Shown piece by piece: positions 1 through 64,000 of a DNA stretch of 64,000 nucleotides. Under the pieces are notes generated by a model. That model had not been told where the DNA came from. It did no database searches and saw only the letters and a program-made list of their open reading frames with translations. Made by a program: the position numbers and the translations under genes. Origin of the DNA: Orobanche coerulescens (lineage: Eukaryota; Streptophyta; Magnoliopsida; Lamiales; Orobanchaceae). Numbering within the stretch: the stretch's first letter is position 1; each line of letters begins with the position of its first letter. The DNA is taken from contig CM065814.1 in the NCBI GenBank assembly GCA_033398695.1, positions 101,062,501 through 101,126,500 of the forward strand, in the 5' to 3' direction.

Positions 1-534
1 GATTAATCCGACGACGCCCCATGCAAGGACTCCTCCAGGCTGAGATCGTTCTCCCCATCGCTTCATTGTGAGGCAAAATGTAGCCTACGGAGGAAACAAT
101 TAAGTGAGTCGCGAGACGTAGACCATCAGACGGAATGTCGCTCGCGCACAAGACATGGTCGCGAAGGTCGGTTCCATCGAACTCCACGACCGTGCACGGT
201 TCCTCTAGGCCGAGATGGTCGGCCTTCCTCGAGGAATCTGCAAAATTGAAGATCTCAAGAACTAGTCCAAAGATCGCACGCTAAACGATTTATTTTCGTT
301 CCCTCACTTTCACCAAGTAAACAAAAACAAGGGGATAGCGGAATATACATACGACGATCGACTTTGTTCTGAAAATTTCCAATATCGGAAAGACGAACAT
401 ACAAACAAGAAATCAAATAAGGAAATACTCATTTCATTTCATTTGAAGAGATTTACAAGCACGGTCGCCTGAAGGCGAAATACAACGAAAGATGAAAAAT
501 TACAAGTAAAAAGTAAAAGCAAAGAAGAGCTTAG
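1..534 (+). other. Internal non-coding segment of the Tat element, left of the Tekay insertion
   Basis: No supported ORF. Bases 1-250 match, as reverse complement, the stretch at about 17,400-17,670 in the gag-only Tat element: both contain GATTAATCCGACGACGCCCC, and the GTCGCTCGCGCACAAGACA stretch is recognisable in both. This segment therefore lies 3' of gag(-pol) and before the antisense gene. The last five bases, CTTAG, are the left target-site copy of the Tekay insertion. Confidence 0.75.
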
Positions 535-764
535 TGTAATACCCGGTTGTAATTCAGTCATTATCATTCAGTAATATCATTCTGTAATTGTCACTCAGTA
601 ATTTTCACTCATTAATGATCATTCATCATTCATTTTCGTTCATTGTTTCCACCGTTTGGATGTAATTGTATCATATATCAATCATCATTCATCATCAATC
701 TAGTTGGAGAATTGTGTGGTGGTTATCATCGTTGCCATTTTCTTAGTGTGTTGTGTGTGAGGAG

Positions 765-1331
765 TAGCGCACGCTACGTACTCTCTTTAGCGTGCGCTAA
801 TTGAGTAAGAGTAGCGCACGCTACCTCTCAACACTAGCGCACGCTAGTATGTTTCAAGCAGGCAGTCCAGAAGGCACTGGACTGCAATTGGGTTGTAAGT
901 AGCACACGCTACGAATGGTAAGTAGCGCGCGCTAGTAGGCCGAAGTAGCGCACGCTATAGAGTCGGTGTAGCGCGCGCTAAGGACGAATCAGGCAGAGTC
1001 TAGTGGCTACTGGACTGCATTGGATAAATGCCTAACGTACGCTATGAGTGGTTTTTAGCGTACGCAAACGATGTAGTAGCGCACGCTAAATATTGTGTGT
1101 AGCGCGCGCTACCGAGATCAGATCAGAGAACAGGAGGTTTTGGACTCCAGTACTGGGCATCAAATAATTCGTTAGCGCACGCTAACCATGGATGTTAACG
1201 AACGCTAATGGCATGGTTGTAGCACACGCTACAAAAGGTACGTAGCGCACGCTACCGTGTTCGGACAGTGGGTACTGGACTACCCAAAACACCCGTTAGC
1301 GCACGCTAATAACTGGGGCTAGCGCGCGCTA
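765..1331 (+). promoter_or_regulatory. Array of 18 CpG palindromes upstream of the LTR TATA box
   Basis: Eighteen copies of a 12-bp near-palindrome, consensus TAGCGCACGCTA or TAGCGCGCGCTA, start at 765, 788, 812, 835, 900, 923, 946, 969, 1033, 1056, 1077, 1100, 1173, 1196, 1220, 1243, 1297 and 1320. Many neighbours are 20-24 bp apart, about two helical turns, often as pairs. Between groups lies a second motif, variants of TACTGGACT or CCAGTACTGG. The array stops 11 bases before the TATA box, so it fills the U3 enhancer position. Its role as a binding-site array is inferred. CpG density also makes it a likely methylation target. Confidence 0.85.
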
Positions 1332-1342
1332 AACTGGGATTA

Positions 1343-1352
1343 CTATAAATAG
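1343..1352 (+). promoter_or_regulatory. TATA box of the Tekay-like 5' LTR
   Basis: CTATAAATAG directly follows the palindrome array and is conserved in the 3' LTR (9,097-9,106). Transcription should start about 30 bp downstream, near 1,380. Confidence 0.8.
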
Positions 1353-1524
1353 GACAGTTCAGCCCTTACTTCGTCATTTATCATTTCTCTTCGTTTCTTC
1401 GGCAGTTTCGGGCGATTCCGGGCGATTTGGAGAGTGTTCTTCGAGGTGTAATCATCAATCATCATCTTCAAACTTATCTTTTGGATCAATCATCATTTCA
1501 TCATCCTCATCACATCTAATCAAG

Positions 1525-2659
1525 GTAATAATCTTCTTGGATCTAGAATTTCGAATTTTGGGTTTTTCCTTCCGATTTCTTCGTGTAAGCTTGGATTGTT
1601 GATGGAATATGTTAGATATGGATTATCTACCTTGGTTAAATGTTTCCCTACGGATTATTCAGTGTATATTTCGGATTACATAAATTTTGAGGTTTGATTC
1701 AAGAACCCCTTGGGGTTGACTTTGATGTTTTTGGGGGTTTTCGATTAGATGTTGTCGTTAACTCGAATTGTGGATTCCTATGGGATTATTGATATCACTG
1801 AAGTGTTTTGATGGTCCGAAATACTCATTTTGGTGTTGGTTTCGATATATTCGGGATTGGATATTTTCGAAGTTGTGTGGTTTGTTACGTATTCGTTAGA
1901 ATGCCCCAATGAGTTTGATTATCGTTGTATCGACTTTTGGGTTAGTCGTGTTTCGTTGCTTGATACGTGTATTGAACGGTTGTTGGTAATTATTGTTATT
2001 CAAGGTTGTTCGAGCGACCGGTATCTCGATTAGGACGTTGTTCGTGGAAGGACATTGTCATCGGTATTGAGTAAGTTAATTCTTACTCGGTTAAAAGGAT
2101 ATTCATTCCTTTTGTTGTTGGTCATTCATAATCATAACTCATTCATCATTGTATTAATCATATTGAGACTTGTAATTATCGAATAATCACTTCATTAACG
2201 AGGAACGGCGGTTCCAATCATTTCATTGAAACTATCAATCACTTCATTATCACTTTCATCTCGGTGAGTCATTCTTGACTTTGTCAGATTATTATTATTC
2301 ATTGATATTCATTATGGTCATTCTCGTTCATATGACCTTCTGGGTTCATATTGCGTGGCCGGGCGCGTAGGTGTGGAATTTTTAGTCGGGCACGCGATGG
2401 CCATGTATTGGGAGTGATACATTGGACTGTGCACACTGTAACGTACCTCCGTGAGACTAATTAGGTACAAGGACGGGTGTGTCCGGTCATCCGTCTTGTA
2501 CACTTGCACAGAACACTACGGGCGTACTATGATACCCCTCTTCAGCGTAATTCATAACTAAGGATATTCATAACTTCAGATATATCATGATTGTGTATTT
2601 TCAACCCTTGAGGATTGTTGTTCTGTGTAACTGACCCCGTTGGGGGATTTTGTTTTCAG
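1525..2659 (+). other. Possible leader intron within the LTR transcript
   Basis: A good donor (CAAG|GTAATAATC) and a pyrimidine-rich acceptor (TGTTTTCAG|GTCACGG) bound an AT-rich stretch without ORFs. The other long-LTR gypsy element has a similar AATCAAGGTAATCTTC donor at 44,659. Splicing is only a prediction. Confidence 0.3.
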
Positions 2660-3036
2660 GTCACGGCAAGGCAAAGGCACGGGAAGAGCATGCTGACGGC
2701 GAGGAGTCCCAGTGATACTAGTAGGGGCCCCAGTCATTCCGCATATTTCAGTCATTTCAGTCATTCTTATTTCTCTTCATTTGTTTTTCCGCTGCAAAAT
2801 TCCGTTTGAGATGTTATTTATTCAGGGTGGTATATTTTATCTTCATATAAAATATACTAGTATTCTGTATTGTCCTGGTGTATTGTACTTAAGCTCCTCA
2901 TCGGATTATTTGGTAATATAATGTGGTTCGGTACTACAATTATATTATTTAATCCATCAGTTTTCATTCGCCTGGTGGGTCCCAGTCGGGGGTCCACGGC
3001 ACTGTAATATCCGCCCAGTTTGGGGTGTTACAGAGT

Positions 3037-3048
3037 TGGTATCGGAGC
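3037..3048 (+). other. Primer binding site, initiator-Met tRNA type
   Basis: TGGTATCGGAGC begins five bases after the 5' LTR. It matches the usual plant gypsy site TGGTATCAGAGC except for one A-to-G change. The minus-strand chromovirus in this window has the same G variant. Confidence 0.85.
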
Positions 3049-3526
3049 GTGGTTTTGAATACTACCTTCCGAGTCATGTCTCATTTGAAATCATCGTCAT
3101 CAGACTAGTATCATTGGACTTTTGTGTCACGTGTGACCTGTGCAAATGCCGAGCCAATCAGACCAAGAACTGTAAGATTTCTAACGCCATGGTATAATTT
3201 CTGGCAAGAATCATTCATTCATAATTCACCAGTTAACAATCCCCAATCATCATTTTCATTTTGTCCAGGACGGTCATGTTAACTCGTTAATCACTCAATT
3301 CATTTCATTACTCAGTTGTTGATCAGGAAGATCATATCATTAATCTTGTTAACATGTACAAGATAATCATTTCAATAATTTCATCAGATAATCATGTCAC
3401 CTCAGTTAATCATTCATGTAATCACTGTGTTAGAGCGTGTATGCTCATTTTCATCATCTCATGTCATAATCATAACGTGATATTCATGCGGGAAATATAA
3501 TCATCATGTGACTTTCCTACTTCAGT

Positions 3527-4852
3527 ATGGAGAGGGCAAGAAGAGGACGTGGAGGACGAAGCCCTGGAGCGGGCCGAATCCCGATAACTCGTATGAATAC
3601 ACGTGCGAACGCGAGAAATAATGCTAATTCATCGGGTAGCGACGCTGCCACTCATTCACCTGGACGTGATCATTCACTATCGGGGAGTCGTACCCGGGAC
3701 ACGGCTCAGTCAGAAGGTGTCCGGGTTGACCCACTCGCTTTTATGCAGGGCATGATGACCCAAATGACCCAGATGGCACAGCTGATGGAGCCGATGCATA
3801 ACTCAGTCAATCAAAATCAACAGGCTCCTCCGCCGCCACCTCAGAGGCAAGAGAGGAATGTGAGCAGTATCATCGGCGACATCTCTCGCCAAAGGCCACC
3901 TACTTTTGAAGGCTCGTCTGAGCCGGCGGATATTATTCATTGGCTCGAACATTTCGAGAAGTTGTTTGCTATGGTAGAGTGTCCCGAAGGACACAAAGTT
4001 TCAGTTGCGGATTACTACCTGGGTAAGAGCGCACATTCTTGGTGGTTGTCGTTGAAGCCCACCGAAGGATCATGTACTTGGGATCAGTTCAAAACTCTCA
4101 TGATGGAGAGGTATTATCCAGCCCCACTCAGGGAAGCTAAATTGTCGGAATTACTCACTCCCGACCCCTCAGCAGACGAGGATGTTCTCGCCATTGCCGA
4201 AAAATTTCAGGAACTTCTTCCGTTCGCCTCATCTATCATTCATTCCGAGGCAGATAAGATTAAGTATTTCAGCAAGAGGCTGAAACCCCGTATGAGACTG
4301 CAGTTGCTTAATCATCATTGTACCACGTTGGCCGAATTCATTGAGAAAGCTCTTACCTATGAGCTTACTACTAAGGAGATTGCTAAGCAGCAACCTTCAT
4401 CTGCTAGCAAGAAGTCCAAGAACCGTAACCAGTCTGACGGCAGTCAGGCCACTTTCAAGAAACCTCGTGCGGGCTCTGCTTTTTCGGAGCGACCTCCTGT
4501 GACGCTTAAGCCCGCGGAATCTCAATCACGAGCGGCCAATTCGGCCATCACCTATTTTAACTGTGGGGATCTTGGTCATGTCAGCACCAAGTGTCCGAGA
4601 CAGTCTGTCACGTGCCATAATTGCGGAATTGTTTGGCATAAGGCCCGTTTTTGCCGTAGGGACTCCAAACCTACTCCGACGTCATCTCAGGTCCCGAAGC
4701 AATCAGCTGTCCAGAATCAAGCTACTCAGTCAGCGTCGTTTAAGACGACAGGAGCGAACAAGGGTGGATCCTTTAGCCATCAGACGGGAGCATCCGGTGC
4801 CGGGACTAGCAAGCCCCAGATTTATGAGATGAAGAAGGCCGATGATCCATAG
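3527..4852 (+). CDS. gag: Gag of the Tekay-like element
   Basis: A 441-codon gag that forms the particle and binds element RNA. The first ~110 residues are low-complexity (Arg, Gly, Ser, Gln and Pro runs). The retrotransposon gag domain (about residues 120-290) shows the typical W..L...F....V and F...YYP pattern. Two zinc knuckles follow near 343-375. The second, CHNCGIVWHKARFC, keeps its C-C-H-C ligands but has W where G usually precedes the His. In the first, the expected leading Cys is Tyr, so it probably binds zinc poorly. The ORF ends at TAG 4,850-4,852 and pol continues in the same frame, so this stop probably interrupts one gag-pol polyprotein. The start is the first ATG after a long leader. 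Confidence 0.92.
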   Translation: MERARRGRGGRSPGAGRIPITRMNTRANARNNANSSGSDAATHSPGRDHSLSGSRTRDTAQSEGVRVDPLAFMQGMMTQMTQMAQLMEPMHNSVNQNQQAPPPPPQRQERNVSSIIGDISRQRPPTFEGSSEPADIIHWLEHFEKLFAMVECPEGHKVSVADYYLGKSAHSWWLSLKPTEGSCTWDQFKTLMMERYYPAPLREAKLSELLTPDPSADEDVLAIAEKFQELLPFASSIIHSEADKIKYFSKRLKPRMRLQLLNHHCTTLAEFIEKALTYELTTKEIAKQQPSSASKKSKNRNQSDGSQATFKKPRAGSAFSERPPVTLKPAESQSRAANSAITYFNCGDLGHVSTKCPRQSVTCHNCGIVWHKARFCRRDSKPTPTSSQVPKQSAVQNQATQSASFKTTGANKGGSFSHQTGASGAGTSKPQIYEMKKADDP

Positions 4853-4858
4853 GCCCGA

Positions 4859-6730
4859 ATGATCTCAGGTATACTCGATATTCTATCTCAACTTGTGTGT
4901 ACCCTTTTTGATACTGGTGCATCACATTCATTCATTTCCGAGTCATGTTTGAGTAGACTACGTCTGGGTAGTGCTACTAGTTGTGAGCCTTATGTCATTG
5001 GTCTACCTGATGGTAGACGAATTATCGGAAATCATGAGATTCAGAACTGTCCGATTCAGCTTCATGGACGTGTATGGCCAACGGACCTAATCGTGGTAGA
5101 TTTGCCGAGAGACGACGTCATCTTGGGTATTGATTGGATGGATCGTCATGATGCCATCATTAGTGTCCGTAAGCGTATGGTCACTATTATTTCAGACGAT
5201 GGGGTCGAATGTGTGTTTCAGGGAGGTAATCCCGGCTGTTCTGGAAGAGTTATTAATTTGATGAAAGCGGTGAGATTACTCAATCAGGGGTGTGTTGGTT
5301 ATTGGTGCTATATGACCAAAACCGAGAAATCATCAGTAATGTTGACGGATATTCCAGTAGTGAGGGAATATGCCGATGTTTTTCCAGACGAGTTACCTGG
5401 TTTGCCTCCACAGAGAGATGTAGAATTCACGATTGAGTTGGAGCCCGGTACGTCCCCGATATCGAAGGCACCGTACCGAATGGCCCCGACCGAAATGCGG
5501 GAGTTGAAGAATCAACTTGAGGAGTTATTCGAGAAGGGTTATATCCGATCGAGTGCGTCCCCGTGGGGAGCACCAGTGTTGTTTGTCAAGAAGAAGGATG
5601 GTTCATTTCTCTTATGTATTGATTATCGGGAGTTGAACAGGGTGACGATCAAGAATAAGTATCCTCTACCCCGTATCGAAGATCTTTTGGATCAACTTCA
5701 GGGAGTTTCAGTATTTTCCAAGATCGACTTAAGATCTGGATATCATCAGTTACGGATTCGAGAGTCGGATATCGCGAGGACATCGTTTCGTACGCGCTAT
5801 GGTCATTATGAGTTCGTAGTTATGCCGTTCGGGCTAACTAACGCACCTACGGTATTCATGGAGCTAATGAATCGGGTTTTCATCGACTTTTTGGATCGGT
5901 TTGTGGTTGTCTTCATTGATGACATCTTGATTTATTCTCGTGACCGAGAGGAGCACGAGGTTCACCTTCATCAGGTTCTCGACGTGTTGAGACGAGAGCA
6001 ACTTTATGGAAAGTTTTCCAAATGTGAGTTCTGGATGTCCGAAGTAACTTTCCTCGAGCATGTAATTTCATCAGATGGAGTGCGTGTTGATCCTCAGAAG
6101 ACGGAGGCTATCCAAGATTGGTTACCTCCGAAGAATGTTAAGGAAATCCGAAGCTTTCTCGGATTAGCCGGTTATTATCGGCGGTTTGTGGAAGGATTTT
6201 CTAAAATCGCTCAACCCTTGACGAACTTGTTGCGGAATGACAATAAATACATGTGGTCTGACGCGTGTCAACGGAGTTTTGAGGAACTCAAGAGCCGGTT
6301 AATGTCAGCACCTGTACTTTCCTTGCCGCAAGGGACGGAAGGATTTGTGGTTTATAGTGATGCGTCCAGGCAGGGTCTCGGATGTGTACTCATGCAGAAC
6401 GGGAAGGTTATTGCCTATGCTTCACGGCAATTGAGACCTTACGAGGTTAATTATCCGACCCACGACTTGGATCTAGCAGCCGTGGTGTTCGCTTTGAAAA
6501 TTTGGCGTCATTACCTTTATGGCGTTACTTGTCAGATATTCACCGATCATAAGAGTTTAAAGTATATATTTACTCAGAAGGAGTTAAATATGCGACAGAG
6601 ACGGTGGTTGGAACTAATCAAAGATTACGATATCGAGATCCTTTACCACCCGGGCAAGGCGAACGTTGTCGCCGACGCCTTGAGTCGTAAGTCCGTTCAG
6701 GAGCAGATGCTTGCTCGTTTAACAGTTTAG
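4859..6730 (+). CDS. pol: Protease, reverse transcriptase and RNase H of the Tekay-like element
   Basis: 623 codons in the same frame as gag. The aspartic protease site DTGAS lies at about residues 18-22, with GIDWM further on. RT starts near residue 165 and has [15 protein letters not shown], a YRELN motif, the LRSGYHQ segment and the catalytic FIDDIL near 351-356. RNase H begins near 495 with YSDAS and includes a TDHKSLKYI segment. The ORF ends at TAG 6,728-6,730, and homologous pol sequence continues in frame to integrase, so the stop is a nonsense change. Alignment suggests each TAG was CAG, but that is inferred from the family pattern, not shown here. Confidence 0.93.
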
Positions 6731-6802
6731 AAGGAGCTTCAGCAGGAATTTCTTAGACCCGAGATCGAGGTCTGGCTTCAGCGAGTTCAGGGACAGCTTT
6801 GT

Positions 6803-8098
6803 ATGTTAGAGATTTCATCGTCACTTGAGGAGGCAATCAGACAGAATCAGGGTTCAGACCCATCATTGATGCGCATCCGTGAGGATGTGGCTCAAGGGAA
6901 AGCCCTTGGATTCGTGGTCCACGAGGATGGACTTTTGAGGTTTAAGAATCGGTTGTGCGTACCGGCGAATGATGAGTTGAAAGACTCGATTTTGAGAGAA
7001 GCTCATGCTACCCCTTATTCTGTTCATCCGGGGTCCAGCAAGATGTACAAGGACTTGAAACAAAATTACTGGTGGAGTAATATGAAGCGAGAAGTCGCGG
7101 AATTTGTTTCGAGATGCTTAACCTGTCAGCAAGTTAAGATTGAACATCAGCGACCGGCGGGTATGCTGAAACCTTTACCTATTCCAGAGTGGAAGTGGGA
7201 GGACATTTCTATGGATTTCATCACGAGTTTGCCGACGAGTCGTCGTGGCATGAATACGATCTGGGTGATTATGGACCGCTTAACTAAATACGCTCATTTC
7301 CTTGAGATTAAGGATACTTGGGATCCCGAGAGACTTGCCCAGTTATTCATCAAAGAGATAGTGAGACTGCACGGTACTCCTAAAAGTATCGTTTCCGATC
7401 GTGACGGACGGTTTGTGTCTCATTTTTGGAAATCAGTCAATCGTGCTATGGGAACTCAGATTAATCTCAGTACCGCTTTTCATCCTCAGTCCGACGGGCA
7501 ATCAGAGAGGACTATTCAGACACTAGAGGACATGTTGAGGGCATGCGTCCTCGATTGGAAAGACGATTGGGAAGCCCAACTACCATTGATCGAGTTCACG
7601 TATAATAATAGTTGGCATGCTTCGATTAAGATGGCACCTTACGAGGCCTTGTATGGTCGTCGTTGTCGATCTCCGTTGTGTTGGGACGACCTATCAGAAT
7701 CAATCGGCACCGAGCCCGATATGTTTATAGCCGCCCGTGAGAAGGTAGCTTTGATCAGGAGCCGTTTGTTGACCGCTCAGAGTCGACAGAAATCATATGC
7801 AGATAACCGTCGTCGACCTTTAGAGTTCGAATCAGGTGACCATGTTTTGGTCAAGGTATCCCCGAGTCGTGGTATCTTCCGTTTCGGGAAGAGGGGAAAG
7901 TTGAGTCCGAGATTCATTGGACCGTTTGAGATTTTGGATCGAGTAGGCGAGTTAGCTTATCGACTGGATTTACCTCCGGCGTTGAGCCGAATTCATAATG
8001 TGTTTTACGTCTCTCAGTTGCGGAAGTATGTTGCCGACCCGAGTCACATACTTCAGTTCGACGAAATCGAGATCGCGGATGATCATTCATACGAGTAG
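6803..8098 (+). CDS. int: Integrase of the Tekay-like element
   Basis: Same frame as gag and pol; the region probably begins right after 6,730, the ATG at 6,803 being only the first Met. It inserts the cDNA into host chromatin. The zinc domain HHCC is seen as HPGSSKMY with CLTCQQ (about residues 74-112). The catalytic DDE residues are D in MDFITS, D in SDRDGRF and E in DGQSERTIQT. A GPF-containing module (SPRFIGPFEILD) and an HNVFYVSQL segment follow. The frame hits TAG at 8,096-8,098, before the C-terminal tail. Confidence 0.93.
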   Translation: MLEISSSLEEAIRQNQGSDPSLMRIREDVAQGKALGFVVHEDGLLRFKNRLCVPANDELKDSILREAHATPYSVHPGSSKMYKDLKQNYWWSNMKREVAEFVSRCLTCQQVKIEHQRPAGMLKPLPIPEWKWEDISMDFITSLPTSRRGMNTIWVIMDRLTKYAHFLEIKDTWDPERLAQLFIKEIVRLHGTPKSIVSDRDGRFVSHFWKSVNRAMGTQINLSTAFHPQSDGQSERTIQTLEDMLRACVLDWKDDWEAQLPLIEFTYNNSWHASIKMAPYEALYGRRCRSPLCWDDLSESIGTEPDMFIAAREKVALIRSRLLTAQSRQKSYADNRRRPLEFESGDHVLVKVSPSRGIFRFGKRGKLSPRFIGPFEILDRVGELAYRLDLPPALSRIHNVFYVSQLRKYVADPSHILQFDEIEIADDHSYE

Positions 8099-8254
8099 CG
8101 TCCTGTACGAGTTTTAGAGTGGCGAATCAAACAGTTGAGGAACAAGACAATTCCTTTGGTCAAGATTCAGTGGTCTAGACACGGAGTCGAAGAGGCTACT
8201 TGGGAAACCGAGGAGGGTATGCGGGAGAATCATCCCGAGTTGTTTGACCCTTAG
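8099..8254 (+). pseudogene. Chromodomain-like C-terminal tail of integrase, cut off by an in-frame stop
   Basis: After the TAG at 8,096 the same frame stays open for 51 codons to TAG 8,252-8,254. It contains LRNKTIPLVKIQW and EEATWET, the signature of the divergent chromodomain at the integrase end of Tekay-type chromoviruses, which helps direct insertion to particular chromatin. It is probably not translated in this copy. Confidence 0.8.
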
Positions 8255-8275
8255 TTTCGGGGACGAAACTCTTTT

Positions 8276-8284
8276 AAGGGGGGG
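8276..8284 (+). other. Polypurine tract of the Tekay-like element
   Basis: A run of two A and seven G lies four bases before the 3' LTR at 8,289, the expected place for plus-strand DNA priming. Confidence 0.8.
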
Positions 8285-8288
8285 TGTA

Positions 8289-10785
8289 TGTAATACCCAG
8301 TTGTAATTCAGTCATTATCATTCAGTAATATCATTCTGTAATTGTCACTCAGTAATTTTCACTCATTAATGATCATTCATCATTCATTTTCGTTCATTGT
8401 TTCCACCGTTCGGATGTAATTGTATCGTATATCAATCATCATTCATCATCAATCTAGTTGGAGAATCGTGTGGTTGTTATCATCGTTGCCATTTTCTTAG
8501 TGTGCTGTGTGTGAGGAGTAGCGCACGCTACGTACTCTCTTTAGCGTGCGCTAATTGAGTACGAGTAGCGCACGCTACCTCTCAACACTAGCGCACGCTA
8601 GTATGTTTCAAGCAGGCAGTCCAGAAGGCACTGGACTGCAGTTGGGTTGTAAGTAGCGCACACTACGAATGGTAAGTAGCACGCGCTAGTAGGCCGAAGT
8701 AGCGCACGCTATACAGTCGGTGTAGCGCGCGCTAAGGATGAATCAGGCAGAGTCCAGTGGCTACTGGACTGCATTGGATAAATGCCTAACGTACGCTATG
8801 AGTGGTTTTTAGTGTACGCAAACGGTGTAGTAGCGCACGCTAAATATTGTGTGTAGCGCGCGCTACCGAGATCAGATCAGAGAACAAGAGGTTCTGGACT
8901 CCAGTACTGGGCATCAAATAATTCGTTAGCGCACGCTAACCATGGGTGTTAACGCACGCTAATGGCATGGTTGTAGCGCACGCTACAAAAGGTACGTAGC
9001 GCACGCTACCGTGTTCGGACAGTGGGTACTGGACTACCCAAAACACCCGATAGCGCACGCTAAGAACTGGGGCTAGCGCGCGCTAAACTGGGATTACTAT
9101 AAATAGGACAGTTCAGCCCTTACTTCGTCATTTGTCATTTCTCTTCGTTTCTTCGGCGGTTTCGGGCGATTCCGAGCGATTTGGAGAGTGTTCTTCGAGG
9201 TGTAATCATCAATCATCATCTTCAACTTATCTTTTGTATTAATCATCATTTCATCATCCTCATCACATCTAATCAAGGTAATAATCTTCTTGGATCTAGA
9301 ATTTCGAATTTTGGGTTTTTCCTTTCGATTTCTTCGTGTAAGATTGGATTGTTGATGGAATATGTTAGATATGGATTATCTACCTTGGTTAAATGTTTCC
9401 CTACGGATTATTCAGTGTATATTTCGGATTTCATAAATTTTGAGGTTTGATTCAAGAACACCTTGGGGTTGTCTTTGATGTTTTTGGGGGTTTTCGATTA
9501 GATGTTGTCGTTAACTCGAATTGTGGATTCCTATGGGATTATTGATATCATTGAAGTGTTTTGATGGTCCGAAATACTCATTTTGGTGTTGGTTTCGATA
9601 TATTCGGGATTGGATATTTTCGAAGTTGTGTGGTTTTTTACGTATTCGTTAGAATGCCCCAATGAGTTTGATTATCGTTGTATCGACTTTTGGGTTAGTC
9701 GTGTTTCGTTGCTTGATACGTGTACTGAACGGTTGTTGGTAATTATTGTTATTCAAGGTTTTTCGAGCGACCGGTATCTCGATTAGGACGTTGTTCGTGG
9801 AAGGACATTGTCATCGGTATTGAGTAAGTTAATTCTTACTCGGTTAAAAGGATATTCATTCCTTTTGTTGTTGATCATTCATAATCATAACTCATTCATC
9901 ATTGTATTAATCATATTGAGACTTGTAATTGTCGAATAATCACTTCATTAACGAGGAACGGTGGTTCCAATTATTTCATTGAAACTATCAATCACTTCAT
10001 TATCACTTTCATCTCGGTGAGTCATTCTTGACTTTGTCAGATTATTATTATTTATTGATATTCATTATGGTCATTCTCGTTCATATGACCTTCTGGGTTC
10101 ATATTGCGTGGCCGGGTGCGGATGTGTAGAATTTTTAGTCGGGCACGCGATGGCCATGTATTGGGAGTGATACATTGGACTGTGCACACGGTAACGTACC
10201 TTCGTGAGACTAATTAGGTACAAGGACGGGTGTGTCCGGTCATCCATCTTGTACACTTGCACAGAACACTACGGGCGTACTATGATACTCCTCTTCAGCG
10301 TAATTCATAACTAAGGATATTCATAACTTCAGATATATCATGATTGTGTATTTTTAACCCTTGAGTATTGTTGTTCTGTGTAACTGACCCCGTTTGGGGA
10401 TTTTGTTTTCAGGTCACGACAAGGCAAAGGCACAGAAAGAGCATGCTGACGGCGAGGAGTCCCAGTGATACTAGTAGGGGGCCCCAGTCATTCCGCATAT
10501 TTCAGTCATTTCAGTCATTCTTATTTCTCTTCATTTGTTTTTCCGCTGCAAAATTCCGTTTGAGATGTTATTTATTCAGGGTGGTATATTTTATCTTCAT
10601 ATAAAATATACTAGTATTCTGCATTGTCCTGGTGTATTGTACTTAAGCTCCTCATCTGAGTAATGGTAATATAATGTGGTTCGGTACTACAATTATATTA
10701 TTTAATCCATCAGTTTTCATTCGCCTGGTGGGTCCCAGTTGGGGGTCTACGGCACTGTAATATCCGCCTAGTTTGGGGTGTTACA
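8289..10785 (+). repeat. 3' LTR of the Tekay-like element
   Basis: A 2,497-bp copy of 535-3,032 with the same ends, palindrome array (8,519-9,085) and TATA box (9,097-9,106). Followed by CTCAG, the right target-site copy. The ORFs within are LTR noise. Confidence 0.95.
8519..9085 (+). promoter_or_regulatory. Palindrome array in the Tekay-like 3' LTR
   Basis: The same spaced TAGCGCACGCTA series as in the 5' LTR, ending 11 bases before the TATA box. Several copies have base changes relative to the 5' LTR in both directions; for example some half-sites imperfect in one LTR are perfect in the other. Confidence 0.85.
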
Positions 10786-10822
10786 CTCAGGGATCGGCGT
10801 TCGCTCCCTCGCTAGCAGGAGG

Positions 10823-13482
10823 CTATGAACCCCCATCCTCCAGGGCACCCGGGTGGGCAAGGTTGTCCGGCATCGGATACCAGCTCAAGTCGACCCAGTG
10901 ATCCGCAGAGAGGTCGAGGATCGGCACGATGAAAGTGGGCTGCAAGGGGTGTTCAAGCACATAGGCCTTGAAGTTATCAACCAAAGGGCCGACCTCGAGC
11001 CCTCCCTTCTTGGCAGCGCGGATTGCGTCAACATAAGCCATATAATAGGCAAATTCGCTGACGTACTCCACATTGAGATAGGGATCGGCCTCGGTCGCCT
11101 CCAACTTCCCCCTCAGTCTCGCGATCGTTTGGTTCGCCCCCTCGAGCTCGGCAACCTTGGCTGCCACCTCGTCCTTCGACGACGCCAACTCACCGGTCAA
11201 CCGGTCAACAACCGCTTTCAGCTCGTCTGCCTCCTTCTGCACGGCCGCGTACGACCTGCGGGCATTCGTCATCTGGTCCCTGATCCGGTCCATGCCGCCC
11301 GGGCCCGTTCGAGGTCTTGGCTCGCCTGCTTGCCGCCTCCAAGGAACTTTTCTCCATCGCCACGATCCTGTCGGCAAACTCGGAGTTATGTTTCCGAGCA
11401 GCCTCGAGATCCGCCTGGAAACGAGCAGTAGAGGGTCTCCCTTCATAGTCCTTCACATCTTGGGCGGCCATCGTCGCCGTCTGAAGGGCCAGAGCGAAGG
11501 TCGCCTGCATCGCATCCGAAGACCGCCGGCGGGTGATCACATCTAAATCGGTCTTCCAGGCCTTCGGCAGAGAGCTGACAGCCCGAGCGACGTAGTGGTG
11601 GATGTCACAAGCCTCACGAGGACCTCTGCTCGCGAGGAAATCCAGCACCAGCGGCGGCAGTTTGGATCACTGTGACGGATCCTGTGCTAAGAAGAAAAGA
11701 GTTAGTACATTTCCTACACAAGTGACATAACTCGGCAAAGCGACCAAGCTTACCTCTCGACCTTCTCTGGATCGCGACCGAAGAATGGCTTCCCGCGCGG
11801 GGTCTCGGCCTCGGCGGTCGCCATGGCCTGCTGGAAAGCCAATGAGGGCGTGGACCCCTCTACTGGGGGAATCGCGGTGAGCGGAGGCACGGCGATCGGC
11901 TGCTCACCAACAGTGGTAGAGGCCAGGGGCTCCTCCATCCTCCATCGCTTGCGGTTCAGCCGAAGTCCCTCCTCCCGAACTTCTCTTTCCTCAGCGATCG
12001 GCTCCACGTGAGGCCTCACCTTCGGGATAACTGGGAGCGCCGTAGGGGGAGCTCGACTCGTTTTCTTCCCTTGGCGCAGGCGACTCATGATCCCGGGGTT
12101 CGACATGGCGATCTCGAGCGGGGGTTCTAGGAAGCGAGGGAAGGGGATCTCTGCGAAGAAAACAATCGACAAAGGTTAGTCACCTTCCTCAAAACAAGAC
12201 GATCGCCAAGCAAAGAGAGATCATGAAAGTTCATACCTGGAACCAAAAGGTGGCGCGGAAAGCGAAACAGCCGAGCAGCCAACCAGCAGTCTTCGTTGTT
12301 AATCCGGCGAGCATATATATCGTCGTCAGGAAGACTGCGTATCTGCTCCCAAACGATCGCAAAGTCGAAAGCTAGCTCGCCTGCCTCTGGTATAAGGGCA
12401 CCTGCAAAAGGAAGACCAAAATCAGATAGTTCAGAATGTATCCGAACGAAGAGAAAGTTAAAACCCTTACTCGGACTCCTCTCCCGGAAGCCGGTGGGGC
12501 TATCCAGCTCGTCAGTGGTGTGGTCGATCGCGACCGACTTCCATGCACCGCCGACCCAGAACCATTTCGACAGATCGCCCCGGACTTTGTTCGGGACCCC
12601 AAGAATCACCCATCCAGAGCGACCTTGGATGTGGCAGCCGCCGACGGACCCCCTCTGAGCCGTCAGTTTGAAAAGATAGTTCATCTCCAATGGCGAAGGA
12701 AGACGGTACAGCCGGTGACCGCCGAACAAAGTGAGGGCGCAGATGATCTGGAGCCAGGCTTTCGGCGTCAGTTGAAGCGGCGCGACGTTCCAGGCGACCA
12801 ACAAGTAAGAAATGGCGAACGGCAGTGGAAACCGCAGCCCGGCCTCCATTATCGCCTCATTAACCGCGACCATGCCCTCAGGAGGTTGGTCGGCACGCTC
12901 GTTTTCGGCGGGCACATAGAGGCTAACATCAGAAGGGACATGGAACCTCGCCCTCCAGAGGGCGAAGTCTTTCCTATTCGCCGAGCTCCTGATCTGGCCA
13001 AGGGACCACGGGGAGCGTTGCGTGGCCCGGAACAACATTTGCCTCTGGGGTTGATAGGGATGGGCGATCGAGTAGTCCCGAAAGTCGAACTTGGGAAGTG
13101 GGCCGGCCAATCTCTCCATAATTTCGGCAAAGGCTGAAAAGGCTTTGCTGAACGCGCTGTGTCGCTCCCAATACGCCCTCACCGCTATTTCTCCTTCGGC
13201 CAGCGAACGCTTTCGCTCGGCCTCCGCCCCCTTGGCCGCGGCGGCTTCATTGAAAAGTTCTTCGACCTCTGCGGGTTCAATCCCGGCGCGGATAGCCTCG
13301 ACGGAGGTCTCCACGTGGAAATCTGCGGAGACTTCATACCTGGCAGTCGAAGTCCCGGCGGCGGAAGTTCTACCCGCCTCATACACCTTTGGTACTCCTC
13401 CAGACATCCTCAAGAAGAAAGGGAAGAAAAAGGACTTTGTCATACCTAAAAGAGTCTGAGTCGAACGACGATCGGCAGACAC
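10823..13482 (-). pseudogene. Antisense extra gene of the Tat element, Transposase_28-like, three exons, degraded
   Basis: On the minus strand of a plus-strand Tat element, as known for Tat antisense ORFs. Exon 1 (13,482-12,237) resembles the plant 'putative gypsy type transposon' domain, with LPFAISYLLVAWNVAPLQLT, LFKLTAQRG and KWFWVGGAWKS segments. Intron 1 (12,236-12,151; GT...AG) joins phase-correctly to exon 2 (12,150-11,754), a Pro- and Glu-rich linker. Intron 2 (11,753-11,682; GTAAGC...CACAG) leads to exon 3 (11,681-10,823), a long coiled coil with heptad-like Leu, Ala and Glu, ending at TAG 10,823. The frame shifts at the exon 2-3 junction and again near 11,310, and TGA occurs early in exon 3, so this copy looks broken. 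The function of this family is not known. The start could instead be the later in-frame Met at 13,407. Confidence 0.75.
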
Positions 13483-13489
13483 AAAGCTT

Positions 13490-13931
13490 CAAAGGAGTCT
13501 GGCTTTGTCTTCTTCTCGGGCAAAAAATGCAAGTAGAATGAACTCAGAAACCCTAGCCCCCTTTTTATAGGCGAAGGCAGGGGCTTTTGGGCAAATAAAC
13601 ACAATCCCGAGGGTCGAAGCGCAAAGGTCAGAAAGGATAGACATTAAATACCGCCCTCGAGTCCCGCGTACCCGTCGTTTCGAGGGCATGCCAGACGATA
13701 AGTCTGACAAACCGTCGGACTCCCCCAACAGGAATGCGACATGTGCCCCAGTGACGTTTCGAGTCAGATTTCACTTCCCGCTCTTTTCAGCGACTGAGTA
13801 GGTCGTCCGAATTCAAGATCGAAACCCGCTCGAGAGGTCGATCGCCTGCTCCAAAAAGTGATAGGACGCTCGTAGCCCATTCAAGTGATCGCCAGTGGAA
13901 CCACCTCACCCCATGCCGTTAACATCGGAGC
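13490..13931. other. Spacer between the antisense gene and the Tat polypurine tract
   Basis: Non-coding. It would hold the promoter of the antisense gene; a TATAAAAAG-like element reads on the minus strand at about 13,562-13,570. GCGATCG-type motifs start near 13,839. Confidence 0.45.
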
Positions 13932-13946
13932 GAGCTGGGGGGCAAT
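13932..13946 (+). other. Polypurine tract of the Tat element
   Basis: GAGCTGGGGGGCAAT immediately precedes the LTR start TGTTGTG at 13,947. The gag-only relative has AGCTGGAGGGCAAT in the equivalent minus-strand place, next to 17,264. Confidence 0.75.
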
Positions 13947-13969
13947 TGTTGTGCGGCGATTAATACGCC

Positions 13970-14476
13970 TCAACGGCGATCGACACAAGGGCCGAACGAC
14001 CAAACGAAGATGCCAGATCAAGATCAAGTACCAAGCGATCGACGTCCAAGGCGATTGTCTGGTGGCACCTATCGATCGTCTCTAGTGCTCGACCAAGGAC
14101 GACCGCCTTATTCAACGTATGGAGCCAACATCCGTCGAGTCTGCGAAGACCGAATCTCGAGAAGAAGGCCCACGTGCAGATCCGCAAACGGCGCCGCAAG
14201 AGAAGGCTTTTTGACTCCAGCCCTTCACCAGCTGTTTGTGACAAGGACAGCCTTCCACCTACCGACATACCCGCAAAAGGCGCCCTAGGTGGGACCTCCC
14301 AAGACTGCGACAGGAGGCACGTATTATTTCCTCATTGGTTCCCGCAGACGGTGCCCTCATGTAGCAGCTGCGGACTTTAAGGAAACAGACCCACCTGTTG
14401 GGACGATCGCCCCGGTCGCCCTTAATGGCGTGTCAGAAGCATTAAATGAGCATTTAATGCAAGAAAGGCGATCGCC
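13970..14476 (+). promoter_or_regulatory. GCGATCGC-type palindrome cluster upstream of the Tat LTR TATA box
   Basis: Repeated GCGATCG and CGATCG motifs, some complete palindromes (GGCGATCGCC), occur upstream of CTATAAATA (14,512-14,520). The relative's LTRs have the same motif in the same promoter position. A regulatory role is inferred. Confidence 0.65.
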
Positions 14477-14511
14477 CATTTGGGATTAAGACATCCCAAC
14501 TACCTCCTCTT

Positions 14512-14520
14512 CTATAAATA
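14512..14520 (+). promoter_or_regulatory. TATA box of the Tat 3' LTR
   Basis: CTATAAATA follows the GCGATCGC cluster by about 36 bp. Confidence 0.7.
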
Positions 14521-15094
14521 GGAGACTTCCAGCATCTGGAAATGGATCAACATTTTATATCCGAATTCCTCTCAATACAGAGCATTCTTTATCTTAACAG
14601 AATTCCCAGAAACAAGAAAGACGCTCGACAGAAACGAGCTCCCACTACATTTAATCTTTGTAACAAGAACTCACAGAGCATTAACTCTGGCTCTTCCGGC
14701 AATCATCAGCATTCAAGAGATAGCCAACTAGGGTCATTATACTCATTGTAATCGTACTCTAACATTAATAGTTGTACTCCAAAGCAGTATTATTATTTAG
14801 GGCGATTTACATCTGACTACCTTTTTAGATGGTCTAATTACAGTTTGGTCCCTATTGCTTCAGATATTACAATGAAGGACAAACTTTGCACTGTCCAGAA
14901 ACTATATTTACAACGAAGGACAAAAGTCAAATTTTCAGATGATGTCATTTGGAGAGAAATCGATATTCCGAATTTGCCCTTATTTTTTCTTTTCTTGTTT
15001 ACCCATTTATTTTTCGCCTCACGTGGGTGGCACATGCTGGACCTCATTGTAATATATATAACACTTTTGGACTTCAGTGTAATAAATTTTCAAG

Positions 15095-15660
15095 CTTTCT
15101 AGAAAAAAATATTTTTTCCAAAAAAGAAAGTATTTTCTGAAAAAAAAAATTATTTTTCGAAAAAATAAAAATAAAATTATTTTCTGGGAAAAAATTTATC
15201 TTTTCGAAAAAAATATTATTTTATGGAAAAAATATTATTTTTCGAAAAAATAAAACTATTTTCTGGAAAAAAAATATTTTTTCGAAAAAATTTAAAAATA
15301 TTTTCTGGGGAAAAAGGTATTTTTTGGCAAAATAATATTTTTTCGAAATTAAATTATTTTCTGGAAAAAAAATATTATTTTTTTCGAAAAAATAAAATTA
15401 TTTTCTGGAAAAAAATAAAAAAAATATTTTTTCGAAAAAATTAGAAAAATATTTTCTGGAGGAAAAAATATTTTTTGGCAAAATAATATTTTTTCGAAAT
15501 AAAATTATTTTCTTGAAAAAAATATTATTTTTTCAAAAAAATAAAATTATTTTCTGGAAAAAAATAAAATAAAATATTTTTGCGAAAAAAATATATTTTC
15601 TGGAAAAAAATTATATTTTGAAAAAAAGTTTATTTTCTGAAAAAAGAATATTTTTTAAAA
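15095..15660 (+). repeat. AT-rich tandem array with TTTTCGAAAA palindromes
   Basis: Degenerate units of about 30-40 bp alternate a TTTTTTCGAAAAAA palindrome with ATTTTCTGGAAAAAA. It lies in the part of the Tat LTR missing from the related LTRs. ORFs in it (runs of Phe, Lys and Ile) are composition artefacts. Segments resembling ATTACA..AAGGACAAA occur inverted on either side (about 14,866 and 15,805), hinting at a MITE-like insertion. Confidence 0.7.
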
Positions 15661-15985
15661 GAAATGTATTAGCCAAACACTTTAATAACTTATAAGCTAT
15701 TTGTTTAATATGAAATGTATTTTAAAAAAAATATTTTATTCAAGTAAATAGAGGGGCATTTTCGTCTTTTTAATAGAAGTCAACACCAATTCAGATTTTT
15801 TGTCCTTGGCTGTAATTTCCCCTTATTATTAATAATATCTCGCGAGAGCATTCAAGCCCGGGATTAACAACCCCGGCAAATCTTGTGTTATTTGCATTCC
15901 ATCGCTCGTGCTCTTGCATTTGATTTGTTACTCACCCGTAGCCATATCCAGCAAATCATTCCGAATATTATTTTGGGTAACAACA

Positions 15986-16342
15986 GGCTATCCGGGCCTG
16001 CCAATATTCGGATCTTAGATCGATCTTCGAAAAGTATTTGGCACCTCCCAGTTGGTCAAACAATCCTCCTCTGAGTGGAATGGGATACTTGTTGCAAACC
16101 GTTAGCTTATTGAGTGCCCTATAGTTCACGCACATACGTAAGGATCCATCATGTTTCTTCTGAAACAGAACGGGGGATCCATAAGGAGATTTGGATGGTT
16201 GGATCATCTTGGAATCAAACAATTCTTTCAATTGTTTCTGCAACTCCTTCAGTTCAGGTGGTGACATCCGATAGGGTGTCCTTGAAGGTGGTTTCGCATC
16301 GGAAATCAGTTCGATTTTGTGGTCCACATCCCGTCTGGGCGG
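15986..16342 (-). pseudogene. Reverse transcriptase N-terminal fragment of the chromovirus-like element
   Basis: Encodes VDHKIEL, the [12 protein letters not shown] segment, [28 protein letters not shown] and [18 protein letters not shown] motifs up to just before the catalytic aspartates. It is cut on both sides by insertions, so it is inactive. The minus-strand ORF extends a few codons into the Tat LTR below 15,986 and into the other LTR above 16,342; those residues are not RT. Confidence 0.88.
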
Positions 16343-17264
16343 TGTTGTTGCCCGAAATATTATCCGGAGATGAATATTGCTGGAATGGTCGAGCAACAAA
16401 CAAAGTGCGAGAGCACGTCCGAGGGAATGGAAATAACACAAGATTTGCCGGGTTTGTTAGGCCCGGGCTTGAATGCTCTCGCGAGATGTTATTAATACAA
16501 ATATTCGGGGATACAAGTATTAATGTAAGAATGCGATTACAATGAGTCTAAAAGATCCTATTTATCTAGCTCTTGGGCGAAGCTTTGCGTGTTCTTGTTA
16601 AGCCGAGAGATAGCTGTTGCCAAGAGTGAGAAAGCCAAGTTCTGAGTAGAGAGAGAAAATTGGAGCCCAGTTTCTGCTCGAAAGCCAGGAAAAAACCCGA
16701 GAGTTGTACAAGTGCAGGGAGCCTTCTATTTATAGGGGCTGAGATTCCCTATTTACTGGCGGGCGATCGCCTTTTATGTAATATAATAAGGGGCGATCGT
16801 CTTTATGTCACATTTATCTGCCTTAAAGTCGCGAGCTGCTTGGCGGCCAATGTGCGGATCAATGAGGAGCCGGCACGCGTCTGGAGATTCTTTATCACGG
16901 CGGTCCCACTGTACAACTTTCGGCGGAGTGCAGCCGGTTGGTGGAAAGATCTTGTGGTGTGGTCAACGATCCATGTCTTGCGGCACCTTTTCCGGATCTG
17001 CATGTGGGTTCCTGCTTCGAGCTTCGGCCTTCGCCGACCGGACGGGCGATGGCTTCGCGTGGCATGAGGCGGTCGTATTTTGGTCGGTCACCAGGAGTCG
17101 ATCGCCAAGTACCGAGATACGATCGTCTTAGATGTCTATCGCTCGGCATCAGGACTTGTCCTGAGACCTTCGGTCGGCCAATCTGCCTTGGTTGATGGGC
17201 TCTGGCTCGGTCGCCCGGTCTCTGAGGCGATCGCTTGTTGAGACGTATAATTCTCGACACAACA
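16343..17264 (-). repeat. 3' LTR of the gag-only Tat element
   Basis: 922 bp. Plus-strand ends are TGTTGTTGCCCG and CTCGACACAACA. Contains the minus-strand TATA box at 16,726-16,735 and GCGATCGC palindromes at about 16,763, 16,792, 17,098 and 17,225. The many small ORFs here are LTR noise. Confidence 0.9.
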
Positions 17265-18156
17265 ATTGCCCTCCAGCTTACTCCAATGTTGAAGACATGG
17301 GGTGAGGTGGTTCTTGCTGGCGATCGCGTAGGATGAAGACGGGCGATCCTTTGAGCGGACTTTGGGTTCGGACTTGGGCGATCTGGTCGATTGGCTAGCT
17401 ATCTTCGGTCTTGTACCTGCAATAAACAATTTTGGCCGATCCCTCGTAGAAAGCTGATTGTTTCGTCGCTGAGGAATCGTGCACAGTCGCGGAGTTCGAT
17501 GGACCGACTCCATGATCGTGTCTTGTGCGCGAGCGACATTGTCTGTCTCGTGACTCATTTTATTGTGAGGGTCCTCTGTTAGGCTGCGCCTCGCCTCGTA
17601 TTTAAACGAAGGGCGTGCGGTCTTGGTCTAGAGGAGTCCTTGCGCGGGGCGTCGTCGGATTAATCAACTCCACTTCCGCGGCTTGTTAGCTCTGCTTCCA
17701 CCTCGGCCCGCCATGAAGATGGCGACCCTCGACAGTGTACGTTGAGACGGGGGTAGTGACGCGTCGCATTGTCCGGGTCCATCATGTTAGATGTTGAACC
17801 TTTGAGGGCGGGCGATCGTGTCCACTGATTAGTTTTGGAGGCCCCTCAGACTACGCCGGCCTCGTATTTAAACGAAGGGCGGACGATCTTGGCCCAAAGG
17901 GACCTTGCATGGCCTAATCAGTCGGTTCCATCGACTACCAGGACCATGGCTGCACTCTTCCACCTCGGATTGTCATGTTAGATGCCGACCTTCGACGGTG
18001 TACGTTGTGCGGTGGAGGTGATCTCGTGCCGTAGTTCACCATGTTAAATGAGGAACTGTGGATGGCGAACGAGACCTCCGATTTTGATGATGTTGCTTGA
18101 TAATGGCGATCGAGCTGGAAGACTGGTGATCGTCGTTCGGTTGCCGATCGCGTTGC
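17265..18156 (-). other. Non-coding 3' internal region of the gag-only Tat element
   Basis: No supported gene. Starts next to the LTR with a purine tract read on the minus strand. Contains two diverged direct copies of a ~250-bp block (near 17,590-17,800 and 17,850-18,060), sharing CTCGTATTTAAACGAAGGGC and TGTACGTTG. The part near 17,400-17,670 is homologous to window bases 1-250. Confidence 0.65.
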
Positions 18157-19125
18157 TCATAGGTTGAAAAGTAACCTTTGCCTGGACAGAAAGTCTGCGG
18201 CTTTGGCGCGGAAGATCGCGTAGGTCAGGGGGAGGTCCTTCGTAAGATGCCTGAACATAGGAGAAAGACCATGGAATCCCCCTAGGACTGAGTAGAGGGC
18301 GATCTCATCGCTTACGGGCTCGCCATTGAGGATGATCTCGTCTACCCGGTTGATGTAGTCCGAGTTGGACTCTTCTTCCCCTTGCTTGATCTGCATCATG
18401 CGATGGGGACCTTCTGGTCGAGCGACCTTGGTGGCGAAGTACGCTGTGAAGTTGTTCGCCAGTTGGTCAAAGGAATTGATAGATCTTGGTGGCAGTGAGA
18501 TGTACCACCTATGGGCCAGGTCGCCCAGCGTCAGCGGGAACATTCGGCACCTGGTCGCGTCTGATGCCCCGCACCCGGTCATGTAGATCCGGAACTTGCT
18601 CAGGTGAGTCTCGGGATCCGACCTCCCCTCGTACAGAGGTGTTTTGGGAGGAGCGATCCTGCGCTGCACGGGAGCGAGCTCGATGTGGATCGCGAGTGGC
18701 TCGCTTGTCCCGGTGATCTCTCTTTTGGCGCCTGCCCCAGATTCTAGGAGCGCCTTCATGTCGTCGAGCTGGCGTTGCATCGCGGCCATCACTGTAGCAT
18801 GGTCGCTCGTGGTTCGGCTTCCGGAGTGGGAGCCGAGGCGATCGTGTACCGATCTCCTGACTCCGCGGTCGCCGACCTCGGTTCTTTGGCGAGGAGGAGC
18901 CAGATGGCTGGCCTGCTTTCTGGGAGTCGGATACGCCGAACTCCTAGTGACGGACTCGGGCTCCGTCATCTCGTGGCTGGGGCCGGACTGCCCCGGTCGC
19001 CATGATGGGTCGCTGCCTAGGCGGCTGAAAACAGAGGTACCCCGGCTTGCGAGCGCCTCTTCTTGCGAATGGGAGACTCCTGGCGATCGCTCGGTCAGTA
19101 TCCCTTTGAACTTCCGTTTGCTCAC
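18157..19125 (-). CDS. gag: Gag of the gag-only Tat element
   Basis: An uninterrupted 322-codon minus-strand ORF. Residues 1-125 are Ser-, Arg- and Pro-rich and probably disordered. A short coiled segment (MAAMQRQLDDMKALLES) follows, then PPKTPLYEGRSDPETHL and the retrotransposon gag core with WYISLPPRSINSFDQLANNF (about 215-240), then a conserved tail. No zinc knuckle is visible before the TAG stop, so the protein may be truncated against Tat relatives. It is one of the few uninterrupted retroelement ORFs in the window, consistent with selection or recent arrival. Pol would have to come from another Tat copy. Confidence 0.85.
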   Translation of the reverse strand: MSKRKFKGILTERSPGVSHSQEEALASRGTSVFSRLGSDPSWRPGQSGPSHEMTEPESVTRSSAYPTPRKQASHLAPPRQRTEVGDRGVRRSVHDRLGSHSGSRTTSDHATVMAAMQRQLDDMKALLESGAGAKREITGTSEPLAIHIELAPVQRRIAPPKTPLYEGRSDPETHLSKFRIYMTGCGASDATRCRMFPLTLGDLAHRWYISLPPRSINSFDQLANNFTAYFATKVARPEGPHRMMQIKQGEEESNSDYINRVDEIILNGEPVSDEIALYSVLGGFHGLSPMFRHLTKDLPLTYAIFRAKAADFLSRQRLLFNL

Positions 19126-19494
19126 GCGGCGGATGGCCGAGGGGGTTAGAGCGGGCGGCGCGTCGAAAGCTCTCCGTTGCTCCCGTAGGATGGCCAGGGC
19201 TCCTTCGATCTATTCTGTGGTTTGGAACTGATCGAGCGAGAGGCTTGGGCCGTCCCTCGGGGGCGGGATCGAGAGTCTCGTACCGCGGCGGCTACCCTCC
19301 GCCATAGGTTGTGGCTCGGATTGAGACGGAATGAGGCGTCTGGCGGATCGACCAGCGGCTTTCTTCGATGCAGAGGCAGAAGTCATGATTCTGAAAGCTT
19401 TTCTCTGAAGAACAGTGATTGTTTCTTCAGGTATATGCCCCAGAGAACAGTGAGTGTTCTTCGAGATGATATGAATAAAAATTGAGGGTAGATG

Positions 19495-19513
19495 CCCTCC
19501 TTCTAGCGCTAAT
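19495..19513 (-). other. Putative primer binding site of the gag-only Tat element
   Basis: Read on the minus strand, the sequence after the 5' LTR is ATTAGCGCTAGAAGGAGGG. Position fits a primer site; I did not assign the tRNA. Confidence 0.5.
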
Positions 19514-20443
19514 TGTTGTTGCCCGAAATATTATCCGGAGATGAATATTGCTGGAATGGTCGAGCAACAAACAAAGTGCGAGAGCACGTCCGAGGTAATG
19601 GAAATAACACAAGATTTATCGGGTTTGTTAGGCCCGGGCTTGAATGCTCTCGCGAGATGTTATTAATATAAATATTCGGGGATACAAGTATTAATGTAAG
19701 AATGCGATTACAATGAGTGTAAAAGATCCTATTTATCTAGCTCTTGGGCGAAGCTTTGCGTGTTCTTGTTAAGCCGAGAGATAGCTGTTGCCAAGAGTGA
19801 GAAAGCCAAGTTCTGAGTAGAGAGAGAGAAAATCGGAGCCTAGTTTCTGCTGGAAAGCCGAGAAAAAATCCGAGAGTTGTAAAAGTGCAGGGAGCCTTCT
19901 ATTTATAGGGGCTGAGATTCCCTGTTTACTGGCGGGCGATTGCCTTTTATGTAATATAATAAGGGGCGATCGTCTTTATGTCACACGGGTTGTCTGCCTT
20001 AAAGTCCGCGGCTGCTGCTGGCAGCCAGCTGTGCGGTCCAATGAAGAGCCGGCATGCGTCCTGAGTTGCTGTCACGGGCGGTCCCACTGTACAACTTTCG
20101 GCGGGTCTGTCGGTTGGTGGAAAGATGCTGACAGGCTGTGGTCAACGATCCATGTCTTGCGGCACCTTTTCCGGATCTGCATGTGGGTTCCTGCTTCGAG
20201 CTTCGGCCTTCGCCGACCGGACGGGTGATGGCTTCGCGTGGCATGAGGCGGTCGTCTTTTGGTCGGTCACCAGGAGTCGATCGCCAAGTACCGAGAGACG
20301 ATCGCCTTAGATGTCGATCGCTCGGCATCGGGACTTGTCCTGGGACCTTCGGTCGGCCAATCTGCCTTGGCTGCTGGGCTCTGGCTCGGTCGCCCGGTCT
20401 CTGAGGCGATCGCCTGTTGAGACGTATAATTCTCGACACAATA
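19514..20443 (-). repeat. 5' LTR of the gag-only Tat element
   Basis: 930 bp, direct copy of 16,343-17,264. Minus-strand TATA box at 19,909-19,918, upstream GCGATCG motifs at higher coordinates (for example near 20,279, 20,300 and 20,405). Confidence 0.9.
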
Positions 20444-21144
20444 GGCGGCAACTTCTTAGGTAGTTCCGCGAGCATCACATCTTGGAACTCCTCCAAAACG
20501 TCTTGAACTTCCTTTGGTACATCTTTCCCTTCAGTGTCGTTTCCATCATCAGAAACGTAAAATGCAGCGAAGGTCTCTTCCTGCTTCTGAAGTCCTCGAC
20601 TAAGTTGTATGGCTGAAAGGGTGCTCGTCCCCTTTGCTTCCCTCTTGGCCAGAATAGCCTGTGTCTTGTCAGAGTCCAAAATGACTAAGGAATATGAAAA
20701 TGGAAGAATGCAAGCCCGAACTTGATCGAACCATTGTAACCCAAGAACCAAATCATAGTCATCGATGGTCACTACGACAAAGGTGATCATTCCCTGCCAA
20801 TCACCTATCGTTGCTTTCACTCCTCTTGCTTCGCAGGTCACCGGTTTAGCATGTGTGTTCACTGACTTGATCGATCCGTTTGTTGGAGTGATGGTAAGTC
20901 GTAATGCTTTGGCTACGCCGTCCCGCATGAAGTTGTGCATAGCTCCTGTATCCACCAAGGCTTTAATGTGTGTACCTCCGATCAACGCATCCACGAACAT
21001 AGACCCTTTTCTGGGTCCCTTCGCCGGCTCTACGACGGATTTGACAGCATTGAGTAAACTCAATGAGCCCATGTGCGCACCATCCGCAACCTCGGTCTCC
21101 GTGGTCTCTTGCTGCGACCTTCTTTCTACGAAATGGGCAATCAT
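20444..21144 (-). pseudogene. Protease and linker of the chromovirus-like element, cut by the Tat insertion
   Basis: Minus-strand pol start. The aspartic protease site is DTGAMHNFM, in the variant form ALVDTGA, followed by a TIDDYDLVLGLQWFDQ segment. A spacer rich in Glu and Asp leads to ELPKKLPP, just before RT. The ORF then runs into the LTR of the inserted element (below 20,444), so the end is artificial. It overlaps gag in another frame: gag and pol are offset near 21,130, by a frameshift site or an indel. Confidence 0.85.
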
Positions 21145-22069
21145 ACTTCATGTGAAAGGTACTATGACAAATGTGACAACCTCTCGGCTTATCGGTCTCG
21201 TCCACTGGTTGTTTGCCCGAGTATTTGTTTGGCCTGAATCTTGATGGGCGATCTCCCCCACCTTTGCCTTTATCCGTGCGGGAAGTCCTTGGCTTATCGC
21301 TGGGATTCAATTCCCTTAGGCCCTCGGCCACAGCAATGGCAGTCGCCACGTCCTGAACATTGCGCCTTTCCAACTCTTGCCTCGCAAAAGGCTTGAGTCC
21401 GTCCATAAATGCAAACAGCTTGTCGGTCGCCGTCAAGCTTGGTATCTCCAGCACAATTTCTTGGAACTCCTTGACATAGTCTTTGATAGTGCGAGTGTGG
21501 CTAAGCCTCTTCAGCCTGCCTCGAGCCTCGAACTCCACATTTTCGGGATAGAATTGCTTCTTCAATTCTGCCTTGAAGTCTTCCTAGGAAGCCATTCTGC
21601 ACGTCCCGCTCTCAATGTCAGCCTGCTTGGTCCGCCACCATAGTACGACTGTGTCATCTAAGTACAAGGGCGCCGTTCGCAACTTGGTGTCATCATCTCG
21701 AATGTTCGATGCACCAAAGTACTGTTCCAGGTTCCATAAGAAATTGTCAATCTCCTTGGCGTTTCTCGATCCGTTGAACTTCCCAGGCCTTGGGATGTCA
21801 ATTCGTGCGGGTGTCGCACCCTCATGTCCTTCTCCATTGGCAATCGCCCTCTTCACTGTTGCCATCTCCGTCTTGAGAACCTCCATGCTTTCTTGCATGG
21901 CAAAGATCATGGCCCGAAAATCGGCCAACTCTTGCTTCATGTCCCCATCACAAGCATTGATAGTAGAAATTGCCTGGTTGTACAGCTCTTCACCAGCTTC
22001 TTCTAAGTCATCCACCCTCTTCGCAACCTCATCATATACCTCCTCCAGTCGAGTCACTTGGCTGTCCAT
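20963..22069 (-). pseudogene. Gag of the chromovirus-like element, one nonsense codon
   Basis: Two ORFs in the same minus-strand frame, 22,069-21,584 and 21,565 downward, are separated by one TAG at 21,584-21,586. The N-terminal part has coiled-coil segments (EEVYDEVAKRVDDLEEAGEE) and the start of the gag core (FNGSRNAKEIDNFLWNLE). The second part continues the core (KKQFYPENVEFEARGRLKRL) and ends in one zinc knuckle, CHICHSTFHMKYDC, ligands intact. Homologous coding seems to extend upstream of 22,069 without an obvious ATG. Confidence 0.82.
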
Positions 22070-22220
22070 GGCAGCAATCCGGTCGACAGACTTGTCTCTG
22101 CCTTTCTTGGTCTTCTCGGCCTGGTGTTTGGTTGGGTAACGTCGGATGATTGTGCCATCTTCCTCCTTGCACGATCAGCTAGCAATCTTCGAAAATCAGC
22201 CCTGGTTGTCTCAACCTTGG

Positions 22221-22232
22221 CTCCGATACCAA
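22221..22232 (-). other. Primer binding site of the chromovirus-like element
   Basis: Minus strand TGGTATCGGAGC, two bases from the LTR end at 22,235; initiator-Met type, one base from the usual sequence. Confidence 0.85.
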
Positions 22233-22234
22233 CT

Positions 22235-22926
22235 GTCACGGGGTTATACTTGCATCTCGCTAAGTTACTTCACCGTGCGGCACTATCTTAGATTGTCACG
22301 AGTCTAAGTAGTAAGCCTCTCAACAAGTAAGATTGCTAGGAAGGAAAGTAAGGGGAATGCTTGGGGAAAATCTCTTGTATTACTGTAGCAAATCAGATTT
22401 CTCAAGATGTGTTACAAATGAGCCTCAAGGGGGTATTTATACTAAACCTCCAAGCCTATAAATTACCATCATCACACTACTATTCCAAGTATTTACAAGA
22501 ATGCCATCATCTATATTATTCTATACAATTATAGGTAACTCTAAGAAGACTCCTTGGAGTCCCCAGACTTCTTTGGAACGTCCGGCCCGACCCGACCCAA
22601 AGTGTCCCGACCCGGCCCGACCAAGGCCCGCTTCGGCCCGTAGCAATCCGACCCGCTTTCTGAGCTTCTGGAATCCTCTTTGACCTTCTGGAACTGATTG
22701 GTCTCCATTTTGAAACTTCTAGGGTCTTCTTTCGGAAGAGTGTGCTCCTCGAATTTTCAGTGTCTAGTGCTGTCACAAGGCTTTTTCCGTCTAAGCCTAT
22801 TATAGGGAGGGTAGTCCTCTGTGAGCTTACACGGTCCCTGCACGCGCGCGGTCCTGCTGCCCATCCGTCCGCACAGCTTCGGCCGGATGCAGCGAGTTGC
22901 TTGATGCCTTAAGGTGGGGCGTGACA
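22235..22926 (-). repeat. 5' LTR of the chromovirus-like element
   Basis: 692 bp with ends TGTCACG and CGTGACA. Contains CCCGACCCGGCCCGACC-type GC-rich repeats near 22,584-22,660. Its partner LTR is outside the window. Confidence 0.85.
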
Positions 22927-23180
22927 ACTAGCTCTATAGATAATAGACTGCTGTTGCTTCGGGTCTTGGTCTAACTACCGCTTGTGTTGGGGCTTAGCAT
23001 TCACCTATGTGGTCTTAGACTACAAGGTGGTTAGCTACTATAGGTAAGGGAGCTGTCTCGGAGGGACTCTTTCTCCGACCCTGGAGGTGTACATCATGGA
23101 AAAAAATGACCCAAATCATAAATTAAACCGAACTACTATTTAAATATTAAGTCTGCTGAAAATATATAATTTTGTGCGTA
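22927..23180. other. Unannotated spacer right of the retrotransposon stack
   Basis: No ORF or recognisable repeat. Begins with ACTAG, the presumed target-site copy of the chromovirus. Confidence 0.5.
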
Positions 23181-23356
23181 AAGCATCTCCAACAATGCGT
23201 TAATTATTGGAGATGGTCTTAGACATAAATATTATAGAATATTTTTCTTTTACTGTAATTTTCGTGTAACCTATTGGAGATGTATTACTGATTTTCTGTA
23301 TTCTTGTGTTTGAAGCTGCAGTATTTTTATGTAAATTATTGGAGATGGTCTTAGAC
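23181..23356. mobile_element. Short MITE related to the one at 52,871-53,437
   Basis: Starts AAGCATCTCCAACAATG and ends ATTGGAGATGGTCTTA, inverted-repeat style. The right half (TGGAGATG.ATTACTGATTT and TTTGAAGCTGCAGTATTTTT) matches the reverse complement of the larger MITE at 52.9-53.4 kb. A block containing GGAGATGGTCTTAGACATAA occurs twice, ending near 23,229 and 23,365, so the copy is rearranged. Confidence 0.55.
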
Positions 23357-23611
23357 ATAAATAGGTGGATGATTGTTGATACCAATAGCCAGCGAATGTT
23401 TTTCACTACACACTACAAATATTATGTGTTGAATCTTATAATCATATACGTAGATGAAATTCTTGCCGACTTGACACGATTAGTTGGACGACTTGTCGAT
23501 TTGTGTTTTGACAGTGTATGAGCAACTTGGCTCGATTTGGCGTCGTGATAACCATGCTATCTCGATAAATTTCATGGGAAGCTTCAAAAGCTTACCAGCC
23601 ATATCTACATA

Positions 23612-24158
23612 GGGCCCGTTCGGTTGCCCATATTGTATCCCATATATGCTTGTTGCATATGTTTCGTTGATAAGATGAAATGAAAGACTCAGTCCATGAT
23701 AGTATCTAGGATGGCTAAACCCATGACTATCAATCGGAGCATTACCCCTTCGACAAATTCCATCTTGAGCTCAAATGAGGAGTTTACACCATTTTACCCT
23801 TTTATTTTGCAAATTTCTTTTCTTATCTCTGTAATTCATAAAAGCCATTCCTCAATTGAAGACGAAGACAACTAATGTAGAGAAAGAGAGAGAAAGTGAG
23901 TCGATGGACCACTGTGGCGGCTCGCCAGAATTTGAGGGGAGATGACGAGTCGGTGATTTCACAGAGATGAGTGAAAAAGAGCGAGAAGAGGGATCCGTAT
24001 CTTTGTATTTTTTTGGGGGAAGATGGTGGAGGCGGCAATTTCAGAGAAGGAGATGTAGGGATCGATAAATTGGATTTGCTTGTGTGATGAGTGAGAAAGA
24101 GATAGAGCTGTTGTGGTTGCTCGCGGGAATTTGAGGCAGAGACGCCGGAGGCCGTGAT

Positions 24159-24193
<35 letters not shown>

Positions 24194-24389
24194 GGAGAGA
24201 GAGGGCATCTTTGGGAGATACAAGGGAAATAAGTCATTTTGCTTTAATTTAATTTTAAAAAAATAAAAAAAATTAAATACATTTTTAATTGTATAAAACC
24301 AACCGAACAACATTTTTATCCCAAAATACAATCTTGAATTACCCCAAATTGAATCCTATACTATATTATTTTGGCAACCGAACGGGCCC
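23612..24389. mobile_element. 778-bp non-autonomous TIR element
   Basis: Perfect 17-bp terminal inverted repeats GGGCCCGTTCGGTTGCC flanked by TA on both sides. No transposase. Internal (GT)n and (GA)n near 24,160-24,206. The terminal sequence resembles plant PIF/Harbinger or related MITE ends, but the flank supports only a 2-bp TA duplication, so the superfamily is open. Confidence 0.8.
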
Positions 24390-24391
24390 TA

Positions 24392-24636
24392 TAGGCAAAT
24401 GAACAAACTCAAATCATTTGTCATTTGAAATTGTTGGGATATGAACTCGAATGGCAATACGAGCTGCATTACATAATTAGTTGTTCGTGCACTTTTCTAA
24501 ATTTATATTCATACGTAGAAAGTATGATGAGGGATATCATTAATGAGAATAATACATACTATTTTCCTACTTGTCTATTACTACTTTTACTTCAACAAAA
24601 TAAAAATAATATCAATACTACTACTACTAATAATAT
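24392..24636. other. Spacer left of the MULE
   Basis: AT-rich, no credible ORF. Ends in the MULE target site TAAGTTTAG (24,637-24,645). Confidence 0.5.
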
Positions 24637-24645
24637 TAAGTTTAG

Positions 24646-24715
24646 GGGATCTCTCTTTTTTAGTACCAAATCATAAAAGTAATAAGTTATATATCCCCAT
24701 TCATAAAACTATAAG
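24646..24715 (+). repeat. Left terminal inverted repeat of the MULE
   Basis: Starts GGGATCTCTC. Pairs with 52,432-52,499 with scattered mismatches. Confidence 0.85.
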
Positions 24716-25079
24716 TTTTTGATACCAAAATGTGTTAAAAGACTTTATTACCCTTAAAGTCTACCACTAAAAGATAAAAAAACATAAAAAAATAGAAGAT
24801 TATTAAAAGCAAACAACAATAAAAAATAAAAAATTATTAAAAGCAAACAACAATAATCTATACGGTCTCACAACTCAATATTTTCCTCTGCAAAAAAACT
24901 CTCCGCTGTATCTCTCTGCAAAAAAACTCTCCCGTCGTGAAACCCTTTCGCCGGACAGAAAATGTCGAACTCCGACTACCACAGAGAATCTGAAGACGCT
25001 AGAAGTTCCTCACACGCTAGTGACACTCCATCTAAAGAGGAATTCGTCAATGAGCCGCCGGTTAGTGTATTTTCATTCA

Positions 25080-25351
25080 CACACGATCGTGCCACGACGG
25101 TTGTTCATCGTCCCACGATGGTGCTGAAGAAGATGACACCATCGTGTACACGATGGTCTTTCGTGGGCACGATGGTTTACACACGACGATCGTCGATCAT
25201 GTGTGCCGTCGTGTGCTAGAAGATCAAAGGCTCCTGCCCTGCACACGATGGCATGCACACGATCGACGCCCGTCGTGTGAGCCGTCGTGTGGCACACGAT
25301 GGTCTTCACACGACAGACATCGATCGTGTGCATGCCATCGTGTGCAAGGCA
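25080..25351 (+). repeat. CACGATCGTG-type palindrome array in intron 1 of the Ulp1-like gene
   Basis: About 270 bp of interleaved CACGATGG, CACGATCGTG and CGTCGTGTG motifs, lying entirely inside intron 1 (25,061-25,413). It includes a perfect 26-bp inverted repeat, 25,241-25,266 against 25,320-25,345, with a 53-bp loop, able to form a strong hairpin in RNA. Confidence 0.8.
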
Positions 25352-26217
25352 GAATTTTTTTTTGTTCTCTTAAGCATTCTATCATATTCTTATGAGTTGT
25401 ATGTCTATATTGCAGACTGGTTGCGTATGGAAGAGACCTACATTGTGCTTTGTTACACGTCAAGTGAATCTTTACATACGGGAGGCGGTATTTAAAGAGA
25501 TCATTGAGACACTAAGAAGTATGGGCCGCAATTCCACAGTTGCTGATCGAGCTATCGAGAGCTTGACCGAGGGGGTCCTGGGGCGCTTGATTAAAGTTAG
25601 GAGAAATGAGAGTTCAAATACTACCCTACATCACTTGATTGCCCGTCAATTGGAGGGTGATCAAATCCCCCCGGATGAGCCGTGGTTCCAGGTTTATGGG
25701 AGGACCATTCGTTTTACGGCCCGTGATTTTGCCATGATCACTGGACTGCATTTTGGAAACTCTACCTTCCATCCACAGGACGACCATCTCTTTCGGTCTG
25801 ACGGTATTTTCCACAGAATACTCCATGGCAAAAATATTAAGGTTAGTGTTCTGCCGAAGAGGTTCAATGCTCGAGATTTTGGTAGAGACATAAGAGATTA
25901 TGTGAAGGTTGCCAATTTGCTTATATACTACTACTTTATCCTATGCCGTGACGACATGATGGTCGAGACATGGGCATGGGCATTAGTTGAGGATTTCGAG
26001 CAGTGAGATATGTTTCCTTGGGGTTCTTATGCCTTTGGGATTTTATCTTACTACATAGGCAACGTTGCCATGAAGGAGGGACAAGAACACAAGGACTATC
26101 ACTTCTATGGTCCTGTTTGGGCTTTACAGATATGGTCGTATGAGATGATTCCTTCATTGGGAGCATTGTGTGGTATTCGAGATAAATCTGTCCAAGTCCC
26201 CCGGTATTTGATGTGGA

Positions 26218-27562
26218 TGTTAGGCGTAGTTTTATACGTTTATTTATCATTATTTTATATTTTTTTCTGATTAAATCTGCATAAATGAGCCTTTAATGCC
26301 CTATTATTTTATGTTTTGCAGGAAAATTGAGTCCGGAAGCTAAAACGAGGCAAAACGGGCGAAAACGGCGAATTTTGGCCGTGGGCCGCGGCACAGGGCA
26401 AGTGAGCCGCGGCACACGCAGAGGGCCGAGGCACCGAGTAGGCGTACTCTGAGCCGCGGCACAGCTTTGGTGAGCCGCGGCCCAGAAGAAAATCACAGCG
26501 CCCAGGTTTTAACCTGGAAGCCATGTGCCGCGGCACAGTTTAAGTGAGCCACGGCACACAAGGCGGTTTTGGTGTGCTCCGCGCGGATTTGGGCCGTTTT
26601 GAAGCCAGTTCTTGACCTACTCACACGGACGCGATTTGGAGGATGTAGGGAGCTATAAATAAGGGTTTAAGACCCTAATTAATCATCTTTTGATCTTTGA
26701 ATCTGGGAAATCTTGGAAGCTTGGAAAAAGGAGGAAGACAGAAGATTATCGCAGACGAGAGAAGCAGAAGAGACAAAAGGCAGAGGGCGGAAGCCAGAAG
26801 AACGGAGGAATCCGAGCTCTTCATCTGCGTTTGATTTTCATGCTTTTATTTATTTATTATGTATTATCATTATTTAGCATGTCAGGCTAAAACCTTGGAT
26901 CTAGGATTTTGATGAAACCTATGTTTTGACGGATTTGCTTGAGATTATCTATTTAATTCCCTTTTTGTTGAGTTTTTCCAATCGTGTTTAATGCTTTCAA
27001 TTATCTGGCCAATAGTTGTATTGTTTTAATCATTCAATTCGAATCGGGAGAGGAGAGTTGGTGAGGAACTATTGGTGAGGACCATTTTATTCTGTGAGAT
27101 AGGAATATACTCATAGGAACTACGTGGCCTTTTGGAGATTTTATGCTTTTTGCCTATTGACGAATTAATTCACCTAGGGATAGAGTGCGTTATTCGACTT
27201 TAGAAAAATCTATTGACCTCGGGAGAGGCGGTAGAGTATATTAGCAATCTTCGCCTTCAATAAATTTGGAAAATCACTAACTACAGATAATCGAGAGTAA
27301 ATTCGGATAAACCGAGGTGGATTCAGAATCCTAGACTTATTTATCATTTGATTCTCTTTCTTCAAGCAATCGTTTTTATTGTTAGTTCTTTTATTAATTT
27401 TCTTTAGTAATTAATTGCTACCCAAAGTTCGATTGTTCAAATAAAACTGGAATACACAAAAATCGGTAATTAGTGATTCAGTCCTCGTGGGAACGATACT
27501 CACTCATCACTTTATTACTTGTATACGATAACGTGCCCTTGCGTTAACGAAAAATCGCAACA
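26218..27562 (+). repeat. 5' LTR of the Athila-like element
   Basis: 1,345 bp, TGTTAGGCG to ATCGCAACA. Palindrome array 26,385-26,555, TATA box CTATAAATA at 26,653-26,661. Confidence 0.95.
26385..26555 (+). promoter_or_regulatory. GCCGCGGC palindrome array in the Athila-like 5' LTR
   Basis: Seven copies of TGAGCCGCGGCACA variants around the 8-bp palindrome GCCGCGGC, about 100 bp upstream of the TATA box. Each core contains two CpGs. Repeated in the 3' LTR and in the internal region. Confidence 0.8.
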
Positions 27563-27567
27563 AGTTT

Positions 27568-27585
27568 TTGGCGCCGTTGCCGGGG
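27568..27585 (+). other. Primer binding site of the Athila-like element
   Basis: TGGCGCCGTTGCCGGGGA, five bases after the LTR; the sequence commonly seen in Athila elements (usually assigned to tRNA-Asp). Confidence 0.85.
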
Positions 27586-27712
27586 ACTGAAATTTTGCTA
27601 ATATCGATTTCAGTATTTCTAGTCTTAGTTTGAACGTTTTTATTTACTTATTTTCGTGTATTTAATTTTATTTATTTATTTGTTTTTCCCTTCAGGATCT
27701 TTCGCGTAGTGC

Positions 27713-30317
27713 ATGAGAAAATTCGGTAACGAAGGCCTACTACCTTTGGATACCGAACTCGAGCGCACTCTTCGAAGAAACAAGAAGGAGAAACGAGAGT
27801 TACAAACGACAGTGACCATGGCCGAAAATATCGAAAATCACAGGAGGAAATAATATTGTGCAGCAAGCTCAACCGGAAATGGCACTTCGAGATTATGCTA
27901 TGCCGCAGATTAACGCAAACTCTTCGGGGATTCGGCGTCCCACTATCCACGCGAACAATTTCGAAATCAAGCCTGCTATTATTCAGATGGTGCAGACGAG
28001 CCAATTCTGTAGATTGCCGAATGATGACCCCAACGCACATATTGCTTCTTTTCTCGAGATTTGTGACATGTTCAAGAACAATGGTGTCACCGACGATGCT
28101 ATCCGATTACGGCTTTTCCCTTTCTCTTTGAGGGATAAAGTGAAATTTTGGCCGAATTCCTTACCGCCGGGCTCGATCACGACATGGGCAGAGTTAGCGC
28201 AAGCCTTCCTTGCCAAGTTCTTCCCACCTTCAAAGACGGCGAGGTTACGGAACGAGATCACTACTTTTGGTCAGTATGACATGGAATCGCTCCACTAGGC
28301 GTGGGAGCGATACAAAGATTTGTTACGGAGATGCCCACATCACGGCCTTCCGGACTGGCTTCAGATTCAGACGTTCTACAATGGTTTGAGTGCCTCTACA
28401 CGCACTCTCGTGGATGCAGCCGCTGGTGGAGCTTTGATGGGAAAGACGATGGCTGAAGCACACTCTTTGTTGGAAGCTATGGCCACTAATGCTTATCAAT
28501 GGCCATCCAAACGAATAACGCCGAAGCGAGTTATGGAAATTTCGAGTAATGACCTGATATCTACATTGTCAGCTCAAGTCGCCGCCTTGACTCAGCAACT
28601 TCAGGCATTCTCACATACTCCTTCCACCGTTACCATTGAGTCGTGTAATTGGTGTAATGGATCCCACCCCAGCGCGGAGTGCCAAGTCGGGAACCCGTTC
28701 GAGCAGCCCCAAATTGAACAAGCCCAGTTTGTAGGAAACGGAAACCGGCAAAATAATCCGTACTCCAACACGTATAATCCGGGGTGGCGTAATCATCCCA
28801 ACTTCTCGTGGAGAAACGGACAGAACTCGAACCAGCCTCCGTTCACTCAAAACCAACAACAGCCTCCTCCCGCTCCAAAAGTTTCTCTCGAGGAAGCAAT
28901 TGCGAAATTGGCAGCGAATACGAGTCAATTCATGACCCGTACTGAAGCGACATTGCAAAATCATTCCGCTTCCATTCAAAACTTGGAAGTCCAGCTGGGC
29001 CAGATTGCTAATGTGTTGACAGCCCGCCCGGAGGGAGCATTGCCAAGTACAACCGAGACAAATCCTAGAGAAAGTCTAAATGCAATCAGTTTGAGAAGCG
29101 GGAAGGAGGTGTGTGACCAGCCCGAGAGAAGTGAAAAGAGGAGTGAAATTGAGGAGAAGAAAAATTTAGCGACGGAGGAATCACAAGGTTGGAGACCCTC
29201 GATTACATTTCTGGATAACCCGAAGGCATATGTGCCACCCGTCCCGTTTCCGTAGAGATTACAGCAGAAAAAGGCAGACAAGCAATTCTCTAAGTTCCTC
29301 GACGTGTTCAAGAAGCTTCATATTAACATTCCATTTGCCGACGCGTTGGAACAAATGCCAAGCTACGGTAAATTCATGAAAGAGATCTTGGCAAAGAAAA
29401 GAAAACTCGAGGAGTTTGAGACAGTAGCCTTGACGGAGGAGTGCAGCGCGATTCTTCAGAAGAAGCTTCCACCAAAATTGAAAGATACGGGAAGTTTCAA
29501 CATACCTTGCACCATGGGGAATCTCTCTTTTAATAAGGCGTTGTGCGATCTCGGTGCTAGTATTAACCTCATGCCTCTGTCTATTTTCAAAAAGCTGGGA
29601 ATTGGAGAAGCAAAGCCGACAACGGTCTCCTTGCAATTAGCGGATCGATCTATTAAGTATCCGAGGGGAGTGATTGAAGACGTGTTAGTGAAAGTAGATA
29701 AATTTATCTTTCCAGCGGATTTTATTGTTCTCGACATGAAGGAAGATCAAGATATCCCGATTATCTTGGGACGACCATTTTTAGCGACCGACAGAACTCT
29801 TATAGACGTGGAAAAAGGGGAATTAACTCTGCGAGTTCAAGACGAGCATGTTACATTCCAAGTGTTCAAATCCTTTCCATGTCCGGGAGGTGTTGATAAG
29901 AGCTCATAGAGTGAAAGTGTGAAGGCCGTTGCTAAAGAAAGACACCGGAAGAATCATCGGTCGAAAGACTCATTTTCAGATGGTCCGACTTCTAAGAAAG
30001 ATGTAGAACGAGTCGCATATCTCAAGCATGTGGACATGCCATCATCGCCATCCGACCAGCCACACTCGGACAAGTCTGCTGCTGTCGTAAAATCATCTTT
30101 GAAAGAGGGAAATAAGCCGGAAATCAAACGGACATCTAGTCATGAGAAAAACGGATGTTTCGGAAAGTTGTTCTCGTCAAAACCTTTCCGCAACCAACAC
30201 TGGGTATCCGAACCGAAAATCAAATCGTTAATGACCGATGGTCAAAATTTTAAAAACCATATTAACGGTTCGATGAACGGAGCGGAGATCAAATGGAGTT
30301 TGCGAAAAGTGAACTAA
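27713..30317 (+). pseudogene. gag: Gag-protease of the Athila-like element, with stops
   Basis: A short start ORF (27,713-27,853) is offset by one base from the main frame. The main frame then runs from 27,858 to 30,317 with single in-frame TAG codons at 28,296, 29,253 and 29,907. The gag core shows FEIKPAIIQMV, LRDKVKFWPNSLPPGSITTW and FLAKFFPP, then AWERYKDLLRRCPHHGLPDW after the first TAG. A knuckle-like CNWCNGSHPSAEC lies near 28,643. The protease follows the third ORF start with CDLGASINLMPLSIF and IILGRPFLAT; Asp-Leu-Gly replaces Asp-Thr-Gly, as usual in Athila. A basic Ser/Lys-rich tail ends at 30,317. No RT follows. Confidence 0.88.
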
Positions 30318-30535
30318 TTTTTAAATAGGTCCGGCTGAAGACTATAAACTTAGCGCTTCTCGGGAGGCAACCCGAGTTCGTAGTTGTAGATTTTTGCGTT
30401 TCTATTTTTTTCTTACATTCTTGTATTTTTATTTTTCATCATTTTGTGCTTTGATTTGCTTTTACCTCTCGTTCTTGACATCTTCCTGTTAAAATTCTGT
30501 GCAAGAAAAGTCCCAGGGGAGAAACTGATGCCTGA
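30318..30535 (+). other. Intergenic start of the Athila-like internal promoter region
   Basis: Non-coding. Includes CTTCTCGGGAGGCAACCCGAG near 30,356, an inverted repeat able to form a stem (CTCGGGAGGCAACCCGAG). Confidence 0.45.
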
Positions 30536-30751
30536 GCCGCGACACAAGTATTGTGAGCCGCGGCACACACAAATCAAAAGGGAGAGCTAAACTTTCTGTA
30601 CTCTGTGCCGTGGCACAACATTACTGAGCCGTGGCACACTTGAGCCCTGAGCCGCGGCACACGAAAGCTGAGCCGCGGCCCACAACAAAACAAACGAGGA
30701 GGTAAAAGGGACTGTACTCGGTGCCGCGACTCACTTGAGCTGTGCCGTGGC
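30536..30751 (+). promoter_or_regulatory. Internal GCCGCGGC palindrome array with downstream TATA
   Basis: Eight copies of the same TGAGCCGCGGCACA family as in the LTRs, from 30,536 to 30,751, followed by CTTATAAC at 30,783. A GT...AG leader intron (30,918-31,450) and the ATG of the extra ORF (31,459) come next. The layout mirrors the LTR promoter and suggests an internal promoter for the extra gene. Confidence 0.6.
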
Positions 30752-30917
30752 ACACCATGCGGAATTTGAACAGCCCAGGTACCTTATAACCCTCATTCGG
30801 CCGACTAACCAGGTGCGTTTCCCTTCCCTTTCCTCTCCCTTGCGCGCACGATCGGCCGACCTCCATCCCCCTTCTTCTTCTTGCAAATTTTCTTGCACTT
30901 TTCACAATCCAAGCAAG

Positions 30918-31450
30918 GTATGTCTAATTTCGAATCTCAAATTGTTCTATGAATTTGAAAGTGAAGTTGTGTTATGCAATTGATGGTTGAATATGTTTAT
31001 TTATTTCTTTCAATAGTTCTATGATGGTTAAGTGGGGAATATGAAGTTTTGATAGATGTTTAATGATTATTTGTGATTATGAATGAATTGAAAATGTCGT
31101 TTGTCATGAGGAATGATTCGTGTTGATTATTTTTGGGGATTGAATGAAGCTTTAGTCATATTTGTTCTTCAATTAAAAGGATGCACTCAAGGTGCTTGAT
31201 GAATTGCCTGAGCGAAATTTTTTCTTTGTTATGTCAATGTTTTTAAGCTATGTGCAACGAAGACATTTCTGGAATTACAGCACCCCAACCTTTACGTCTA
31301 GTTTAAACGTTAAAGCTCAAAAATTTTATTTTTATCCCATGACTGTGCTATCTCGTTAAATTCGTGAATTACGGCTGGATTTCCTGAGCCGAGTGATGAT
31401 TATTCTCATTATTGTTTGAGTACGTGAACTCCGGTGTTTAATTTTTTCAG
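30918..31450 (+). other. Predicted 5'-UTR intron of the Athila-like extra gene
   Basis: Donor CAAG|GTATGT and acceptor ATTTTTTCAG|GAC fit plant splice sites; the region between is AT-rich and has no ORF. The ATG lies eight bases into the next exon. Confidence 0.5.
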
Positions 31451-31458
31451 GACTTGCT

Positions 31459-32824
31459 ATGGCTAGGACTAAGAAGTTGAGCAAGAGGGCCAAGACTCAG
31501 TCGTCCCCCACTCGAGGGGAGACTTCTCGTAGTCGCGCCGAGTCGGAGGCGCACCAGTTTTCTGACCCGGAGATCCACAAAATCTTCAATGAGAAGATTC
31601 GGCCGCGACCTATTATCCCGGAGAGGGGATTCACTCCAGCCCCCCAAGACGGGGAACTGATTGCTATGATAGACGAGATGGGGTGGGCCCGATTTGTTGC
31701 ACCCCCCGAGCCAGTGGTGATATCGATAGTGCAGGAGTTCTATGCCAGCGCGTTATTAAAGTATATTCAGGCAGGCCAGATGTTGCAGCAGTCAGACACT
31801 CGGACTCAGGTCGATGTCCGAGGTATTACGGTTGACTTTTCTGTATCTGCTATTCGGAGGTTGTTTGGGCTGCCGGTGATAGATGAGACAGCGTATGACC
31901 GAGTTATAGCTAGCCTCGTGAAGGAGGCTCTGCTCGAGACTATTACGCAGCCCGACTCCGACTGGGAGCGGCGCGCACCGGGTTCTTCCACTTTCCACTT
32001 CAAGATCTCGCGCCTCAGTCGGCTCGGGCGTGCCTGTCTATATTTTATTTGCGCTCGTATAGACCCCACATCTCAGATCCGCACTGTTTTTCTCTCCCGC
32101 GCCCGGACACTATATGCTATCACATCCGGGCTGCGATTCGATGTGGCCCCTCTCTTGGCCCGTTCTATATTCCAGTGTATTCAGGGAGGGGCCAAGACGG
32201 GGTTGAAGCACCCCTCTCTTATCTGCGCTCTGTGCCGGCAGTCGGGGCTGACGTGGTCGGACGACGAGCCGATGCTAGCTCCCCAGGCCCCGATCGACCA
32301 CCGCATCATCTCACATTTTGACCAGTGGGGAGGAGCGCCGGCGCACGCTCGGGGGATAGGATTTCTACTGGATGAGGCCCACGAGGGGTCCCCCGAGCCT
32401 CTGTTGCTGACACAGGGGCAGGCAGATGCCGGCCCGCCGCCCGACAGAGAGAGATTGCAGGCGATGTTCGACGGGCTGAGGGAGGATATGAGGAGAGAGA
32501 GAGGAGACGAGGAGAGAGATAGAGGATATGAGGAGAGAGAGAGGGGAGATGAGGAGAGAGAGGGAGAGTATGCTGGCTGCCATGAGAGAGGAGCAGTGGA
32601 CGGAGAGAGAGAGCATTATTGCTGCCGTCAGGGGTGAGATGCGAGAGCAGGCCCGCCGGGCCAATCGACGAGAGGCGAGGCGTCTAGCAGCGAGGGATGC
32701 CTACCACCAGGAGCACCTAGCTGCATGGACAACCCATATCATGCACCCAGACGGGCCATTTATTGCACCTGCTCGGCCAGCCACACCACCCTCCTCACCG
32801 GATGATGCCGGCACCAGCTCGTGA
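31459..32824 (+). pseudogene. Extra ORF of the Athila-like element (plant transposon protein domain), frameshifted C-terminus
   Basis: 392 codons (31,459-32,637). Residues 1-45 are basic. Then comes a domain found in many plant Athila-type annotations ('putative plant transposon protein'), with a WARFVAPPEPVVISIVQEFY segment, VDVRGITVDFSVSAIRRLFG and SRARTLYAITSG. After about residue 340 it becomes charged Arg/Glu repeats. A second frame (32,528-32,824) gives a better C-terminus, a coiled coil (ESIIAAVRGEMREQARR) ending GTSS. A small indel in the purine-rich stretch near 32,490-32,560 probably shifted the frame. Function unknown; it occupies the position of the Athila env-like gene, but I see no signal peptide or membrane segment. 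Confidence 0.7.
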
Positions 32825-34096
32825 GCTGTTTGGATGGGAGTACTTGACCTTCTTATTTTATTGCATATTATATTTTGTCCATTGAGGTCAATGTACGTCC
32901 TAAGTTTGGGGGGGGTCTATTTCTGTTGCTACATTTACTGCTGTACTTATTTCGTTGCACTTTTCATTACTTTTTGTTATTTTTGTCGATAGCCTTGCTT
33001 GTCTTGATTTTACTCTATTCGTGAATTTTTCGTGCTTTTATTTGTGTAATACTGATGTTACGAAAATGTTTTTTCTCTCTGAAGAAACGGTCGAGTTTTA
33101 GTCGAGTGTAGTCAGTGATTTCTGTTTCTGCTAAGTCCTCATTTAGGTCCGAAGTTTTTTTCGTAATTGTAGAAGTCTTAGCGGATAAGAGAGGATGCAT
33201 ACGTGTTTTAAAATCACTGTTGATACGTTTGGTTACATTTTTCGGTTAGCTAGTCGTCCAGTTACAAGTCGTGTTGGCACTTGAGTTTAGAGTCGGACAA
33301 CTTTTTCCCAAAAGTCGAGATAATATTTGTTCTCTGATGGGAAGTCTAGTAACCGGGGGTATTCACGTGACCCGTTGTTTACTCTCACGTAAAACGACGA
33401 CCCTGATTAGACTAGTGATTTAGAAATTTCGCATGTGCCAATGATAGGGAGCCTAGTAACCGGGGGTATTCGCGTGACCCGCTGTTTACTCTCGCGTAAA
33501 ACAGCGACCTTGAATCGGACTTGCGGGAATAGCTATTCGAGCATTTCTCCGATGTGGAGGGAAACTTAGTAACTAGAAGCATCCATGTGCCCCATGAGTG
33601 TCTTTTACGTCAAACGGTTTCCCAATACATGAGAATGGAATTTCCACCCTAGGATTATCCCGATGAAACATTCCGAGATCCGAACCTAGTGGTCAACTCG
33701 AATCAATTTCTTGAGCATATATATAAGGGAACACTGTCCGAGGGTTATTTTTTTTTTTTTTGAAACTCTTGAAATTTGTGCCACTAGACTGTGGGATTGG
33801 GCGAGTTAGCTTGTTTATTTTAACCTTTCATATTGACGGTCGATTATATTCATGTTTGTTAATCTTTGAGCTGGATTTTCTTCATGAACGAGTGATTAGG
33901 ACTGAACTTGGTTACTTTGTGGAATCAGTGTTCTGAGTGTAGCTCGCTATTACGATACTCGTATTATTCAGAGAGAATTTCAGGATAGTATTGATTAGGT
34001 TGAGCACTATGAGTTGCACGATTATTCACGATATTCTTTTGTTGAAATTAATTCTTTTTGCTTGAGGACAAGCAAAGGCTTAAGTTTGCGGGTATT
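32825..34096 (+). other. Non-coding 3' region of the Athila-like element
   Basis: 1.3 kb without a gene. A G8 purine tract near 32,908 (AAGTTTGGGGGGGG) precedes it. Two clear copies of a ~107-bp repeat start at 33,346 and 33,453 (CTAGTAACCGGGGGTATTC, GTTTACTCTC), with a third degenerate copy near 33,566. The true polypurine tract AAGTTTGCGGGTATT abuts the 3' LTR at 34,097. Confidence 0.65.
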
Positions 34097-35443
34097 TGTT
34101 AGGCGTAGTTTTATACGTTTATTTATCATTATTTTATATTCTTTTTCTGATTAAATCTGCATAAATGAGCTTTAATGCCCTATTATTTTATGTTTTGCAG
34201 GAAAATTGAGTCCGGAAGCTAAACGAGGCAAACGGGCGAAAACGGCGAATTTTGGCCGTCGGCCGCGGCACAGGGCAAGTGAGCCGCGACACACGCAGAG
34301 GGCCAGCAGGCACCAGAGTAGACTGTACTCTGAGCCGCGGCACAGCTTTGGTGAGCCGCGGCCCAGAAGAAAATCACAGCGCCCAGGTTTTAACCTGGAC
34401 GCCATGTGCCGCAGCACCGTTTAAGTGAGCCGCGGCACACAAGGCAGTTTTGGTGTGCTCCGCGCGGATTTGAGCCGTTTTGAAGCCAGTTCTTGACCTA
34501 CTCACACGGACGCGATTTGGAGGATGTAGGGAGCTATAAATAAGGGTTTAAGACCCTAATTAATCATCTTTTGATCTTTGAATCTGGGAAATCTTGGAAG
34601 CTTGGAAAAAGGAGGAAGACAGAAGATTATCGCAGACGAGAGAAGCAGAAGAGACAAAAGGCAGAGGGCGGAAGCCAGAAGAACGGAGGAATCCGAGCTC
34701 TTTATCTGCGTTTGATTTTCATGCTTTTATTTATTTATTCTGTATTGTCATTATTTAGCATGTCAGGCTAAAACCTTGGATCTAGGATTTTGATGAAACC
34801 TATGTTTTGACGGATTTGCTTGAGATTATCTATTTAATTCCCTTTTTGTTGAGTTTTTCCAATCGTGTTTAATGCTTTCAATTATCTGGCCAATAGTTGT
34901 ATTGTTTTAATCATTCAATTCGAATCGGGAGAGGAGAGTTGGTGAGGAACTATTGGTGAGGACCATTTTATTCTGTGAGATAGGAATATACTCATAGGAA
35001 CTACGTGGCCTTTTGGATATTTTATGCTTTTTGCCTATTGACGAATTAATTCACCTAGGGATAGAGTGCGTTATTCGACTTTAGAAAAATCTATTGACCT
35101 CGGGAGAGGCGGTAGAGTATATTAGCAATCTTCGCCTTCAATAAATTTGGAAAATCACTAACTACAGATAATCGAGAGTAAATTCGGATAAACCGAGGTG
35201 GATTCAGAATCCTAGACTTATTTATCATTTGATTCTCTTTCTTCAAGCAATCGTTTTTATTGTTAGTTCTTTTATTAATTTTCTTTAGTAATTAATTGCT
35301 ACCCAAAGTTCGATTGTTCAAATAAAACTGGAATACACAAAAATCGGTAATTAGTGATTCAGTCCTCGTGGGAACCATACTCACTCATCACTTTATTACT
35401 TGTATACGATAACGTGCACTTGCGTTAACGAAAAATCGCAACA
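34097..35443 (+). repeat. 3' LTR of the Athila-like element
   Basis: 1,347 bp. GCCGCGGC array 34,262-34,436 and TATA box 34,534-34,542. Differences from the 5' LTR cluster in the array. Confidence 0.95.
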
Positions 35444-36179
35444 GTGGACTACGAGAAAGATGTTCTGTGATTTCACTCATTTCTTCGACGATAAGGTACA
35501 GAAATTTGTAAATGTATTTTCTCTTGACTTCATCTCTTCAACGTTATGTGATTGCCCGTCTAATGGTATGTTTTAATGACTAATTTTGCAGCACAGAGTA
35601 CTTCCCTCTTTACCGCATCTGGAGGAGGATGAGGCTGAGTACTACTACCTGAGTTTTGAGAATGGCTCGCCACATGACGTTAAGTTCATTAATCCTGTAA
35701 GAATAGCTGTGAAGAACAAGGAGGATGAGCCTGCGCCGATCCCGAGAAAGAAAGTTATGGATAGGTTGAAGAAGGCTGCTGGGAAATTGATTACATATGA
35801 GTCGGCACATAAAGTGTCGAAGCGACGCCGGCAGAGTACCCTACCAGTAGATGGTGCAGAGACATCGGGCCGGGAGAGACAACCAGAGAGGGTGTGTTGT
35901 GTCCACAGACTTCCTTGTCCGGACCACACCCATGACACGAGCAGGGATCAGTACTTCGATCGCCGTTTGAAGGCGATCTTGTACGACGAGTTTGAGATAG
36001 GATTTATTGCTCGAGTTTCTCGCCGGGTGCTTTCTGGGATCGTGGATTTCTTCGGACCTACGCATAGACGTTCTAGGAGCCCGGTGCACTACTCAGATGG
36101 GAGCCATGATAGGTTTCCCGATAGGCCTCGTCATTGTGCATCTGTTAGAAGCGCCCATCGGAGGATTCCTGACCCTCCA

Positions 36180-36360
36180 TGTCACTCAGTCTCTGGTGCA
36201 GCCCACAGTCACCATTCTCAGCGTCAGCCTAGTCATCATTCTTAACGTCAGCCTAGTCACCATTCTCAGCGTCCGCCTACCCACCATTCTGAGGTCCAGC
36301 ACAGTCACCATTCTGAAATCCAGCACAGTCATCATTCTCAGATTCATCATTCTTTTGAGC
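36180..36360 (+). repeat. His-Ser-Gln-rich repeat in the Ulp1-like linker
   Basis: Imperfect 27-30 bp units encode variants of QPSHHSQR and QHSHHSE, at least six in a row, within exon 3 of the Ulp1-like gene. The TAA at 36,243 falls inside. A variable, probably disordered linker between DUF1985 and the protease. Confidence 0.75.
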
Positions 36361-37820
36361 GGACTCAGCAACCCCTTGATTACGAGCATCAGTATGAGCC
36401 ATTTGACGCGCCGTTTCAGCAGTATGGGACGATGTTCGACTGGTTTCAGGACGAGAATTATTATAGTGCGATGTTTCAATGTGAAGGTGGTGGTCCTCAA
36501 CAGCAGCCTCCATTTCAGATCGAGTAGCCAGCTGTACAACTCTCTGATCGTTATAGTAGTGAGAGGGATACTGGGGGTGATGAAGATGGTGAGAGTGCCA
36601 GAACGCAGCATTTGGGTGAGCGTAGTCTTCCACCGCGAGTGAGTCGACCATCTACTGCTCTTCGGGAGCCTTTTGTGGTGGCGCCTCCAAGAGATAGCGA
36701 GGCTCTGAAGAAGTTGTACCTACACTTTAGGAGGGAGCAGCCACGTGATGCTATTGTCCGGTGTTTGGAGACTGGTCATGCTCTCACCCAGGCGTTATTT
36801 GACCGGATAGAGTCTAGCCGTGAAGACTTTGATGCCGAGGTGATAGATTGTTATGTGCTTGCGACTCGAGCGAGGCTTCGGAGGGGAGTCCGTAGTTTTG
36901 GTGTCGGTAGAGTTGGCACTGTACTTGCCGGCTCCCAATTTTACGTAAGTTCTATAACCTACTCGCTTGTATATCATTGGTGTGATGTCGATTTTTTTTA
37001 TTTTGTGGTTTGGCTTTTTGTAGTTAGTTATGACCAACGAGTTTGCAAGACTCCATCCAGATAATCCACTTGGTATCAAGGTGACAGGGAAGCCGGTTTA
37101 CAGGGATTGGAAAATTCCTAAATGCATTGAGGACTACATGACAGGTCTTGATACACAACATGCGGTTCTATGGTTAAAATGCAACGAAGTAAGTTTGAAA
37201 TTTATATTTATAAATGATTCGCTATATTTGATGTGATGATCTTATATGATTACATATTTTGTTTCAACAGATCATTGCCATTTGTTGCCTTGACCAGAGC
37301 CACTGGGTGACTATCAAGATTGACATCATACCGTGGAGTTGTACGAATCCTTGTCACACCACCACGAAGATGGTCGATACCGATTCAACCAACTGCGATC
37401 GATTATGCGTCTGATGCCTCGTGTGCTAGCTCAATCCGGGTATTGGCTGAACAACCAATTGAAGAAGAAGTATGACACGGAGATGAGTTTCAAAATTATG
37501 CCACGAGAGCTACAATTCATACAAAACGACAATCACAATTGTGGCCCCTTCGCGTGCATGTACTTGGATCAACTCGTCTCTGCAAACCCAGGAGCAAGGC
37601 ACCAAATCAAGGAACTTAATGAGAAATATATTAAGAAATATCGATATGGTTTAGCTGCTAAAATATTTATGTTGTCTTTAGACATGTAAAATGGTTTATG
37701 GTGTCTTGTGTTGTGGCAAGATTAATGTGTCGTGTTGTTAAATATTTATATTGTCGTTAGACAGTTTTGGCAATATTAATTTGTTGTGTTGTTAAATCTT
37801 TATGTTTTGGCTCTGTGTTA

Positions 37821-38067
37821 CACACGATGGATGCACACGATCGTGGCCATCATGGGTCACGATCGTGTGCAACCTGCTCACGGTCATGGGTTGCTGCTGT
37901 CGTGTGCCCACGATAGCTGCCATGACCGTGTGCACACGACCGTGTGTCCCATTGTGGGCACGGTCGTGTGCACCATCATGTGCACACGACCGTGGGTCCC
38001 ATCGTGGGCACGGCCGTGTACACGACTGTGTGTCCCATCGTGGGCACGACCGTGTGTCCCATCGTGT
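37821..38067 (+). repeat. CACGATCGTG-type array 3' of the Ulp1-like gene
   Basis: Dense CACGACCGTGTG, CCCATCGTGGGCACG and CACGATCGTG motifs beginning about 130 bp after the stop codon; likely in the 3' UTR or terminator region. Translated ORFs through it (Cys/Thr/Arg/Pro repeats) are artefacts. Confidence 0.75.
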
Positions 38068-38068
38068 G

Positions 38069-39305
38069 CATATAAACTTTTGGTATTTTTGCCAATTTGA
38101 TTTATTGTGTTATCTAGAAGGATGTTTTGTGATTAAAAAATTGCTTGTTCAAACATTAATTACTATATAGCTTCTTATACAAACTCGTATTTGTCATTTC
38201 ATTGTAATTCATTAGTATATGAGATATTTCATCCAGATGATGAACTTATCCGTACGAACTAATATACTGAGAACATATGGACTACACATGATATGCAATA
38301 TATTATGTTAATTCAATCAATAACTTTTTAAATAAGTGTATCGTTAACAAATACTTGTTAATATATAAGTAACAACACCTAAATTGACGAGTAATTTGAG
38401 AAATTGGTGAAAATTGTTGATGTTCTTGTGCACACGACCGTGTGTCCCATCGTGGGCACGACCGTGTGTCCCATCGTGTGCATATAAACTTTTGGTATTT
38501 TTGCCAATTTGATTTATTGTGTTATCTAGAAGGATGTTTTGTGATTCAAAAATTGCTTGTTCAAACATTAATTACTATATAGCTTCTTATACAAACTCGT
38601 ATTTGTCACTTCGTTGTAATTCATTAGTATATGAGATATTTCATCCAGATGATGAACTTATCCGTACAAACTAATACACTGAGAACATATAGACTACACA
38701 TGATATGCAATATATTATGTTAATTCAATCAATTACTTTTTAAATAAGTGTATCGTTAACAAATACTTGTTAATATATAAGTAACAACACCTAAATTGAC
38801 GAGTAATTTGAGAAATTAGTGAAAATTGTTGATGTTCTTGTGCACATGACCGTGTGTCCCATCGTGGCCACGACCGTGTGCACCATCGTGTGCATATAAA
38901 CTTTTGGTACTTTTGCCAATTTGATTTATTGTGTTATCTAGAAGGATGTTTTGTGATTCAAAAATTGCTTGTTCAAATATTAGTTACTATATAGCTTCTT
39001 ATACAAACTCGTATTTGTCATTTCGTTGTAATTCATTAGTATATGAGATATTTCATCCAGATGATGAACTTATCCGTACGAACTAATACACTGAGAACAT
39101 ATATACTACACATGATATGCAATATATTATGTTAATTCAATTAATAACTTTTTAAATAAGTGTATCGTTAACAAATACTTGTTAATATATAAGTAACAAC
39201 ACCTAAATTGACGAGTAATTTGAGAAACTGGTGAAAATTGTTGATGTTCTTGTGCACACGACCGTGTGTCCCATCGTGGCCACGGACGTGTGCACCATCG
39301 TGTGC
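38069..39305 (+). repeat. Three tandem copies of a ~411-bp unit
   Basis: GCATATAAAC recurs at 38,069, 38,480 and 38,892 (periods 411 and 412). Each unit is AT-rich, contains ATCCAGATGATGAACTTATC, and ends in a CACGACCGTGTG palindrome cluster that also borders the array. Copies are nearly identical, so recent. No coding. Confidence 0.9.
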
Positions 39306-39416
39306 ACACGTGGATACAGTGCCAATTTGACACCATATACACCGTGACACCTGGTTGCCAACGTGTCACACGATCAGAGCACACGATCGTGCCCATCGTG
39401 TGCACCATCGTGTGTA
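39253..39416 (+). repeat. Palindrome cluster upstream of the small MULE gene
   Basis: CACGACCGTG, CACACGATCGTG and CCATCGTGTG motifs ending about 180 bp before the ATG at 39,596; promoter position for that gene. Confidence 0.7.
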
Positions 39417-39595
39417 CTGCAAAGAGCAACATCAAATTATTTTATTATAAAATCCCATCGTGGGTCGCCCTCCTTTTTTAATATAAGCCCATCTTCCTTG
39501 ATTGAGAGTGAAATACATGAACCGTAGCCCCCCTTTTCACTACAAACCCTAATCAATTAAAATCAGTTAAAATCCATTAAAATCAAATACGCGAA

Positions 39596-39956
39596 ATGAG
39601 CGGCCGATTACGAGAAAGCGATTTAGGAGGAATCGAAGCACCTCCACTAAAAAGAAGGAGGATACCTCCTCCCAACCCACCATACAGAACTAGTCCGAGA
39701 GGAAGATACTCAATGCTCAGAGTAAGTTTTTTGATTTTGTTGTATGTGTAGTGTGTATTGCGAATTAATGCGTTTCATGAAACAGGGCCTATTTAAAAAC
39801 ACTGCGAGCACTCCAGTCATACTAGATGGTGATGATGATGATTTAGAGATTTCTGAGAAGACAAGTAAAGAAGTTATTTTAGAAGAAGAAGTTCATGAAG
39901 ATGGTGATACAAGACTAAAGAAACAACAGCAGATGGGGGAAAAGGGATCCAAGTGA
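39596..39956 (+). CDS. Small two-exon gene in the MULE, function unknown
   Basis: Exon 1 is 39,596-39,721 and exon 2 is 39,786-39,956, joined in phase 0 across a 64-bp intron (AGA|GTAAGT ... GAAACAG|GGC). The 99-residue product starts with a basic Pro/Arg-rich segment (PPLKRRRIPPPNPPYR), which could act as a nuclear localisation signal, followed by an acidic segment (DGDDDDLEISEKTSKE) and a Lys/Gln-rich tail. I do not recognise the family. It is uninterrupted while its neighbours carry stops, though its small size makes that weak evidence. It lies between the two main MULE genes, divergent from neither in a shared promoter sense. Confidence 0.55.
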
Positions 39957-40286
39957 TTGTGGTTTTTAAGTTATTATTAGAAATTTTGGTGTAATGGTGA
40001 TGAACTTTTATTTTGTAAAGTTATATGCTTTGGATATGCTTTTGCTGTAAACTATTGCTCTTTAAAGTGAGCTACTTTGTTATGGTTAATGCCTCCATAA
40101 TCACCTTTATTTGCTTTACATCACTGAACACTTAAATTTCAATTCAAAGATAAAGAAAATAGACACAAAATTATGCATTTCAACTAATAATCAGAATACT
40201 GAATCAATACATGGTCCATCGAGGATCAAAATAACAGCACATGATTGTTGCTAGTAAGTCACAAAATATAAAAATACATAAGCAAT

Positions 40287-43199
40287 TTAAGTTTCATCGT
40301 ATGGACATCCCCTAATGTCATGGTCATCATTACGACAAATGCTACACCTCTTCTTTTGCCGGCGCCTTTGCCTCGTTTGTTCATCCATTCCTTGAGTTTC
40401 TTCAGGGATATTTAAATCCACACCACGTATGGGAATGAATGCTTTGCAAGATTTTCTATTGTGGCCGGTTCCTTTACACCTACCGCACACCTGAGGCCGT
40501 CCACCTGCGGGCAAATTTTCAACAGCGGACCGTGCGCGACTCATCCTTGGTCGGCCGGCTTGTCGTACCCCCTATGGAGGTACGCAAACGATGGATGAGA
40601 TCTTCGGTGGGACATTCCACTCATCAGGATGTGGGATAGGACTAATATGCTCCTTATAAGTCTCTCTAAGGCCTTGTTTCTTGAAATAACGACTAACAAA
40701 ATCATACACAGATAAACCATTGCCGGCGCGCCTGTTACAATAAGCAATTATGTGAAGGATGTTGTATAGGATAATATATTTTTGATATTGATGAGGTGTA
40801 GGATAAATCCAGACCAGCCCTGTGTTGCACACAATGGCAGAACATGATCGTGCCCATCGTGGGTTACGATCGTGCCCATCGTGGGTTACGATCGTGCCAA
40901 TCGTGGGTTACGATCGTGTCCATAGTGGGTTATGATCGTGCCGATCGTGGGTTATGATCGTGTGCATTCTGCCATGACCGTGGGCGCACGATGGCTAGTC
41001 CCATCGTGGGCACGACCGTGAGCGTCCGACAGCACCCGCATGCCCACGGCCATGACCGTGTGCACACGACAGCATATACAAAAACATTGAATGGCCATGA
41101 CCGTGTGCACACGACATCATAGACAATTATCTTATAGAGGCAACGACATGACGACATGGAATCTGATCCAAATCAAACTCACGACAACAACATGTCCAGG
41201 TTCGAAGGTCGACCCCATAAGAAACTTTGTTTTCTTCGACTTTATAAACAAGTGGGGTGGTAGCTCGAACGGTAAGAGTCAGTCTGGCTTGCACAGAGTT
41301 AGAAAGCTTTTCAAAAGTGTGCATTGTCAACTCATGGTCTCTTGATGTAGCTTTTCCCCGCTTCTCATCAAACCAATTCTCTAAAATTAGGCAAATTATT
41401 TCAAGTAACGGGCAAACAGGTAAACGCCTCTCCCACAACATACGATTATTAAAGCATTCAACAGCATTGGATGTCAAGAAGTTATAGCGTCGTACCGGAC
41501 ACTTCGACCTAGCCCACCTCTCTGGCCCAATTTCAGAAAGGCGCCTGTGAGCCCCATTAGGGCTTTCGATATGTAGTTTCGAAAAGTAGTTTTCAAAAAC
41601 TTCTTCACGATGCGTGTAGGCAGCAGTTCTAAAGAGTCCTATAGCATGCGCACCGTAGGAGGTCAGATTTTTTGCAAGATGGTGATATCACAACCCGTGG
41701 AATGCATTCGGATAGAAGGCTCGAACAGCATTCTGAATGCTCTTATGTTGGTCACTCACAATCAGTAAGTCTTCCATCGGATTGTAGCATCTGCGCAGGT
41801 TATACAGAAAATAAGTCCATGACTCGTCGTTCTCTATCGGACCGAGACCAACTGCAAGAGAAAATACTTGCTCGTTCCCATCAAATGTGACGGCCACAAA
41901 TAGAGTTCCTTTATTCCTTCCCTTCCGGTGGGTCCCATCAACTATAATCACCGGTCGAAGGCACGTATCAAATGCCCTAATACTCTGTCCGAGTGCAACG
42001 AACATGTGGCAAAACACTCCCTCACGAGTCATCTGCAAATCATAAATTGTCCCTGGATTATGCTGTTTTAACAAATACAGATAAGATGGGAGCCTCTGAT
42101 ACGACTCATCAAAGCCGCCATATGTATTCTCTATCGCTATATTCCTCGTCCGGAGAGCAAAACTGTATAGCATGTCAATGTCGTACTCCCTACACATCTC
42201 TGCAATCGTCTCCTTTGGCCTCAAAGTGACCCCCTCACCGGTCAATCTTTTAGCAAAATAATGGGCGGCAACCTCATAAGTGACCGATCGTGTGGCAGCA
42301 CGGTTCAAATCAGGGTGATAGCTATGCTCTAATGTCAACTTAGTAATTCTCCAAATAGTTGCACCCTCAATAGCACACAACCTAAACTGACAATTTTTTC
42401 GCCCACTCTTACATACAAACACTATACGTTTATCGGCGGAACGATCAGTGATACACTATAGCATGTTTTCCAAATGATACATTCCTACAGTTATCCTCAA
42501 CTCTGTCTTGGAACGAAAGGTGGACCCCACCTCTAGCTGATCGGTAACCGGTGGAGGCTGCTCGACCCAACCCAAAGTCCCGGCACTACCGGGGTCCGGA
42601 AATGGAATGATCCAGTTACGCATTGATTGTAGATGCTCATGCTCGCTCGCAGATTGATGGTCGGATGAGAAGTTCCAACGACTCATAATCCTATCCATTT
42701 GGGCCGGTTGGTGAACCCAAGCAAGAAATTCCGCAGATAGTGACTCAAGCAAGTCTTTACAACAATCTTCATCTTCGGATGTATGCACCTCCTCATCTTC
42801 CTCGTCTTCCTCGTATTGATAATCTTTGGAAGGCATGTCATAATTTATGTTGTCGGGCTCTACTCTCGAGCTGCTACATCCCATATTAACTTCGGGAGTG
42901 GAGGAGCTGCTGTTCTCAACATAGACCTCAGGATCCTCCTTGTATTCTATTAGTAATCGAAGTATATCGGTATCGCCCCATAATAGGACTTTTACTTTGT
43001 TTCCCTTGGCCATGTGTGTCAAGTACCATAATTTGTAATCAGACTCATTTGGACCACCCAAACCCTCTCTGATAACTCCCACGAGGTTTGCATGACTAAC
43101 TTTGCTCGTGTCGATATAGACAAAAAAGGAGTCCCCTTCTGCATATGTCGATCGCTCCCAATGACCACCGTGATGTATCAAAATACACTGCCACGACAT
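40287..43199 (-). pseudogene. MuDR-type transposase of the MULE, with stops
   Basis: Minus-strand gene. Exon A (43,199 to about 41,129) starts MSWQCILIHHGG; a ~150-residue region with acidic runs follows, then the MuDR DNA-binding region (VGSTFRSKTELRITVGM, KNCQFRLCAI). The MULE catalytic domain has D in VIIVDGTHRKG, D in IVSDQHKSIQNAV and E in SNAVECFNN. A SWIM zinc finger (CCCREFDLDQIPCRH) ends the exon. An intron carrying a palindrome array separates exon B (40,731-40,287; acceptor GTAACAG), with SRYFKKQGLRETYKEHISPI and two CCHC-like knuckles (CGRCKGTGHNRKSC, CSICRNDDHDIRGC). Stops: TAG 42,456, TGA 41,688 (at the usual Cys of the C..H motif) and TAG 40,572. The donor of the intron is not a clear GT. 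Confidence 0.88.
40827..41115 (-). repeat. Palindrome array in the transposase intron
   Basis: Includes five tandem 22-bp units (GATCGTGCCCATCGTGGGTTAC and variants) from 40,845 to 40,954, then more CACGACCGTG motifs. Lies between the SWIM exon and the zinc-knuckle exon. Confidence 0.8.
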
Positions 43200-43254
43200 T
43201 TGATTACAAAAAGATGAATAACTATTCAGAAAAATGAGCGAACAATATTATAAA

Positions 43255-43480
43255 ATGGTCTGCCTTGGACACGACCGATGCACATGGTCGTATACTACCG
43301 TGTGTAGTGATCGTGTGCAAGTTTCTGGCCATGAACATGATCGCTGCACACGAATGTAGACGATCGTGTTAAACGATCGTGAACACGTTAGTTGTGCGCA
43401 CGATGTCAAGGTCGTTGGACACGACCGTTGCACACGATTGTTGCACACGTTGGCTTCCCATCGTGTGCAGCGATCGTGTC
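43255..43480 (-). promoter_or_regulatory. Palindrome array upstream of the transposase
   Basis: CACACGATTG, CGATCGTG and CACGACCG motifs over 225 bp, beginning about 55 bp upstream of the transposase ATG (minus strand). Promoter or leader position. The 3-kb-LTR gypsy element inserted just beyond it at 43,490. Confidence 0.7.
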
Positions 43481-44195
43481 CGTAAGAACTGTAATATCCG
43501 CAGTTTTCGATTTCCGGTAATTTCTTTTTTTCGGCGGTAGTCTGTTTTGACGACTCGCTCATGTCCGTTTCGTCATTCTGAGAATGATTAATTCTACACT
43601 TTTTGACATCCGAGTTCGTTTCGGAGTCGTTTTGTTGAGTTCCGTGCTTTTTAACGACTTTTCCGCACTTGAGTTCGGTTCTTGCGAATCTCGTTCGAAA
43701 CTGCTGTTTCGAGTTCCCCGTAAGTCCGGTTAACTTTGTTAGACGTGTTGTGAACTCCCGTTTGGTTATTCGATCACGTATCGTGATTTCCGGGTGTTTT
43801 GGGCCGTTTTGTAATTTCTTGAAAGTTACGGGTGTCCGTATCTGTAATTGTCGTCTCGACCCGTTTCTTGGTCGCGTATGATTGAATATGGTATTATGTT
43901 TTCATTTCGGTCGTTGATGTCGTCAGGAACTTTTAAATCGTGTTCGTTAAAATGCGTTTTGTAATCGGGTCGTCGAGCCACAGCGGTTCTTGGGGCCCAG
44001 CCGGACGGTTGCGGGGGGCCGGACGATTGCAGGCACCGGCCGGGGCCAGGTGCGCGAGAACCGGCGTAAGCGCCTTCTGGCCGGAAAAGTGCTGCGCGCT
44101 AACCGGGCAGTGTAGCGTCTGTGCCGGGTGGCTAGCGTCTGTTCTCGGGCACTGGCGATGGGGTTTCGAGGTTGGACTCGGTCATGATCGGCGAG

Positions 44196-44480
44196 TAGCG
44201 CACGCTACGCGGCGTAGCGCGCGCTAGTCGGCGGCGTAGCGCCGCGGCTGTCGGCCGGCTAGCGTCGTTACTGGCCGGCGATTCGATCCAGTGGCTCTTT
44301 GGGCGGAGTCGGCTAGCGTCGCGAGCTTCCGGCCGTAGCGCCGCACGCTAGCGGGCTCAGTCGGCAGTTTGGTCGGCGGGGTTGGTCGGTGATGCGGCTC
44401 GTGTGGGCCACTGGCCGAGGTGCTCGGCCGATCTGGCCGATAGCGCCACGCTAGTCCGGAAGGCTAGCGCCACGCTAGTC
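44196..44480 (+). promoter_or_regulatory. TAGCGCACGCTA palindromes upstream of the TATA box
   Basis: TAGCGCACGCTA at 44,196 and TAGCGCGCGCTA at 44,215 are identical to the Tekay-like motif. Several further copies have one or two extra bases in the core (TAGCGCCACGCTA near 44,440 and 44,463). In the 3' LTR the last copy is perfect (50,233-50,244). Ends a few bases before a TA-rich TATA element. Confidence 0.75.
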
Positions 44481-45550
44481 AGCGATATATATATGGTGGC
44501 AGTCACATTTCACTTCGTTTTCATTTCCTTCCTTCTCCATCCGCGAGTGGCGATTCATGGGCGGCGAAGCCATGTTGTTTAACAACAAATCCATGAAGTC
44601 CTTGAGTTCATAACATCAATCGATCGTCCGTTATCAACCTTTGATTCAAATAATCAAGGTAATCTTCTTAGAACCCTAATTTCGTGAATTTGGGGATTTT
44701 TGCATTTTTAAATCCGATTCATTCCGTGTTGTTGATTAATTCATGATGGGTATGATTAATCTTGATAGTATTCTTGTGTTTAACATCATTTAATCCATTG
44801 TTCTTCGTCGAATCGAAGTATATTTCTTGATTTCCTTGAATTGACTTTTTGGGGGATTTGTCCCGATCTCGTTTTCATCCGTTTTGATGGATCGATTATG
44901 GTTAAATGATGTTGTTAAACATATTCTATGGATTGTATATCCATATTTCAACTTGGAATTCCGTTTTCGGGTTTTGTGGACGGACGAATCGTGTTCTTGA
45001 CCGTTTTGGAAATCCTTGAACCTTCGTCATTTGTTCTTTGAATTCGGCTTTGGGTCGTACTTTGGAATTCATTTTTATTGTTATTGTCCTCCGAAGTTTA
45101 TCATAGTGAGTTGGCTTACGGTGGAGTCGGCGGGTTCGTAGTCGGTTCGGGCCAACCTACTTCGGTCGATTCTCCGCGTTGTTCTTATTCGAGGCAAGTA
45201 CCTTGTCCATACATTTCTTGTTTCGCGGATATGATGATTGGTGATCGTCTTGGTTTGCTTGTTTGTTTGAAATGAGTTTTCAAAAGTTTTGGTTAGCCTC
45301 GTTAAAGGCCTCTTTCAAAACCGTGTGTGTTTTGTGATTGGTGTGGTTCGTGAATAACCATGTGAATTCTATGTATATGCTTGGTGTTCATGTTGCACTT
45401 GGTATTGTGTGTGGACGTATAATATTTCATTTCGGTGCGTTGTGAATTGACGTGGTGTTTTGCTAAGTGTTTGATGCCTCTGGGCGAATTGTTTGAATAT
45501 CCTTGATGTGATATGTTATTTGTGTGAATGTGTGGATATGGTTGAAGGTC

Positions 45551-45695
45551 TACGGTGGCACATGGCATGTGATCATGTGGCAAGGATGCAACAAGTGATT
45601 GATCCAACCGTGAGAGCCTGAGATAATCTACGGTGGCACATGGCATGTGATCATGTGGCCAGGATGCAACAAGCGATTGATCCAACCGTGAGATG
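45551..45695 (+). repeat. 78-bp direct duplication in the LTR
   Basis: Two copies of TACGGTGGCACATGGCATGT ... ATCCAACCGTGAGA, starting 45,551 and 45,629. Also present in the 3' LTR (about 51,316-51,460), so it predates insertion. Confidence 0.85.
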
Positions 45696-46555
45696 TGTGT
45701 GATTTGTTTCGCTAGCCAGCTCGGGAGGGTCCTTCGAGGCCTCGAGTGGGATGTCGGTGGTAGCGTCCCGGTCCTAGGCGATGCGCGTGCGTGATTATGT
45801 TTCGTTGATTTTACGTCCGTTGAGGACACGTGATGTTGGGCTTTGACCCTGTAAATTGTTGGTGGTTTCCTATTTGCGAAAACAAAACATTTGGGCCGTG
45901 ACCCTATTGATTTTTGGAAAGAGAAGGATTTTATAATCCTAAATTGTTTTCTATTAAAACTCTCGATGGCATTTTAAACTGTTTTGTAAATTGTTTCCCT
46001 TATTTGCGATCTTTCGGTTTTGGAAATGTTTACTCAAACTCTTGCCTCGGGAAGTACTTTTCTTTACATTTGGATCTTTGAGGATTCCCGATTATTGTTC
46101 TTGGAACTTGTATTGTATGGCTCGTATTTTTGCACTTGTACTTGCACTAGCAAAACAGTGGAGTTTTGCTAACCCCCGAGTATTCGGGGGGTGGATGTCT
46201 ATTTTTGCATTCAGGTTTTGGAGCATAGCACAGGGTCGGCACGAAGGATGATGAATGATGAACGATACTAATCACACGAGGATCCGTTGCTGTCGTATTG
46301 GTCTAGTTGTATTTTCTTTTTCCGCTGCAGTATTTGTTTCCCGTTGTACGGGTGTGGTTGTATTTTGACCCCTGCGTGGGCATGAGTTGTATTTGAGCTG
46401 TATGTATTTGTTGTAAGACCAAATCGGTCTACTGAGTCATTTTAGCCTTAAAGGCGAGGTTTAGATGTTGATTTTAGTTATCAGCCTGGTAGATCCTCGA
46501 GGAGAGGGTCTACGGCATGTAATATCCCTGAGCGGATTTGGGGGTGTTACATAAA

Positions 46556-46567
46556 TGGTATCAGAGC
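46556..46567 (+). other. Primer binding site of the 3-kb-LTR gypsy element
   Basis: TGGTATCAGAGC, exact plant initiator-Met type, four bases after the LTR. Confidence 0.9.
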
Positions 46568-48049
46568 TTAGGTTGTGGAAACCTAGGCTGTCGGGTCAGT
46601 GGTGTCTATCGAGTTTTGTTTCGTCGGATTTTATCTGACTGAGTCGTGTCGCGACGCGTCGTCTGAGTTTGTTGGTCGTGATTAGTATCGTGGGGCGATC
46701 ATCATCTTCGTGCGACCTGTGGCTGTAAGTCTCCCTTCTTTGTGTTGTGCCTCGTGTGACACGAGCTATTTTTATGATTTATTTGCTAAGTGACGGAATC
46801 CTCTTATGGATTTTGATTTCTTGATACGCGACTATTTGACTCTCATATTTCTTTCATGTGAGGAGTAGTTGCTGGATTGTGCATGTTGGACTGTATTTCT
46901 TTTTTATTGCGTGAGTTCCTTTGTAATGGCTTTCGGTATCTTCTGAAGTGAATTTTATTTGAAAATCGATTCCTTTAACCGAGTTGTTGGCCTTGACCGT
47001 TTGGCGGTAATTGGGTGTTTTCAAATGATTTTGTGAGTTTTGATAAGTACTACCGTCATCGACCTTTTTGGGCATTCTAACCCATTGAATTATTTTTGAA
47101 AACCTTGAGTATCTTAGAAAATTGAAATTCGAGACGTACTTTTAAAGCGAATTATTTTCTTGCGGTGTTTTCAAGGTGTTTTCAAATGCCGCAATACATT
47201 TCAAAAATTTTCCGGTTGAGGACCAAAAATATTTTCTTTGAGATATTTTCAAATGCAGTTGCTTAGACCCAAGGGTCGAATATTTTTGAAAATTTTTCAC
47301 TAAAGGAAAGGTGTCCTCATTTTTGTTCAAACGCAAGATGATTTTCAAAGTCTCGATAATGGTGTTTGTACTACTTTTTGTAAAATGATACTCAAGATCA
47401 ACTGTTGTTTCCAAACTGTTTTCAAAAGGTGGTTCTCGTTTTTAAAACCTATCATTCCTGTTTGCGGACCGGAAATGCGTGTATGGTTTTCGAACTTTCG
47501 TTACGGTGTTAACTCCCGAATATGATCGAGTTGGTGGCATGAACGTTGAGGCGTTGCCACGTAATTGTTACACTAGCCCTCTGTGAGAGGTGTGAGGGTA
47601 TTTAATGGTTGTCGCCTCGTGGTGGATTGCGTGTGTCACACGAGTGTGAGATGTTGAAACTTGGGTTTGTACGTTGGTGTACATGTGTGATTGTTTCATG
47701 ATGTTTGTAATTACGTCTTTGGTTATCATTCGAGTCGTGGATGTCACCGAGCGATGCCATCGTTATTGTGATATTCATGTGTGTGTTGCCTTACGATGGT
47801 AATCGTTGTATGTGTTATGTGTTATGATTTTACATTGTCTTTGGTGGTTACTTATTCGGTATGCCGAGGGGCCGAGGTCGTGGTCGTGGTGATCGGACGC
47901 GTGGTCGAGCATGCTTCGGTGATAGTATTGGTATTGGTGTTGCTACTATTTTACAACAGTAGCCACTCGGATGACTCGATTGACTCGGGCGATTCGGCGT
48001 GTTACGAGATGTGACCCGGCCTGCTGAGTGCAAATCGGTGGCTTGAGAA
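46568..48049 (+). other. Leader region of the 3-kb-LTR gypsy element
   Basis: 1.5 kb with no supported gene. Contains Ser/Gly/Arg-like coding traces near 47,860-48,010 (RGRGRGDRTR in one frame), possibly the degraded start of gag. Confidence 0.45.
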
Positions 48050-48900
48050 GTGGTTCGTATGAATCCCCCTCGTTTGGCCCGTGCTGCGGATGCTTTAGGT
48101 GGGATGGTTGGCTTTTCAGTTGGAAAAGATTTTGAGATAGTTGATTGTCGAGAAGAACGTAAGGTTCCGGTAGCTCAGTATCTTTTCGACAAAGATGCCG
48201 CTAGGCGGTGGGAGGCTATTAAGCCTCGAGATCGCGTTGTCACGTGGGCGAGTTCCAGGAATTCATGAGAGATGAGTTTTGTCCGAACCGATCAGAAATC
48301 AGAGGATTAATGAATTCTTTTCGCGAAACCGCGAGGATGTACCATTGTCTCAAGCTATTATTGATTTTAGCAAGCGGCTCGGCTATGTGCAAAATCAAGT
48401 AAGGACAGAGGAGGACAAGATTTGTCATTTTAGTAGGCGGATGAAGCCGGAGATTCGCCAGTACATGGCGGGTCTCGCTTGTACTTCCTTGAGAGATTAT
48501 CGAGAATAGGGCGTTAGCCTATGAGCTATCCAGTTATCGGCCAGAGTATGTCGACTCGAAGAAGCAGAAAACCGTTGGGAACTCTTCGGGAAATCGGAGT
48601 GGGCCCCTTGAGGTTGGGACTTCGTCTCGTCATCCCAAAATGGTTCCTAGATCGCGTGATCGGAGGAGTAGTACCCCTGCGGTAAGTAATGTGAGCACTT
48701 CAAGATATGTTATAAGCGTAGTCGAGCGGGCCATCTGCGAAGAATTGTCGTTCACCGTTAGTCAATTTGTTTGAGTGCGGCCGGGTGGGTCACCGATCCG
48801 TACATTGCGAGACGGTGGTGAGAGGTTTGGGGATCGAGGTTGCGTCTCTGCTCCGAAAGGACACGGAGATGCCTAGGGTGGTTTTGAGGATTTCGGCGTA
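48050..48900 (+). pseudogene. Broken gag of the 3-kb-LTR gypsy element
   Basis: Fragments in shifting frames: KVPVAQYLFDKDAARRWEAIKP (48,160-48,230), SQAIIDFSKRLGYVQNQVRTEEDKI (48,340-48,420) and HFSRRMKPEIRQYMAG, all gag core motifs. A zinc-knuckle relic, FECGRVGHRSVHCE, lies near 48,773-48,815, its first Cys out of frame. At least two frameshifts; no pol follows. Confidence 0.75.
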
Positions 48901-49246
48901 GTCCGAATTATTTATGATTACCCTTGTGGATCGTTTTGTGTTTATTCCCTGTTTTCTCGCTGTGCGTGTTTCTTGTAACAAGTACTTTGTGTTTTGTGAT
49001 TGTTTGGATAATTGATTTGATTGTATTATCTGTTTGATGACGCTTGTCACTTGTTGGTGTTATTATGTCTCTACCGGCGACGTTGTGTTGGTCGTCGTGG
49101 AGCGTGTTTACACGCCGTATACTCCTTTGCGTTGTTTGTAACATTTCGCCGTTGGGCGCTAGTTACGCATTCTTGTGTATCTCGTTGAGTTTTTCCTGGC
49201 GGAATATTTCTTCTCCCTACTTGTTTTAAGTTTCGGGACGAAACTT

Positions 49247-49260
49247 CTTTTAAGGAGGGT
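49247..49260 (+). other. Polypurine tract of the 3-kb-LTR gypsy element
   Basis: TTTTAAGGAGGGT just before the 3' LTR at 49,265. The context TCGGGACGAAACT is shared with the Tekay-like element's tract (near 8,257-8,270), supporting relatedness. Confidence 0.75.
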
Positions 49261-49264
49261 AGAA

Positions 49265-52200
49265 TGTAATATCCGCAGTTTTCGATTTCCGGTAATTTCT
49301 TTTTTTCGGCGGTAGTCTGTTTTGACGACTCGCTCATGTCCGTTTCGTCATTCTGAGAATGATTAATTCTACACTTTTTGACATCCGAGTTTGTTTTGGA
49401 GTCGTTTTGTTGAGTTCCGTGCTTTTTAACGACTTTTCCGCACTTGAGTTCGGTTCTTGCGAATCTCGTTCGAAACTGCTGTTTCGAGTTCCCCGTAAGT
49501 CCGGTTAACTTTGTTAGACGTGTTGTGAACTCCCGTTTGGTTATTCGATCACGTATCGTGATTTCCGGGTGTTTTGGGCCGTTTTGTAATTTCTTGAAAG
49601 TTACGGGTGTCCGTATCTGTAATTGTCGTCTCGACCCGTTTCTTGGTCGCGTATGATTGAATATGGTATTATGTTTTCATTTCGGGTCGTTGATGTCGTC
49701 AGGAACTTTTAAATCGTGTTCGTTAAATGCGTTTTTGTTAATCGTCGTCGAGCCACCTGGCGGTTGCGGGGCTGGCCGGACGGTTGCGAGGAGCCGGACG
49801 ATTGCGGGCACCGGCCGGACAGGTGCGCGAACCGGCGTAAGCGCACGCTTCTGGCCGGAAGGCTGCCTTCTAACCGGTAGGTGTAGCGTCTGTTGCAGGT
49901 AACTGCGTCTGTTCTCGGGCACTGGGCGATGGGGTTTCGAGGTTACGGACTCGGTCATGATCGGCGAGTAGCGCACGCTACGCCCGGCGTAGCGCGCTAG
50001 TCGGCGGCGTAGCGCCGCAGCGTCGGCCGGCTAGCGTCGTTACTGGCGGGCGATTCGATCCGATGGCTCTTTGGGCCAGTCGATTAGCGTCGCGAGCTTC
50101 GGCCGTAGCGCTAGCGGGAGTCGGGTCGGCGAGTTTGGTCGGCGGGGTTGGTCGGTGATGCCGGCTCGTGTGGGCCACTGGCCGAGGTGCTCGGCGATCT
50201 GGGCCGATAAGCGCACGCTAGTCCGGAAAGGCTAGCGCACGCTAGTCAGCGATATATATATGGTGGCGATCACATTTCACTTCGTTTTTCATTTCCTTCC
50301 TTCTCCATCCGCGAGTGGCGATTCATGGGCGAAGCCATGTTGTTTAACAACAAATCCATGAAGTCCTTGAGTTCATAACATCAATCGATCGTCCGTTATC
50401 AACCTTTGATTCAGCGAATCAAGGTAATCTTCCTTAGAACCCTAATTTCGTGAATTTGGGGATTTTTGCATTTTCGTCCGATTCGTTCCGTGTTGTTGAT
50501 TAATTCATGATGGGTATGATTAATCTTGATAGTATTCTTGTGTTTAACATCATTTAATCCATTGTTCTTCGTCGAATCGAAGTATATTTCTTGATTTCCT
50601 TGAATTGACTTTTTGGGGATTTGTCCCGATCTCGTTTTCATCCGTTTTCGATGGATCGATTATGGTTAAATGATGTTGTTAAACATATTCTATGGATTGT
50701 ATATCCATATTTCAACTTGGAATTCCGTTTTCGGGTTTTGACGGACGAATCGTGTTCTTGACCGTTTTGGGAAATCCTTGAACCTTCGTCATTTGTTCTT
50801 TGAATTCAGCGGCTTTGGGTCGTACTTTGGAATTCATTTTCATTGTTGTTATTGTCCTCCGTAGTTTATCATCGTGAGTTGGCGTTCGGTGGAGTCGGCG
50901 GGTTCGTAGTCGGTTCGGGCCAACCTACTTGGTCGATTCTCCGCGTTGTTCTTATTCGAGGCAAGTACCTTGTCCATACATTTCTTGTTTCGCGGATATG
51001 ATGATTGGTGATCGTCTTGGTTTGCTTGTTTGTTTGAAATGAGTTTTCAAAAGTTTTGGTTAGCCTCGTTAAAGGCCTCTTTCAAAACCGTGTGTGTTTT
51101 GTGATTGGTGTGGTTCGTGAATAACCATGTGAATTCTATGTATATGCTTGGTGTTCATGTTGCACTTGGTATTGTGTGTGGACGTATAATATTTCATTTC
51201 GGTGCGTTGTGAATTGACGTGGTGTTTTGCTAAGTGTTTGATGCCTCTGCGAATTGTTTGAATATCCTTGATGTGATATGTTATTTGTGTGAATGTGTGG
51301 ATATGGTTGAAGGTCTACGGTGGCACATGGCATGTGATCATGTGGCCAGGATGCAACAAGTGATTGATCCAACCGTGAGAGCCTGAGATAATCTACGGTG
51401 GCACATGGCATGTGATCATGTGGCCAGGATGCAACAAGCGATTGATCCAACCGTGAGATGTGTGTGATTTGTTTCGCTAGCCACTCGGGAGGGTCCTTCG
51501 AGGCCTCGAGTGGGATGTCGGTGGTAGCGTCCGGTCTGGCGATGCGCGTGCGTGATTATGTTTCGTTGATTTTACGTCCGTTGAGGACACGTGATGTTGG
51601 GCTTTGACCGTAAATTGTTGGTGGTTTCTATTTGCGAAAACAAAACATTTGGGCCGTGACCTATTGATTTTGGAAAGAGAAGGATTTTATAATCCTAAAT
51701 TGTTTTCTATTAAAACTCTCGATGGCATTTTAAAGCTGTTTTGTAAATTGTTTCCCTTATTAGCTATCTTTAGGTTTTGGAAATGTTTACTCAAACTCTT
51801 GCCTCGGGAAGTACTTTTCTTTACGTTTGGATCATTGAGGATTCCCGATTATTATTGTTCTTGGAACTTGTATTGTATGGCTCGTATTTTTGCACTTGTA
51901 CTTGCACTAGCAAAGCGGTGGAGTTTTGCTAACCCCAGTATTCGGGGTGGATGTCTATTTTGCATTCGGGTTTTGGAGCATAGCACGGAGTCGGCACGAA
52001 GGATGATGAATGATGAAGCGATACTAATCACCACGAGGATCCGTTCTTTGTCGTATTGGTCTAGTTGTATTTTCTTTTTCATTTGCAGATTTGTTTCCCG
52101 TTGTACGGGTGTGGTTGTATTTTGACCCCTGCGTGGGCATGAGTTGTATTTGAGCTGTATGTATTTGTTGTAAGACCAAATCGGTCTACTGAGTCATTTT

Positions 52201-52308
52201 AGCCTTAAAGGCGAGGTTTAGATGTTGATTTTAGTTATCAGCCTGGTAGATCCTCGAGGAGAGGGTCTACGGCGTGTAATATCCCTGAGCGGATTTGGGG
52301 GTGTTACA
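49265..52308 (+). repeat. 3' LTR of the 3-kb-LTR gypsy element
   Basis: 3,044 bp. TAGCGCACGCTA at 49,969-49,980 and 50,233-50,244, TATATATATA-type box at 50,252. Differs from the 5' LTR mostly by small indels in GC-rich stretches (49,740-50,220). Confidence 0.93.
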
Positions 52309-52431
52309 AGAACTGGTCGGGAATTTTTTTTTTCAGCGGTCAAATACTGATGCATACATTCTTTATGAACCCAGAAGCACGACAAATGAAGTCCTATTTG
52401 AACGTCAACTTTTCTTTTCGAATAATCTTGT

Positions 52432-52499
52432 GATTTTTATAAAATGAGGATATAAAACTTATCAATTTTATGATTTGGTATTAAAAAATTGATTCCCAC
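52432..52499 (-). repeat. Right terminal inverted repeat of the MULE
   Basis: Reverse complement starts GTGGGAATCAATTTTTTAAT and matches the left terminus; followed by the target-site copy TAAGTTTAG (52,500-52,508). Confidence 0.85.
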
Positions 52500-52508
52500 T
52501 AAGTTTAG

Positions 52509-52870
52509 GCCCCGTTTGGTATTGCTTAACTTAAAAATAATTAACTTTTTGGTGAATTTTAAACTTGATAGTATATGATAGATGAAATAAAGCAATACCT
52601 TTTAGAATTTACAAGTCATTGGCAGCAGATTTTGAAAGCAACATCGGAATTTATTTTGCAAGCTGTTGTTAGAAAAAATACTGCAAAAGAGTATTTTACA
52701 TCTTAAAAGTATTTTAAAAAATAATATTTATCAAACACAAATGTGTTTAAGTCCACAATTGATTATTTTCATATTACACATGTAGCAATTTATTTGTTTT
52801 TAAATTATAACAATATTTTTTTAAAAATTGAAACAAGACCAAACTCTCTTAAAAGGAATAATACGAATTA
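52509..52870. other. AT-rich spacer right of the MULE
   Basis: Begins GCCCCGTTTGGTATTGC, a sequence typical of plant TIR-element ends, but I found no matching inverted end. No ORF. Confidence 0.45.
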
Positions 52871-53437
52871 GACCATTTTCAATAGTTTATACAAAAATAC
52901 TACAGCTTCAAACACAAAATTACAGAAAATGAATAATGCATCAACAACTTACACAAAAATACATAAATCAGTAACGCATCTCCAATAGTTTACACAAAAA
53001 TACTGCAGAGAGAGAATATCAATCAACCAATAAAATCAACCAATGGTTAAATTTTCAACTTATCATTTTAGTGTGGATTATTGAAATTTATAATTTTGGA
53101 TAATTTTGGCACAATTGTTGGAAATTGACAAAAGCCGAAATATAACAAGAAAACAAACATATAATAATTAATTCACATTACGAAAAATTGTTGTTGGCGT
53201 AAATCAACATTGAAATATAATTAAAAATTTAAAAAACAATCAAAGTTTTGAAATAAAATTGTTAATACAAATAAAAAGTAGTAAATTAAGATATGGAGTA
53301 ATGAACAGTGTAACAGTATATATAGAGAAATACTGTAGATATCCCAAAAATACAAAAAATTTTATAGTAGTTGTTGGAGAAGGATTAACACAAAAATAAT
53401 ACCCAGCACCATATTACAGTTGCTATCGAAGATGGTC
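52871..53437. mobile_element. Tourist/PIF-Harbinger-like MITE
   Basis: 567 bp flanked by TTA on both sides (52,868-52,870 and 53,438-53,440). Ends GACCATTTTCAATAG and CTATCGAAGATGGTC are imperfect inverted repeats. No coding. Related to 23,181-23,356. Confidence 0.7.
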
Positions 53438-53519
53438 TTACAATAATGCGTCGAATTGAATCAGGCCGAATGGATCTGTCTCGAATCGAATCGAATGGCC
53501 CAGAATCGAACTAAACTAA

Positions 53520-53636
53520 ATCAAATATATTAAGGGTAAATAATAATAATGGTAAATAATAATAATAATAGTAATTAATAACAACAACGATAATAGTAAT
53601 ATTATTAGTAAGAATAACAATAATAATAATTAAGAT
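53520..53636. repeat. AAT-rich microsatellite
   Basis: Runs of (AAT)n, (AAC)n variants ending in the LINE target site ATAATAATTAAGAT (53,623-53,636). GAATC-rich sequence precedes it (53,440-53,520) and resumes after the LINE at 55,145-55,225. Confidence 0.8.
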
Positions 53637-55098
53637 GGATGGATGATGGCACTATTATTGGTGATATCTTGGTTGTGGGTAAGGTTTTAGAGTTGATTAT
53701 GATGGATGGACCTTGTCGTGGCTTACACCTCAATGTTGATAAAACTGAAGTTTTTTGGCCACAGGAAGACCCCAAAAGCAGATATGACGGTGTTTTTCCC
53801 CCAATATTTCTCGTCCCTTATGGGTGCTGTTGCCAAGCTTAATGACCCTCAATGCGAGTTGTTGCTACTCCGTACATATGCTGGTATTTCCAAGTTGTAT
53901 TTTTCTATGCGCACATGTTCCCCTCGGGTCTTTGAGTGTGCTCAGGTTTCTTTTGATGCGGCACTTCGTTCTTCTTTGGAGCACATTGTCACTGCTTCTG
54001 GGCCCGGTTTTGGTGATTGGCAGTGGAGACTCGCCACCCTACCCTTTGCTTTTGGGGGGCTTGGTGTATATTCTGCAGGTGACGTCTTGAGCTATGCCTT
54101 CCTTGCTTCTAGACTTCAATCTGCTAACCTACAAACTAAGCTTCTCCATAGTTCTGGTATTGTAGCTGCTGGTCCCTCTTTTGATGATGCTCTATGTACT
54201 TTTAATGTGAATATGTATATTGACCTTTTGAGTAACCCTAGCAAGGTCGCTGCCCCCAAACTTATGGAGAAATTGGCAGATATATATTTCGATCGGGTTA
54301 CCCAAACTGTTGAATCTACATTCCATCTTTCTCCCCAACAGATGGCGTTATGGAGTTCACTAAAGGAAGATCATACTTCAGATTGGCTTAGGGTGGCTCC
54401 GATATCTGAACTGGGACAAACTATGAATGCCAGGGCTTATCGTTGTGTGTTGTGCTATCGGTTGGGTGTTCCTCTTTTCACTGTTCAGGTACCGTGTTCA
54501 GCCTGTTCTAAGGTATTTACTGGAGATATTTATGGTGATCACGCTGTTTCGCGTGCGGGTATTGTTGGCATTAAACATCCGCATAACCTTGTGCGTGATG
54601 TTCTTGTTGATATATGTTCTCGGTCCGAAATTTCAGCTCGTAAGGAGGTGGATATTGGGCTTTATGGAGATAGGGACAGATCCTTACGACCGGCTGATAT
54701 ATTACTTTACTCTTGGGATAGTGGGCGTGATGTATGTGTTAATCTTACGGGATCGTCGCCCTTGACGCAATCTGGGATGACTGATTTTATGCCAGGGCGT
54801 GCGGTCATTGATGCCGCACAATGTAAACGTGTCAAGTACGATGCTAAATGTGCGGATATTGGATATGGGTTTCTCCCGTTTTCATTTTCAACTTTTGGAG
54901 AACTTGAGAAGGATGCAGTAACCTTACTAAAGCGTATTCGTCGATTCTCTATGACTCAATACATTGGGGCACGTGCTGCGGTTCATATTTTTAATAGGAT
55001 TAGTTTTGCTATTGCTAGAGGTGTGGGGGCCCAGTTGGTTTCTCGGCTTCCCACTAAGTTTTTGTAAACTCTTTGAGTTTTTAATAAATTATTATATT
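53637..55098 (+). mobile_element. 5'-truncated LINE copy
   Basis: Flanked by a perfect 14-bp duplication ATAATAATTAAGAT (53,623-53,636 and 55,099-55,112), typical of target-primed reverse transcription. It begins inside the RT domain and runs through the end of the ORF plus a 32-bp A/T-rich 3' end; no long poly(A) is present. The pre-insertion sequence was an AAT/GAATC-rich repeat. Confidence 0.85.
53639..55067 (+). pseudogene. LINE ORF2 C-terminal part, truncated RT, one frameshift
   Basis: Starts at the catalytic DD (MDDGTIIGDILVV) of RT and continues GLHLNVDKTEVFWP in one frame to about 53,800. It then shifts by an indel into the frame of 53,706-55,067 (MGAVAKLNDPQCELLLLRTY). A C-terminal Cys/His segment (CSACSKVFTGDIYGDHAV, then IKHPHN) resembles the zinc region of LINE ORF2; one expected Cys is Arg (HAVSRAG). 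PADILLYSWDSGRDVCVNL follows, a nuclease-like fold candidate but unproven. 5' RT, endonuclease and ORF1 are missing. Homologous 'reverse transcriptase' entries occur widely in plant annotations; the exact LINE clade is not assigned. Confidence 0.8.
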
Positions 55099-55112
55099 AT
55101 AATAATTAAGAT

Positions 55113-55735
55113 TAATAATAAAAATAAGAAGAAGAAGAACGGAAGTGGCGAATCAAGTGAATCGAATGGACTGAATCGACTGGTAGGCGAATTAGGCGAA
55201 TTGAATCAATTGAATCGAATCTGAAAAATAAGTCCAAAAGAACAGGGCCCAAGTCTTTCCGTTTTACTTTTGTTTTATTGTTTTGTTAAAACAAAAAGGT
55301 TTGAAGCGGTCAATTTTTGTTTTTAAAGTGAAAAAAAGAAAGAGTTTTTAGACAGTCATGTTTTATTCTTACCTAAAGAACATTATGTTTAAGAAAAATC
55401 GTAGAAAATAAAAATTAGGGTAAAAGATCGGTCAATTGTAGAATATTTCTTTCCAACCTAGCTTACTCAAAATAAAAATAAATAAGTAAAAGTTCAATTG
55501 GCTAGACCAAGTCCTTAAAGTGTAATTTCTTATACATTCCCTTGTGCCAAGTCGGCAGTGTATCTTTTGTTGTCCCATCAAGTAAAGACACAATGATAAA
55601 AATCTTGATCGTAGAAAAAAGAGTACAACATATATATTGCTACGTTGGACTACTTTTATTAAGCCAATTTGATCTGTGCTTTGGTCAATGTATCTCGTTC
55701 GAATTGTTTCAACACTCTATGGAGTCGAGTTAAAG
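55113..55735. other. Spacer between LINE and CACTA
   Basis: GAATC-rich repeat to about 55,225, then AT-rich sequence with no supported gene. Confidence 0.5.
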
Positions 55736-55890
55736 CACTACGCCATAAGTGCTCATATGCAATGCATATCTCCAGTGTTGCAAGGAAAAGTATTGCAATA
55801 GCCCTCTGATCTTTTGTCTTTTGCAATACTACTCAATTAGTGTTGCATTAGACCTTAATGCACTGTTGCAAAAGACGTTAATGCAACAAC
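55736..55890 (+). repeat. Left TIR and subterminal TGTTGCA repeats of the CACTA element
   Basis: CACTACGCCATAAGTGCTCATATGCAATGC pairs with the right end over about 30 bp. TGTTGCA or TTGCAA repeats follow in both orientations, the usual binding sites of the TNPA-type protein. Confidence 0.85.
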
Positions 55891-56363
55891 AACCTAAAAT
55901 AAAGTAAATTATTTTTAAAAAAAAATACCTTAATGCACTGTTGCAAAAGACGTTAATAATATATTATGAAAAATATATTAAATATTTTTAAAAAAATATC
56001 ATCAAATTTAAAATTTTTACACTAAAATAAAGTAAATTATTTGAATTTGTCTAATCATTTTATAATGGATTTTTTTATAAGAGCACATATAGTTTTTTAC
56101 TTAAAAAATTTCGGACTAAACTAATAAATTTAAAAAATATTAAAAAAAGAAAATAATTCCTTAAAATTATAATAAATAAAATATATTATATGAATACAAA
56201 TATTTTTATTTTGAAAATTATATTCTAAAATTAAAATAAAAAATGAATTTATACATTCAACTCTTTTAAAATATAATAAGAAATATAAATTAAAATTTAT
56301 TTATATCAATATTATAAATAAAAATGAATTTATCATCAAAACATTTGGACAACGGCACGCTAA

Positions 56364-56454
56364 GATGGCCAAATCTCGATTTAAAACTGGACATTGAAAA
56401 CATGGGTCTTGAAAAGATTGGGAGATGCTAATCCCGATCTAAAACTGGACATTA
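56364..56454 (+). pseudogene. Two short copies of the CACTA protein tail near the left end
   Basis: Encodes NLDLKLDI-like (56,364-56,394) then GLEKIGR/VLKRLGDANPDLKLDI-like sequence (56,402-56,454), matching 60,505-60,555 in the same orientation. Indicates internal duplication. The left copy lacks the 5-bp insertion that disrupts the right copy. Confidence 0.65.
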
Positions 56455-56640
56455 GAGATGTTAATCGGGCCCGGGCCCGCCGGACCAGCCCGTTTAACCC
56501 ACTAAAAAACACAGTTAGGGCCAAAATATCACAGCCCTTTTAAATCCGGGCCTTTTTGACCTGGACCGATTAGTCCGCGGGCCTAATGGGCAGGTTGCCC
56601 GGACTACCGGGTTGGCCCGCCGGGCCAGTCTTAAAAATTG
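56455..56640. other. GC-rich GGGCCCG repeat stretch
   Basis: CGGGCCCGGGCCCGCCGG and similar GGCCCG words, no coding. A foreign-looking patch inside an AT-rich element. Confidence 0.4.
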
Positions 56641-56742
56641 AAATTTATTTATATTATTACTTAACCTATTTTCTGTTTCTCCTCTTTCCATCGGCCGCTC
56701 ATCTCCCTAACTTCCTCTCCCTGCAGAACTCATTTTATTTTT

Positions 56743-56788
56743 TTCTTCTTCTTCTTCTTCTTCTTCTTCTTCTTCTTCTTCTTCTTTC
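56743..56788 (+). repeat. (TTC)n microsatellite
   Basis: About 15 consecutive TTC/CTT triplets. Confidence 0.95.
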
Positions 56789-57924
56789 TGATTCTCCCTT
56801 CTCGACTCTTCCTCTATCCTCTTCTGTAAGAACGAATATCCTCACACACACTCACAAAATTCACACACATACACATATAGTGAAAGATGAACAATGAAAA
56901 ACGGCAATTGTGAGCAGAGCGTGGTGCGCGGCGCGGGTTAGGGTTTCTGTCCTAATTTCCGGCGGGCATATGGCATCGGCGGCTGGGTTATGGCAGAGGT
57001 TCTGGTTCAGGTGGGTTACATGAATTCGGGTCGAAATTGAGGTTTAAATTCCAAGACTCGAGTAAGAATTCCTAATTTTTTTGTCAATCTTGGTGTTGTG
57101 TTGAGGTGAACTGGCTGGGCTAGAGTTCTTGACTCAGGCAGGTTTGAGCCGGTGTCAAGTTCCGATCTCAGATTTTGGCAGTGAAAATAAGGCTCGACGA
57201 CAGCCGGATGGTTGAAAGGCGGGACTGTTTGGGCTACATAAAATTGAAGTGCTTTAGTTGTTGTATTTTTTAGTTATTATCTAATGTATATTGATTATTG
57301 TTTTAGCTTTCAAAAGGATTCAGTCCCTAAATATGGTGTTGTTGGTACCAGCGGTTATGGTCGGACATGGTGTTAGGTTCCGATAATATTGCAGACAAAA
57401 GTTTAAGTTGGAATAATACTCGGATTAAAAGCAGGAGAAGAAGAACTATGAGTTTTACCTCGTAACATTGAATGGAGATCGGATGAAATGCTATTAGAAT
57501 GTTGATCGGATGATGAACCTTATCTGATCCGTGTTCTCTGCTCTTTAGTTTGCAAAAGAAAATACTGGGAGGTCTGTACATTTTTTGATGATGATTTGCT
57601 TTGAATGCTTCCCAGTGTTAACTTTTTTTTTTTTTTTTTTGTAGAGCAGACTTCTGCTGTAGATTTCTTGTGCCGTGAGATGATGTTTAGAGTGTAGAAT
57701 TTTATTTTTATTTTTTTCTGTCGTGATGTGTATGTTGGAGAAGATGAATTATTGTTGGGGTGGAAATTATATTTATAGGTAAAAAAAAACTTCCTCTCCC
57801 TCATGCCATCGTCAATCATCATTCATCTTCGTCGCTGCTTGCCTGATTCACACAATCGCCACCTTGACCTTGCCTGGCAGAGATGATTCACACTTGGTTC
57901 ACGGTTGCCCTTATATCCCTTGCA

Positions 57925-58055
57925 GAGTTTCCGTCGCGCACCTCATCAACTCGCCGCCGTCCACTGCCCTGCTAAGTGAGTATTCCAGTCACCGTCGCAC
58001 GTCTCATCAACTCGACGCCGTCCATCAACCTTTCTAAGTGAGTATTCCAGTCGAT
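57925..58055 (+). repeat. Tandem duplication of ~62 bp in the CACTA element
   Basis: CACCGTCGCACGTCTCATCAACTC block recurs; both copies end TAAGTGAGTATTCCAGTC (57,972 and 58,034). Function not evident. Confidence 0.75.
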
Positions 58056-58642
58056 GATTTCAAACATTAGCTTATTCTCTGCCAGATTCATCATCTAGTA
58101 ATTGTGTATTAGAGACGACATTTTCATGCTGATAACCATCTGCAATACGAAATTACTAAGCACTAGCAGTTGAGAAATGATATAATACATAAAATTTATC
58201 CTATAGCAAAATGACCATCCACCTGTTGAGCAAAAATCCTAGTTTAAGAGATTGCTGTGGTCGAAATTGGTCTATTTACATTTCCCCTTTTTCTTTTTCT
58301 TCTTGTTCAGATCTAATTCAATTTAATTTGATGGTTTATTTGATTAATTTTAGTATTATATTTCATCTATTGTACTGGAATGGGAAAGGATGTGGTTCAA
58401 TTTGTATGGCTGTTTTGATTCGGGTACCCTTCTTTAATAGAGATGGAAAACATGATGCAGTTTCGAGACTAATATTAGTATTTGATTATTGTGTGGATTT
58501 ATTAATTTTTCATGGTCAAGGACCTAGAAGGAATGGGGAGGCTACCTCTCATCATGCCCTTCATTTACATGTTCTTTAGCCTCTACAGATTTTACTTGCT
58601 GGGTTCAAGTGGTCGTACCCAACAACAACGCTCTTGTGTTGA

Positions 58643-59133
58643 GTGCACCAGAGGAAGGCTGAGATGGCCAGCCATTCTGATTGCTTCATTGCTTTGCCAG
58701 GTTTGTACAATCTCTCTCTAGACTTTGTTTCTTATTGTTCATATAGTATTGTTTACAATTATCAGGTGGTTATGGCACTATGGAGGAGTTATTGGAGGTC
58801 ATAACATGGGCTCAACTTGGCATCCATGACACGCCTGTAAGATTTTTTTGTTTGAGTAAAATATTATTAGTACTTACCATTGTTGTTTCATTAAAGCCTA
58901 ATTGTATTGTATTGTATTCTTATGGAAATTATATAATAAATATTAATTATTATTACTACTACTACTTCTACAAGATATGTTGTTATTAGGTGGGGTTGCT
59001 GATTGTTGATGGTTACTACAACTACTTCCTGACCTTCATTGACAGAGCAGTGGATGATGGCTTTATAAAGCCTTCTCAGCGTCACATCTTCGTTTCTGCC
59101 CCTAATGCCAAAGAGCCTGTCCACAAACTGGAG
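58643..59133 (+). pseudogene. Captured LONELY GUY (LOG) gene fragment, three exons
   Basis: Exons 58,643-58,700, 58,766-58,836 and 58,991-59,133 join in frame with GT...AG introns. They encode HQRKAEMASHSDCFIALPG, then [20 protein letters not shown], then the [20 protein letters not shown] segment and [21 protein letters not shown] is a cytokinin riboside 5'-monophosphate phosphoribohydrolase; the PGGYGTXXE nucleotide-binding motif is intact. The N-terminal third and the last C-terminal segment are missing, so it is a fragment. Conserved reading frame and splice sites argue for a recent capture or for a transcribed chimera. Confidence 0.9.
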
Positions 59134-60261
59134 GTTACTATTATTATTATCTTTATTATTATTATTATTATTATTATTAGTAGTAGTAGTAGTAGTAGTT
59201 GTTGTTGTAATAAATCACCCACACAATAGTAGTAGTGTACTGCTGTGAGTGTATGTGTGTGTTTCTTTTCTTTTTTTTCTTTTCGGGCAATCAATTAATA
59301 TGTTCTTTTCCCCATAAACTCAAAGTTTCATTGAAATGGCAAAGACAATATGCATGGCTCATATAGGAAAGAATCTCGATAGTTTTAATTTTTTTTTCTA
59401 AAAAGAATGAAGGACTTACCATTCCCGATTATACGCATTTGCAGAGGGCACAACCTGTTCTGCTTCAACATCAGCTTTTGGCATATGTTGAACAGGTTTG
59501 AATGTATGTAAATATGCTCCATCTTACTCGTATATGGATCTTTGGTCTTTACACTTACTCTTGTTGAGGCTTGTTTTATTGTCCCCTACTCTTTAAGTGT
59601 GTTAATAAATATATTTATGGCAAATATTAATATGTTTATACAGTCATAAGATTGCTTTAGAAATACTGGGAGATTCCTATTCATGCATTGATCAGGACCT
59701 TCTAGTTCATAGCACTTATGACCCCAAGCATTACCTTTAGTACTCTCCTTTTAATCTCAGGACCTTCTAGTTCAATGCTTTGGGCTAGCAGTTAAGGTAC
59801 AATGAGATGTACTGAATTATTGACTCTTCAAACTGTGCTAATATTATTAACTCTTGTAGTTTTCTCGGTGTACTCATAATTCATATTCGATGGATAAAGC
59901 GTGGGTGAATCTGCCAAGGTTTTCACTCTAAGCTTAAATAGTAGTTTCATAGTTGCATGTTGTCTTATGCCAGCTTTGTAATATGTATAATTTTGTTTGT
60001 AGGCCAACTGCTCCTTTCAGGTAAGGAGTAAGAAATTTTATAGCAGTAAGTTTGGAAAGCCTAGGAAATCCCTCTAAAACTCGATGTCCTTGTACTCGAT
60101 GCAGAAATTTGGATTACCAGACTAGTGATGATGTAGTCTCACACTTGGTTATATATGGTATGGATAAGACATACGATATTTAGTAAGTATTATTTAGTAA
60201 TTAAAAATAAACCCGGCTCCATATTTCATTTCAAATATTGATATATTTAATTTTCCTGTAG
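59134..60261. other. CACTA internal sequence between the LOG fragment and the transposase tail
   Basis: (TTA)n and (GTA)n repeats near 59,140-59,205, simple intronic-looking sequence, and an exon-like stretch 59,444-59,494 (GCAG|AGGGCACAACC ... GAACAG|GTTTG) that I cannot assign. Confidence 0.45.
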
Positions 60262-60635
60262 ACCAATATTCAGCAGATGCTTAATTCTGGACATCAAGTT
60301 GAGGCAGATGGGATGGTCACTAAAGACAAGGAACATGGCAACAACTGGCTAGTGGTAATGGGAGGTAAAAGGTCTGGAGAACAAGCTCCTACTCCTGCTC
60401 CTTCAAACCCCTATGTGCAGGACTTGACCACAAAAATAAAGCGTTACTTGGAAATTGAATTAGAAGCCAAGGTAAACAAGAAAGTGCAGGAGAATATCAC
60501 ATGAGTCTTGAAAAGATTGGAAGATGCTAATCCCGATCTAAAACTGGAGTGGACATCGGAGACTTTTGTCCAGCCTTGTCAAGTGAACAAGATAACAACG
60601 GTACACCTGTGACACAAAGTGGCACTTCTACATAG
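60262..60635 (+). pseudogene. C-terminal exon of a Transposase_24-type CACTA protein, disrupted
   Basis: A splice acceptor (CCTGTAG|ACC) opens a frame encoding NPYVQDLTTKIKRYLEIELE and KVNKKVQENIT, the usual end of plant Ptta/En/Spm accessory proteins. A TGA at 60,502 stands where Trp is expected. A 5-bp insertion near 60,548 (CTGGAGTGGAC versus CTGGAC in the left copy) then shifts the frame. Beyond it the original C-terminus (SSEQDNNGTPVTQSGTST) is still readable to TAG 60,633. Confidence 0.8.
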
Positions 60636-60889
60636 AAATCGAAATATTTAATTATGTCTAGTATTTAGAACTTTGGTCACTTGGTACTCTTGAATTATAC
60701 TTGATAATTTGGTCTTAAGTTAGACTCTAGTTATGGTGTTGCGTGTTGAATTGTTAGTATAAGTTGGTATTTTGCGTCGACCGTTTGTTGGGATGTTGGT
60801 ATTTGGTATTGAATGGCATGGTGAATATTGGATGGTACTTTATTTGTATGGAATGATGTACATACGAAATGGTTATTGCGAAATTTTTA

Positions 60890-61398
60890 TTTAAAGTGTT
60901 GCATTTATCTTTCAGTTATTGTTGTATATTCTCAAATTAGTGTTGCATATTTTTAAATTAGTGTTGCATATAACAACCATGTTACTGTTGGATATAGGAA
61001 TAGTGTTGTATTATGTCTGGTGGGACCCACGGCTGACGCGGATGAAGTGGGACCCATTACTTATGTGGATGAAGTGGGACCCACTGCAGATGTGGCAAAA
61101 GGGCCCACTGTTGATGTGTCATTGGTTTTGGGCCCCACTTTTCTAAACTGTATTCTCCTCTAAGCCAACACTATTTTCTGTTGCATATATTTTATTTTGT
61201 GTTGCACTATGTACATAATGCAATACTTTCCCTCTGTTGAATTAGAAAGGAAAAGTGTTGGATTAGAGGTCAAATGCCACTCGATCAGATGCAACACCCA
61301 CAAAGTGTTGGATATATCAATTTCTGGCCTAAGGCAACAGAAAATAGGGCATAATGCAACAATAGGAAGCGTTGCATATAAGCACTTATGGCGTAGTG
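60890..61398 (-). repeat. Right subterminal repeats and TIR of the CACTA element
   Basis: Multiple GTGTTGCAT copies (about 60,898-60,970 and 61,180-61,375) and three to four GTGGGACCCAC-type units of ~33 bp (61,018-61,140), ending in the TIR. Confidence 0.85.
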
Positions 61399-61401
61399 AA
61401 G

Positions 61402-62189
61402 ATGTAATTCTATATGTCTAGTTGTCTCATTTAAACCTCACCAGGTAACAAAAACTCCGCGGGAAAATAACCTTGACCTGATGGAAAAGAGTGCAACCTT
61501 ATGACAGTTATATTTAGACTTATTTCGTCAAGTTCATACTTATATATTATCCTAACATCTATCAATACAACTACACTTTCATATGATATTTACCTCGATC
61601 AATACGACTATATTAGACCTTTTTGCATCAAGTGTCTACCTTATTATATTTACTTTGACCAATACACTCAAAAGATGATTATTCCTTTTGTCAATGAGAT
61701 TCTTACGTCTCTTTACCTCGTCAAAAATATTTCTAAGTGATAAAATCCTAGTTGGAAACAATCCTCGGTTAAGGAAAATGTTTATGCGGATGTAATATTC
61801 ACCCTGAAGTCTATACCACCTTGAAGTTTACATCCATCAAGGAGTAAATCTGATGTCTCGTTAAAAACTTTATCAAATATTAGTTGAATTAAAAGAGTAC
61901 AACATAAATGATTAAGTTTCTCTACAAATCACCCATTCATTGTGACTTTTACAACAATGTCGAAAGTTGGAAAAATCTACAACTCTCCCTACCCCTAATC
62001 CTTACATAGCGTTGCCTGGTTAAAAATCTTGACAAGTAATAAAATCCAGTGGGAAGAAAAAACCTTGATCTAAAGAAAATAGTGTAACATATGTGAATAT
62101 ATTTCCTTATATCTCACATACTTCCGTATATGATCCTTACATCAATCTATGAAATTTACAAGTTGCCTGAATTTACTTTAAGTAAATAG
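61402..62189 (-). other. Region downstream of the copia pol remnant
   Basis: No gene. Contains three related blocks (near 61,440-61,500, 61,740-61,870 and 62,010-62,095) sharing AAATCC..GTGGGAA..AACCTTGA and AAGAGTGCAAC words; perhaps decayed copia 3' sequence or LTR. Confidence 0.4.
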
Positions 62190-64000
62190 GCTCATCATCG
62201 GTAATACTGAAACCAGGTGTTCCTCAAAAGTGCATAATGATAGTTCTTGATCATATACATTACGATCCACTTCATGCAAAGCAATAATCTCGTCATGATT
62301 CGAGGAGAAAGCCACAAGGGTTTGCTTAGTCTATTTACAAGATTTAGTGGTGTTCCCAACGTTGAATACATAACCAGTCTGGAAGCAACCTTTGTGTGGG
62401 TCAGAGACATACCCAATATAAGCAAATCTCACCAACACGTTCTTCGAGATAGTTGCTTCAACTAGAGCATTTACTTCAGCATTTGCCTTTCATAAGCAGC
62501 TTTCTTCACCTGCTTATACAAAAAAAATAATCATAAGTCAATGGTTCTCTTTAGGTATTAAATGATATTCTTCATACATACAATGATGCTGTGTTTATGC
62601 TGAACTAAATCTAGCCAAAAAATTAACTCAGGAAGCAATATCATTTCGTGTAAATTGAGTCAAAGTACAGTAACGATCATATTGACTTCAATTTGGAATT
62701 TTAGCTTCCAAATGCTCTTTGTCACCTTCATTTGGGTGAAATGGATGTTCATTTGCATCCAAACGTCGACCTATCATGGAGTGCTAGCTTGGTGTACCAT
62801 GTCCATGTTAAGCGTTTGAGTATCTTCTTGACATAGTAGACTGGTGGACAAGAATTCCACAAACTCTATGTTCTATACAAATGCTTATACAGAGCCGAGT
62901 TTTTTCAAGATCTTTCATCTCAAATGCAGATTTCAAGTATTCAGTAGTTTCTCTTATTTCATTAAGAGTACCATTTATGTTCATGTCACTAATGTATAGT
63001 GTGAGGATCGAAAATCCAAAACTTTGTTTTTTGAAGATACTGGGACAAAGTTAATCATTCTTATATTCTTCCCCAATCAAGTAGTCACTAAAACACCTAT
63101 AAGACATCCTATCAGGTTGCTTCCATAAAGCAAGTTTTTGAAGCAAATTACGATCACACGTGGTCCAGAGTCACTTGATTTGTAATGAAATACCATCGAG
63201 TGCTTTCATATATATCTCAAGATCTAGATCCCGATAGAGACACACAGTAACCACATCCATGAGCTGCATTTTTAGTCCCTCAAAAATTATTAGGCTAATT
63301 AAATAGCGGACCATAATAACGCCTATTACAGGGAAGTACATTTCCTCATAATCAATAGTAAAGAATTGTGATAAGCCTTGTGCAGCAACTCAATCCTTGT
63401 ACCTGAGGAATTCATTCTTCTCATTACGCTTTCTGAACAAAACTCATTTATGTCCTACAAGTTTTATACTTGGCGGGCTTAGTACTACCAGGTCAAATAC
63501 CTATCGTTTTGTCAAAGAATCAAGTTCTACCTAGATTTCTATTTTGGTCAATCAGCTCTGTTTACATTCTTCAACTAAGTGTGGTTCGATATCGTGTTGC
63601 TCTATTATTTCTTGAGCAACTGTTTATGAAAACACATCATCAATATAATGATTAATCATTTCATCAAATCTTACACACTTTCATAGTTTATCGAGATTTT
63701 TTGTCCTCTAATGTTGAATCGGGCTTTGGGGCATCCCCCTGGAATGATTCATGAACATAGGTATTGTCAGACATAATCTCATAGGAGGAGTTCCCAATAT
63801 TGATGATTAAATGATCAATTTGTGTCTCACCTATCAAAACAAGTGGCTACCACCACTTCTTTTGGGTGCTACGGCCTCAATGAACCTACATTGGGTGCGA
63901 TTGCATCACTCAATTTATTGATTATATGCCCCTTAGCAGGAACTTCTAACCTTGGACGCATCTGCAGTTGGGATATAACATATTATTACTTTAGCCAGCA
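62190..64000 (-). pseudogene. Heavily decayed Ty1/copia pol, minus strand, runs off the window
   Basis: Read on the minus strand from 64,000 down, with many frameshifts and stops. An integrase-RT linker holds INHYIDDV and a VAQEI-like segment. RT shows KRNEKNEFLRYK, VAAQGLSQ, TIDYEEMYFPV, MQLMDVVT and ALDGISLQ. Next comes DRMSYRCFSDYLIGEEY, and RNase H gives VSDPHKGCSQTGYVFNVGNT (62,300-62,430) followed by SSNHDEIIALHE. The order RT then RNase H after the linker is the Ty1/copia order. No intact ORF remains; LTRs are not identified. Among the oldest elements in the window. Confidence 0.75.

What the first reader, a model, noticed from the sequence alone, without database searches (positions are those of the whole stretch)
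535..50261. Four LTR families carry family-specific CpG palindrome arrays directly upstream of their TATA boxes
The Tekay-like (TAGCGCACGCTA, 765-1,331, TATA 1,343), 3-kb-LTR gypsy (same motif, 44,196-44,480, TATA 44,485), Tat (GCGATCGC, 13,970-14,476, TATA 14,512; also both minus-strand LTRs) and Athila-like (GCCGCGGC, 26,385-26,555, TATA 26,653) elements share the layout but mostly not the motif. All cores are self-complementary and contain CpG. Convergence on one architecture in mostly unrelated families suggests a common constraint: binding by dimeric host factors, cruciform or hairpin formation, or a methylation-sensitive switch. I know of no named description of this as a shared module; that is from memory, not a search.
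Basis: partly seen in the sequence, partly recalled or inferred. Interest (0 to 1): 0.8.

Follow-up and report, generated by a model that had tools for sequence, protein, structure and literature searches.

The report
Million-copy palindrome grid beside retrotransposon promoters
In this plant genome, several unrelated retrotransposon families carry short mirror-image DNA sites, repeated at a fixed spacing upstream of their promoters, which looks like a shared control switch for the elements.

Summary
TAGCGCACGCTA occurs 1,017,744 times in the 3.65-Gb assembly; the reversed control 56 times. Sites sit on a 23/24-bp grid with random spacers. The dyad step is nearly always pyrimidine-purine. In 7 of 11 non-alignable LTR groups TATA starts 11-13 bp after the last site. 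Gaps between clusters follow the DNA helical repeat.

Corrections: the '3-kb gypsy' LTR is related to the LTR of an element with Tekay-like pol, and its window copy is eroded. The Tat repeat is CGATCG, not GCGATCGC. One array was missed (37,836-38,054).

New: one site class and grid occur in Ty1/copia and Ty3/gypsy LTRs; one 21-bp motif pairing occurs in Athila-like and Tekay-like LTRs; Tekay relatives ~92% alike internally carry three different arrays.

Best reading: helically phased promoter-proximal sites for dimeric, probably host, DNA-binding factors, exchanged as U3 modules. The layout has a named precedent in Sirevirus copia LTRs (PMC2829016). The factor, its function and any methylation gating are inferred.

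The parts
535..3032 (+). 5' LTR of the Tekay-like element (3' LTR 8289-10785)
   Evidence: LTR pair 97.4% alike; gypsy gag/PR/RT/integrase domains between them
765..1331 (+). TAGCGYRCGCTA array, 18 sites in four quartets and a final pair at 21-24 bp, TATAAA at 1344
8519..9085 (+). the same array in the 3' LTR, 18 sites, TATAAA at 9098
13977..14474 (+). Tat-like LTR piece with five CGATCG (one inside GCGATCGC), TATAAA at 14513
   Evidence: maxrep6 5, 0/500; positions; TATA
16343..17262 (-). Tat-like LTR, five CGATCG; pairs with 19514-20441
   Evidence: fixed-gap 8-mer test negative
19514..20441 (-). second Tat-like LTR, five CGATCG
   Evidence: fixed-gap 8-mer test negative
26385..26558 (+). 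Athila-like 5' LTR array: GCCGCGGCACA and variants, seven sites, three pairs 21 bp apart; TATAAA at 26654
34262..34439 (+). Athila-like 3' LTR array, six sites with variants; TATAAA at 34535
   Evidence: (second setting), sequence, TATA
44087..44477 (+). eroded TAGCG array of the 3-kb-LTR element, 5' LTR; TATATA at 44486
   Evidence: no enrichment of perfect palindromes
49839..50244 (+). the same in the 3' LTR; TATATA at 50253

Best explanation
These are promoter-proximal arrays of binding sites for dimeric DNA-binding factors, most likely host proteins, that drive or license transcription from the LTR. SHOWN by sequence: the main site class is T-N-R-CG-YR-CG-Y-N-A with a pyrimidine-purine dyad step; sites stand 23/24 bp apart; clusters are separated by gaps phased to the DNA helical repeat; TATA is commonly in register with the grid; sites are conserved between related LTRs while spacers are not; copia and gypsy LTRs use the same class and grid. 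Other motifs have their own spacing (GCCGCGGCACA, 21 bp), and closely related elements differ in the whole block that holds array and TATA, so it behaves as an exchangeable module. INFERRED: dimers occupy neighbouring sites and cooperate towards the TATA complex; the factor is host-encoded; CpG makes binding sensitive to methylation, so that silenced copies do not soak up the factor.
For: Grid: 272,422 pairs at 23 bp, control 0; 233,643 facing half-sites at 24 bp, control 1,253; 51,496 over periods 25-35, control 47,906; 135,987 over periods 12-22, control 27,192; the TTACG variant 40,759 at 23/24 bp, control 609. Dyad YR 77 of 77 and 135 of 136; purine-first centres genome-wide only 5,787 + 6,038. 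Sites 89% alike, spacers 26.0% against 25.6% shuffled. Divergence between ten pairs of related LTRs: site CpG 62/1211, site other 175/2425, spacer CpG 206/770, spacer other 2088/7672. Helical phasing of long gaps: best period 10.4 bp, 0/2000 and 1/2000; 10.2 bp in 11 non-alignable groups, 15/5000 and 20/5000. TATA 11-13 bp after the last site in 7 of 11 groups; CGCTA-N11..13-TATAWA 55,187 + 60,172, control 6,574 + 6,088. Copia and gypsy share class and grid with unalike spacers (272/1000). GCCGCGGCACA 21-bp pairs in Athila-like and Tekay-like LTRs, 52,012 + 52,455 genome-wide, control 0 + 1. Block exchange.
Against: No binding, expression or methylation data. Four of 11 groups lack the 11-13 bp TATA register (38, 41, 56, none within 100), among them the copia one. 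The distance control CGCTA-N14..24-TATAWA did not complete, so the TATA register is tested genome-wide only against the reversed pattern. The 5' and 3' LTR of the Tekay element differ as much in sites (6/228) as in spacers (25/1030), so nothing protects sites after insertion, and one cross-copy comparison gives a weaker contrast (sites 37/205, spacers 105/342). A 115-aa and a 109-aa ORF in the element are unassigned. Over a million sites would swamp most transcription factors. Sense-strand polarity of the dyad (CA) is unexplained.
Confidence: 0.6

Rival explanations
1. RNA or cruciform structure: the palindromes act in the U3 part of the transcript (3' LTR) or as extruded DNA, for example as precursors of small RNAs, as argued for maize Sireviruses.
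For: Predicted RNA folds of eight arrays have z from -8.7 to -1.8 against dinucleotide shuffles; any palindrome array would give this. The CCGTGTC..GACACGG units (L012) have arms long enough for hairpins. Passages of PMC10760457 report small RNAs over Sirevirus palindromes.
Against: The usual dyad CA is not self-complementary and would break pairing at the centre; 5-bp arms with a 2-base centre are poor hairpins; a 10.2-10.4-bp period and a fixed distance to TATA fit duplex DNA.
Confidence: 0.13
2. Sites for an element-encoded, sequence-specific anti-silencing protein acting in trans, as VANC does for VANDAL transposons.
For: Motif arrays in noncoding DNA that change between related elements are the VANC pattern (PMC5735166 passages); here related elements carry different arrays.
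Against: In the Tekay-like copy the ORFs of 130 aa or more are gag-pol only; the same class serves copia and gypsy elements. Another element could still supply the protein.
Confidence: 0.1
3. Sites by which a host repressor or the DNA methylation machinery recognises the elements, maintained because copies cannot lose them without losing promoter function.
For: CpG in all 29 scanned arrays, fitting a methylation target; tandem repeats are known silencing targets (PMC5735166 passage).
Against: A pure target of silencing should be lost, yet sites are conserved about four to five times better than spacers and kept in TATA register.
Confidence: 0.1
4. Passive tandem amplification: slippage or template switching multiplies a short unit, with no function.
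For: The Tekay array aligns with itself at 66-67% with a ~135-bp offset; linkers share a second inverted repeat.
Against: Spacers are at random identity while sites are 89% alike; sites diverge more slowly than spacers between related LTRs; copia and gypsy share grid but not spacer sequence.
Confidence: 0.04

Closest known systems
Sirevirus 'repeated motif' (RM) boxes (PMC2829016: passages and section 9 seen)
   Same: High-copy palindromic CpG boxes clustered in the LTR a short distance upstream of TATA, family-specific sequence, divergent flanks.
   Different: Described in Ty1/copia Sireviruses and stated absent from the classic elements compared there; CGG-CCG core. Here mostly Ty3/gypsy, other cores, a 23/24-bp grid with TATA register. 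I saw no fixed spacing reported in the parts read.
Palindrome-rich cis-region of maize Sireviruses and small RNAs (Bousios 2016: recalled and as described in PMC10760457 passages; PMC4728375 not held)
   Same: Palindrome clusters in the regulatory part of the LTR.
   Different: That work stresses hairpins and siRNAs; PMC10760457 says maize Ty3 elements generally lacked an obvious structure peak. No small-RNA data here.
VANC target arrays of VANDAL transposons (PMC5735166 passages; PMC10398659 abstract)
   Same: Dense short motifs in noncoding DNA that differ between related elements and are thought to co-evolve with a binding protein.
   Different: DNA transposons, element-encoded protein, non-palindromic motifs in one orientation.
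Tnt1 superfamily U3 modules (PMC1838419 passages)
   Same: Related elements that differ mainly in U3; modular evolution.
   Different: Copia; the word stem 'palindrom' does not occur in that text.

Membership tests
Sirevirus RM boxes | repeated palindromic motif clustered upstream of the LTR TATA box | tested here: met
Sirevirus RM boxes | CGG-CCG core | tested here: not met
   cores are TAGCGYRCGCTA/TTACGTACGTAA, CCGCGG, CGATCG; one RM in that paper (Tnd-1) also lacks it
Sirevirus RM boxes | boxes define predicted CpG islands | not tested
   CpG is in the sites, no island prediction was run
Sirevirus RM boxes | carrier is a Sirevirus (Ty1/copia) | tested here: not met
   window carriers with domains are gypsy type; the copia carriers L028 and L015 were not assigned to a copia lineage and could be Sireviruses
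VANC-type anti-silencing targets | motif arrays in noncoding DNA differing between related elements | tested here: met
VANC-type anti-silencing targets | element encodes the binding protein | tested here: inconclusive
   no ORF of 130 aa or more besides gag-pol in the Tekay-like copy; 115- and 109-aa ORFs unassigned; other copies not examined
VANC-type anti-silencing targets | loss of methylation on binding | not testable with these tools
   no methylation data
Tekay clade (535-10785) | gypsy gag, PR, RT, RNase H, integrase in that order | tested here: met
Tekay clade (535-10785) | integrase chromodomain | tested here: inconclusive
   chromodomain-like stretch recognised by eye (recalled) after an in-frame stop; no HMM run on it; one similar protein lists PF00385 (P0094)
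Tekay clade (535-10785) | placement in an RT tree | not tested
3-kb-LTR family as relative of Tekay-type elements | LTR similar to the LTR of an element with Tekay-like pol | tested here: met
   L011: Tekay-like pol 69.8% over 3,064 bp, abutting an LTR 67.9% like the first 320 bases of the 3-kb LTR
Tnt1-like U3 modularity | similar element, different U3 | tested here: met
   L012 and L016 against the window element: internal 92.2% and 92.8% over 1,244 and 305 bp, LTR ends 81-89%, middle of U3 unaligned

The most novel reading that the evidence does not exclude
A genome-wide shared promoter code: a few palindrome-plus-spacing signatures, each read by a dimeric host factor, have been adopted by unrelated retrotransposon superfamilies and passed between them as U3 modules, so that one factor faces over a million sites whose CpGs let methylation hide the silenced copies.
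Probability: 0.33. Interest if true: 0.88.

Novelty: new variant of a known kind. Interest (0 to 1): 0.74.

Why it matters
If right, the promoter grammar of a large part of a plant's retrotransposons can be read from sequence and tested with synthetic promoters. It would give one molecular handle on how unrelated TE families can become active together, and a direct test of whether CpG methylation keeps a factor from being titrated by very many decoy sites. It also extends the Sirevirus palindrome story from one copia genus to Ty3/gypsy.

Tried and rejected
Rejected: perfect palindromicity as the rule at the dyad (the step is YR, CA in sense at 54 of 77 sites and 106 of 136). Rejected: the CA centre as plain CpG decay, because CA outnumbers TG 54:6 and 106:5 in sense; the polarity stays unexplained. 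Single departures inside sites are also more often G>A (25) than C>T (13) of 52. Recalled leads only, not tested: NAC/VOZ-like half-sites (TTACGT), Z-DNA in alternating purine-pyrimidine cores, 24-nt siRNA length as the cause of the grid.

Led nowhere: species identification (the 120 listed protein hits are 41-68% identical and spread over many dicots); the 12-mer letters in papers (7 papers, none on plant LTRs by title); PMC4728375 is not held.

Limits and dropped rows: the random sample is 20 of 60 planned 10-kb stretches, all within the first 100 Mb of contigs C1-C14. The array scans skip half-sites of one or two letters, which removes pure A/T and pure G/C palindromes. L023 is listed twice among the 29 arrays; some of the 29 are short satellite-like repeats (L025 36 bp, window 40856 22 bp). 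The L019 repeat pair reads as coding by eye and is not an LTR. Five of the 16 representatives proved alignable with others and were dropped. L006 overlaps L005 and was left out of totals. Of the ten repeat pairs in the random loci, six pass the strict fixed-gap test in at least one copy at <=1/60 (L010, L011, L015, L022, L026, L027) and four do not (L012 4/60 and 2/60, L018, L019, L025); L018 and L025 are positive only in the variable-gap scan, and the L022 piece tested is not itself an LTR.
Full report
WHAT WAS CHECKED. The window is C14:101,062,501-101,126,500 of an unnamed 3.646-Gb genome. Self-comparison gives the LTR pairs 535-3032/8289-10785, 26218-27562/34097-35443, 43485-46551/49261-52308 and, on the minus strand, 16343-17262/19514-20441. 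Pfam finds gypsy-type gag, protease, RT, RNase H and integrase parts in the first element and a gypsy-type gag in the Tat-like one.

THE OBSERVATION. The Tekay-like arrays are real and stronger than stated: 18 sites per LTR in four quartets (steps 23,24,23 / 23,23,23 / 23,21,23 / 23,24,23) plus a final pair, then TATAAA 12 bp on. Perfect 12-bp CpG palindromes are 4 (5' LTR) and 3 (3' LTR) against 0.12 in shuffles, with nothing unusual downstream of TATA. The Athila-like sites are GCCGCGGCACA in pairs 21 bp apart. The Tat-like LTRs repeat CGATCG five times each, not GCGATCGC, and fail the fixed-gap 8-mer test. The 3-kb LTR has few intact sites and no enrichment of perfect palindromes; its 3' copy passes and its 5' copy fails the fixed-gap test for a CpG repeat. 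Its two LTRs differ by 13-19% over 43885-44485 against 0-2.6% elsewhere, partly through small indels in and around sites; this could be real instability or long-read assembly error.

SCALE. TAGCGCACGCTA occurs 510,633 + 507,111 times, its reversed control 23 + 33. In 200 kb of random loci plus the window, a scan that knows no motif (5-bp half-sites of three or more letters, gap up to 10, three or more in 500 bp) found 29 arrays, 29 with CpG, against 0, 0, 1, 1, 0 in shuffles. Of 3,537 single inverted pairs under the same filter, 846 have CG in the half-site. The 29 are not independent: LTR pairs count twice and only some eight or nine half-site types are involved. Twelve of 29 lie within 60 bp of a TATA-like box, 2.9 expected. 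Of ten repeat pairs in the random loci, six pass a strict per-LTR test and four do not (details in Tried and rejected).

GRID. Whole-genome counts: 272,422 pairs of TAGCGNNCGCTA at 23 bp (control 0); 233,643 facing half-sites at 24 bp (control 1,253); 51,496 over the eleven periods 25-35 (control 47,906); 135,987 over the eleven periods 12-22 (control 27,192). The tool warns that counts of repeats are lower bounds. Within the Tekay array the 18 sites are 89% alike and their spacers 26.0%, against 25.6% for shuffled letters. Between ten pairs of related LTRs, sites differ at 62/1211 CpG and 175/2425 other positions, spacers at 206/770 and 2088/7672. CpGs in sites, expected to decay fastest if methylated, are the best kept positions there. 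Against this, the two LTRs of the Tekay element itself differ as much in sites (6/228) as in spacers (25/1030), as expected if selection acts before insertion, and the window element against L006 gives a weaker contrast (37/205 against 105/342).

DYAD AND POLARITY. With exact half-sites the centre is pyrimidine-purine in 77 of 77 and 135 of 136 sense-oriented sites; genome-wide, centres beginning with a purine number 5,787 + 6,038. CA is the usual centre in sense. This favours a bendable step under a protein dimer over self-pairing.

PHASING AND TATA. Distances of 40-130 bp between clusters gather near 45, 53, 65, 73, 82, 97 and 105; the best period between 8 and 14 bp is 10.4 (R 0.454; 0/2000 and 1/2000 under two jitter nulls). 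Some of those 16 representatives are alignable; with 11 non-alignable groups the best period is 10.2 (15/5000 and 20/5000). In 7 of those 11 groups TATA begins 11-13 bp after the last site; the others have 38, 41, 56 and none within 100. Genome-wide, CGCTA-N11..13-TATAWA occurs 55,187 + 60,172 times against 6,574 + 6,088 for the reversed pattern; some listed hits are plain AT repeats, and the count at other distances did not complete. The arrays were chosen because they hold the motif, mostly at 23/24 bp, so their short distances are not independent evidence; their TATA positions and long gaps were not selected.

SHARING AND SWAPPING. L028 and L015 carry copia gag (PF14223) and LTR arrays of TAACGTACGTAA/TTACGTACGTAA mostly at 23/24 bp; L011, with a gypsy-type RT, carries the same. 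L028 and L015 belong to one LTR family (73%), so this is one copia family, of untested copia lineage. L028 and L011 share the step order 23/24-52-23/24-18-23/24 while their spacers align no better than shuffled ones (272/1000). The hybrid site TAGCGTACGTAA links the two half-site types. Pairs of the TTACG type at 23/24 bp number 40,759 against 609. GCCGCGGCACA in 21-bp pairs occurs in the Athila-like LTRs, in their relative L026 and in L016, a Tekay-like LTR; genome-wide 52,012 + 52,455 against 0 + 1, some places being counted on both strands. CCGTG..CACGG arrays occur in Tekay-like L012 and L025 and in L010, which has a gypsy-type gag and another primer-site pattern. L012 and L016 are 92-93% like the window element in the internal pieces compared (1,244 and 305 bp) and 81-89% at both LTR ends, yet the middle of the LTR, TATA included, does not align and bears other palindromes. 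So the array is a replaceable block. The 3-kb family is tied to Tekay-type elements through L011, whose Tekay-like pol abuts a related LTR.

MECHANISM. The simplest reading is an enhancer-like set of sites for dimers on preferred faces of the DNA, ending at the TATA box. That the factor is a host protein is inferred from use by copia and gypsy alike and from the lack of any ORF of 130 aa or more besides gag-pol in the Tekay-like copy. Methylation gating is a guess that would explain why CpG is so general and how a million sites can be tolerated. RNA structure is not excluded: folds of eight arrays have z from -8.7 to -1.8, but any palindrome array gives that.

KNOWN OR NEW. Bousios and colleagues described palindromic RM boxes that form CpG islands upstream of TATA in Sirevirus LTRs (PMC2829016: passages and section 9). 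PMC10760457 (passages) notes that TE cis-regulatory regions are often arrays of sometimes palindromic repeats, and that maize Ty3 elements generally lacked a structure peak. VANC targets (PMC5735166, passages) and Tnt1 U3 modules (PMC1838419, passages) are parallels for array turnover. My searches (motif letters) list no paper that by its title or abstract start describes a gypsy or cross-superfamily case; they cover an open-licence library only and the listings were capped. Hence: new variant of a known kind, with a sharper grammar than in the texts seen here.

Noticed in passing
window 37836-39306: CACGATCGTG-like array before TATAAA 38071, inside or next to a 412-bp tandem repeat whose units each carry a TATAAA.
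   Followed up: partly
window 25082-25352: Array of CACACGAT..CGTGTG palindromes inside a self-complementary stretch (25234-25352 matches its own reverse complement at 86%) with no TATA within 300 bp found.
   Followed up: no
window 41688-43247: Two minus-strand ORFs; the first has a MULE transposase domain, the second gave no Pfam hit.
   Followed up: no
window 847-1296: Linkers between the Tekay quartets share a second, CpG-free inverted repeat (GCAGTCCAG..CTGGACTGC and variants).
   Followed up: no
window 43885-44485 against 49661-50252: LTR divergence peaks at 13-19% in the array region against 0-2.6% elsewhere in the same LTR pair: instability or assembly error.
   Followed up: partly
window and L009-L028: CpG observed/expected is 1.04 in the window and 0.98 in 200 kb of random loci, not depleted although many plant TEs are CpG-methylated.
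   Followed up: no
TAGCG arrays in 22 loci: The dyad is mostly CA in sense orientation (54 of 77 and 106 of 136), and departures inside sites lean to G>A over C>T (25 against 13 of 52): a strand polarity without explanation.
   Followed up: partly
window 8096-8245: An in-frame stop precedes a chromodomain-like stretch, so this Tekay-like copy has a broken integrase C-terminus (chromodomain recognised by eye).
   Followed up: no
L025 3134-3390 and 8987-9240; L022 4642-10000: A 36-bp ACGGC..GCCGT tandem repeat, and a 2.9-kb direct repeat holding gag-like ORFs.
   Followed up: no
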